Shown here one piece after another: positions 1 through 64,000 of a stretch of DNA of 64,000 nucleotides (position 1 is the first letter of the stretch; every line of letters starts with the position of its first letter). Origin of the DNA: Loxodes magnus (lineage: Eukaryota > Ciliophora > Karyorelictea > Loxodida > Loxodidae); NCBI GenBank assembly GCA_946699065.1, contig CAMPDV010000046.1, positions 558,001 through 622,000 on the forward strand, given 5' to 3'. Under the pieces are notes generated by a model, which was not told the origin of the DNA, ran no database searches, and saw only the letters and a list, made by a program, of their open reading frames with translations. Position numbers and translations under genes: made by a program.

Positions 1-952
1 TTAAATATCCTCATTATTAAGATCTTTAAACTTTAAACTAAAAGAGTTTGTTATGCCTTTAATTGTAAGAGTTGCTTTTTTCATCTAAGGAAGTTAGTAA
101 ATTGTTTTTTAATTATTGTCTTGGCTTAATTAATTTTAAATACTTTAGTTTTCTTATCATCTTTTACTTCTCTATTAAGACTTTTAAACTAAAACTAATT
201 TTATGATAGGGAATTTTTAAGTCTAATAAATACTACCCTTTTATGAAGCATGAAGTAAACATGATAAACCTTAGATAAAAAGATAGTAAAATAGAAAAAT
301 AGAGATAGATATTAGTTCAATTAATTGACTAAACTTTAATATGCTTATTTAGCTTCTCATTAAAGAAAGAGATTTGGCAGCTTGCAGAGTTATTTTTAGT
401 GCTATATGTAAGTATTATAGGGCTATAATAAATGAAAGTAAGCAATAGTTAATCTTATTTATATACTATCTATTAAAGGAGGTATTAAGGAATGCTATAA
501 ATGTGCTTATTATCAAGTAACTAATTTTTGGTTTTTGCTATTTGGTTTTATTTAGATAGCTTTATATTTTTAATTCCTATTTTCTTAAAGCTTTCTTCTG
601 ACTCTAAGTTTGATTATAAAAGGAATAGGATATAAATAGATTTGGCAATAGTAGTGATTATGGTAAAACTCCATTTTCTGAAATAGCAAAGCTTACATTT
701 AATAGTCTTATATATAAACTAAATTGTAACATAAATTTTCAATTATTTATGCTATAAAAATCCATTTTTACTACTTAGACTTATAAGTGCTGATAGAGAT
801 AAAGCTAAAGCAGCAAGAACTATAAATAAGTATAGTTTCATTCTTGAATAATAGAGATGGTAATACATTATTTGGATGTAGCGATTAAAGACTATAGTTG
901 GCTATTATGACTAGCAAAAATATAAAGGCTAATTTAAATTTTAAGAATAAAA
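1..952. other. No secure gene; unresolved open frames
   Basis: I cannot assign a gene here. Two + strand frames are open when only TGA stops: 341-601 (86 codons, alternating charged and hydrophobic residues) and about 660-1060 (overlapping the next gene, with a Lys/Arg/Gln-rich stretch). Either could be an exon of a gene cut by the window edge, or chance. No recognisable motif was seen in either. Confidence 0.5.
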
Positions 953-1884
953 ATGCTTAGAATAAAAGCATAAATATTAATAACTCTCTTGCTACATTTA
1001 GCATTAGTAAACTAAATTTGACTAGTCTCTGGAGATTTGGATGAATTTGAACAAGCTAGATTGAAAACACAAAAGGAGATAGAAGATAGAATATAAGAAG
1101 CGAGAGATAGAATTGCTAGAATATAGGAAGAAGCTTAGAGAAGTGTTGATGATTCTTTAAAAAGAACTTAGGAAAGCTTCCCTGATTTAAACCTTAATCA
1201 TGAAGAAAGAATGAAAAACCATGAAGAATATATGAGAAGTCTAAGAGAAAGACTAGATAGAGAAAGAGAACAAGATTAAAATGATCAATGGAGAGAGGAA
1301 GCTTAAAAAAGAATCTAAGAACTAAGAGAAAGAGCTAAAAGAGATGGATTTGATCCTGATAGTAATTTTATTATTTAGATCCAAGTTTCCCTGAAAGAAG
1401 ATTTGAAAACAGAGGCTTTGGCAGATAAATGGATAGGGATGATATTTATTCAGTACCTGATATTTCTAGTGATGACTCTTCAAGATTTATTGAAAAGGAA
1501 GAAATTTAAAAATTGTCTAGATCATAAAACATGGATTTTGAAGATAATTTCAATCCAGAAAGAGAATAAGGAATGCCAGATTTTCCAGGTAATTGGAGAT
1601 AGAGAGCAAAATACCCTGACATTGAAGGCAATGATTTTCCAGGATAAGAATAGAGGGAAGAAATGAGAAAAAGACATATGGAAGAAATGGAGAAACTTCG
1701 TTCTAGTTATCCTGAAAGACCGGATACTGAATGGTTTGAGAAATAAAGAAAATTAAGAGAAGAATAATTTGCTAAAGAAAGAGAGGAAAGAAGAAAAAAA
1801 TTTTAAGAGGATGGACTTACTTGGGAATAGAGAATAGAGAAAATGAGGGAAGAGATGAAAGCTCAAAGAAATATTGACTTATGA
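953..1884 (+). CDS. Secreted Glu/Arg-rich coiled-coil-like protein, 304 aa
   Basis: I do not recognise the family. The first 26 residues form a clear signal peptide (basic start, then a Leu-rich core), so the product probably enters the secretory pathway. In-frame TGA at 1019-1021 is read as Trp. The mature part is dominated by Glu, Arg, Lys and Gln, with repeated R-E/E-E-x-R patterns suggesting long charged helices, broken by a Pro/Asp/Phe-rich middle. A 17-nt intron (1362-1378, GTA...TAG) is needed to keep the reading frame. The frames on each side join in codon 137 (Asn). The stop is TGA at 1882-1884. The start is the ATG that opens directly into the signal sequence. Confidence 0.75.
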
Positions 1885-2047
1885 AAAATTTATAAATTTC
1901 ATTTCTCAAAAATAATTTACTATTATATCATTATAATCAAACTAGAACTCTTAGCCAGATTATGACAATTTGATTAAAGAGCATCAAAGAATGTGTTTTG
2001 AAAAAATAAATAGGAAGGTATGTAACTTAAGTATATTTAGCAAAATT

Positions 2048-2497
2048 ATGTTGGTGAATATAAAACTCAACTCATGTTCTCAGAATTAGTCTCCATAATT
2101 TCGGACAATTGCTTCTACTTCTTTTTCTATCCTTATCCTCTTTTATTTTTCCCAATCTATAGATAATTAGCTTTTTGATTTGATTATTATGCACTCAATT
2201 ATTCCTCTTTACTTTAATTATCAGCCTGCAAAACGTTTAATATCTATGATAAATAAGGATCATTAATAGCCTAGGAGTGTGAAGGTTACGAAGGTAGCAT
2301 TGAAATAGTCTAAGAGCTTATATCTAATTTAATAGGCTGAACTGATTTATTCTACTATTACAGGACTTGTTCTTCTGAACTCATGAGAGTCCAGAAATAG
2401 GAAGAGTCAGAGTTATATGAACTAAATTACTACACAGCTTATTTATGTCCAGGGGGAGGGCTAAGATATCCCTAACTTTGCATTTTTATAATAATGA
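2048..2497 (+). CDS. Possible small membrane protein, 149 aa
   Basis: Open frame with one internal TGA (Trp) and a TGA stop at 2495-2497. It has a hydrophobic stretch near residues 25-40, a second weaker one, then a Lys/Gln/Ser-rich tail. A second frame over the same bases is also open past 2640, so the choice of frame is not secure. A possible intron ends at about 2040, which could add an upstream exon. No family recognised. Confidence 0.3.
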
Positions 2498-2738
2498 GAA
2501 CCGCTCACTTTATAATTCAAATTTAAATAAGAATTTCATTTTTTCCTTTCAATTCAAATTTTATTTTAATTCATTAGTAAGTAACTCTTAGACGATTGCT
2601 TGCTATCGAGTTGGTGAGATAAGGGTTGAATTAGAAATAAGTAAATGAGTTTTGTGGAGTGAGTGTAATAAGGAGTTATTTGATTAAATAAAGAATTAGA
2701 GTTGCATATAGAAAATTAATTAAATATACCCATTAAAA

Positions 2739-3314
2739 ATGGTAAGCTATTCTAAATGTTTAGGGTCTGCTATCTCTTCTAAAGAAATTGAAGAAAGGCG
2801 AAAAAGAAGCCCGTTTACTCGTTCTCGGGCTTGATAACGCAGGAAAAACTACCATTCTCAAAGCTTTATCTGAAGAAGATATATCTCACATAATGCCCAC
2901 TTAAGGATTCAATATTAAAAGTCTTGTGCATGAAGGTTTTAGACTTAATGTTTGGGATATAGGTGGCTAGAAGTCTATTCGACCTTATTGGAAGAATTAT
3001 TATGACAACACTGACGCAGTTGTTTACGTTATTGATTCAGCTGACAAAAAAAGACTTGCTGAGTGTGGAGGTGAATTATAGTCTTTACTAGAAGAGGATA
3101 AACTAGCTGGACTGCCACTTTTAATATTTGCAAACAAATAAGATTTAACTCAAGCTCTTCCAGCAGATGAAGTAAGATTTTAAAACAGATTAGTGATACA
3201 CTTTAACTAAACGCAATACAAGACAGAACTTGGAGTATAGTAGCTTGCTCTGCAAAAACAAAAGAAGGGCTATAGGAGGGAATGGAATGGCTTGTTTCCT
3301 AGATCAAAAAGTGA
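2739..3314 (+). CDS. ARL3: ARL3-type small GTPase, 178 aa
   Basis: Arf-like GTPase of the ARL2/ARL3 group, which in other eukaryotes releases lipidated cargo from carriers inside cilia and acts on microtubules. Visible motifs: N-terminal [12 protein letters not shown], a Gly2 N-terminal helix; P-loop GLDNAGKT (residues 23-30); switch I PTQGFN, typical of ARL3; switch II WDIGGQ; guanine-specificity NKQD; and CSA near the C-terminus. Two introns restore the frame: 2742-2763 (22 nt, immediately after the ATG) and 3172-3188 (17 nt). Both Trp near the C-terminus are TGG, and the stop is TGA at 3312-3314. Length fits the family (about 182 aa). ARL2 is the alternative, but the switch I sequence and C-terminus favour ARL3. 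Confidence 0.93.
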
Positions 3315-4812
3315 TACTTCTACTTTTTTCAAACTTATTTTTTATTTCTCCCTTTATTTTCTTTCTTTAAGTTCTAACATAAAATATAAATATGCCAAAC
3401 CTCCTCTTTCAAAATATCAAATTAATATTTAATCTTATACACTATAATAATTTAAATTAGCTTCTTAAACAGAAGTAAAAGGCATCAATAATTAATATCT
3501 CAATCTAACTTTCTTTTAATTTCTTTATTCTAAGTTAAAGTAAAAAAATAGAACTAAATTATTAATAATAAGTTACACCTCCTTTTTCTAAAGTAAGCAT
3601 CGTTAATAATAGAAGCTTGAATTATCACTTTCTTGTTTTCTTTCTTATATTTCATACTAACTAAGCTTCCTTTTGAATCCACTTTTTGTGCATTAACTTC
3701 TTAAATGATTATTTTAAAATAGATAAACTTGAATCTATAATTATTTATACTGCCACATTTAATAGTGTGAGTATGAAGAAGTAAGAAATATGCATTAATA
3801 ATAGTACATTATCTCATTCATTGTATATATAGCTACAAGCTAATTCTATTTTAATTTTATTACAATCAGGATTGCTTTAGCTCTAGTTATTATATACTTA
3901 TACTACTTTCTTAAAACATTTTTTTGTAATTATAACTTCTTTCTATCAGCTATTTAGTGCTAATTATTAATCAAGTTTATCTGGAGAATGTAATTTAGTA
4001 GTTAAAGCAAAAGAATAGGAGTCAGTGGGTATAGTTATATATAATCCCATTTATATCTCCTTAAAATAAGGAACTGAAATACTTTAAAGCTAAGGTATTT
4101 GATAGATCCTACTTATCTTTAACTACCATCAGCTTATTTATAAGTAACTATCTGTACTTTTATTCTAATTTTTTTTCTTATTAGACTAATTTAGCCTTTA
4201 TATAGTTTATATCCACTTAAAAAGATAAAATGTAGAGATCATAAAAACTTAAGAAAATGCAAGGTGAGAATCATTAAAACCTAATAAGTGTATGTGCAGA
4301 TTATATTAGCTGTGAATAAGAACTTAATAGATATACAGCTAGACAAATAGCAAAACGAAAAGTAGAATTGAAAATTTATTTAATTTCTTATCTTTTCATT
4401 TAGCAGAAATCAAGAAGATATTTAAATTAGCTTACCTTATTTTAATGTTCTTATATCTAAGCTTAATTAGAAATTATAAATCTGGAAGATAAAACATGAA
4501 TAATGCAAAAGGATAGTTTTGAATAAGAGAAATATAAGAAGGTGATTGATTAATTTAGTATGATTCTTAAGCTTCATTTTTAATTAGAGGATATAGATTT
4601 AGTGTAACTATATAATCACTTTATTATCTAAAAGAGCTTTAAGAGTTAACCTAAAAATCCTTTGGGTAAATATTAGATAATTAAAAATATTATAAATGGA
4701 TAACTATTTAGTTTTTATATAGTAGTTGAGCAAATAAAATGAAAGAAGCATATAATATTGAATAAAGGATAAGAATATGCAAAAATAAATTCAAAAGTTA
4801 TAAGTGTACGAT
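3315..4812. other. Intergenic, AT-rich
   Basis: About 1.5 kb between the ARL3-like gene (+) and the 3' end of the ubiquitin protease (-). I see no convincing coding frame, RNA gene or repeat. The sequence is A/T-rich with many short TA-rich runs. Confidence 0.55.
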
Positions 4813-7785
<2,973 letters not shown>

Positions 7786-7875
7786 TTATAGTAAATGTTT
7801 TGATTAGAAACTTCAGAAGATAAAAATACTTTCAAATTTAAATTTTGAAACAAGAAATTAGGTAAAATTTAAAAA

Positions 7876-10632
7876 TCAGTAAATGGTTTTAACATTCAAT
7901 AGAGGAAACTTTTCCTTTTTATCATTGCTTCTTCCTATCAATTTCATCTTTCTATGCATCTTCTCCTTCCTGGATTTATTGTTTTGTTGTCTTAATTTTA
8001 TATCATCCTTTACTTTTTAGATAGTTAAATAATTATAGCTCTCTTTTACAGTATCTCCTCCACTAAGAATTTGTTACTTTTCTATAGGACTTAGCGCTCT
8101 TGTCTGTAATGAGTTTTCTGACGTTTAGCGTTTTAAATTGTCGGAAGTAATTCCTTTTTAATCTTTTTAGTAGTAACTTTTTTTGAGCATTCTTGATGGT
8201 TTACCTATGTTCATATCTTTCACCAATTAGTCTGATTGTTAGATTTTCTTTACTTCAACCTTTTTAGTTTTAGGATATGTTCCTCTTCCTTGATTTCAGA
8301 TTATTAACTTTTCTCTCACTATATTCTCTTTTCTCATTACATGCTAGCTACTTCCATTTAGCAATGATAATCTTTATTAATTTGAATTTTATAGGTCATC
8401 ATTCAAGAAATTTTCAGATTTTTAACGCTTTGTATATTTAGACTCTGATATTATATTACCATCAATATCATTCAACTCAATTAAGTTATTAGATGTAGAG
8501 GCTCTGACCGTTTTTTTACCTGGAGTCAATTTGAATATTAATTATTTATCTTGATCAGTTTATTAATTAATAAGTCCTAAGGAGATTTATTTTGGCTCTT
8601 GAGACTTTTATTTCTTAATTTTCAAATTTGAAAGGTCGTTAAAAGGAGAGTAAATCTTAATCTTATGTTATGCATCTGAAGGAGATGTAGGACATGATTC
8701 ATCAATACTTGTAGGAAGATTACTTGGAGAAGAAAATGGATTTCGCTTAGGCTAGATAGTAGTTTCGCTAAATTTAAATTTTGGCTTTTCTTCAAATTTT
8801 TTTTCTTCCTTATTTTCTTATTATTTCTATTAATCTATTACAAGTTAACTGGCAGAAGGTTTACTAGCTCCTTTCTTAGATTTAGGCAGTAAAGGGCTTT
8901 CAATTCCTGATCGAGCCATATAAGAACTTAAAGTTCTGAAATCATTCACAGAGATTATTTCATGAATTTCATTTAGAGTCAATTTATTCCTTGAGAATAT
9001 TTAATTTCTTGAGTTTGCTGAAAATTAAGAATTCATCTCATCACTCTAATAATCAACTGTTGAAGGAAGAGTTTCCATAATTTCTTGGTCTTATGTATTC
9101 TTGCAATCTTATAGTTTTACATCTTGAGAAAGAAGCAAGTTATCTGTAGATTAATCTTTTGCTAAGTTATTTCCTTTATTAAGAACAGAATTTTTAGATA
9201 TCATACGCTTCAATTTATATTAACTTTCTTTACTTGAAGATTTTCCAAAAGTAGGACTACTATATTTTGTATTAGACCTTTCAATATGGATAGATATTAG
9301 TTGTTTTAGTTAAGGATCTGCATTTTTGTTCAGCTTTTTAAGTTCTTTAAATAGTTCTTTATCTGACATATTACTAAATTTAGGTGACGTTTCTTCAAAA
9401 GACTCTTCTAATTCTTATCATTCATTTTCAGGAAATGATACAAAGTTTTATGCAACATTTGGATTTGTAAGTTTGACGTTTCTGAATTTTCTTTCTATGA
9501 TTTCATATTCTTTATCTGGCTTCTTTGTGATTTCATTCAACTTTCCTAGATCAAAATTAGCCTAATGAAATTACCAACCTCTTAATGTTGGTCCATCTTT
9601 TTGGTTATCAATTCTGGTAAGTTTCCTATTATTTGCTGGTCCATCTTTTTACATTGTTGTGTCTACTTTACATTTTAGTTTTTAACTGAAGTTAAAAGCA
9701 TCATTTCGACTAGTTCCTTGTGATCTTAATGCCATATATACATAGGCGTTAAAAGGTTTTATTTCAAACTTGCCTCTTTATAGTTTTCTACAGTGAGATT
9801 CAAAATCAAACTCTTGCATTTTCTACTTTTCAAGTCTTTATTTAGGTTTTGAAATATTAAAAGGAGCTCCCATTATTTAATACCAATTTCCATAATTCTA
9901 CTCATATTCATAGTTAGGAGATTCTCTTAAGAAAAAGCGCTCAACATCTAAATCAAAATTTCTTTCTGATTAAGGAGTGAATGGTTTCGCATTTGGTGTT
10001 TTAGGTTTTTCGATGAATGAAAGCCTACCACCTGATGCAGAATGCTTTCGTCAATATTTAAACAAAGGCATTTAAGTCTTCATTAAAAAATTTTCATAGT
10101 TCTATACCTGACTTCTTTCTTTTTTATCTAAATACTCCTCAAACTTCAGTTACTCTATAATCTTTTTTCTTTTTTAATTCTAAGTAGTTTTGATTCTTCT
10201 CATTTCTTACGTTGTTTTAATTTCGTCAAACCTTTTTTAATAATATAGATTGATGCGTTAGTCTCTTTATTCTATCTCTTCAGTTATTAGCCTTAATTAG
10301 TTTTACTACTTCTACTATAAAAGATCCAAATTTTTCTTCTGAACTTTCCTATATTTCTTGTTCTTAACCTAAATTTGTTCTTATTTAATTTTATCTACTT
10401 CTATTTTATTCTGTTCACTCTTCTAAAACTTCTTCTCAATGTTATTATTAAGGTTCTATTTTTATTGCTTTAATTCAATTTCTAGTATCTCATTTTTTAT
10501 TTTAGCTTGGTATTCTTTTATTTATCTGAAAAGACTAGAAGTGAGTTGGTCGTTTTCATGAAGTACTTGCAGTTTACTGTCTAACTCTTTCATTTTATCT
10601 AAGAGACTATTATAATACTTCCAATTTTCCAT
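7876..10632 (-). CDS. Coiled-coil protein, 918 aa, no known family
   Basis: Intronless frame of 919 codons. Residues 1 to about 190 are strongly helical and coiled-coil-like (Lys, Glu, Gln, Leu). The centre is ordered, with aromatic and Pro-rich segments (KTPNAKPFTP, APFNISKPK). It includes a short repeat in which KDGP occurs twice about 15 residues apart (near 9590 and 9640). The C-terminal 500 residues are Ser/Lys/Gln/Asn-rich and probably disordered, ending in a basic tail. In-frame TGA is read as Trp at about 10050, 9418 and 8296. The stop is TGA at 7876-7878, 90 bp before the protease start. The 5' end faces a + strand ORF across about 160-180 bp, a likely shared promoter region. Cytoskeletal or ciliary roles are possible but not shown. 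Confidence 0.85.
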
Positions 10633-10788
10633 TATTCTTATATTCCAAAATTACTATTTTAATTATACTTCTTAACTATCTTTATGCCCATCTTCTAAAC
10701 CTGCTTTTATATGTCAAAAATAAAGAAGCAAACGCTTGTTTATATTACACTCTAGATATGGAATAGTATCATATTAATTAGAGTAAGG

Positions 10789-11298
10789 ATGAGGGATTAG
10801 ATTATTTATAAAATGGGGAGAATTAATTAGTTTATATCGATGAATTTAAGTAATAAAAGATTGTATAGATGCCTAAACTTATCATATAATGATATCAACA
10901 GCGTTATCTACTCCTATATTATTAATGATATGCTCTATTCTAAAGATCTTCTACCTCTTGCTCTTTATTTAATACCCAAAGCTAAAATTTTTGGTGAGTT
11001 AATGAGGTATTATTAGCATACTAATTCTAGCTATAAAACTAGATTATATCTGCTGCTAATTAATTCTTTTAGTGAGTATATGATAATAGTCTAAATAGAA
11101 TTATAAATACTTAGAGTATTGATATATAATGATGAAATAAATGAGAACAACTAGTAAAAGATAAGTAAAATTAGTGATAAAGCATTATTTAAGTCAATTA
11201 GTAAGATAAACTAATTTTCTTTAAAGTATTACTATATGTATCTAAGGTAAAACCAGTTAGTCCCTATAGAATATAGAAATAAAACCAGATTAAAATGA
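10789..11298 (+). CDS. Hypothetical protein, 169 aa
   Basis: Open frame ending in TGA (11296-11298), divergent from the 918-aa coiled-coil gene. A second in-frame ATG at 10813 would give 161 aa. The product has a hydrophobic helical stretch (about residues 45-65), then mixed charged and Tyr/Leu-rich sequence, with no recognised motif. It has no Trp and no in-frame TGA. The length is only marginally above chance in a code with one stop codon, so its position in a compact gap between genes is the main support. Confidence 0.4.
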
Positions 11299-11587
11299 TT
11301 ATATAAGTAAATAAGCTAAATAAGCCAAATAATCAAATTATAGGGCCCTTTTTTAATGTCTGACCAAACTAAAATAACTTACAGTATTATCTTGTTAATA
11401 GAGAAAAGAAGGTCTATATCTATTAGCGATAGAAAGAATAAAGGTATGATGTAAAGATAAAAAGATATTATTCGAAGAACTTTGAATGAACGTAATTTAG
11501 TTAGTAAGAAGTAGACATAACAAAAGCTACATTTAAATTATAAGCAAAATATCATAAATTAGTTTTTCTAGTACTAAAAGCAGTCTT

Positions 11588-12748
11588 TCAGACGTAAATA
11601 TTAGTAAGACTACAAAGTTTAGGAAATTCGTCTTGGGTACGCTCAACATCTTCCTCATTGATTTCGTCATATGAAAGTTCTTCCTAAATAACATCCATAT
11701 TATCCGAACTCTTACAGTTAAATGAGGCTAGATACTTTCTTTTTTCCTTGAGTTGGATTTTAACAATAATTTAGGTGAATTAAGTAATACTCACCTTTTC
11801 TACTCTCATGTTACAAAGTTAGAGAGCAAGTCCTATTGCAATAGCTCCTCCTCACCTAAAAAAACATCTTTATAAGGCATTTGCTTTGAAGTTCTTGATG
11901 TTGAATAGATTGTAGTAATCAATTCCTCCCATATATGGAATATTATCGAATTAAATCAGAAGGTACGTACAATCATTTGAAGTAGTAGGATTGAAGATTC
12001 TTATTTATACTTTTGATTTTAATTAGTAGTTTAAGTGGAAAGTACACAGAGTGAAAATCACATACTCAAATATTTGCTCATTTGTAAATATTAAAAAGGG
12101 TGCATCTTATGCTTTAACCTGAATTTTTATTGCTTATTGCACACATTAGATTTACTGGATCACGTTACCTATCGTCTATTTCAGGTTTACCCATGCATAC
12201 ACAGGTTAGGTTTCAGGATTATATCCGAAACATTAGATTAATTAAAAGGCTTAAAGTTTATGTCTCGCTAGTTAAACTTTGGAGTTATCATAAGAACCTA
12301 TCTATTCAATCAATTACTCTTGACACTTTTTGATTCAGGTAGAATTATTATAACTTTTCCCGTTTTTACTCTAGACTACAACACATCCAATTATTCAACT
12401 ATATCTAATTAAGTTAGCATCACTCTCTTTGTTTCCCATTTTTATAATGGTTAAGCCAAAAAGCCTTCGTTTTATGTTGGTTTAATTATATAAGAATATT
12501 AGTTTAAAATATGTCTAATTATTCTAGCATTTTGAGTACTTCATAGAGAGTAATTAATTATTTTATAAATATAAAAAATAGACTTTTTATTAAGATATTC
12601 CTTATTTTTCTTGCTTTATTCTTCAAAATTTATATTCCTTTATTTATATGTATAGCCTTAAGCCTTATTTTTAATGGATTTTTATGTGCTCTAACCTTTA
12701 CTAAGATTAGAGTAAAACGGGTGACTTTTAGGTGAAACTGTATTTCAT
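11588..12748 (-). CDS. Degenerate histidine-kinase-like (GHKL) protein, 386 aa
   Basis: The C-terminal half follows the layout of a histidine-kinase ATPase domain. A helix 'VNLKQTIGNVIQQIQ' leads in. 'TNEQIFEYVIFTLCTFHLNY' then stands where sensor kinases have the D-x-x-R-x-x-Q-V-L-x-N-L-x-x-N-A box. A strand 'KVQIRIFNP' follows, and 'GAIAIGLALQLCNMRVEK' stands where G-x-G-L-G-L-x-I-x-K is expected. The Mg-binding Asn and the Gly-rich lid are not conserved, so ATP hydrolysis is doubtful. It is probably a pseudo-kinase derived from a two-component sensor. The first 150 residues show no phospho-accepting His motif I can identify. TGA serves as Trp near 12640, 12395 and 12335; the stop is TGA 11588-11590. 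No intron is needed. The family call rests on pattern matching by eye. Confidence 0.55.
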
Positions 12749-12953
12749 AAAGGATGCTATAGAGTGATTGGATCATAAAGGATAGAAATATTGAATGCGG
12801 TATGATCATAAAAATGAAATATAAGCTAACTAGAGTCTAATTCTGGTTTTGTGATACAGAAAGCAACGTAAAAGATTACTTATTAAGATAGGTTTAAGCA
12901 GAAATGATGGAGATATTTATATAAAATTAAACTTAATAAGTATAAGTATTTGA

Positions 12954-13820
12954 TCAAGCACGCCATTCTACTTTTCTTCTGGCATAATCGTCGTAAAGAG
13001 TTTTTAGTTTAGCAATGTTGTCTCTTGGGTTGAGACCTTTAGGGCATGTGGCTGTGCAAGCTCCAATGCCGTAGCATTTCTTCAATTTGAAATCTCCAGA
13101 TAATTTCTCCAATCTTTCATCAGAATATTCGTCTCTGCTGTCTATTACCCATCTATATGCTTATGCAAGAACGGCAGGTCCTAAAAATTATCCTTAATTC
13201 CACCAGTAAGAGGGGCAGTAAGTACTGCAAGATGCGCACAGTACACATTCATATAATCCATCAAGTAAAGCACGGTCTTCCTTGGATTAGAAGTATTCTT
13301 TATGTCCTGGAGCCTTGGGTGTTTTCCTCTTCAAAAATGGCTCAATATATTCGTATTGCTTATAAAAATTAGACATATCTACAACTAGATCACGCAAAAT
13401 TGGCATACGAATCAATGGTCCAATATGATTTTATCCTTTAGGATTTAGTGCACACAAGCAAGCAAGAGTGTTATATCCGTTAATACTCATCGCACAAGAT
13501 CCGCAAATACCTTCTCTGCATGATCTTCTTAATGAAAGACTGGGATCCATTTCGTTTTTGATCTTCAAAATGGCATCGAGCATCATAGGTCCACATTATT
13601 TATGATCAATCCAGTAACTGGCTGTATGAAGTGGTCTGCCAGATTCAGGATTATACCTTTATATCTAAAACTCAGTCATAGTTTCATAATTTATAGTTGA
13701 AGGATCTTAATACAAGAATACTTTATTACTATTTACCAATCCTTTGGCAGTGTTGACTATCCAATCTCCACTGCCATAGGCACTGATTGCCATTCCTCTT
13801 GCACTGTATAATGCCTTCAT
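12954..13820 (-). CDS. SDHB: Succinate dehydrogenase iron-sulfur subunit, 288 aa
   Basis: Subunit B of mitochondrial complex II, carrying electrons from the flavoprotein to ubiquinone through three iron-sulfur clusters. All ligand sets are present: CREGICGSC with a later Cys (LAC) for [2Fe-2S]; [18 protein letters not shown] for [4Fe-4S] with the quinone-site Trp pair; and [17 protein letters not shown] for [3Fe-4S]. The first 30 residues are poor in acidic residues with scattered Arg/Lys, in keeping with a mitochondrial targeting sequence. It is a single exon with TGA stop 12954-12956, and all its Trp are TGG. Length fits the family (about 280 aa). Confidence 0.97.
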
Positions 13821-14744
13821 CTTTTATTATGACTTTTATTTAAGTTTAAATCAAGGAAATTTTTCTTTATTTTCCCTAATTGAAAACAATAGACTTTTAA
13901 ATAAATTTTAAACTAAAGCCATACTTAATTCCATACTTATATAACTAAAATATCATGATAGTTAAAAGCTTAAATACTAAAAAGCTAAACTCTTACATTG
14001 CCCAAATAAATTAAAAGCTTTCTTATTTAAGCTCAGTAGAAGTAAGTGCTTCATCTTAAATAATAAATATACTAAATTAGGAATTCTTTAATCAGTCAAG
14101 TTTTAAAAAGGGTTATTTATTTAATAGTTAACGATATATCTTAATTAGAATTCTAAGTAGTATCTATTATATAAAGGTAATGTAATCAATATTAAGTATC
14201 CATTGAGTATCTCTAACATTAACAACATTAACTCATTTATTTTTACCTTATCAAGCTTCAAGTCAGAGAAGCAAAACATAAATAATTATATAAGCAAAAA
14301 TGTATGCAAGTAATAGAATTTTTAAATAGAAGTCTATATTTAAATGACCCTTTTAATTAGTTATATATATTTAGTCTTTCCTTAGTTGTAAGTTTAACTC
14401 TTAAAGCTTTCTAATAATATCAGTGCAATCTAATTTATCGCCAATTTTGTAGATAATTACTCTATAGTACTTAACTTGTTACCCCTAATAAACTATTTAT
14501 CATTCTAAGACTGCATCACTAAGTTGACATTCATATATATAAAAAATAAAAGCTTTACAATAAATTAACTTAAATTGCTATTGAGAATTAGTTAAGCTCT
14601 CAAGCAAGAGTTATATAGAAAAAGATTTAAAGTGAGTGAGCTAATTAACTTGCTTTAATGATATTAATCTTAATAGTTTTGAGAGCTTTAGGAAGAATTA
14701 TAGGATTAGAGTAACTAAGAAATTGTTATTTATAATAAATTAAA
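13821..14744. other. Intergenic, likely holds divergent promoters
   Basis: About 920 bp between the 5' ends of the SDHB gene (-) and the Asterix-like gene (+). It is very AT-rich. I see no convincing coding frame or RNA gene. Confidence 0.5.
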
Positions 14745-15047
14745 ATGGATAAAAATTCAGGAGGTTCAAAGAGACCTAAATCAGTTGTATATTGGAAAGA
14801 TAAAGCTACTCAGGATTCAGACGGAGCTTTTTATTAAGTGCTAACAATAGCTTTGGCAATATCTGCATTTTTCTTTAAAAATGCCCTCTGTACTTGGCTC
14901 TCAGTCTTTTTTTTCGTAGCGTTCTTATGTAATACAAGATGGGCGAGTACAGACTTCACTCAAGTAATTGCATGCATAAGTATGATAATTGTTTCTTTTG
15001 TCAGCAACTACAGTCAAGTATATGAAAGAAAGAAGGCAGAGTAGTGA
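14745..15047 (+). CDS. WDR83OS: Asterix / WDR83OS-like ER membrane protein, 100 aa
   Basis: Small membrane protein resembling Asterix, a subunit of the PAT complex that chaperones multipass proteins in the endoplasmic reticulum. The family layout is visible: a charged N-terminus with R-P-K, the motif D-G-A-F-Y before the first hydrophobic segment, K-x-x-x-x-x-W (CTWLSVFFFVAF), N-T-R in the loop, and a last segment ISMIIVSFVSNYSQ. Length matches the family (about 106 aa). It is a single exon. A Gln codon (TAG) directly precedes the TGA stop at 15045-15047, so under the standard code it would appear to end one codon early. Confidence 0.75.
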
Positions 15048-16001
15048 TATTTAATTTAAAATAACACTTAAATTTGAAAATTATAAGTCTTACTATCTCT
15101 TTATTTGCTCAAACTACTAAAACCTTTATGCATTATCGCTTGTCAATACTTTAGCTTAACTTACAAACTATTTTCATTGTAATTCTAAGAATATCTAGAC
15201 CAATCTAATTTCATTATTCCTTCTATTATATTACTCTAGTTAATTTAACTTAACAACACTTCACTGTTTATAAAAACGTTAAGTAATTGGATTTTCTTTA
15301 TATGATAATTTATAGTAAATAGCACTCTGCTATGCTATAATTAGCATATAATAAGCATATATTCATAATATAGTTAATGAATTAGGATATTTAGAGTTTA
15401 TAACGTCTCCATTAAATGGATTCCTTTCTCTTTTAAATGATATCAAAATGCTTTATTTCAATTATACTTTAGGAATATTTTTGGTTCTAAACCATTAATT
15501 AAGATAACTATGAAAGAGATCATTAATATTATAGATTAAGTCATAATTCATACTAAGCTTTCATACTCACTTTCTTTATTTTATTTGACATAGAAACTCC
15601 ATAAAGCTAAAGTAATAGTTTTTCAACCTAAAACTATAGAAGGATTGTAATGATGCTATTATGCTGTTGTTATTATAAACCTATATAAAAATATAAAATT
15701 TGCATGATGATAATATAAGCATTTAGTATACTAAATAAAAGTGAGATTATCTATCTCTAATGTAATGATTGAAAGGATAAGATTAGATTAGTAGATTCAA
15801 GTATTATTAAATAGCCTTCTTTATATCTAAAATACTTTATCCTTTTAGCTAGGAAATTAGTATTTAAATATAGGTAAGAAGGATTATCTAACGCTTTTAG
15901 ATCTTTATGGGAGTTAATAAAGAAGAGATAGTTGAACTATGAGGGTGTTAAGAGTTATAGTAAATAGGGATTAGCAAATGATTTTTATTAAATGTTTGAA
16001 A
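15048..16001. other. Intergenic, AT-rich
   Basis: About 950 bp between two convergent 3' ends (Asterix-like +, YIPF6-like -). No supported gene. The frame continuing beyond the YIPF6-like stop stays open for over 100 codons but reads as low-complexity non-protein sequence. Confidence 0.5.
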
Positions 16002-16652
16002 TCATACTGAAAATACGAACCAAGCTAAAAATGAATAGAACAAAAATATAGGGTAAATTGCCAAACCTCTCTTATTTTGTGGGATAAACTCTTGTATAAA
16101 TCCAATGCTTGCCAGTATAGCTCAAGATAATCCCCCTATGGAAAGCATGAATTTCATGAATAAGTGTCATTTAAAAATTTTTGTCAAAATTGCAGTCAAA
16201 CATATAGGAAGCACACAATAGCCAAGGATACAAAGAGATTAGAAAAAAGAAATTTTAGTTCTTAGCAGAAGGGCGTTTAAACTTACTATAGTCGATCCAA
16301 ATCATACTAAAACAAATATTAGAGTAAATATTTAACTAGCTGGGTTATCAATTTCATCATTTTAAGGATTAGACTTCACTGTTAATATAAGGGAAAGACT
16401 TATAACTAAGAATAATGGTCCTCATAAATCTCAATCCTTTAAATTTTTTTAATTTTCAAATGTCTATATGGGAAAAATAACAAATTTAACCTTAGAAAAT
16501 ACACGTTTTAGGTCTCTTTTAACGGTCTCTAAAACAGGCTCATCTATCATTTTCAACAATTATAGATTTTTACTCTAATAATTTATCTGAATTAGTTCTT
16601 AAGCAGGAATTTACTATTTCTTGTTTCTTTAGATCTGAAGTTAATCAAACAT
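16002..16652 (-). CDS. YIPF6: YIPF6-like Yip1-domain membrane protein, 216 aa
   Basis: Golgi and ER multipass protein of the Yip1 family that interacts with Rab GTPases. Hallmarks are DEPVLETVKRDLKRVF before the membrane part, KDWDLWGPL at its start, LNALLLRTKISFFQSLCIL with GYCVLPICL, and LAIYPIFLFYSFLAW at the end. Five hydrophobic segments are visible. Several conserved Trp are TGA (16432-16434, 16441-16443 and others). The closing codon is also TGA (16002-16004). It sits where the family normally ends, and no further in-frame TGA occurs for over 300 bp, so it must act as the stop. The upstream ATG at 16650-16652 was chosen because it gives an N-terminus of normal length. An ATG at 16548-16550 is the alternative. 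Confidence 0.92.
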
Positions 16653-17126
16653 AACTTTAATAGAAGCTTTATCAAAAAACTTTAAAATGAAAAGTTTTAA
16701 ATAGCTTAATCTAATATTTTCTGGTTATTTTACTATGCAACCTTTTATATTAAAAATAGCTTAAATATCTTATTGTATATTAGAGGGTAACTTTATACCC
16801 TAAATAATTAAAAAATAAAGAAGTAGATAGTTAAAATTTTACCCTTTAGAAAATACTAAATTTACTGTCTTTTTCAAATAATTTTTAGCTTTTTAGCTTG
16901 AACTGTTCTTTGATTTATAAATATTAGATATGAAAAGAAGATATTATATTTTTTATTAGAGCTAAAAAATTTGTTTAGCTAACCAGATTTTCAAACCCTT
17001 TAATTCATTGAATTGGAAATATAAAGCTGACAATAAATAGCCCTTAATACAGGTATAAAGGTAAACGAAGAGATTAGCGAGAAAGGAATATAAAGCTAGG
17101 AATCTTGATAGAACATTATATATAAT

Positions 17127-20100
17127 TCAAAAGGTTTAAAGCTAATTACTTTCGCCTGTTCTATTACTACAAAACTTTGTGTTTATTAAGTAGTTGTCAA
17201 TCTTGTCAAGGCATTACTTTATGTTTGTTTCCATTGCTAGCATTTCATTTTGAAAATTGATAAACAAGAAGTCTAAGGTTCCATAGGAATATAGGCAATC
17301 TGAGATTCCATCGTAATTAATCTATATCAATAATTACACTTTGCTTCTATAAATATCTCCCTGAATAAAATTCTATTTAGACCTTTTGGTATTCTGATAA
17401 TTGCACGTTTGTAACTATAAACTCTTACATAATAAAAACTTAAAGTAGACTTGCAAACACCTTAAGATTCAATATCTGCTTCTCGTTTAGTTGAATATTA
17501 TATTACATTTCCGCGTTAAGAATGACATACTCAATTAACTACTTCTTCAGTATATAAAAAGCAAGCAGCATTTAAGAAACCTTTCTATGAATAAAATAAA
17601 TTACTTATTTTCTTACAAATTGACTAAGCTATTTGATCTATATGCTTCATAAGGAGAAAGTTATTTTTAGATACTCTGAACATTACCTGAAATATACACA
17701 AGTTTTAAATAGCCTTTCAAACTTTCAGGTATTTCTTCTATCGCTTAACTCATTTTACTAAATAAATTTTCCATTTCTTCTAATAAGATTTTAACTTAAT
17801 TTTCCTCTTTCTTTTTAATATGCTATTTAGAGAGTAATTTATAGATCGATTGGTTATTTCTTCCAAACTATGGCTCAGCTAATTAACCCGAAGTTTGTCT
17901 CTTGTAACTTAAGTAATTTTTTGCATCAAGCTGTTCTGAATTATCATATGAAGGTTCAGTTTCTAGTCACTGTTTAGTTTTATCGTTTATTACAAAATTT
18001 AGATCAACGTTGTGGTCAATTAGCCTTTAAAAAGATGACTGGAAAATTTATTTTAATCACTTTTAAGTTATGATAGACATTTTTAAATTCATTGTTTCCA
18101 TTAATTAACCATTTTATTAAGCAAGCTTAACAATCTCCTCAAAATGAAGGTAAAATCTAGGATTTTCACGAAAGTTTTAAGCATAGAAGCTGTCTATTTC
18201 TTCTTTATTTTAAAGATGGTTTTCTTGTTGAAAAATTTCTTCCTCCATTTCATCTTAGTCATCGTTTTATTCTAGCGTTTCACTTAATTCTTCAATATCT
18301 TCACTACTATTTTCTATCTTATTACCTACTTCAATTTTATTGAGGAAGTACCTCTGAAAAATCTGTTGAAAAAATTTCTTAAAGTGAGAGTAATAATCAA
18401 CATTTTATAAGCTCTTTTTATTTTTATTGTGTAGAGTTCTTTTTCTTTATATTGTATGCTAACTTTTAATTATCTCATTTTTATTTTAGTTTTTGTTAGA
18501 CTATTCTTCTTCGTTATAATCAAGCCTTGCGAATTCAAGAGGTTTCTTTTTAAATTACTTTTTTGTAAGTGAAAAGGATTGTCTTTAGATATGCGAGGGT
18601 TTTATTTAATTATATTCATTTACATTATTATGCAGTTCTTAGCTTTCTGTTTGAGATTTTTTAATTATTAACTTTTAATCAAATTGACTTAATGTTTTTT
18701 TATGTTAGTTAAGGTTTTCTTGAAATTTTTATTTATCTTCTTCTATTTAAACTTGTTCATTGTGCTGAATTTACTTGCTTTATATATTACTGCTTACTTA
18801 ATTAGTTTTCTTTGTTTAAGAAACCTTATATCAATTATTATTCAGCTATTTTACTTTTTACGTATTTTAGAATTCTGAAAATCATTATTTTTCTTCATTT
18901 TATTTAGACTTCTAGATTTTACTTATCATTTTCTTATTTTTTTGTATGTTATTTCTACTAAATGGAGATAAACTTCTACTTTCTTCCTAATTAGGAGTTT
19001 TGAAACCCTGCTAGAAAAATTTATCCACTTTTTGTTGGTCTACATTTTAGTTTATTTAATACCTTTAGTTTTCATAAATATTTGGAAATTTATCTACACT
19101 TTCTTGGTATAATATTTCTGATTCTTAGGTTAAGGTTATATAATGACTTTTATTTAAATCAATTATAGACTTATCATTATCTTGCTCAATGTATTATGGT
19201 ATCTAAAGAAAAGATTTTGAGAGTTTATTAGATTTATTTCTTTCAAGCTATAGTTTGTTTTCTTTAGTTAAAATTTAAGTTTCTACCTCCTATGTTTGCT
19301 TTTAAACCTTAATTTAAATTTAATTAGTTAACTTGGAAGTCTAATCCTTATATTTTTTTTTAGAATGGCTTAAGTTGCTTTCAATTTTATTTTTGCTTTG
19401 CTTTTACTTCTTTTGTTCATTTAATTATTACTCTCGTAACTTAATTGGAGTTTTACACTGAATAGATTCTATAGATTCGATAGTATCAGCATTTTCATTA
19501 ACTATCTAATTGTTTTTCTTTGATTTATAAGTACAATTTTGGGCTTTTTTTGTAGATTTGATTTGGTTTCTTTTGATTTGTGTTTCAATGAAGAATGAAC
19601 TTGCCTCTTAACTATCGTCAGATTCTTTCGTTTAGCTTTATATGTTTAAGAAATCAAAACTCTTATTTATATCCAAGTCTTTTGAGGAATCTTTCTCCTT
19701 TCGGCCTTAATTAATACTTTTAGTTAAATTAAAATTGTTCAAAAGATTTCTACCCTGCTAATTTATTTACTTTTGGTAATTCTTACTGATTCTCTTTTTA
19801 CTTGGTGAAAAGTTAAACTGAGAAGAGTATTATTAACTCCCATAATCTGTAGATTCATTCTAATTATGAAGTAAATACTACTAACTCTACTAAAACTTCA
19901 TAGAAGGAAGCAAATTCTACAACTCCGCTATGTTTGTTGCCTCTCTAGGTATATTTACTTTATTTCCTCTTATTTCTTTAACTTAAGTTTATAATCCTCT
20001 AGATTTACTTTAATTTAAGTCAGATTTCTTCTAAAACTCCTTTTTTAAGCAGCTCTGCTTATTCTTTGCTACTAGTACTTACTTTTTTGGTTTAAAGAAA

Positions 20101-20171
20101 GAGTTTTTAAGTTCGTTTTTTATAGAATGGTTATATTCTAACTGACTTATTTCGTTTTAATGAATTTGCAT
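17127..20171 (-). CDS. Paralog family member 1, 1002 aa, unknown function
   Basis: First of three related genes in this window (others at 20603-23874 and 49391-51789). About 750 residues are Lys/Asn/Gln/Ser-rich and probably disordered. The last 250 form the conserved part: IPESLKGYLK, an LSPYEAYR segment, VSQMLLAFYILKKQLIEY, NLKVFASLLQVFI, then NYDGISDCLYSYGTLDF and a short variable tail. Two introns restore the frame: 17585-17604 (20 nt) and 17322-17337 (16 nt). The second lies, in phase 0, two residues before the NYDGIS motif, as in both paralogs. The order of helices vaguely recalls the later half of a Ras-GAP domain, without its key Arg or FLR motif, so I make no functional claim. Stop TGA 17127-17129. 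The start is the only in-frame ATG near the 5' limit, and an upstream exon is possible. Confidence 0.78.
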
Positions 20172-20602
20172 TTAATTTTTTGCCTATTTTAAAATTAAAT
20201 TTCCATTAGATTTGTTGTAATACTATCAAGATGAAGTCTATACTAAAACCTAAAATACCTTCAAATCATTTCTATTCACATAACTTTAAAACAAAACACT
20301 TTCTTGTCTTTTACTATGCTATCTCCTTTCTTATTATCCTTCTATTTTAAACTACTATTCTTTAATTTTTAGTGTTGCTATGATTATAATTTACAAAATA
20401 ATGACTTTAATAATGTGATATAATAAAGAGCTTATAATAGTTCGTAGTGCTTCTAATAAATGATAATATATTATAAGATTGATATGAAAAGTACATATTA
20501 AATCATATAAATGTAGCTAGTGCAATGGCCATATAAGCATATTTCTTATTTAAAGCTTATTGTAGAATACTGTTTAATATGATTTATTAATATACAATCA
20601 AA
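20172..20602. other. Spacer between tandem paralogs 1 and 2
   Basis: About 430 bp of AT-rich sequence between the 5' end of paralog 1 and the 3' end of paralog 2. The paralog 1 frame stays open upstream for about 80 codons but has no ATG, so a short 5' exon cannot be excluded. Confidence 0.5.
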
Positions 20603-23600
20603 TCATTTATGCAGTCCTAATTTTATTACTAATCCATTTGAATTTACATTTTTATTTTGACCATAGTTTAAACACTTCTTTAGAGAGCTTTCCAAATTAT
20701 CCTGCCTTTTCTAGATTATTGCTTATGCAAACTTCTGAATTTTCTATTTTATTTTAAATACTTTCTAGTCGTTATTGTCTAAAACAGTATCTAAGCATTG
20801 GATTGGATACAGTAAATGAGATATTCCGTCAAAATTTAACTTTATAAAATACTTACATCTTCCTTGTGCTGATATTTCCCTTTATAAAAGTCACTCTGAA
20901 TTTTATTGAAGTTAATGAAAGAAATTTCTTTAGGCAAGTAGATTTGTAAAAGGATAATCTATAAGATACTAGCAAATATTCTAAGGTTTTTAGTTTAGAT
21001 TGAGTTAAAATCCTCCTTCAAATACTTTTTATACTTAACGCATAATTTTTCGTTAATTTATTTCGAAATGAAGTAGAAAGATATGAGCATTTCCATATTT
21101 TATCTATATATTAAGTGTTACTTTTATTCCGAGTGCTTTTTTGATATTCTTAACCTCTCAAAAGGACTAATAAAGTGCCAATATGTGTTTGTAAAATCAT
21201 TTTTGAACCCTCTATTTACAAACTCTATAACAGTTTCTGGAATTAAGTCAATCTTTTATATCATCTCTTATATTAGTTTTTCGATTATTTCTAGCAAAAC
21301 TTAGTCTAATTATACTGATTTTACTTGATTTTCTTGAGCATTTGCTTGCTAGTTATTTGAGTTAATTAATTTATCTATTTGTGTAGATGCAGTGTTATCA
21401 GTAATGCTATTACTAAGATTTTAAGATAGATTGTTCAAAGAAATACTAATAGTATTCATCTTAAAAAATGCAGATATTTGCTCATTATTTATTATTAGAT
21501 CACTTAAATTTAGATTTCTTTCTGTTAAAGTTTCCAGACAAACTTATTAGAAAATCTCTTTTATCCATACTTATACTTTTATTCCTTGACTTTTGAAGAA
21601 CTTTTAATATAACTGAGTATTAACTTGGGATATTTTGACAGCATCTCCGAAGTAGTCAATTAAATCTCCATTTTTTATTACGTTATTTTTGTCTAATTAA
21701 TATTAAATTTTTTCTTAGCTATTTAAATATCTCCTAGCTGATTTTGCTTGAATCTTGGCTTGCTTAGCCCCTTCTAATTTTAATAAATTTGTATTTAGAT
21801 TTTCGTTTTTATCGTATTTCAAGATTTAATTAGTTGATTGATTCTCACTATCTATACTTTTCTTATCTATTTTGTCTTTAAAATAAATTTTATTAAAGGT
21901 CTAATGTAACTTTCTTAGCAACTTCGTTTCTGTTTCGTCTCCTTTACTTCCATTATCTTACTATTACTCGTTTTTTAATTGAATATTTTCCTAAGATCTA
22001 GATTTAAGTTTTTGAATTTATGACTTGACCTGCCGAATTAGATTACCTATGCCTTTTCTTAATTTTTTCTATATTTTCTATTGATTTGGTGTCAATAAAT
22101 TATCCTAATATTACTCTTAATCTATTTGGCCATTGATAGTTTACTCTCTCTAGATTTAAATCATAGGAGTATATATTTGCTTAATCTATTAATTTTATAC
22201 GTAGCTTAAATTTATTTTTCTAAATTTTTTCTTTATTTGCTTTTTCTTATTCATATCATCTTCATTATCTGAAGTGTTTAATTCTTAATCCTATTAAATA
22301 GATAAGTTGTTTAATACTTAATTATAGGACTCATTTAAGCGTTAATCTATTTTCTTACTTCCTCTTCTTGCTGCTTTTTATGTAACTTGACATGTATTAT
22401 TCTATTTCTAAAGAGCCTATGAAGTTTATTGATCTGGGAAAGCTTGCTTTTACTATGGCAGTTAATTTTAGTTTTTATTAGAAATATAATAAATCTCAGA
22501 AGGAACTTAGTAAAAATGTTAAACGCTTTTATTATGTTGGATTAGCTTATCTATTTTATTAGTATTAACTTTGAAATTTACATAATCCTGCAAATCTTCT
22601 AACTCTATTTTTTGCTTATATTTCTTATTTAAATCCTTACTATTGTTTTAAGGAGAATGTACTCCATATTATCTTTCTAAGGATGTGCTTTCTTTAATAC
22701 GTGATTCCTTTTAACCCCTGTCCCTTAGTTATACAACACTTTTATTTCATTCAACTTAATGATTATTCTAGTTATTTTATGAAGATAAAAGTTGATTAAT
22801 CTTTATATTTTTTGGCTTTTCTACCTGGAATTAATATAAATCATACTTTGAATCATTGTTAAAATTAGTTTTATATGCATGTTGATGTTCTTAGTTATTC
22901 GGCTTAATCATAGACTTATTTTTATTCACTTAATCACTGAATTCTGATTTATTTAAGTGTTCATTATGTGATAACTAACTCATTACTATCTTATTAGATT
23001 TTTTAATCTTTTGCTAGTTTTTCATTTACTGGATTTTGGTTAGATTTTTTTTGTATTAAAGACTGAAGTCCTAAGCTTTTTATATTTGATTATTTTCTAT
23101 TCCTTCACTAGTATAATGATGTACTGATGTTTCTGTATTTTCTCTCTCCATATCAATTGAAATGTTTTAATCTAAAAAATTTAATTTGGAATTTTAGATT
23201 TATTTTGGTTTTGTTTTTTCCTTAAATTTAGTTTTTTCCCACAAATTTTTTTCTGAATAAGGAGGAAAAATAACTTCAGGTAAAAAAGTTTCCTTAGGAC
23301 TTTGATAATTTAAAGGTTTTGTTTAATTAATTAGCTTCGCTTTTGTTTGAGTTTTATCTTCACTTTAGTTTGCTTAAATATGTCCTAATTAAATTTAATA
23401 ATTGAAGTCAAAACTTTTATTAACTACATTTTAGTTGGTTTGAGATTAGGTTTTTAATTAGTTTCCAATTAATTATTTAGCTGATTTTTGCTTACTCATT
23501 AAGTCTTTATTACTCTACATTTATTTCTGTATTTCTTAGTTCTTTATTATGATATTGCTTTTAGGTTTATTTTGCTCCAAATTATGGCTTTAGTTTTATA

Positions 23601-23874
23601 AATTAAAATTAGATTAGTTTTTAGATACTCTCCTATTTTATATTTTTTTAAGTTCTTTCTCCATTTCTAAACTTTCAAAGAAATAAGGAGGTTTTGCCTC
23701 CTAAGCATCATAATAACATTTTAGTTATAATAGCTATTCATCGAACTCTGAACATCTATTTTCACCATGTCTTCGATTGAAAAATTTATTTTTAAGGTTT
23801 TTCTTCTATTTGACTTAAAAAGGATCACTTATAATGATGGTTTTTATTTTAAAATCATTGCTTCTTTACACCAT
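20603..23874 (-). CDS. Paralog family member 2, 1084 aa, unknown function
   Basis: Tandem relative of the gene at 17127-20171. The long N-terminal part is Asn/Gln/Lys-rich with short Pro-containing islands (EAKPPYFFES near 23700, PEVIFPPYSEK near 23260), which might be ligand motifs. A more regular region follows from about residue 700 (IDYFGDAVKISQ, FFKSQGIKVQ, VWIKEIFQ). The conserved C-terminal part reads IPETVIEFVNRG, FISPFERLR, MEMLISFYFISKQINEK, NLRIFASILQIILLQIY, KIQSDFYKGKYQ, and after a 17-nt intron (20840-20856) NFDGISHLLYPIQCLD. That intron is in phase 0 at the same place as in the other two paralogs. The second intron of paralog 1 is absent here. Stop TGA 20603-20605. One internal TGA (about 22747) is read as Trp. 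The ATG at 23872-23874 is chosen; the frame stays open further upstream. Confidence 0.8.
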
Positions 23875-24329
23875 ATTTATTTAAAAATAACTTAGGAGGA
23901 AATACTTAATAACATTATCATTAATTATTATTTATCTCTTACAAATTAGATTATACATCATATTGCTATACAAGTATTTCTACTCTTATAAACGTCTTGT
24001 TTCTTTACCTCCTATTTACTTATTTAAGCCTGGTTAGAGTTTATAGCTATTTTTTTACTTTAGCTATACAAATATAAATTAGTTAAGTTGGATTTTATTG
24101 TATGTCTGCTATAATATCTAATACGTTTTTAAAAGTAGTGATTATTAGTTAAATTGTATGCTTTTTTGTTTTGGACTAATTTTTATTAATTTACTAAAAT
24201 AATCAGACTTTTAAATTTTTATCAATATAATACCTTGTTTTTTGATATTTTTCTTATTTAATCTATAATAGAAATATCTTAAAGAAGCATAAAATGATAA
24301 ATTAAATATCCAAAATTAATTATTTCAAG

Positions 24330-24928
24330 ATGCTTAGTTGCTTTTTCTAACTTCATTTCAAAATCTTACTAGCTTACATTTTCTTTAGACTGTTTAAGTT
24401 TCTCATGCTAGATTAATTAAAAGAGGCATCTAAAGAGCAAATGTTTTTCTAATAATAAACTTAGAGATGTATTAACTTTCTTAACCTTATTTTAGCTTTA
24501 TTTCTAAGTAGATTGATACTAGTTAAAAGTATTCTGCTTTCTAAGCTTTGTACCTTTATTTGTAAATACTTAGTAACTATTAAGAAAGTCTATTAAATAA
24601 TGCATGCTACTTTATCTTTGGCTTAAATAAAATAATATTGGTATTTAGCTTAAGGGGATTATTAGTGAATATTGTCTTAGTTCTTTAAAATCTTAATCTA
24701 TTGATTGCTGCAAGATTCTTTTTATTTACATTGCTTTTGGAGTTTATGTCCTTTTCTGCTTATCGTTTGAAAAGAAAGAGCCAAGTTAAGTATTAGTCTT
24801 CAGTAAATAATAGATAGCAATTAATTGAAATAGAGCTACAAACTTAATGTAGATAAACGGAAAATCTAAAGGATTGTTTAGATAATATACAGAAATAGCT
24901 AAAATCTAAATATCCAAGTAAAGAGTGA
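24330..24928 (+). CDS. Possible BAP31-like membrane/coiled-coil protein (exons unresolved)
   Basis: Two overlapping-phase + frames look coding. 24330-24668 encodes hydrophobic segments and a Gln-rich loop (MFFQQQTQRCINF then LALFLSRLILVKSIL), which resembles the third membrane segment of BAP31-type ER proteins. The second frame ends in TGA at 24926-24928. It has a hydrophobic stretch, a KRK basic cluster and a coiled-coil-like tail (LIEIELQTQ...NLKDCLDNIQKQLK). Joining them needs an intron of length 3n+2. A 17-nt GTA...AG candidate starts at about 24522, but other solutions exist. First membrane segments, if any, would lie before 24330. Treat as a tentative locus, not a solved gene. Confidence 0.28.
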
Positions 24929-27900
24929 TAGTTGATAATAAAGATTATTTACCTTTGCTATTATTTCTGAAGATACAAGATTAGTTACATTTAATATTCT
25001 ACTTCATACTAAAGAAAAGAAATAAGCATTATTATTAAAGTCTACTAGTAACAAAATTAAAGATAAAAATAAGACAAAAGAACAATGAAACTTAGTAAAA
25101 TATTAAATATCTATATAGTAAATTTAAAGCAAATCGAATCAATGTAATTTAGCTTTTCCTTATAAAGTATTTAAAATTAACAATCAGTCCCTCACTTAAA
25201 TTGGCAAAAGAAAGGTATGAGATATAAAACTTATATAAACTAATTCCTTTTATTATATAGAATAAAATAAACAATGCTGTAAAATTAATAAAAATAGAAC
25301 TTTGCTATTAATTCTTAATTGTAAAGTAGCTTTTGAGCTAATTATTATAAAAAATTATATTTCATCTAATATAAAAAGCCATTTCCTCATTCCATTACCA
25401 AACAGAGTTCTTAAATGCAATATTAGATTTAAATGGTTAACTAATAGGCTATTTAATAAATAATGCTTGCGTTTCCTTATATTTTAAGAATTTCTTTAGT
25501 TAGTAATTATTTATCTTTGATGGCTTATTTCATTTTATTTATAAAGGCAAATTCTTTTAAATATAAAATTATAATTAGCGATTCTTTCTTAGACTAATAT
25601 TACCCTAATCTCATTTAAAAACTCTAGCTAACCTCACAAATAAAAGAAAAATTATGCAGTAAATTGAATTAAAAGAGCATATTTGTTACTTTACCTAAGA
25701 GTACTGATTTTAATAATCCAGAGCTCTTATCTGGCAAATCTACTCTTAAAAAATGTGAAGTACGTCTTTATTCCCTCTTTTAGAATTATCTTTTCCATTT
25801 AACTTTATAAAAATAGCAAATTTTGTAATTTGAGTTAGATCTCTAAATTAGTCACTATTTAAAGGACTAAAAATACATTTGAATAGCAATATCTAAGAAT
25901 GAGGCTATCTTTCCTTAATCTTAGAATTCTAGCAAATAAATGGAAAGTAAATTATAAGTCTATTTAAATAATTATATATCTATCTACAATCTTCTCCTTC
26001 TGTTATTTCTTCCTAATCTAAACTGCTTAGTTCAGTCTTATTTTAGTTAGTGCAAATCGTTTTTTAGGGAATGTATTTAAATAGACTGACTGATTATTAA
26101 ACTCTCTAATGAAACAAAAATTCTAATATTTTCATAAAGTTAGCTACAATCAATGGATACAAAAAATGTAAATTCAAATAGCAAATACTAGTAACTAGAA
26201 TTACCACTGAGCTAATAACTCAACTATAGAAAGCGTAAGAAACTTCTACGCTTAAAAGAAATATTCCACTATAAATTTATAAAAACTACTTAAAGAAAGC
26301 TTTAGTTAATGCTTATCTACTAAACATCAAGCATCTATAAATACTAAGGAAGTAAACTATTAGTTCTACTCACCCTATGAAACTAGATAATTTACATATA
26401 GTTATCTAATAAAGTGAATAAATATACATAAACTTACCTACCTTCTATATAATTTTAAATAGTAGTTAGTATTATATCTAAAAAATAATATTTTACGTTT
26501 AAAAAGCTTTTTCACACAATAACGTAGAATGTATAAAACAATTAAGGAACTTAAAATTTAATAACGCTTCATTTATAGTAATACACTTATAAAAATAGCC
26601 AAAGTAACTTGCTATATTAAAACTAGTAAGATAAAATAAAATAAGGATATAGTTAGAAATTATAAGGCTTTAGTAACTTAAATTTAGAAATAAAACATCA
26701 AATTCCAAGATTTTTAAGAATAGGCTACTATGTAATTTCGTGATAATAACGTTGTATTCAAAGTTAAAATATAAGAGTAAAAAATGAATGAACACATAAA
26801 TTAAAAATGCTCAATGTGAGAAATAGAGGAAATTAAGCGTATAAGACATTGGAAAATTCGAATGCTATCTTTAGATTGTTTTATAAATCTCTCTCTATCA
26901 GAATCTTTCTACCTAAAATACAAAAGAAAAAAAATTAAATACTTAAAGCAGATTTTTAAACTATTAGAGAGAAAATAATAAGAAATGCATACTTATAAGC
27001 ATGTTTCTTAAAGCCAAAGAAGCATATTTATATTAGTTATTTAACTAATAATTTTTGGTTTTTCCATAGAGAATATGATATAAAGCTTCTGTGCATAAAG
27101 TACTTCTTAATGTAACTTATTTAATTCCTTCAAAATTACTAATTAACTTAAATATTAGCACTTTTCTTTCATATCTCTTAATCTAAAAATAGCTTACTTA
27201 TAGAATACTTACTTCAAAGGTATGTAAATACCTTACTAATAATTTAAAACATAGTTATGAATAAAAATATTTAAAAGTTTTTAAAACTGCGAGATATAAA
27301 TTAAACAATAATAAATATGAATAGCTATTAATATAAAAGAACGTTAGCACTTTAAATTATAAATTTAAACTATTAGATTCAAAACATTTTTCATTGATTT
27401 AAGCTTAATTCCCATAACGCATAGTTAAAACTTTTAAATTAAGTAAAAAACTAAAAGTTTAAATTGAATAGATTTATTAATTAGTTTAACAGTTTTATTA
27501 TCTTTTATATTCTCCCTTTTTCTACTTAATAGTTTATTGACTTAAGTTAATTTTAGAAATTAGTTTGATTTAATTTCTTGTATAAGCTCTAGAGTACCTA
27601 GTCTTTTTATCTTATATCATTTCTATGTATTCTTTATAACTAGTATACCTGAACTTTAAATTTGAAACTTATAAGAAGATATTATATGGTAAAACAATAG
27701 CTTCACTAGCATGTTGGGAGAACTAATAAAGTAAAGCTATAGAGTGATTCTGTGGTAAAGACTTGAAAATCACATAATTTATATTTCTTATTTACTTTTA
27801 AACAGAACTATCTATTTAATTAAGCTAAGCCTTTATAACTTATTTCTAGCTTGTATATCAACACTAATACAGTTATAACTTCTTTTTTACTTGTATATGC

Positions 27901-28077
27901 TTTCCTAGAATCCCTTAGTCAGGTTAAAGTAGCATAGAAAGGAGTGAGTAAGTTGAGATGATATAGGGGGTATTTAAATAGATTTAAAAGAGAAGAGATT
28001 TAAAGTATAGAAGTCTTAACAATTCTTCATGTTTGTTTAGGTTATATAAATTCATCTTAATTTCAATTTGAATAATA
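24929..28077. other. Gene-poor AT-rich stretch
   Basis: About 3.1 kb with no coding frame I can support on either strand, no recognisable RNA gene and no obvious dispersed or tandem repeat. It is the longest gene-free stretch of the window, lying upstream of the large surface-protein gene. Confidence 0.5.
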
Positions 28078-31000
28078 ATGAAAACGTTTCACTTTAGCTG
28101 TCACTTCGTTTTAGGATTAATATTTTACGTCTTACTTGGATGTAAGGCAGTGATAAATCATTTTCCTCGGAGAATTACTTACTGTAATTAGGGATTTTAC
28201 CCTGATCCAATAATTCCTTCTATTAGTAACGGAAAGGAATCTAATGTTTCATATACTTTCTACTTTAGTTTAGAAGATAGCTTGGAAAGCAGTGTTTATA
28301 TTTGAATCTAGTTCCCAAGCGAATATGATATAAGTACTGGATCATATTCAGCAAACTTGCAAGCAGATGGCTGCTATTCAACCGTAGTAACTGGGGTAAC
28401 AAATCCAAATTCTTTGTCTTCAACTGGTTCCTTTTCTCTATGAACTTATAGAGATGGCAAGTAATTAGGACATGTGAACTGGCACTTTGCAACCCTTGGA
28501 TTTGGCCCTTCAATTTATTAGTTTTCGGATGCTAAGGCAACATTTTACACTCCTGTTGTTAACGGAAAAGAAGTTGAGTCTTTACAAGTATCAGGTGTAA
28601 TGCAAAGAACAACAATTGAAGTTACTCTCGTTCTTACCTAACCAATGTTCTAAGGAGACTTTTTCTATATATAATTTCCTGAATAATTTGACCTTTCATA
28701 AGTAAGAGAGGGAAGCATTTATTCAGTTTTCAAAGGAGATGGAACCATTTATTCATAATACGAAGGGTGAACTTAAAATGAGATAAAGACTAATTACTGG
28801 AATCAAAAATCAGATTCTTATTAAATGGATTTCAAAGTAACTGGTTAAACAATCCAAATTTACAACTTTAAAAATAACATCGATCCGAGAACTACCAATG
28901 TAAATTACAAATACGCAATCTTCAATATTTCAAATGTTATCAATCCAAAAGCTCAATTCACTCAATCTAATTTAAATTTCACTGCTTGGACTTAAAAGTT
29001 TACTTATGCAAATGGGCCTTCGCTGCTATATGAAAAGAAAGTTTTCAAATTTAGCTCTTTAATCTCTACTGGTACCATATTTTCTTTTTCATGTGACTTT
29101 ACTAACTAAGAGTTGTATTAGTCATTTATCCGTGATAATACAGTACCTAAAGAAGTTTAAATGTTCGTTGATTTCAAATTCTTACTAGAGCATTAGATTA
29201 ATAGAGGAGGTGCTATAGATGTTGAATTCGATGCTTTGCAGATGCCCACAGAAAATGGAGCTAATACCTGAATTTATGTCTAAGGATTGAACTCAGCACC
29301 TGGCTATGATTATGTTTCAGCCTCTTGGTTAACCTCAACAATCATTCGTATTTTTGGATTCGATAGTACTTCAACTTCGACTACTGTTTAATTTACAGCT
29401 TAAGTTAAAATAATTGGTAAATACTGCTTCAAATCTATTACTTCTTACTTTGACGAGGGGGCAACTGCTATTGACAAAAAGGTTTAATTGTAGAATAATA
29501 AACAGTTTGATGCAAGCATTAACAAAGCCTTATTAGGAGATAAAGACTTTAAAATTACATGGAATGCAGGAGGAAGTGGAGGAAGCGCATCCTCACTTAA
29601 AATATATCACAAAACAAAATACGGAACAACATCAGTACGCCAATTTGATGAAACAGTAACAGATATTACTAAGGTATTTTTAAACTAAGACAATGAAATG
29701 TATTCAATCGGCGGTACACTATTTTGTTCTGATCTTGATCATTTAAGTTTACAACCTAAAAATTACAGAAATTGCACTTCCATTTAAAAAGACAAAGGCA
29801 TAATAACGGTTTAGAGATTAAACTAAGGAGCCTAGAATAAATATTGGGAGTCAATAACAATTTCATCTCTTTAGAACGTATAAGATCCTCAAAGCAGTTA
29901 CTTAGAATTACAAGCACCATATTATCCAGCTTATCCCCCTAATATGAATAAATATGAAATCTGCGTTTTTATGCTGAATATTACTAGTTCATATTACGAT
30001 TATTTCAATTGCTATTTCCTTAATGTATAGGTAACATCTTAGAATAATGATGGAGATTAAAGGTGCCTTGATGAATGCTTTTTCATGAGGGCTGGAGGAA
30101 ACGTTCATAATGGAGCATGGGATTTCATGTACTGGTCAATAAAATTACCAAATAAAGATTCTGCAGGTAATTACGAAGAAGACAAATTAATGATAAGTCC
30201 TTAGATTTTAGCTTACAGCGATAAAACTTAGTACTATTTATAAATTTAGTGTGATAACCCCTCTTACATATTTACTGACTAGTTTTTCGGTTTAGATTAG
30301 ACATTTGCTTCAAATTATCCCTTTGATACGACAAATTTTGGTACAAGACTAAGTTCATATAGTTCAGGGTAATTATAAATGAGTGTCAATAATTACTAAG
30401 TTACAATCAAATACAATTAAATCTATACTACTGATTCTGCTAAAGGCACTCCAAGTCACTATTGGGGTCTTTTTCCGTTTAGAACAAAGTCGGTAACTAA
30501 AAAAGTAGATGCAATATCTTGCACTGCTAATTTTAAATGACTGGATAGTTTAGGCTATACAAAGAATTTATTATCCTTAACTAGTTAGTCTTCTTAACTA
30601 TACAACATAAAAAACGGCCCCTTGTATATGTGGGAAACAACAGGACTTCGTAACTATTACACTTATAAAAAAGATAGATTTAATTGGGCTATGCCTCAAT
30701 GGGAATTTCCAAGTGGAGGATATGGAAATATTCATGCTAAATTTAGAGTTAGATATGGAAACGGAGCTTATAGTTGGTGTTTAGCTACAATACCATATTT
30801 CTTTAAGTATGAAGAATAAGCTTCTAAAGTCACTAATTCAATTGGAGGCAATTTGACTTTTATTAAGTTATGGGAAGTAAAAGGAGGTAGTGAAGATTAC
30901 AACACTTAGCTCTTACTTACTTATCAAGATTAAGATGTATGGCCAGAGTGGACTAATGATCTCGAAATTTCGAACCTAAAAGCTCCTTCTGGTGAATAAA

Positions 31001-34000
31001 TTTATTATACATATAACAAAAATGATGGATTTAGGCTTAAAATGGCTTGTGGAACTGAAGCAGATGAAGGAGAATTTGGAACCACCTATAACTCATTGCT
31101 AGTTATTGAAAGAGCAATTGGTTATGACGATGGAAAGTTTTCACCTACTGTATGTTCTGAAGGAGAAATTTTAGATTTTAAAGCTACTTTTTAGCTTAAA
31201 ACTGATTATCCAGTAAAAGAGGATTAAACCGTGCAAATTTTATGGAATTCTAATAACTTTTTGCCAGGAAAAGTATATCTTAATGGTAATTTGTGTTCTA
31301 TTCCTGTTACTTTATAAGATTAAGTAAACTGTAAGATTTTGGCAGGGTTTGAAGAAAATACTTTAACCATTGAATTCATAGACACATTAGTCAACTACAA
31401 GGTTTCATCAGACTCAGAGTCGAATTAAGAACAAGTAGGGTTTATTTAATCAGTCAATATCTTTGATGGTAATAGAAGTACTTCTTATATTTATTAATGC
31501 ACTAATTTAGATTAAAAAGATGATGATGCATGTGGATAAGTTAATGGAGGAGAATTCTAAGTAACAGTTAAAAGTCAAGCAAAAATATTCAGCGTAAATA
31601 AGGCTAGACTAATTCCTAATAATTAAAAGCCCCCAACTTCTAATTGGCTTAATGCAGACTTAAAGCTAACAGTATCCACTATAAATAGTCTTCCTCAAAT
31701 ATCTTATAACCTGAGTTATAGTTAATTAACGAGGTTTGAGATTCCTGTTCCATCTGATTATACAGTAAACCCTTCATGAAATGGAGACAAACATTGTTTC
31801 ACAAATTTCTAATCTGAATGTGCATTGAGTGGAAAAATTCTCTACGTTTATACAAAAGAGAAGATTAACAAACTATAGGAATATGAAATTTGGCTTATAT
31901 AATTTGTAACTCCTCCTACTTCAAATATTGCGATAAACGAATAGGCATGGCTAGGGTAATCTAAGTATTAAGAATAAGTTGTAGACGATACTTAATCTCT
32001 TTCGACAGATATAAAGAATTCTATGTATGCTTAAATGTCTAAATCTCCTACTTAAGGTAAATAAACTCAAAAAATGCTAGTTACGCCACCTCATGAAGGA
32101 GCTTATGCATATTACACTTTCTAATTTACATGAACAGATGAAAAGAGTGAATCAATACAAGCTGGAAGGGAAATATGGATTTAATTTGATTCAGCCTATT
32201 ATGATTACTATGTTGGTGAAGCTGATGAAATTTTTAAAGGAGAACAAGACTATGATGGAAATCTTCTATATTTCATTCCTTGCCTATTATAATATGATGG
32301 TGGCGAATATCATGTAGGAGTATATTGCTAAGTAAAGAGACATACTGTAAGAGTTTATCTGTCTTAAGACATTCCGAATGGAGCAGAAGTAAATATTCAA
32401 ATCGTAGGAATTATAAATCCAAGTTCTTCTACAGCTTTAAGCTACACAATCATGGTTATGGATGCAGAAAGTACGACAACTGATTACAATCAAGAAAAAG
32501 TAATTAAATATTTCTTTACGTCCTTTTCTTTCTCTCTAAAGCCAAATGTTTGGATAAACTTCATAGACTTAAATATTCAATATAATCAAAATAACCACGG
32601 GCTTAGATTAACTGATGACTATGAATTTTGATTCACTATTTGGAAAAATGATATTTTAACATAAACTGTCTCAATGAAAAAATAAACAGGCACATTTGCA
32701 ATTTATTTCCCAGATTAATGGAATATTTATCCTACCTCTGAGGCAGTATACAATCCAGAAAAATAAAGCTAAACATGTTCTATGTATTAGACTTATGGAA
32801 ATACTTACTCTGTAGGTACTGATTTGATGCAAGTTACAAGTTCATAATCTCCTTCCTGCTATTATGATTACTTATTTAACTAAAAAGGAAATGCGTTAAC
32901 TTGGACTTCTGATATTGATGTTAGCTTTACATCAAATGAAGATGACCATACTTTCCCTAAATATATTTTAAGATTAACAAGTGCTCCTAATCCTAGCAAT
33001 GGTATTTCTAGAAAAGACGCCTCTTGGGATATAAATTGGTTAGATAAAACTCCAACAGATCTAACAGACAACCTTTGGATTAAATATGAAAAATATAGCA
33101 CCAAATTTGATATTGCAATTTTTGATTCTACTTCAGCGTCTACAATCGATAGCTAATCGCAAAATTCTAGAACTTATGGAACACTTCATCATGCTTACGA
33201 CGGATATTTCAGGCTATTAAAGCTTATTTGGATTATAGATAATAACGGTAAAGTCATTGAAGAGGAAAATCCTATAGAAGTAGTGGCAGGATTATAAAGT
33301 GATAATTATTACATTACTACAGGAGAAGGTTGGAAAGAATCTCTTAATTTCCCAGTAAAGAATGACTACATTAAGATAAACGTAGAAGATGAATGGATAT
33401 TATTTGGAGAAAATGATGACAGAACAATATACAAGAATGGATACTATTTGCCTTTTACTGTAACAGCCACAAACGAAGAATCTATGTCAGTCAAGTATAT
33501 TATTTGGAGCAGTATTGAGTAATCTCCAGATGTATAATATACTAACTTAGCTAAAACCAAAGTTATAGTATATCCAAACAGCGAAGAACATCAGGCAGAG
33601 CTAATTTTTTCAATAAAAGAAATTTAAATAGCGAAAGGAGCAACAAGCTAACCTATAATTATAACCTTGACTAGAAATCCAGCTTCTTAAGTCGATATTT
33701 ATTTTACAGTAGTATTGGACTAAGATGAACAAACTGGAATAGATGCAAGTTATTTAAATTCAGAATCTTATGTTTCTATTTCTCCTAATACCTTGACTTT
33801 CTCACAGTTTACCATTTCACAATCATTAACTGTCACTTTATCATCAAAGTGGGACCTTAGCTTAGGTATTTCATTCCGTGTTTAATTAGCAGTTTAAGGA
33901 GAAAATAGTGAATCATATAAAAACAAGACTACTGATTATGTTAAATTTGATGTTTTAGAAGGAAAGCTAGCTATTTCACCAATACTTACAGTAATAAATG

Positions 34001-35376
34001 CTAAAGCAGCAACAACAGAGTATTCCTTTTCGGGTATAACCTTACAAACAAATGGAGCTGGATATATTTATTCATTGATTCTCCCTTCTGGATAGGTGGG
34101 TCCTCCTACTGGAGAAGTATTGAGATCATGGGATGGAAGTTTTGATATGGATGACTACGAATTTAATCCTGGATCAAAATAAAATTAATAGAACGAAGAA
34201 ACTGACGAACTAACAGGAGAACCTGTAAGATAATTATAAAACGACAATTCTACAACTGATGAAGAATACGAGCCTTAATTTTCATAATGGGACCTTGATA
34301 TCTTAGAAGAATAGAACTAATTCTTATCCCAAAGCTATTTGCTATTAGATCCTTATACTGTATACAATGCTTAGTAAATTACAAGTCTTTCTTATGGAAC
34401 AAAGAATACTGAAAAATATTTGTGGTCTTAGCAATCATATAAACTTTATACTACTTATGCAACTTTAGATGGAAAGTACTCAGATGTATAAGTATTAAAC
34501 TTTACAACATTGGATTTACCTTAAATGCAGTACGCTAGTGTCACTGTGAGAAGTTCGAAAACTCCATAAGGATAGGATCTAGCTGATATAATATGTTTCT
34601 GGGCAATTTCAATTTCATTTGATTGCAACCTTACAAAAACAAGATAGGATATGATATTCTCATAAAATAGAAGAAGACTATAAGGAATATAAACTACTGA
34701 TTATGAAATAGTAATCAGTATGAATGCAGATCCTTCAGGTTTGAATAGATAGAATCCTAAATAGGTGCTTAATCAGGCTATGCTATGCACTACTTGCTAA
34801 CCTAAATTTTAAAGTTTGTTATAGAGTACTGATGATACTGTTTCATACTAATCATTAGGTTATACTGATAGCTCAGCCAACATTTAAAAAGTAAGCTTCC
34901 TCTCCAAGACTGTTCCATTGTTGACAATAAAAAGCATAGATGAAGGGGATTATTATGGAAGATTAATTTATGAAGGATATGAAGGAAACTACTTGTTTTT
35001 AACGTTAGTTATGTCATATAATGAAACTTTGAGTATAGATCAAATTTTGAATTCTCTTGATTAAAAAAATAACTAAGCTGAAGATCATTAAGTAGTTGTT
35101 TTTAAAGACAATAAAAATGATCTGCTTGAACTAAACGAAACAGAAGTTCTTTTTGAAAATTTGGATGGAAGTAAGCCTTATATCGTGTGTGCAGTTGCTA
35201 TGAATTAATATACAACAGTTACTAGTGGACTGTTTTCAACAGTTGAGTGCGGATTCTTCATAACAACTGGAAAGCCAATTTATGAAGAAGAAGAATGCTA
35301 TGGATGTGATGATGAAGGAAGTACCGCTATAGTATTGAGTTTCTGCTCGTTGCTTGCAATTCTTACTCTTATATGA
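28078..35376 (+). CDS. Very large secreted or surface protein, 2432 aa, intronless
   Basis: One uninterrupted frame of 2433 codons. Residues 1-24 are a signal peptide. The protein ends with an acidic Cys-containing stretch (YEEEECYGCDDEGS) and a final hydrophobic run (AIVLSFCSLLAILTLI) directly before the TGA stop at 35374-35376, the layout of a GPI-attachment signal or a minimal membrane anchor. The middle is rich in Thr, Ser, Asn, Tyr, Trp and Gly, with alternating hydrophobic residues and many possible N-glycosylation sites. This suggests a chain of beta-sandwich domains. Segments such as EIQIAKGATSQPIIITLTRN recall Calx-beta-like repeats, but I cannot assign a family. At least eight in-frame TGA codons are read as Trp beside normal TGG. 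No intron is needed over 7.3 kb. Base composition is less AT-rich than the flanks. Confidence 0.9.
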
Positions 35377-35820
35377 AATATTTAACTTTTTTTATAGATT
35401 TAAGAAATAACTTAAATTTTAAGATAATTATCTTTAAGTTGACACATAGATAACTATTATCATCTATAAGCTTAATACAAATCATCGTTCAGATAAAGAT
35501 TGGCTTACTGAATATAAGTCAATACTCTAAATTTAAAAAATAAAGTTAATTCTTAAATAAGAAACTTATTTCATTAAATAGCTTCAATGTATTTCAAAGT
35601 TTATTCAGCTTTACATAGAAGCTTCTCCTCCTTAATATATATTAAATACTTATTTGCTTGTTCTATATAAAATCAAATAAGTATTATAATTTAAGATGTT
35701 TTCTTGTAAAAATAAAGAAAAATTCTATTAATTACTATAATTCTCCCTAATGCTTATCTAGTTGAAATATATAGCTACTAAAGAATTATTTAAAAGTTTA
35801 GGTTTTTAGGCTTATCAGGA
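35377..35820. other. Intergenic, convergent 3' ends
   Basis: About 440 bp between the 3' ends of the large surface-protein gene (+) and the tubulin-cofactor gene (-). AT-rich; nothing else seen. Confidence 0.55.
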
Positions 35821-36552
35821 TCATAGCTCGAATTCTTCTTCTATTGTTTTAAAATCGCCTATTTCAACTTGGTTTGGCCTTATAAAAATTCCATAGTTTT
35901 GCTGACAAGTAAAATATCTCTGATCTTGGTAAGATCCATCATTTTTTCCAAGAGGTTCGTCGAGTTGAATTCCTATAAAATACCCAGGAGGACCATTTTT
36001 AAGTTTTCCTACATATTTCACAGTTCCTCGTTAATCTCCTTCATTTTTAATTCTGCATCGTTGCTCTACTTATATTTAAGTCGCTAATTCTTACTAGAAA
36101 TTATCTTCTATTTTTGGCTTTTAGGGTTAAGGTTTATTCGCAAACTAGTTTTATTTGAACTTCCTAAAAGAATCTTCTCTTTAGTCATAGCTTTCTTCAG
36201 AAATTTCATATTTTTGGACATTAGGATCATTTAGCATGTTTACCATAGAACCTGGATTTAAATCTTTAATCTGAATAGCAAGATTACCGAAATGAGTCAC
36301 GATGGATTTAAATTGTACTAAGCTAGTTAGCTCTAATCATTATCAAGAATAGCAACTACTTAATTTGTAGAATCTTTTAGAGTTAGCTTCATAGAATCAG
36401 GATTAGTTCCAAATCTTTTTTCCAATTATTGCTGCAATATCAAATCTTACTTTCAATTGAGAAACAGTGTTGGATAGATCTATTTTAATTTCAGGAGCTG
36501 TCATGCCTAAATTTTCATGAAAGAAAGTTATTTTAATAATAGCTCCTTCCAT
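35821..36552 (-). CDS. TBCB: Tubulin-folding cofactor B, 231 aa
   Basis: Cytosolic chaperone that works with cofactor E on alpha-tubulin. An N-terminal ubiquitin-like domain (residues 1-85) is followed by the family linker (YEISEESYDQREDSFRKFK) and a CAP-Gly domain at the C-terminus (RCRIKNEGDQRGTVKYVG, then GPPGYFIGIQLDEP and LGKNDGSYQ). The product ends in EEEFEL, an acidic tail comparable to other cofactor B proteins. Introns at 36432-36450 (19 nt) and 36271-36287 (17 nt) restore the frame. The second splits the LIS-IKD strand of the ubiquitin-like fold. One Trp in that domain is TGA. Stop TGA 35821-35823. Length agrees with the family (about 244 aa). Confidence 0.95.
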
Positions 36553-36675
36553 TATATATTATAGACTTATTATTTTTTAATTACCAAAGCTTATCTAAAA
36601 ATATCTCCATTATTTACATTTCCTAATTGCACTCTATCAAATACCTTACTTAAGTTTAGGTCTAATTTTTATAAG

Positions 36676-37041
36676 ATGAGCTATTTAAAGCATTACAAAG
36701 TTTATTTCTCTAATAATAACATTAATACAAGTAGAGCTAAAAGTGATTTTGGCTAAGTAAGATTAAGAACTTGTATGCATATTTAAAAATAGTTAGATAT
36801 GCTGCCAGAATATCTAAGAAGAGACTAATTTAAAGTATTACCACTTATTAAAGAATCTAAAGTATCTGCTAGCTTATTAATCTTCAACTAAATTAAGTCA
36901 TATTCTTTGCATAGGTTTTAAATAACCTCAAATAGAAAATTAAGAAACTTTCTGAATAAACTTTTCCTCCAAATCTCTCTTCTTCTTGTATACTAATAAC
37001 AGAGTAATACAATCAAGCATTGTTCAGAATTATAAGTTTGA
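36676..37041 (+). CDS. Hypothetical basic protein, 121 aa
   Basis: Open frame filling the gap between two - strand genes, starting 123 bp from the 5' end of the tubulin cofactor gene and ending 50 bp before the 3' end of the HscB-type gene. The product is basic (many Lys, Arg, His), with a hydrophobic stretch near residues 95-105. It has no in-frame TGA before the stop at 37039-37041 and no recognised motif. The snug fit supports it, but its length alone does not exclude chance. Confidence 0.42.
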
Positions 37042-37090
37042 TTGAAAGTACTGTATTTATAGAAAATGTAAATTAAAGGTTAAACAGATA

Positions 37091-37746
37091 TCAGTCATAT
37101 GTAACATTGAGTATTCCTTTAAGCTTACAATCTAAGTTCCTAAAATATCTGAATTTGATAAGTTCTTCTTTGATAGCTTAATAATTCTTTTATTCAAATA
37201 GAGAGGATAAATTACGTATAGAAGAATGTAGTTCTTCTTCTAGTTTTAAGGCTAACTGATCTCGGTTTTCTCCTGATTCTATAGCTTCATTTATTTCAAA
37301 TACTATTTTCATAAAATCACTACCAGTCACTTCTGCTTAATCAGAAGCTAAAGGATTTTCAGCTCCTTCAAGATCTAACTAAATGTAGATGAAGTTACTA
37401 AGTAACAAGCTCTGAATAAATCATCACTCAAAGTATTGAAAGACTTACTAAGTAACTAAGAGTATTAATTCACATCAGGCATTTGAAAATCTTTATTGGT
37501 TTATCTTAAAACATCAGGATGCATCTTAAGCTAATAAGATTTATAAGTATAAGCTAAAGCTTTTTTATCAATATCATAGCTTCTCTTTCTATATATCAAG
37601 TCTTACAAGTTATAAAGGTCAAAATAATTTACTTCAGATAAGGCTTTAATAGATGGAGTACATTGAGTACAAAACACATAACTGAGATTCGAATCTTTTA
37701 ATAAAGATTTGCAAGCCTATGAAACTTTACAAGCTAATTTATTCAT
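37091..37746 (-). CDS. HSCB: HscB/Jac1-type J-protein co-chaperone, 211 aa
   Basis: Mitochondrial DnaJ-like protein that recruits Hsp70 to the scaffold ISCU for iron-sulfur cluster transfer. The sequence shows a Cys pair (FCTQC, residues 25-29), the family start NYFDLY, the HPD motif in QLKMHPDV (residues 76-78), a conserved S-x-x-x-N-T-L-S-D-D-L-x-R-A-x-Y-L segment closing the J domain, and a C-terminal three-helix region with F-E-I-N-E-A-I-E. Only two of the four zinc-finger Cys found in animals are present. A 20-nt phase-0 intron (37379-37398) lies within the conserved Tyr-Leu-Leu. Stop TGA 37091-37093. The window also carries SDHB, a client of this pathway. Confidence 0.92.
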
Positions 37747-38057
37747 GTCAATTAAAAGAAACTATAATAAAGTATATTACAATTAAGTATTACTGTTTAG
37801 ATTATTACTCTTACTATATATCCTATTTATATGCTCTTTCAATTAACTTCTTACACTTGTCTAGTTCAACTTTCAAACATTAAATTATTGTTAACTTACA
37901 TTTTTCGTTGCGTTTACTTATTCATAAAGAAGATTCTTCGTTTGATGGAATTTAAAATTAAGATGCAGTTTAGATTTTTTGAGAAGGATATAAACTTATT
38001 AACTCATCTTAGTAAGCGTAGTAATTAGATGCTAAGTTCTATCTTTTATTTGATATA

Positions 38058-39464
38058 TCAATATGTTAAAGAAGAAATATGCTTGATTAAGGTTTAAATC
38101 TAACTTTTAAGTGTATAAAATTAAATTTTTAATTTGCTACTTAGAATTGAAATAAAATTATCAAAAGAGGAGAATAGAATAATTATTGCTTATATTGCTT
38201 TCAAATTCTTAAAGTATGATTTTGGTAAAAAAACTTATATATTAAATCTCAAATTGTCAGCATACTCTTGGGATTTTAATTGTTTTTCTTTTGCTTTCAA
38301 CCATTGTTGGCTTCCTATATTAGGACCAATTCCTCCTAGCTTTATATTCTACTATTATTAAACTTTATAATCTTCAAGTGTATATTTCTTATATTTAATA
38401 GGTCTATGCTTTTTTCCAAAAAATATGTTTCTATCAGTTTCTAAAATTTGTTCTATATCTTTGGATTTATCTAATTTTTTAGGCTTTGTTGAAAGTGAAA
38501 TTCCTTTTCTTAATTATTTGATTTCTTTTTCTCTTTTATGTTATGAATTTTCTTTTTCCTTTACTTTTTACTTGCTTTTCGGAGTTTCTTTTTCTTTTAT
38601 CTTTTACTAGCTTTTATCTATATCTTTTTCCTTCCTAATTACATTGTCAATTTTAATATTTCTATTGGCTCTTATTTTCAAAGTATTTTGCTTTTGGATA
38701 GCTTATTCAAGCAAATTATTTTAAGCCATATTTCTTTGCATTTGAGTAGTGAGTTGCTATTAATTCTAGAGCATTTTTTAAAGTTAGCCAATCATATCCT
38801 AAAAGTTCCTCATTTAGTCAAGTTATTGTCCCTATACTTCATTGATCTATTTTTACAGTAGTTTGTGCTAATAATTCTTATTTTTGCTCTACTCTAATTT
38901 TTCTTACTGCTATATCTGCTACTGCTAAATCTATGAGGATAGTAATAATTGAATGGTACTGTTTATATTGTTGTTGTCGTTTTAAAAAGGTTGAAAATAG
39001 GAGCTTTACTGATATTAGGTATATGCTCGTTAGTTGTTTCATTGAGATTAATATTGATTGGAATTTTGACTTCTATATTAGTGACTTGGTAAGTAGGATC
39101 TATAATCATGTTTTTACTATTCTTACATGAACTAACTTAGTGGGGTTTATTTAAATAAAGAATCAGGAGTTGCAATAGAGCCTGTTTGAACTCCTGACGG
39201 TAAAATTTCCATTTATGGTAAAGGCAAAATAAGTTCTTTGTTAGTAAATTCTTGCTCATATTAAACTGGAGGTAAGGGTGCTGCTAATTAGCTGTTATCA
39301 AAGGATTGAAATTAGTTTTTAGGTAAATTTTCTTAAAAAGAGAAGTTAACATTATTAGTATCTTTATTAACAGGGACCAAGTTTTCAGTGTTAAAGTTGC
39401 CAGTTCTTGTAATTTTTTCTGATCTATTTCTAAATCTTCTTTCAAATTTACTTTTACTTTTCAT
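38058..39464 (-). CDS. JHY-like protein 1, about 468 aa
   Basis: The C-terminal block YTLEDYK ... KLGGIGPNIG ... QWLKAKEKQLKSQEYADNLR matches the closing motif of JHY-type (juvenile hydrocephalus) proteins, which are linked to motile cilia. The preceding 350 residues are Gln/Asn/Lys-rich with a coiled-coil stretch (near 38700-38880). The N-terminus begins with a basic KSKSKFERRFRNR segment. One Trp is TGA (near 39050). The start is ATG 39462-39464. The frame stays open about 60 codons past the conserved motif, to TGA 38058-38060. That tail is hydrophobic and unlike the rest, so the true end may be earlier through an intron. A shorter relative lies at 45216-45980. Confidence 0.75.
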
Positions 39465-40293
39465 TTATATTCAAATAAATAATCATACATAATAGCATCA
39501 TTAGGCAAGCAATTTAAGTTACTTTATATTAACCTTAATAACTACGATTCAACCTCCAATTAACCTTAGAGTTTACTAATTTCTTTTAATTCTTGATTTT
39601 TTATAAAGTAGAGACTACTTAACTAATCTCTTAAGATGTATCATTAATTATAATATAAGCAATTCTTTTCTCATAAGAAATACTACTAATAAATCTATCT
39701 CTCTTAGTATTCTAGGTTTACTCAATTCAAGTGACTTTAATATTAAAGAGTTTCATAATTTGCTTAAATAGATAATTAAAGTTCACAGCTAAACTTATAT
39801 TGCTAATCTATCTTAACTTTATAATTATTATACTGATACCAATTATAACTACCAAATATAACTTCTGTTCATTTATTTGCTTTAATATTTAAAAGCTTTT
39901 ATTATTTAAATACTTAGAAATCAAGTTTATTTGAATGTTCTTATTAATGCTTTAGATTAATACTCTTGCTTACTATAAGCAATGAATATGGAGAGTTCCA
40001 TTGAGGGATTTACTCATCATATCTCAATAAATTTACTCTTTTAAAGCAAAATAATATTAGTATTAGTATTAACCTAGCAAATACATATTACATATCATGC
40101 CTCTATTTATTCTCTTCGTTTAAATCTTAATCATTATATTAGACAGTAGCCATGTAAAGTTATTTAAAAGTTGCGAAGCGTTTACTATGAAAATAAGGTA
40201 ATAAGAGAATAGAAGGGTAGAAGAAAGATAGAGGCTAAATAAGGAATTTACTTTAATTTAAGATAGCTAGTGATAAGCTTCCTTCCTTTAAAA
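39465..40293. other. Intergenic, divergent 5' ends
   Basis: About 830 bp between the starts of JHY-like 1 (-) and the CHAT/NB-ARC gene (+). It probably contains both promoters. No gene or repeat seen. Confidence 0.5.
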
Positions 40294-43200
40294 ATGTCAT
40301 CTATTTAAATCTAATTTCTAAAGGATCTTCTTCAACACTGCGACACTCTTACTTTAGACCAACTTATTAATTCTGCTTCAAATCTTTCCTCTCCTCTTAC
40401 AATCGAGTAATAAGCAATGGCTTAAGAACTTGAGTAATTAAAGCTTAAAAAGCAGTAATTGAAAGATTAGCTAAATAGCCAAGAGGGAAGCTTATAGTAA
40501 GGGAATATAAAGCTTTCTAGATTTTAAGTTGCTAATAACCCTTAATAGAGGTAAAGTATTAGACTTGAAGAAATAGACTTGCTTGTCATTTTTAGTAGCC
40601 CTTTATACGTAGATTTCGTAGTAAAAGGCAAATCTTAAATGTTGCCCTTAGAATTGCTACCTGTAACTGAAATAAGAGACTCAATTATATAAACTTTATA
40701 GAAGACTGATAAAGTAGTTAAATATAAGTTTATATCTGCCTAATTTGACAGAATACTTAAAAACCTAACCAGCCAGCCTTTAGGAATATAATTCACTTTA
40801 CATGGAGAATAACCTTTTGTTGATAAAATTGCTTTTCTAGATTACTTAGGAAGGGCAGAAGTGATAGACATACCACGCTTTAAGCGTCTTTTATCTGATT
40901 TAGTACAATATGCTCCTGAGTTTATTGTATTAACTAGCTGTCATTCTGAAGAAATAGCAAATATGTTTCTACAGTAGCATGATCAATTTCCAGGTGCTGA
41001 TCATGTAATCTATATAAAATCTAGTCCAAATCCATAGAAAACAGAAGCTGATTATGAGAATATCATTAGCTTTCTGGAAATCCTTTATTTCAAGTTCTTT
41101 TCTAACAAAGATAGTATTTGTGATGCCTTTACTTCTACTTTGAAAGAAATGGATAAATCATTAGGATAAAAGAAGCAAAGCTTTAAGATACTTGTAAAAG
41201 AGTAGTATTGCTCATGCTGTCTGCTAAACTCTGATTAAGGAAAGGCGATTAATCTAACTGTTCCACCAAAGTTTATGAAGCTACCTGATGCTCCTTTAAA
41301 AGCGGTTTGTAGATAGGATGACATATTTAAAATTATAGAAAGTATCAATAATAATAGAGTAGTAACTATCAAAGGAGCCCCTGGAATAGGTAAATCCACT
41401 TTATTAAAGATTTTATGCTACTATCAAATTGAGTAAGATGATAGAGAAAATGTCAAAGATGGAATTTTATACAATAACTGCAGCGGACTTGTGAATGCAG
41501 AAAGTCTCCTTAACAGAGTCCAGATGATCTTAAAGTAGAATAAATCTTCAAAGGTTTCTTTGGTATTTGCCCTTTCTTAAGTATAGGAGATTTTTTCATT
41601 TATGATAATAACAAAAATAGCAGAAATGATTGGAGATAACTATACTCTATTAGTTCTTGATAACATTGAAGATATTTTCTTAAATGACCCCTCCACTCTT
41701 AAGCATACTCTTTACTTTCTTCTATCAGAATGTCAGCATCTTCGTATATTGATTAGTTCACAATGTCCTATAGGAAACTTGCTTGACTATAAAGAATACG
41801 TATATGAATTAGCTACTTTGCATACCAAGTTTGGAAGTAAACTCTTAGAAAACAAATTAGCTTAATTAAATATTTCCTGAAAAAGCAATGATATCACTAA
41901 GTTTCTTGTAAACATGAAGAAGAAGGGGATTATTATAGAAAAGGCAGCTGATTATCTACAACCTTTTGTTGAGTTACTTTAAGGACATCCCTAATCAATT
42001 GCTGTATTTGCTCCATTTATGAAGAATAAAAAATTAGAAGCTATTTATGAAGAACTGGCTTAAAAACTGGAATCAGGGGGAAGAGAAGATTAAGTACTAT
42101 AAGCTATTTCCTAGTGCTTAAATATTAGCTTAACAAGTCTTAACTAAATAAATCCAGAAGCTTAAAGGTTTTTCAGTATTTTTGGGCTATTAAAATAGGA
42201 AGCGACAATAGAACTTTTAGAAGCTATTTGAGAGTCTCCTTGTGAGCATTTAGTAATCATGCTACTGTAGTCTTCTTTGATTGCTTAAAAGAAATCAGGA
42301 AATAAAGTACTTTATTATGCTTATCCTTGCATATAACTATATGCTGACAAAATTCTTACAATCGAAGATACCAAAAAATTTATAGGAAGAATCTCAAAAT
42401 TCCTTCTAGTAATTCTGCAGAATCTTATTTCTACTTATGACACAAAAGATTGAAATGAAAAGCAATTTAGCGAAATCTAAAGATTTGAAGCTAATATTGA
42501 CTGCTGTCTTGCTAAAAGAATTGATAAACTATAACATAAGGAAAACAAGAAGAAGGTTAACTTACTTAGTCAATATATCAGAAGTAACTTTACTCATTTT
42601 ATCTAACAGCGTCTCATATAATAAGCAAAGAAATCTTTATTATCAAAAGCAATAGCAAAGCAAAAAAATTAAGAGTAAGAATAAGGAGCAAAATAAGAGT
42701 AGAGGCTATAAACTTGGACGTAGTTTGAAGATATAGCTCATTAACATTCTAACATGAAGCAAAACAGAAAGATCTTTACCTCTTTTATTAAGAAAGCAGC
42801 CAACGTTCAGTAAGTAAAAATTAAAAGCAATCTTGGAAAATCTTTGATAAGATAGCATGCAAATATGATGCATGCATTATGCAAAATGGGAATTTTCCAG
42901 TCTTATCTTCTACTAATAAAAAAGCGAATAGATAAAGCAAGTACTACTATTTTTCAAACTCTTAATTTAGCAGAGTTTTTCTAAGACAAAGCAACTACTG
43001 CTATCATAACCTTCTTACAAAAGTATTTAAGCTTTGAATGCATAAAAGATACCAAGACTAAAGATAAAGAAATCACTATGGAGAAATTAATCGATGATTT
43101 GCAATAGTTAATTACAGTCTTCTAAAAAGAAAATATCACTATTGGTTAGGCTAATTGCTTTTTATTGCTTAGTCAAATTAATTTCAGGATGTTTCAAAGA

Positions 43201-43485
43201 GCTTTTGACGAAAGTGAGGGCTAATAACTGCTTAACTAATGTAAAAATAATTTACTTTAAGCCTGCGAAATTTATAAATAATAATACCATAACTACGCTG
43301 TTGCTGTTTGCCTTAACTAGATTATTGTAGTTAACGCAGAACTAAAGGTTGAAGAAGTAGGATTAGCTGAAGAACTTGAGAAATATAAAAATTAGGAAAC
43401 AAAACTAAGTTTCTGGTATAACAGGAAAGTATTGTCTCAATTATCAGTAGATAATGTGTTTTTGCAGCTTCCAATAGAACTCTGA
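40294..43485 (+). CDS. CHAT-like protease plus NB-ARC NTPase (NLR-like), 1063 aa
   Basis: A STAND-type protein. Residues 1-90 are helical and Gln-rich. Residues about 95-300 follow the CHAT (caspase-family) fold: DLLVIFSSPL strand, LPLELLPV, then the catalytic pair His170 in FTLHGEQ and Cys216 in IVLTSCHSEEIA, and VIYIKSS with a final helical segment. The NTPase has Walker A GAPGIGKST (361-369), Walker B TLLVLDNIED (Asp456), an arm RILISSQ, and GHPQSIAVFA (564-573) at the NB-ARC GLPL position. The C-terminal 300 residues are helical with TPR-like spacing. Such proteins oligomerise on a trigger and activate the protease domain. The trigger and substrate are unknown here. It is a single exon, with TGA as Trp at about 41878, 42229 and 42450, stop TGA 43483-43485. 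Domain calls are by motif, not by search. Confidence 0.82.
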
Positions 43486-45215
43486 ATTTCATCTTTTTAG
43501 ACTTTCTTTTTAATAAAAATTATTATCTTCTTTAACATCACAATCTTCTATGTTTAATTAACTAAAACTGGATAAAAAGTCTCATAATAATTATAGCAAA
43601 TCTACTAATTTAACCACTTATACAGAAGAAAAATGAAATCATATCAGTTTGGAGCTAAAAAACATAAAAGAAACAAATTGTCAAAATACTTTCAACATGC
43701 GAAATAATAAGATTTATAATTTAATACCTTTAATTCAAGTTTTTAAAATCAACTTAACTTTCATTTTAGAGATTAGTGACCTAAGTATAAAATACAAACT
43801 ATCAATAAGATTTTTTAAAATAACTGATGTAAAAATAATGAAAACAATTTACTTAGACACTTAATTATTATTCTTCAAATACTAATAACCTTCGATAAGT
43901 TTTTAAATCACAAAAATTATAAAGGAAATATAGAAAAAATATGAGAAAGTTAATTTATAAATATTTTTAAGTGAATACTTTTATATATTAAATAACCAAA
44001 CTTATTAGAAAATAAGTAAAATTTTACTTACAATAGCTTTTGATTTTGTTATTAATATTTTATCAAATATTTAAAAAGAATAGAAACTATGATAAAGTTA
44101 AATTCTCAAACTTAATAGCCTTTATTACTTTTTAGCCTTTTTAACTTTAAAAAGTTTATATATTTATTATTTTGAACTTATGGTACTTTTAGTTTGACAT
44201 CATTATTAATTATTAATTTTAAAATCTTAAAATATTGCCTTTTAACTGATTAAATGAATAATTAACTTAATTTCTATTTGAGCATGTCTTTAATAAAACG
44301 GTTATCTAGCTCCAATTATATTTTTTGGTATGCTGACTGCTTAGTATTTAAATTAGTTATATTATTAATAATTTTTAGCAATTCTGATTTAAATAGATTT
44401 ATATATGAAATAATTGCTTTACATTCATTTATTCTTGTTAATTTACTATGTTTTTTGCTTCTAAAAGTGATTTTTAGCTTAATGAGTATCTAAGTTTTTA
44501 ATCTTAATCTATTTAATATGACTTTAACTTAAGAAATGATATTTATTGTATAATTATAATTTATTGTCAGCAGATATTTTATAGTGCTATTTCTAAGAAC
44601 TCTCAGATTTAAATACCTAAGTTTAATAAATCTACCACTTTTTTGCTTTTTTATTTTAATTCAAAAAGCATCAAAATAATATTTGACTAGCCATTCTATT
44701 TTATGTTTTCTAACAGATATTTAGTTATGTTTCGCATATAATTAGCCTATAATGCTAATTAATTAGCAACTGTACATTTATTGTATTAAGCTTATAAGAT
44801 AAGAAAGGTTATTTTTCTAATTAGCACTATTTACTTTTATAGAATTATTTCATTGCGTTGCTTTCATTTCTATGCACTCTAATAAATTCATCACTATTTT
44901 ATTTATTTTGGTAGCCTTGCTTATATCAACCCAAAAAGAAATATATAGTTTAAGTTTAAAGGATCTAATCAGATAAATTAGCTATAAGATAAGAGGATCC
45001 AAACTCTAATAGTTAAAAAATGAATATTTGTTAATGAAAGAGGAGAAGCTAAGTATATGATTATTAAGTATTATTTAAATAATTACATTAGGACTAACTA
45101 TAATATTAATAGTAAGCTTAGTTAGTTTAAATTACTGATAGTTATTAAATACTAAGAATGTATTTAAAACTTAACATTAAACAAGGTTAGAATTATCTGC
45201 TGAAATTACAATTAA
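43486..45215. other. Intergenic, AT-rich
   Basis: About 1.7 kb between convergent 3' ends (CHAT/NB-ARC + and JHY-like 2 -). The sequence is among the most AT-rich of the window. Short open frames are present but none looks coding. Confidence 0.5.
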
Positions 45216-45980
45216 TCATTCTTCAGTTAGCACTACCTTTCTCTATAAGTTCATCTTTCCTTGCATTTCTAAGTACTTTTATATATTTTTCATCCTTACT
45301 TGCTTGGAAAATTCTTTTTCATGATTTCTTTTAATCATTGACTCCTTTCAATTTTCGCTTCCAATAGTCACAGGTCCTAATCCTCCTATTTTAGATTTTT
45401 TATTTTTTATTTACTGATAATCTTTATATAAATAGGGTTCAAATTCAATTTATCTTGGCTTTTTAGAAAGTTCTCTGGTAAATTAAGGCTTCATGTTTTA
45501 GACAGATTAATCATGCTTATATAACTAAACCCTTTAATTTTATCCTTTGCTTTCTTTAATTATGAAGCCATGCTTCGAGTGCTTTAATACTAATGGCTCT
45601 TAAGAATCTTTCGGTATTTGAAAATACATCCTCGAGTCAAATTCTAAGGAGTGCAGTTTTTTAGAATGAAGAGTAATATTTTCAGCTTTATTTAAAATTT
45701 CAGCTTTACTTGAGTTTTTAGTTCCAAAAAATTCTAAGTTATCATACGACTGAGTTAGTGAATAAGTTTAGCCTTTCTTAAATACTGAGTTCTATTAATT
45801 TTAGTGATCTTAGCCATAATGAAGCTAATTTTTATCCATAATTATATTTTAAGCTGTTACCTTTATAGGACTTATTGCTGATGCTTTATTAACAGGAGTC
45901 AGACATTCAAGGTTATCAATTCCAAATTTGGATATTTTCTGGTTTCTATTTTGGAATCTATTTTTAAAAGAGAGCGTCAT
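45216..45980 (-). CDS. JHY-like protein 2, 254 aa
   Basis: Shorter relative of the gene at 38058-39464. It keeps the C-terminal block: PYLYKDYQ ... KIGGLGPVTIGSENW ... SMIKRNHEKEFSKQVR, followed by a short basic tail. The N-terminus starts with a similar basic pattern (SFKNRFQNRNQKI) and both proteins share a T/V-P-V-N-K segment about 35 residues in, so homology probably spans the whole protein. The Trp of SENW is TGA. The stop is TGA 45216-45218, and no intron is needed. The coiled-coil centre of the longer copy is missing. The function is presumably ciliary, by analogy. Confidence 0.72.
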
Positions 45981-46263
45981 TTTAAATTCGGTTATCAATA
46001 TCTAATCTAATTAGTTTATATTATATAAGGATCCTCTCTTTGCTACAACTGTTATACTTACAATACTTAAAATGCTATTTCAAAATAAGCTAAGCGATAT
46101 AATATTTATAGTCTACTGTAAAAAAGATATAATGCTAAGCAGATCTTACACTGAATAGGCTTTTTATTATATTTAGAAAGAAACTTACTTAATCTTACCA
46201 GCATTATCCTTTATAACCTAATAAGAACTAAATAAAGCCACTATCTGTTGCTAAATGCATTTC

Positions 46264-47118
46264 ATGGTAATTTTGAGCATAACATATCTTTTACTAATTA
46301 AATGTCTTAAGTATTCAGATTAGAAAGAAATCAGGCCATTTAATTAGCATAATAGTGAGAAATTTATAAAGCATTAATATTATGGCAGTAAAGTTAAAGC
46401 AATGATGTATATTGATGACAATGATTAACTCTATAGTTGTTCTATTGAATTAATAAGTAGAATAAACATATTTATAGACTAAAGAAAGTCAGACTAATTA
46501 GTAACTTTTTACTTTTTTGATCTTTATAAAGCTTAAGTTTTTAATTAAAGATGCTTAAGAGTAGCTAAATGATAAATCATGAAATTAGATAGTAAGCATG
46601 AAAAAGAAAAGTATGGTATATTAAATAGAAATGACTTAATTTCAAAATTATAATTACAAATAAAGAAATGTAAAGTAGCTATACTTATAAAGGAAACCGA
46701 AATAAAATAAATAGCTCTCATAAAATTACAAGATATAGGGTTAAAGCATAATAACTATTATATAAATGTAAATAGATTTTGCAAAATAAATAAAGTTGAC
46801 TAATTTGCCTAATTATTTTAATATTAATAGGATATTTCTCTTATATAAGAGAGCTTATTATTTTTATATTTTGATGATGCTAAAATATTAGATGAAATAA
46901 TATAAGTACCATTGAAAGAATTGCTCACTTGCTTAGATTAGAAGTTTTAAGATAATTAAAAAGTAATTACATAAGCATGTTAATAACATTATTTACTTGT
47001 TCAATTTGTAAATCCGTAAAAGGAAGGGAGAATTACTTTATATACTATATTTCTAAAGGTTGATAATACTTTAAATTTCCTTTTTTTAGTTTCTCGCTTA
47101 GACTTAAAAACTCACTGA
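46264..47118 (+). CDS. Hypothetical protein, up to 284 aa
   Basis: Open frame that needs one TGA read as Trp (46570-46572). Without that it would split into proteins of 102 and about 175 aa. The N-terminus is hydrophobic (ILSITYLLLIK), perhaps a signal or anchor, but ATG is followed directly by GTAATT, so a start-adjacent intron as in the ARL3 gene is possible. The rest is mixed with coherent helical stretches (DLISKLQLQIKKCK, DEIIQVPLKELLTCLDQ). The last 194 bp overlap the 3' end of the TPR gene on the other strand, so at least one of the two ends is wrong. No family recognised. Confidence 0.38.
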
Positions 47119-48241
47119 GTGATCCTAATAAAATATCTTTATATTGTCTTTCTAAAGTAGTTAAGTTTGGTAATTGATACTAGTTTTAATCCTATTTCTC
47201 AAGAGTCTCAATAATATACAACAAAATATTGCTTAATTCATCATTTCCAAGAATTATAGCCCTTTCTTATGCCTTTTTATAATTTGGGAAATATAAATAG
47301 TCTTCACCAATAGCTGCCATATTTAATTAAAGTGCTTACTTAGTAGATTCTATCTCAGCTAGTTGATAGAAAATTTTGCCTCTCGAGATATAATTATATT
47401 TAACGCATTTCAAAGACTTATTATAGCATTCTCTAGCCTTATTAAGTTCTCTTTCATTTAAATAAATATTTCCAAGGTTATAGAAAGCGTCTCCATTTTA
47501 CTGCTGCTCTAAAATTTCTTCATATATTTACTTAGCATTATCTATCTGCTTCATTTGGGTATATGTTAGTGCTTAAAAGAATCTAGATTCATATGAATTT
47601 GGATTAAAGCAGTAAGCTTCTTAATAAATATATAGAGCCTACAATGGTAGATCTAATCATTATCTACACATATGTCCTAACTCCAATAATACTTAGCTTA
47701 TATTTTCATCTGCCTATTAGAGAAATAAAGGAATAGGATCTTCACTGCTATTGTTAAGCTAAGCTATTAAGTTTTATCTTCAATTTTCATCATTAAACTG
47801 ACTAATCAAATTCTTTAGAACAGGATCCTGCTGAACATTTTAGTCATTAATAAATACTTTAAGCTTTGCATAGATTTAAGCATTTTTATTTATGCAGAAC
47901 AATGTATCTGCTAAGCATAATTTATGCTATGTGCTCCCATGCGCCACATAAGCAAGCAATGCTAGTGCTATACTTAGATAATCAGCAGCTTAAGGAATAA
48001 AGTTTTTGTTTATATAGCATAAAGCAAGCAAATGACATTTATTAGCTAGTTCTGCGAGCATTCTCTCTTGAAGCGATTTATAAGTTTTCTTGATGACAAT
48101 TTCTTTTAGCATATCAATACTGACAGTCTTAATAAGTTCCTTTTAATTACTTGGCTAACTTATAGGAGGTAATTCATTTTAAAATACTTAATTGTGCTAT
48201 TTTAGTGTCTTTTTCTTGTTTTTAGAAAGACACTTACCCAT
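46925..48241 (-). CDS. N-myristoylated TPR protein, 438 aa
   Basis: TPR repeats are visible in the second half, e.g. the block around DAFYNLGNIYLNERELNKARECYNKSL with the W/L-G-A-F-A-P-like spacing, preceded by ESRFFQALTYTQMKQIDNAKQIYEEIL. The N-terminus MGKCLSKNKKK is a near-ideal signal for myristoylation (Gly2, Ser6) with a palmitoylatable Cys4, so the protein is probably membrane-tethered in the cytosol. TGA is Trp near 47790 and 47672. The stop at 46925-46927 follows about 60 codons beyond the region of confident helices. It overlaps the + ORF at 46264-47118. The start abuts the DHHC frame: the ATG is part of its last visible codons, and an alternative spliced fusion is discussed in the findings. 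Confidence 0.78.
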
Positions 48242-48780
48242 TTATTTAAAAATTTCCCTTTAAATATTTATTAATTAAGAGCTAATAAAAGGATGTATAC
48301 CAAATTGCAAAAGCAAGATATGACAAACCAGTTGAAATATCCTAAATTTTTCTTTCCTATACATTTTCCTGTTATTCAACAATGATGGTCAAAATTCTCA
48401 ATACACAGATTACATTCCTTGCAATGTCTTGAACGTTAAATCACATATACCATACATTTCTAGCAAATTACACTCTTATCGTATGTTTCTATGTTTCGTT
48501 CAGAGTGTTAGAGTATACCAGGATTTATTAAAGAAGTAATGGAAAAGCTAATACAAAAGGAAAATAGTATTATCCAGCCTAGGATTTCTGGTAGTATATT
48601 ATTAAGATTTTATATAATTATAACATCAACCAGAACAAATAAAATTAGCACACATAGAAAGTATTAATACTATGGACCAAGAGTTAATAAAGGAACTCCA
48701 GATTTATTAAAGAAAAATCCATAGCAGTTTCCAATCATTCCAACTTTCTTGTTCTCATCCCCAAATGTTTAGTATTTCAT
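48241..48780 (-). CDS. DHHC-type S-acyltransferase, 3' end unresolved, about 180 aa
   Basis: Integral membrane enzyme that transfers palmitate to Cys of proteins. The Cys-rich domain is complete: CQKC, RSRHCKECNLC, then FDHHC followed by W-I-T-G-K-CIGKKN. The residue after DHHC is TGA (Trp) where most enzymes have Pro. Two membrane segments precede it (FLCVLILFVLVDVIII and LGWIILFSFCISFSI) with the lumenal NPG turn, and one follows (YFNWFVISCFCNLVYILLLAL). The usual fourth segment is not visible. ATG 48778-48780 begins a normal short N-terminus. The frame has no stop before it runs into the TPR gene, so an intron must change the frame. A 19-nt GTA...TAG candidate begins just after CNL. Either the gene is short or it continues into the TPR protein. 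Confidence 0.8.
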
Positions 48781-49390
48781 ATTATCTTTTATGGATAATT
48801 GATTAAATATAAAATCTTATCTATCTATATTAATTATTCTATTTCAGAGCACTTTTATATTATAAGTCTCTTTATATTTTAACTACTTCTTTAAGAAAAG
48901 CAAGTAAAGATATCCTTATTAGCTCTAAAAATAATCGTCTTTACTGACTTGTATATTGTATTTTATTGTAACTTAGCTTATCCACTCTAATGAGAAGCAG
49001 TAAAGCTTTACAAATTAGAAAGGAAATCTACTAGAATTATAAAAGGAAGAATGTAAAGCATATATAAATATAATTGAAATTATACCTAGTAATTAAAGAA
49101 TTGATAGTTAAGCCAATTAAAATAGCCTTGCATATAAGCAATTTGATAATAGTGGTTTAGTAAAGAGACAGTTAATTATTAGCTACTAAAACTAAAGTTG
49201 CAAATAGTATTAAAATAGTATCACATTTATACAGTCTCTTGCATATTACTTCTTTTAGCTGAAATTAAAACACGTATTATTTTATTCCTTTTGGTTATAT
49301 TCTCAAGTAAGTAGTTTATAATAAATAGAGATATTTAAGTAGTTAGTTAAATGATTAAATGAAAGGGTTTTGTTGAATTAGTAAATTAAA
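48781..49390. other. Intergenic, divergent 5' ends
   Basis: About 610 bp between the starts of the DHHC gene (-) and paralog 3 (+). AT-rich, probably both promoters, nothing else recognised. Confidence 0.5.
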
Positions 49391-51789
49391 ATGTAGATAA
49401 AGATAGATAAAGTGTCAGCTTTCTTAAAAGTGAAAGGTAAGAAAGTAAAGTAGACTCTGAAAGGTAAAAAGAACAGACTTAAAAGTAATATCAGTTATTG
49501 TTCTCTCCCTAATATTAGTAACATTAAAATCAATCCACTTAACTTCGCTAGTATAATTAACACCAATTAGCAAAAATCCATAAACAAGGACTATGGCATT
49601 AAGTAGCTCAATAATTCTGGTTTTTTCAATTAGAAAAGTAAAAGCATATAAGATAACTATATTACTAATATGATGGATATGTATTAGAAAGATTTAGATG
49701 AAAAAGGGGATAATCCCTATTGCTTAAATCTTTAAAAAAGTAATTTAGAAAACTCTTTATAGAATATCTATCTTTCACATAATTAAACTCTTCTAGAGTC
49801 TAATGTTGGGAAAAAACATTTAAGCAGAAGTGTTTAAAAGTTAAGGCCAATCTAAAGCACTCCTTTAAGTAAAATAGATCTAAAAACTAAACTTGTTAGC
49901 TATAAAAAATTTAATACCAAAGTAAAAGCTTTAGATTAAAATTTAGATTATCAATAGTGAGAAGATAAAAAGAAATTAGCAAAATCTGACTATAAAAAAT
50001 AATGATTCAATGTTATGAACACAATTTTGTGACCGTGTTCAAATATAGGTCAGCCAAAAAAAAATAAAGAAGTTAAATTAACTTTGCTAAAGTTCAACCA
50101 AAAAGATCAATAATAAAATATACAGAAAATAAAGAATAAGTAATCATATCTTACAACAGTTATAAAGCAGATAGAGCAGAAAATGCATGTAAAATAGAAT
50201 GCTAAACAAAAAAATTTTTCCTTTATTAAGTAATTATCTTTCTTTGAGGATGATTCAACAAGTACAACTATACAGAATAAAATAAAACTTGCTTTTTTAG
50301 GGAAGTTGAACAAATAAAATACATAAGAACTTTAAAAGAACTAAGAAGTTAAGTAATAAGAAAATAATAACGAAAATCTAGTGAATAAAATGTGAAATCG
50401 AAATAGTTTGAAAAAGAACTTCAACTAATAGAAATAGAAGGATTCAATACTTTATTTAGATCAATAGACTAAGTTTTTTTAATTATTAACTGGCACATTA
50501 CCTCCATGTAAAGAAGAGTAAGAATAAGAATCTAGTGAAAGAAAATAGGAGATGGAATAATAAAACCAGTAATTATAATAGAAACTAGACGATTCATAAT
50601 AATTAGATAAGACTACTAAAGATTAAGGAGAAAACTTAGTAGACGAAATAAAGCGAACAGATCAGAAAATATAAGAAAGACTTTAAAAAAAACTTCAAAA
50701 ATAGAAATCTAATGGAGATGTTATTGCAGATATAAAAAACCTTCTATTTCCAGAAACTGAAATTAAAGTGGATGAAACCTTTGAATAAACAATAAAATAT
50801 TGCTAATACTGGGAGATAGCAGATTGCTATTTTTTTCATCAAGAAATAGCTATAAAATGGATTTTCACTACGTTTAAGTAATTCGTTGTAAAGAACATAG
50901 AAGATTAAAGTCTAAATTTAAAACTATTGCTAGTATCTAGCTAATAAAAATTGAAAAATGATTTAGCAATAATTAAGAATTTTATAATGAAGGTTAAAGA
51001 ATAAGAGTAGATGAACAAATTAAGAGAAATGCTAGTTTCTTTCTTATAAAACTTTATTAACTCAGTTCAAAGTATGCCTCCTTCTTTGCTATACTTCTTC
51101 TAGTATTTTTTGAAAATAAAAAATATTAATAAAGGCTTAATTACATAGTATGAGATAAAGCGAATCAAAAAGTTTAACAATGTTTAAGTTGTGCTTGATG
51201 ATGAAATGTAGAAGATGCTGTTGATATTTTTCATGATTACAAACCTTTTTATAGGAAAAATAAGCTTGGAATAGTAGTGAAATGTTGATAAGCTGAATTT
51301 AAAAAATAATAACATTGCATTTAACATTAAAACATTTGCTAGTGCTTTACAGATTTTAATCATTTGAACTTTCAAGTTAGCTGGAAGAAATCAAAGTGAA
51401 TCTATTAGTATTTTAGAAGATATAAAGTCAAACAATTACTAGAAAAGTTATAGTGTAAGCTAATAATTCAGAATAATTTCGATGGTGTTTCTGACAAATT
51501 GTACTCTTACTAGCAATTATCGAATTTCATAAATTAAGAAGAATTATGGAATTATCTTTAAGATTTGTTGCTATTGCTTGGTGAAAGCATACTAAATGAA
51601 AGTAGAAACTTCTATAAGAACTATACAAATTTTGAATATTATTAATGTAATTTTTTTATAAATATTATCCTCTTGATTGTTTTCAGTAAAGTTTTAGATT
51701 ATTTTTAAATTTACAGAAATGTGTCATTATAAACTTATAATTTTCCCTTTCCTATAAAAGCTATAGCCTTAACTAGCATGTAAATATGA
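49391..51789 (+). CDS. Paralog family member 3, about 793 aa, unknown function
   Basis: Third member of the family found in tandem at 17127-23874, here on the other strand about 25.5 kb from the nearest copy. It has a disordered Lys/Asn/Gln/Ser-rich N-terminus, then from about residue 470 regular helical sequence (YWEIADCYFFHQEIAIKWIF), SMPPSLLYFFQYF, KMLLIFFMITNLFIGK, FNIKTFASALQILII, and after a 17-nt phase-0 intron (51455-51471) NNFDGVSDKLYSYQQL. The intron site is the same as in paralogs 1 and 2. Six internal TGA are read as Trp, more than in the other two. The second codon is TAG (Gln). The frame remains open to TGA 51787-51789, but the last 50 residues are Ile/Phe/Tyr-rich and may not be real coding sequence. 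Confidence 0.78.
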
Positions 51790-52661
51790 AGAGTATTATA
51801 TGATTTCTATTGCTAATATATCAATCATTTTAATTCTAAATCTCTAAAAGTCTCATACTAATATCATAATAAGGAAAAAAATTGCTGTATAGAAGATTTT
51901 GCTTTTTTCTTAGTAAGATTCAGTTAATTAAAAAAGAATAAAGCTAAATTCTTAGTTAAGAAATAGTAAAAGTGAAAAACCCTTCCTAAAGAGTGATATA
52001 AAATTCTCTAATTTATGCTAAATTAAAAATGTATAATCCAACTAGCCTAAATAATTTTAAATTTCTATTTTATGTTTTATTATCTCTTTTCACTATTTTT
52101 TATTGTTTAAATAGTAAAGAAAATCTATATTTTAAGATTGATAATTTCAAAAATAGTAATAATAACTGCGCGTAGTACTTTAGATGAGAAGCAAAGGTAA
52201 TTATAAAATTTAAATGATTGCATAAATTAAAACTTTTAATACATATTTATCTGAAATATTTGAATATGAGATATATGCTAATTATAGAGAAAATAACTTT
52301 ACTCTTTCATTTTAAATCTTAGCTTTAATATAAGTCCCTTCTTTAAAAGTGGTTTATCATTTTAATCTTCAGTTTTACAAATCAAAAATTATTTAGAAAT
52401 AAACTATAAAATGAAAGTTCAAAAAAAGTATAATTAAAGCTTTGCAAGCCTATTAAAAATGGATAATCAAATAAATATTTATGAAGAAATATTTGATAAG
52501 CAAATTTCATAAATGCAAAATAGTAAAAACTTTCGATCAAAGCTAAAATGAATTATTCAATGAATAAGCTTCATATCAATGATATAAATAATTTAATTTA
52601 TTTGTTGAATTAAGAATAAAGATAAAATTAAAACATAGGAAATCCTCTAATTCTAAGTCAT
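51790..52661. other. Intergenic, AT-rich
   Basis: About 870 bp between convergent 3' ends. A 30-codon + ORF at 52459-52551 (acidic start, basic end) is too short to support. Otherwise nothing seen. Confidence 0.5.
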
Positions 52662-53322
52662 TCATTGTTCGTGATTCCTCATTTTAGCTTCTCTTTATTT
52701 TAGACTTTCAAACCCTTTTTTAAGTTTTTCTAAGTGAAGATTGTTTTGCTGCTATTTTTTCTCTAGTACTTTAATTTAATTAGTAATGTTCGATAAATTC
52801 TATGTATTTTATTACAATTATTTAAAATATTGGACTTTTTCTGCTATCTCTTGACCAGTTTCTCCATTTTGAACTTTTAAAATCATTTAACTTAAACTGA
52901 ATAAGGAATTACTTTTCATTTATTTAATATTCAATTTGCTCTAAATCTTCAAATCCTTCTAGCTGCTATAAAAGTTATTCACGCTCTTCAGAAAGTTATT
53001 CCAATTCTTTTTTTACATCAGCTATATTTTATTCAACTAGCTTTTACTCATTTTGGTTTTGCAATAATTAAGTTTAAATATCACTAAATATTTGTAATTA
53101 GTTTTTATAAGGGCCTTTAGTATCCCATGACTCTATTATTTTAACAACATCTCATAAATCTATTTAATTTTCGCTATCACTTTCATTCATGTAGTTCTTT
53201 ATTTGAGCAAGCAAAAGTTCCTAAGTGTTCATGTTTTCTTCTTCTTTATACTTTTATAAGATATTCTCTATTTCTTAAGCCTCCTTCTCTACTTGCTCTA
53301 AATAAAAATCGTTTATCTCCAT
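52662..53322 (-). CDS. Coiled-coil protein, 214 aa
   Basis: Unrecognised family. The N-terminal 80 residues are acidic and helical, with a W-D-V-V-K-I-I-E-S-W-D-T-K-G-P-Y segment (first Trp is TGA). The rest is almost continuous heptad-like coiled coil rich in Gln, Glu, Leu and Lys. A 16-nt intron (52897-52912) restores the frame in the middle of the coiled coil. Stop TGA 52662-52664; start ATG 53320-53322. Size and layout resemble small ciliary or vesicle-tethering coiled-coil subunits, but no motif decides it. Confidence 0.72.
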
Positions 53323-54036
53323 TCAAATTTATTTTAAGGATTTATTAAGTTGAATGATAATTTTAAAATGGTAATCAGAAAAGCTATCGAAATGGAGTGA
53401 ATTCAAATGTTATCATAGAAGATTAAAACTGCTTATTAATTTATAGTAATCTCTTTCCTATAAAAGCACTATGAAGATGAATTTTTATTTTTATTATATA
53501 TATCTTCACATTCTGTTTTAACATTATTTGAAACACTTAGGTTTATTTGCAAAAATATTATCAAGAACGTTTGTTGTAAATGGGATAAATTAAAAATTAT
53601 CATATTTTGAACTTTGGGTTTTGAATAGAAGTAAATAAAGAAAAATTAGATAAATTAATCTGACTATCAAAGATCGATGGTTTTGTGATATTTCAGTTAG
53701 TTTCTAAGTTAAAATATAACTTTTATAAAATTCTAGTCTTAGTATTTTTATTCTGTAGTTCAATTATAAATTCTGCAATTTAGATACTTCGAACTGTTCT
53801 ATGTTAGTCAATTTTTCAGATTAAAGCTATAAATTAAATTATTTATTTATCACACATTTAAAGGTAAATTATATAGGGCTAATTTATAAGAGTTCAATAA
53901 TAAGCTTTAAAATAATTTTTTTAATAGATTGATATTAGAGAAGATGTTCTTTTGATTATTATAAATTAATAAATTTACATCTAAAAGTGCTAATTATACA
54001 TTAGTTATTTTTTACATAATTAATACCACAGGAACT
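53323..54036. other. Intergenic, AT-rich
   Basis: About 710 bp upstream of the small coiled-coil gene and downstream of the K+ channel, both on the - strand. No supported gene or repeat. Confidence 0.5.
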
Positions 54037-57000
54037 TCAACGCTATGAATCTTCTAAAATAAAATCAAGAGCTTCATCTGCTTCTTTCTAATTAACTTCC
54101 TATATTTAAACAACTTTTCCTGGTTCTTGATTTTCATTTTTTTTCTTTAAACTCTGCTTAGATCACAAATAGTTATTCAATCCAGGAGGTGTTTATGTAT
54201 CAATTGAATTATTTCCACTTCTTTTGTAGTTAGAACTTGGATTTGTGCTATCTTAAGATAAGGGACTTTTTTGTTTATTTAACGATATTGACTTCTTTTA
54301 AAAACTTTGCTTTTTTAACTCAATGTTATAATCCTGAGATTTAAAAAATTTTACTTCTTGTGATTTATTAGAAATCGGAGATTAAAAATCAGACTCTTTT
54401 CCAATTGAAATCATAGATAAGCTTATTTCATCTTTTTCTTTCGTATTTTGATCTAAAGGAAGATCTTAGATATTAAACGCTTTCTTTATTTTATTAAGAT
54501 CTTTTTTACTTTTCAGCATACTTTTTCGTCTGTTATTTCTTTTGCTTTGAGTGCTTATTTTTTCCATCCTATTTTATTGCTTTATCTAAGAATGAAATAT
54601 TTGTTTGATTCCTTCACTCATACTTACGTTTCAAACAGCATCTCTTCTTTTAGAAGTTGTAGCTTTCCTTTGAATTTAGCTTGCTGGAATAGTTGTTTAT
54701 TTTGCATAATCAACTATAGAGCTTCACTTCTCTTGATTTTACATAGTCGCATATTTTTATAATTTAATTTAATTAGCATTTTCTTTCATGCTTTATGTAA
54801 TCTTTCTTTTCTAAAGGGATTTGCTTCTTAAAATTTTGCCTTTTATTTCTTATTTTATTTATTATTAAAGCTCTGAAATTATCTATTAAGTTACAGCCTG
54901 ATCAGCTTGGATGGAATGACCATAAACTGATTATCTTTTATTTGATTTATTTTACTTTTCTGCTTATGTATTTATAAAGAAATCATTATTTTAATTATTT
55001 AGGACATTGTTACTTAAGAAGTCTCATTATTTTTCAGTAAAATCCTTTGGATCATTCTTGTTGTTTCCAGCAGTTAATAAAAGACCGAGATTATAATTTT
55101 TGACGCTGTTATTAAAAGAATCGAGACATTTCTTATTAAAATCTAACTGATTTTCGTTTACTTCTTCCAAGTCTCCATAATTAACGTCTAGTCTTATAAA
55201 ATCCCTTTTTATTTCAATGACTTTGTCTACTATTTCTTAGAAATTGAATATGCACTATTCTTAACATAAAGCATATAGCTTCATTTTATGAATTTATCTT
55301 TTAAAGATTTATTTTTCTAGAAAGTATCTTCTTTTAAGCAAGTAAGAGTCATCCTTTATCATATTTCTTATTCAATAGGCAAAGAATGTGTTGGTTTTTT
55401 TTCTTTTGAGACATCTAAATCAGATTTATATAAAAATAGCTGCTTGATTCTAGCAACCTTATAAATCTAGTTAGAATTTATCCCAATACATTAGTGCTAC
55501 TTACTGGTTACCCAGTTTAGTTATTTATTTTACCATAATGACACTTCAGAAACTCATAATTATAGTTCCCCAAAAGGTTGTTGCTGATAAAAGCAGCTTA
55601 GTGAAGGAATTGTAAATCTGAATATATCCATATCCTATTGTTGTAATTGAATACCAACAAACTCACATTTCACTTCCAATATACTTGTAAACATCAGGAT
55701 TTACTTCTCTTTCTAAAATTCTAATCATAGGACCGATAGCAATATCAGTAATCACTAGCAAATAAAGCATGAACCTCTTAGGATTTTTCTTGATATTAAA
55801 TTTCAAGTAGAAGAAAATGTTATCCTTGAGTCTTTGCAAATCTAGAATTCTAAATACATCTGTTCTAAACATTAAACGCATAAAGAATAATCGTACTAAA
55901 CTGTATATTCTAATCATTATAAAGATTGATATCATATCATTCAAGGAATTATGATATTTTATACCATTGTCTTCAGTACTATATTTGGAATTTCAGCTAC
56001 TTATTGGTATTTTTACAACTGAATGAATAAAGCATTCAATTATCATCGAATAAAATAAATATGGCATCTATTATAAGCTAGTCCTCGAGTCAATGAGTTG
56101 GAACTGCTTCTTTATTTAGAGTAATTTTAAGTACATTTTCACAGTGAGTATTATTATTATAACAGAAAGAATGCAAATGGCAGTCTAATATATATAGTTA
56201 ATGCTCTCTAATCTATAATTGTTCTAATAAATAATTTAATTCTATATAAATAGCTTACATCTATTATCGAAATTAACAGAATTACCATTGTTAATATTGC
56301 TATAACTAAATCGAATCTCACTACTAATCTCTTCATTTTCTTAACTACAAGAGTGTTAGGTGTGCAGTTAAATAATTTACTAGGAAGACAATCTAATCTA
56401 ATTTTTCCATTATAATCTATTTTTTCATCTCTGGTTATTACTTTGTGCATTTTTATAGGATCAAATAATTTCGATTTTCTTTAAGGTCTTATAATTCTTT
56501 TGTCTGAGTTAAAACTAAAATTGCTTTGATTATGATGATTTAGAATCTTTTAATCATTTTAACTTTCTTTTTAAGTTAATTTTCTTTATTTTTAGGTAAA
56601 TCGTAAAAGATGGGAATTTCTTCTTTGCATAGAAATTGGATCTATTTTCTTATAATCAAATATTTTGGCAACTTCTTTTTAAACATTATAAATACTTTAG
56701 CCCTATTCTTTAAAAACTATCTACTATTTATTATTCTCTTCAAACGTAATTTTCCTTTTATTATTTTCATCCATTCTTGTTATGCTTTTTTATAGAATTT
56801 TAGGATTAAGAGGTTCTTCAGGTTTTTACTCTTATAGTGTAAATCTTCTGGATTGCTCTTATTAATAAAAAGCATTATTGAAGTTTTAATATTTTTGTTC
56901 TTCTTAATAATAATTTCAGGACTATATCATTTTTCCAGAAACTTATTCTTTGGGTTTTTTCATTTCTGCATTAAAAACATGTTATTTTCCAATCTGTTAT

Positions 57001-57299
57001 TCTATTCCAACGTTATAAAAATCAGTTTTTGGAGATAAGTTGTCTTCTCAAGTACCCAAATTTGAGGATACAGTTTGCTGAGTCAATCTTTAATTTTAAA
57101 TAGTTTAAGCAATATTATAAATTTTTCCTTCTTTTTAAATTTTATTCTCGTTTTTACTCTTCTTACCAACATTTTCTTTTATTTTCCTCTTTTCTCTTTG
57201 CTTCTCTTCATGCAAGTCAGTAGATTTCTCTTTTTCTATATTATTTGAATTGCTGAGTTTTTGCTGAGACAACTCTTAGAGATTTTGCTTATTCGACAT
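54037..57299 (-). CDS. Six-segment K+ channel, SK-like, 1081 aa
   Basis: Plasma- or ciliary-membrane potassium channel. About 320 residues of Lys/Glu/Gln-rich N-terminus precede S1 (DLVIAILTMVILLISIID). A 17-nt phase-0 intron (56242-56258) follows, then S2 (TAICILSVIIIILTVK). S4 (IMIRIYSLVRLFFMRLMFR) has several Arg. S5 and the pore helix EMWVCWYSI lead to the selectivity filter TTIGYGY near residue 547, with S6 after it (KLLLSATTFWGTIIMSFW). In most K+ channels the residue after the second filter Gly is Asp; here it is Tyr. The membrane core and the basic, aromatic stretch after S6 (IFIQIWFRCLKRKK) resemble SK channels, whose post-S6 region binds calmodulin. A C-terminal tail of about 430 residues is disordered. 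Many Trp are TGA, including one just before the pore helix. Stop TGA 54037-54039; start ATG 57297-57299. Confidence 0.88.
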
Positions 57300-58585
57300 T
57301 TTTATTTGAAAAAACTAAAGTATAATTAATTAAAAAAATTATCTATAATTGAAGATTCAATTCTATTTAATCAATTAATTCAATTTCTTAATTTATACTG
57401 TAAGTTTATATCTTAGCCTTAGCCACTTCTAATTTTTCCTTTAATAAGTCTCCAATACTATATATTTTACTGTCCTTTCTTCTGGCATTTTTGCAATGAT
57501 AATTTAAAAGCTCTTTATTTAAGAATTTACTATTTAAGTTAGATTATAGCTGCAGAGTACTTGAATATTTATATTTTTAGAATATTAATATAGTTTGAGG
57601 TTTATATGATTTCATCTAGTAAATAGGTAGTTGAAAAGTTTTAAATTATAAACATAGCAATTATTAATTATCAACATTGCCTACTTCTTACGTTTATTTA
57701 ACTAAACCTATTGTAGCTTAAGATAAGTTACTGTTTTATCATATTATTAAATGTTTTAGAAGTGTAACAGGCTTTTACATCCACTTAATAAGCTTTATTA
57801 AAATATTAGTGTAAAATGTAATTTAAAGTAAAGTATTAATCATCTAAGCTGCAATCTTTAAGTATTTGGAACTAAATTAACTATTTTACTTCTGAATGCT
57901 CATTAAAGTTAATAAAATATAAATTTTTATCCTATAAGCTTCTATAATCACTTTATCCTTTGTCATAATAGATATTTTGCTAGTTGCATAAATGTTTTAT
58001 AAACTTATAAAGTTAATTAAATTAAGTGATTCTTATTTTGGTTTTTTAATTGAATAGAATTTTCAAAGGCTTTTATATGAATCTGCTAGAATAGAGGTAT
58101 TTAAGTTAAAAAGCTTGATAAACGTTAATATTATAAAGCTTATAGAAAAATAATGAAGAATAGTATAATCTTAATGTAGAAGTTTTCTTATTATTGGATC
58201 TAACTAAATATTAGTATACTATTTAGATTAGGATATCCTAGCTATCTTTCATTAAATTTATATTATATTATCAATTTAAGTAAAAATTAAAAAATCTATG
58301 CTAGGGGTAAGTAGAGTACTGAGATGAGTATTAAAGACTATAATCAGCTATTGATCTCCTTTTTATCTAATATAAAACTTAGGTAAAATCTATTGTATAC
58401 TAAAAGTAAAGAATGGTATAATAATGGTCTTAGCTATAAAAGCGAATGATGTATTTATAAGCCAAAGGAATCTAATCTTATTTACATTGTAAAATCCTCT
58501 TTTATTTTTGTATATCCTAATATTCGTAGTCAATTAGTCAATTAGTCAATTATAGGTTTATTTATAAGACTCAAATTTAAATTAA
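57300..58585. other. Intergenic, divergent 5' ends
   Basis: About 1.3 kb between the starts of the K+ channel (-) and the one-TM coiled-coil gene (+). AT-rich, and contains the short tandem repeat at 58528-58551. No supported gene. Confidence 0.5.
58528..58551. repeat. Tandem 8-bp repeat, three copies
   Basis: The unit agtcaatt occurs three times head to tail, 35 bp upstream of the ATG of the one-TM coiled-coil gene. It may be chance in AT-rich DNA or a local promoter element. Confidence 0.6.
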
Positions 58586-59000
58586 ATGACAGAACTTGTT
58601 TGAATTTCAATCTGTTTCTTTGTAGGTTTATTAGGTTTTTACTTTGGAAGATCTACAGCTCTAAAAAAGGCAAAGTAAATAGCGGGCTTTGAATAAATAG
58701 AAAATAACACTGAGATGGCAGATGTTGATTTTGAATCTTAACTTGAAATACTAAATAATCAATTGACACTTGAGCGAAGAAACAACCAGGTATTTTGCTT
58801 ACTTATAGAAACTGGAGGCATAATATAAAGCTTAATTGCAACAATTGAATACTTAAATCAAAACTTACCAAATATAACAGAAAGACAAACAAAATGTATT
58901 ATATAATATATAGGAAAGCTAAGCGTAGCAGCTATTTTAAGAACTAGAAGAAGAACTTGATGATTTTCCTGAAAATGAAAAAGTTGTGTTTCAACCTTGA
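58586..59000 (+). CDS. Single-TM coiled-coil protein, 131 aa
   Basis: Unrecognised family. Residues 4-22 are a membrane segment (LVWISICFFVGLLGFYFG) near the N-terminus, with Lys/Arg after it, so a type I or signal-anchor orientation with a cytosolic tail is likely. The remainder is a Gln/Glu/Leu coiled coil (LEILNNQLTLERRNNQ, LQQLNTQIKTYQIQQ) and an acidic end (ELEEELDDFPENEK). A 19-nt phase-0 intron (58790-58808) restores the frame. Codon 6 is TGA (Trp). Stop TGA 58998-59000. The layout is like small tethering or scaffold proteins of bacterial YhcB/DUF1043 type, but that likeness may be only structural. Confidence 0.72.
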
Positions 59001-60233
59001 GCTATATTATTAAACTTAAACATTTAATAGCTAACTTTTGTTCCTTTTTATTAAATTGGGATTTCATTTACCACTCTAATGTACTGTTTTTAATTTATTA
59101 TAGCTATTTCCTACAGAAACAAGAAAAAATCTTGTTAATAGACTTAAGTTCATTTTAAATAAAGCTACTTTAACTATTTTAAAAATAAAAAGCTTATTTA
59201 AAAAAGGTAGTCAACTTAAGTTTATTAACCATTAATTTAAGAACTATATCTATTTCTTTAAGAGAACATCAATTTTCGTTAATTTCTCTATTCAACAATA
59301 ACTATTTTAGGTATTTTAATTTGAAGGTTTGACCTGTTGGTGTAAGTGTATAGTTATAATAAAAAATAAAATAAGCCAATTTTTAGTAAATTAGCGCTTT
59401 ATTAAAAGTCTATTCTCAATTTGGATTGAGGTCTATTTAATAGTTCCTTCTCTTTTTTTTGGTAATTTTAGCTTTCATTTCTAATACGATTTATTGACTT
59501 GACTGGTTATTAGATGTTTTTTTAAAGCTTTGTCTGCTTAAAGCGAAAATTTAAGTAGATAAAATCTAAATTATGATATAAGCTTTTGAACAAGTTTGAA
59601 ATTATATTATTTAAATGAAGATTAGAAATTCCCAATGGAAATCTAAATCAAGATGGTAATATTTACATTTTGCTTATTTAAATTCAAGCTTATATTTATT
59701 TAGAGCTATAGTGTTTAAGAAGATTCTTCCTAAAATATTGACTTCAAAGATATCAAGTTTAAATTTATACTTTAAGAACTAATATGATATACCTTTATCT
59801 TAGCACTTATAACCAAATTTATTTAATAGAAAGTGTTTATTTTAAATATTCTTTAATAGCTTAATCTTATTACTAGCTAGAAAGTTAGCTTCTTTAAATA
59901 ATTTTCAAGTTTATAATTCTTAGGTAAATGTGATATGTTAAAATTAATTTATAATCTTATAGATTCTTCTCCATTTAATGATATAATTAAGAATATTCAA
60001 AAACATATGGGTTAGAAATAAATTAGAAAGGTATATTCACCTTATAAAGTTATTTAAGTTACTAAATTGATAAAGCAAGTTCCTTAATACTGAAAGATCT
60101 AATCAGTGAAGAAGTTTAATTTGTATTTTATAATTGTTTAAATATAGATCTAGTGATATGTAGTAATTATCTATTTGATAGAAGCTTAAATTTTATAGTT
60201 AAATCTAAACATTTAGTTAATATGTTGCTGTTT
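59001..60233. other. Intergenic, AT-rich
   Basis: About 1.2 kb between convergent 3' ends (one-TM coiled-coil + and PEX11-like -). No coding frame, RNA gene or repeat I can support. Confidence 0.5.
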
Positions 60234-60962
60234 TCACAAGTTTTTAAAAATTTGATAAATTCCTATTAAGCTTGTTATCGTTCCTAATCCATTTGCCATC
60301 AGATCGCTTACTCTGGGATTTTTACTTTCCAAAGCTTAGTCTAGGTAGTAAAATCCAATAGGAATATCACAAGCGTTTTTGAAGATACTGAGTACAAGAT
60401 CATCATTTTTCAGCAGAGCCTATTCATGCTTCTTTTTATACTCTTCCTAATCTATGTTTTCATCTCTAATTTTTTGAATCTATTTATGCAATTCTGAAAT
60501 TTCTATAACATTAGAAACGAGGTAGCTTGAATATGAGATTATATAAGCTATTGCTGTAATGGTATTGAAAATCTTATGCAATTGTTTATTAACAAAAATT
60601 TGCTGATTAAATAAATAGCCTCCATGATCAGCTCATAATGAGAGAAGGTTAGTAGCATCAGCTAAAGTATTAAATTTTTCATATAGCTTATGCCCTTTCT
60701 ATAACCTATCTCTTACATTTTTTCAATGCTAAAACTAGTTGAAAACTTTAAGTATAAATCTTGATTAAGAGCAACTTGAAGCTATAATCAATAGCTTTTT
60801 TCCCAGTTCCTAATTTTCTTTCTTTAAGCTATAAACTATAAATCTTAGTCCATATTATAAAACTCTAAATATTTTTTCTCTTCCTGAAAACTTAGAAAGA
60901 AAAGCAACCACATAATCAATTCAGTCCTATCTACCTGTCTTAGTTGCTTGTTTTTTTTCCAT
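60234..60962 (-). CDS. PEX11: PEX11-like peroxisomal membrane protein, 242 aa
   Basis: PEX11 proteins bend and elongate peroxisomal membranes before division. The N-terminal region has the family pattern: FLSKFSGREKIFRVLQYGLRF with amphipathic helices, then a basic stretch and SQSRFILKVFNQF at the position of the S-R-K-x-x-R-L-G-K motif. A middle segment (ITAIAYIISYSSYLVS) and a C-terminal hydrophobic helix (ANGLGTITSLIGIYQIF) correspond to the usual membrane parts. Three Trp are TGA, among them the W of GRQDWIDYV and LLSLWADH. It is a single exon, stop TGA 60234-60236, with a length matching the family (about 240 aa). It shows that the organism probably has peroxisomes. Confidence 0.85.
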
Positions 60963-61595
60963 TTATTAAATAATTTAGTATACAAATATTTAATTTATAT
61001 CTAACTCCTTTATATTCTACTATTATTCACTATTTAAACAGACTCTTGTTTGCTTGTATTTTAATTAAGTTTTCTATTATATTATTTTCTTTCTAACGAG
61101 CTAAGCTTATTTTATATTAGCATATCTATGAACATATTTATGAATATATTTGCTTTCTATTTACTTTAACCTTTTAATGAAGAGAAATATATGAAACTAT
61201 TTAAAAGATAACTATTTTCATGATAAATGCATAATCACACTAGTTCTTATTTATTTTATTTATTCTAAAGAATCTTTATTTAAGAACAGTTAAGAATTTT
61301 ATTGCTGCATAAAATTATTTAATTGATGTACTTAGTTTAAAATATTATCTAGATTTGCTTTAGAGGCAATGGCATTACTATTACTGTTTGCTTAATGTAG
61401 ATTTTATAATTGTCTTCTATTTCTCTTTTTACTTAAACTTATGCTTACTATGCTTTATCTTTAAACTTCTAACTCTTACCAATCAAAAATTTTTTATTTA
61501 AATTTAGAAATTTCTAAGAATTTATCTGCATATAAAAGAGAATTTAAGTACAAATATAGGAAAGTAAAGAATTGGAAATAAAGAGTATAAATTAA
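60963..61595. other. Intergenic, divergent 5' ends
   Basis: About 630 bp between the starts of the PEX11-like gene (-) and the CTF-x-P gene (+). AT-rich, presumably both promoters. Confidence 0.5.
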
Positions 61596-63780
61596 ATGGA
61601 AAACATTCAAAAAGATTAGTGATAAATCAGCCAAAATGAAACAGACTCCTAAAAGATAGAAAGAATCTATAACATAAAAGTGGAAAGTGAGTAGCTTACA
61701 ATAAATCAGTAATAAGAGGAACTAAAAGATACTAATAATTAAAGATCAGATACTTAGACAGATAATTAGAGTTAGTAACTATAGACTAAAAGTAAGGGAA
61801 ATCGTTATAATGATATAGAATTTAGTGAAGAAATATTTAAGGACTCTAATGGTGGTATCAGTATTTTTGTGCATTTTTAATTTTAGAATGGTTAGAAAGA
61901 TTCTATTATTTTAAAAGATCATGATAATCCTACTGTCTTGGCTAAAAATTTTAGTTTGATACATAACTTATCAATCAAAACTTAAGAATAAGTATATCAG
62001 CATTTTAAGTAAATAGTGGAAGATCTCCAATTTGCTAATTTTGAATAATCATCTCCAAAGATAAATGGAACTAAAGTAAAGCATAGAGAATTGAATAGCT
62101 TAAGCACTGTTTTAGAAGAACAATCTCTAGAAGTAACTATTCTACCTAAAACTTGCCATTTAAGTTCTTCTGTCGCTTAGTAAAGTAGTTTCATTAATAA
62201 AAAGCTCCAAGAACTTGAATAAGTAACCAAAAATTTGCATAAAGTAGCTATACAAAAGATAGAAGAGATAAGATACGAAAATTCACTTGCCGACTAAAAA
62301 CCCCCTAAGTATTAAAAGCAAAGAGTTTAAAATACAAATATAAAGATATGAAATAAACTATATGAAGAAGCTAAAGTACAAAAATAATAGAAGTAGATGC
62401 AAATAAAGAAAAGGGTTCAAGATTAGTAAGATATGGAGAGTAAGTTGTGCACTTTTACTCCTAACATCTCCCCTTCAAGTAAAATTACAAAAAACAAACA
62501 TTTTGAAATGAATTTAATAACCAAAGGAAAGTTACTAAAATAGAAGAAAGACAAACTTAAGATTTAAAAGCATGAATAAGAAATTAATAAGAATGATTTT
62601 AGTCCTTCCATTAATTAAAAAAGCTAAGCTATAACTAAGAATAGAAGCAAGGAGTAGAGCATTTCTGAAGTTTTATATTATGATTATCACATCAGATAAG
62701 AAAAGCAGAAATATTTTGAAGAACAAGCCAGTAAAGGATTTAATTCTTAAATAAAGATGAATAATGACTAAGAGTAGGAAGTTATAAGCAGACTTACAAA
62801 AAAATCTAACAAAAAGTAATTAGATAAACAAAAAATACTGAATAGCAATTAGATGCATGATCTAAGCTAAGCTCTTTACACTCCTAAGATTACTAAATTG
62901 GCTTAAAATATAGAAAGGAAGAAACCAATAGTTGATAGACTACTCTAATGGTAGTAATAAATTCAATAAAATAAAGAAAAAATGCTTAAAGAAGATTAAG
63001 ATTAGCTTTTTAAACCACCTGAAATTCAATCCACTAGTAGGAAGATCCATGAACAGATAATTCATTAGAAAATAAATGAGCTTTTCTTAATATTAGACAA
63101 AAACTGTAAAAAGAAACTAAACTACTGAAATTTAAGCTTGGAGACCTTAACTCCTTAATAGCAATCTCTGCTATAGCCCTTGAATTAGTTTCTAAATGAC
63201 AGATAAAATATAAGTATAGGTTTTAGTGAATTTAGTGAATATGTTTAATTTTTAATAAAAGTAATCCATTATTCAGAAATTAAACTTAAGTGATAAGCAT
63301 GTTTTACTTGATTTAAAGAAAAAACCCAATCTACCTGAGGAGTTTTCTTTCAAAGTAACAATTTAAATTTAGCCTTAAGTTAATAAAAACTCCAAATAAT
63401 TAGCAAAAAATTGGAAGGGAAGAGTAGAAGACAGATTATTACATAAAAGCAAGTAGTTGATAGCTGAAGAACTCTAAGCTTGTTATTTATTTAATTAGAT
63501 TAGCAAATTAAAATCTAAAAGTTAATATCTGAATAAATTAAAATAGCAATAATATCTCCTAAACTACTTAATGACAGAGTTATAATTCAGAAACTTCAGA
63601 GTAATAGCACAATAAATTAAATTTCTTGTAATAATTTGCTTAAATAATATCATTTGTTTAGACAGTTTAATATCTTTGCCTAATATTTAACTTACTAATT
63701 ATTTAATATTTTATTATCTAAAAAGTGATCATTAATAAGAGCTTAAATATTCTCTAGATGTAGATATAAATATTTGCTGA
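61596..63780 (+). CDS. CTF-x-P motif protein with EF-hand-like region, about 722 aa
   Basis: The centre has the protist pattern of a long charged helix ending in a Phe/Tyr-x-P-x-I peg. Three instances are visible: KLYEEAKVQKQQ ... LCTFTPNI; SNQMHDLSQALYTPKI; and RLLQWQQQI ... LFKPPEI. Proteins built this way are often ciliary or microtubule-associated (family knowledge, not tested). An EF-hand-like stretch follows (LFLILDKNCKKKLNYWNLSLETL, then GFSEFSEYVQFLIK). A 16-nt phase-0 intron (63261-63276) joins this to a basic C-terminal part (LSDKHVLLDLKKKPNLPEEF, then AKNWKGRVEDRLL). TGA is Trp at 61620-61622 and in two further places. The frame stays open to TGA 63778-63780, but the last 45 residues are hydrophobic and may include another intron or an earlier end. 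Confidence 0.75.
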
Positions 63781-64000
63781 AGCTAGTAAAATATTAGAAG
63801 AAAATACTTGATATTAATTAAGTTAGGTAAATTACTAATCTTATATATTAAAAAATCATTTAATTAATTAAATCTAATTGAAAATCTTATCAACCTAAAT
63901 CAATTGAAATTATTCCCAGTTATTATGCATGCAAAAAGAAATTTTTGTATATTATTTAATACTTTGCTGTAACTCCAGGAAGTAATCATTTTTCAATTGC
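63781..64000. other. Intergenic to window end
   Basis: 220 bp of AT-rich sequence with no supported feature. Confidence 0.5.

Follow-up and report, generated by a model that had tools for sequence, protein, structure and literature searches.

A large, divergent RasGAP-fold family without the arginine finger in the karyorelict ciliate Loxodes magnus

Three genes in one stretch of the Loxodes magnus genome encode proteins with a common C-terminal block, and the question that they raise is whether this block defines a family of its own or belongs to a known one. The window analyzed here is a 64,000-nucleotide stretch, positions 558,001 to 622,000 of contig CAMPDV010000046.1 (C46), and the genome searched was the 705.73 Mb assembly of 7,843 contigs. 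The published macronuclear assembly is reported to measure 706 Mb, to use code 27, and to have a modal intron length of 17 nt (PMC11441545). Code 27 (TAA and TAG as Gln; TGA as Trp or stop) was the only reading that gave long genes in the window, where table 11 yielded no ORFs of 150 aa. With code 27, all three gene models reproduced exactly the gene ends of an earlier first-pass annotation of this DNA (Table 1). The N-terminal regions are long, rich in Q, N, and K, and, as that annotation had noted, diverged (none is significantly similar to another, best E 0.35), with the domain located near the end of each protein. An NKSFDF string common to the N-termini of genes 1 and 2 was the sole match in this comparison.

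Table 1. Positions of genes, domains, and predicted introns. Coordinates are those of the window except where a contig is given. Domains were delimited with a family HMM built without the window sequences.
Feature	Position	Strand	Description
Gene 1	17127..20171	-	1002 aa, three exons; stop TGA 17129-17127
Gene 2	20603..23874	-	1084 aa, two exons
Gene 3	49391..51789	+	793 aa, two exons
Gene 1 RasGAP-fold domain	17199..18143	-	aa 677-979, both introns inside
Gene 2 RasGAP-fold domain	20702..21642	-	aa 745-1052
Gene 3 RasGAP-fold domain	50774..51609	+	aa 462-734
Gene 1 intron A	17585..17604	-	20 nt, phase 2; position common to 23/30 family loci
Gene 1 intron B	17322..17337	-	16 nt, phase 0, directly 5' of INYDGIS
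Gene 2 intron B	20840..20856	-	17 nt, phase 0, directly 5' of LNFDGIS
Gene 3 intron B	51455..51471	+	17 nt, phase 0, directly 5' of NNFDGVS
Two ordinary Loxodes RasGAP genes	C5:53.3-54.2 kb; C46:834.9-835.8 kb		above PF00616 cut-off

BLASTP aligned gene 1 with gene 2 over 312 aa (28% identity, E 7e-25) and with gene 3 over 177 aa (30% identity, E 1e-11), whereas the direct comparison of gene 2 with gene 3 gave only E 0.027. The shared C-terminal block described earlier was borne out by a family HMM of 43 rows, from which the window sequences were excluded, that scored genes 1, 2, and 3 at 127, 150, and 168 bits, respectively, against a top score of -50 for 900 shuffles. A profile scan of the 64-kb window found no fourth member, the next score being 3.2 bits. 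The block shows a RasGAP-like order of motifs: IPxxL at the end of one helix, a second, hydrophobic helix, and then NLxxFASxLQ.

The family had been presented as having three members, a number that holds for the window only. The domain of gene 2 gave 104 matches in the genome at E<=1, and a distant member (L055) gave 138 at E<=0.01; merged, without the seven weakest of the gene 2 matches, these correspond to at least 211 loci (159 on contigs C1-C999), a count that includes assembly duplicates (on small contigs one member recurs at an identical coordinate, a sign of assembly redundancy). In a tree of 77 rows (L006, L019, L021-L024, L031, L034, and L037 dropped; midpoint root, for drawing), gene 1 groups with L044-L049 (support 100/98), gene 2 groups with L002 (support 100/100, 57% identity), and the long branch that carries gene 3 (1.72) falls in the opposite half, which is also well supported, its exact place there being unsure. 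Because of these positions, the window holds, as read from the sequence tree, three old lineages and not a recent tandem triplet.

RasGAP is the domain that switches off Ras signaling proteins. Searched directly, the window proteins matched nothing credible in Pfam or among PDB sequences: matches were at chance level, and PF00616 (Pfam RasGAP) was absent from genes 1-3 in both the long reading and the spliced domain. When three family rows were aligned to five RasGAP sequences, the register was the expected one and E was 0.025, a value equaled by 0/400 column shuffles and 3/400 block shuffles, and the profile score against RasGAP was equaled by 0/60 block shuffles under both settings used; these early tests are suggestive only. 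The relatives of the window genes gave more. A PF00616 search of the genome at E<=10 gave eight matches: two ordinary RasGAP genes account for four, as exons, and among the remaining four, two are family members (L055 and L056). At least three intronless relatives, L055 (30.8 bits), L036 (30.7), and L059 (30.1), exceeded the Pfam RasGAP cut-off of 28.3 bits, with matches spanning profile positions 39-204 of 207. When rows were scanned singly, 14 of 45 matched RasGAP at E<=1; when ten proteins were rescanned at E<=0.1, four matched and six were without a match, and full-length L055 (720 aa) gave no RasGAP match in Pfam. One member (L043) exceeded the cut-off of the unrelated Alpha_kinase family (1.3e-5), so Pfam scores on the composition of this family need care. 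Aligned profile to profile with seven RasGAPs, the full set of 45 rows gave E 1.8e-5 across 163 columns; the two Loxodes genes, their exon pieces joined, are among these seven. Against the five PDB RasGAPs alone the value was 0.0093, versus 0.69 for VPS9. Smaller profiles gave 0.0052 (gene-3-type, four rows), 0.057 (33 mixed rows), 0.11 (gene-2-type), and 0.28 (gene-1-type) against RasGAP, and a search of PDB sequences with the A3 profile (E<=10) gave no RasGAP chain.

A first AF2 model made from the exons of the window genes only reached pLDDT 40, its alignment being too shallow. The model of L055, which is a relative and not a window gene, reached pLDDT 92 and has the all-helical RasGAP fold; Foldseek ranks 1-18 and VIA rows 1-20 were RasGAP-fold chains throughout. 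Helical GAP and cyclin folds had been proposed for comparison, and the predicted structure of L055 identifies the former, as RasGAP; no cyclin occurs among the VIA matches listed for this model, which does not bear against cyclin. The shared C-terminal block is thus almost certainly a divergent RasGAP fold, assigned by profile and predicted fold for the relatives and by homology for the window genes. The earlier suggestion that the signature belongs to no known family does not hold, since relatives pass the RasGAP cut-off and the L055 model has that fold; the strong match to a known family was reached via these relatives but not by the window proteins directly. The fold is a known one, not new, in a large, divergent, finger-less family.

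The residues expected of a catalytic RasGAP were then compared across the family. At the position of the arginine finger, mapped by ungapped sequence offset, Arg is present in 1/44 rows; across residues 3-19 of A3, Arg occurs in at most two rows at any one position. In the column of the FLR arginine, Lys stands in 37/45 rows and Arg in 4/45, and PAI is absent. In these respects the family, without the finger and with the FLR arginine missing from 41/45 rows, differs from p120GAP/RASA1, neurofibromin, and SynGAP, and unlike catalytic RasGAPs the window proteins carry no further known domain in the Pfam scan. The family has the RasGAP fold but lacks those features of a catalytic RasGAP that were compared here. 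Other positions are nearly invariant, including W30 (43/45), R136, the FExxR arginine (43/45), N188 (45/45), Q197 (44/45), and D235 of the DG[IV]S motif (41/41). Of the strongly conserved residues, W30, E133, R136, and D235 are not RasGAP residues, and R136 lies in a stretch without a counterpart in the compared RasGAPs on the profile alignment. Both ordinary Loxodes RasGAP genes have IFNESVSTLSSK at the expected finger motif, with Arg absent. In sequence, their segment FFIFQNWLxPA[IV]IFPE[KQ]FG[IL] falls between FLRxxxPAI and the FFxxSKxLIxKICLxP of the family. The PAI-FPE segment, lost from the family, is still present in them, and only two such genes were found in contrast to the large family. 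The IQGAP family carries CH, IQ, and RGCT domains beside its GRD. None of these was detected in the three window proteins (Pfam, E<=10), which differ in this from IQGAP1 and IQGAP2. Compared with the GRD of those proteins, the Loxodes family lacks the NPAI motif and has Lys in place of the FLR arginine, and it has a conserved FExxR stretch, a DG[IV]SxxLY motif, and a large copy number.

We consider it probable that this greatly expanded family, a RasGAP-fold domain joined to a variable N-terminus, serves as a GTPase effector or scaffold without the usual GAP catalysis. The helical groove would still bind a Ras- or Rho-type small GTPase; with no arginine finger left and Lys in most rows at the FLR arginine, the usual route of stimulating GTP hydrolysis would not be used; each protein would act as an effector or scaffold, as proposed for IQGAP; and the variable N-terminus would set location or partners. 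By this analogy we infer a GTPase-binding pseudo-GAP. The mechanism is graded below the fold because the affinity of the IQGAP GRD for CDC42 is reported to be very low and not to depend on the nucleotide, and restoring Arg at its finger position produced no GAP activity (PMC9408373). The same properties of this nearest functional analogue favor a different reading, which we regard as possible though rather unlikely, in which the RasGAP fold has been reused, for example for protein-protein scaffolding, and no longer binds small GTPases; the loss of the finger and of the PAI of the FLR motif, and the conservation of W30, E133, R136, and D235, which differ from RasGAPs, are consistent with such reuse. 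Against it, Ras-type regulators are present in the genome: ten RasGEF matches lie above the cut-off, and because of them Ras-type regulation is probably present in Loxodes. In addition, the P-x-x-L and NLxxxAxxLQ helices, which we take to lie close to the GTPase-binding face in known complexes, are among the best conserved parts. An active GAP employing another catalytic residue, such as the arginine of FExxR or the Lys that aligns with the FLR arginine, is unlikely. The constancy of R136, the Lys or Arg at K161 in 41/45 rows, and the catalytic residues other than arginine found in GAPs for other Ras-superfamily members (PMC9408373) would suit it, but R136 has no RasGAP counterpart, sequence reading alone gives no sign of hydrolysis, and both ordinary Loxodes RasGAPs are also without the finger Arg, so this lineage may do without a finger altogether.

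Two further explanations concern the identity of the domain and the nature of the copies. A coincidental RasGAP match in another kind of helical domain (VPS9, cyclin, or an unknown bundle) is strongly disfavored. VPS9/Rabex-5 looks similar by eye, and gene 3 alone scored E 0.063 against VPS9 and 0.19 against RasGAP; at the family level, however, VPS9 gave E 0.19-0.74, it was not in the Pfam list of the window proteins, and its profile score fell within its own shuffles, being equaled by 53/60 and 27/60 at two settings. It is also very improbable that the copies are a mobile or decaying repeat and not functional genes. The L. magnus genome is described as repeat-rich (PMC11441545), and the family is densely arrayed in places (C271 with 16 loci, C14 with 11, and C454 with 8) and includes near-identical copies. 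Weighing against a repeat, dN/dS was 0.13-0.43 in 17 pairs of recent copies, several of which share a member (20 pairs were tried and three older ones were saturated), which points to purifying selection on recent copies; intron positions and phases are conserved; the domain is unbroken in a single frame, without a frameshift, in 36/36 further loci found with L055 and chosen for long matches; and the Pfam scan found no mobile-element domain in the three window proteins.

The literature matches listed, judged from titles and the openings of abstracts, included no RasGAP family of Loxodes; the word RasGAP is absent from the main text of PMC11441545, and ciliate is absent from the available text of PMC6304743. 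Although a direct Pfam scan gives it no name, the family can now be read as a probable pseudo-GAP family of a karyorelict ciliate, far larger than the set of ordinary RasGAPs found in the same genome. It offers a natural set of variants for studying how a GAP fold evolves after catalysis is lost, and Ras/Rho-type GTPases are a candidate class of partners for well over a hundred loci. More tentatively, Loxodes may have turned a finger-less RasGAP fold into well over 100 GTPase-reading adaptors, whose diversified N-termini would connect a single GTPase switch to many sites or cues. If so, this would be a signaling layer in which inactive GAPs far outnumber the active regulators (two ordinary RasGAPs and ten RasGEF matches).

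The introns, predicted from sequence, measure 16-20 nt in the window. The phase-0 intron of 16-17 nt noted before the N-(F/Y)-D-G-(I/V)-S motif (intron B) was confirmed in all three genes, at one alignment column. Gene 1 also contains intron A, of phase 2, before QNIQML, for which an alternative of 32 nt with an earlier start also keeps the frame. The sample for intron positions was reduced from 49 rows to 40 at 85% identity and then to 33 (genes 1-3 and 30 loci); L006, L009, L019, L021, L031, L034, and L037 were removed on visual inspection for poor splicing or truncation, L030 was not spliceable, and L001, L003, and L008 repeat the window or another locus. Among the 30 non-redundant modeled loci, intron B is present in 27 and intron A in 23, and both counts are minima because the splice finder (GTA...AG, 15-31 nt, gain 6 bits) may miss in-frame introns; L036, L042, and L043 have neither. 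Intron A had been considered unique to gene 1, as a recent gain or loss. It is instead widespread, and since L002, the nearest relative of gene 2, carries it, its absence from gene 2 is a loss on these predicted gene models. Gene 3 retains intron B, and the other sampled members on its side of the tree are without it.

Six near-identical copies of the divergent, finger-less RasGAP-fold family (L011-L016, on contigs C426, C547, and C1471) were 94-98% identical at the protein level in the six pairs compared, with dN/dS values of 0.15-0.30. A single family member was recovered at the identical coordinate on the small contigs C1836, C1899, and C3354 (L022-L024), a pattern suggestive of haplotigs or of redundancy in the assembly. 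One member, L043, passed the Pfam threshold for Alpha_kinase (1.3e-5), a score that is most likely a composition artefact.

The finger motif of both ordinary RasGAP genes of the genome appears to lack the arginine. The one on C46 shares its contig with the window and lies 213 kb from the window end. Among the other genes in the window, the PF00025 match spans residues 144-283 of the stretch read, and the Fer2_3/Fer4 gene is succinate dehydrogenase iron-sulphur subunit-like.

Coordinates of the ordinary RasGAP genes and of other genes in the window
Feature	Location	Strand	Evidence or loci
Arf-type GTPase gene	window 2341-3708	+	PF00025, E 3.3e-57 (Pfam profile)
Fer2_3/Fer4 gene	window 12954-13850	-	Fer2_3 (E 1.2e-27) and Fer4 (Pfam profile)
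Large open frame, STAND/NACHT-type P-loop at C-terminus	window 39310-41880	+	nSTAND3, E 2.2e-7
Ordinary RasGAP gene on C5	C5:53.3-54.2 kb		L051/L053
Ordinary RasGAP gene on C46	C46:834.9-835.8 kb		L052/L054
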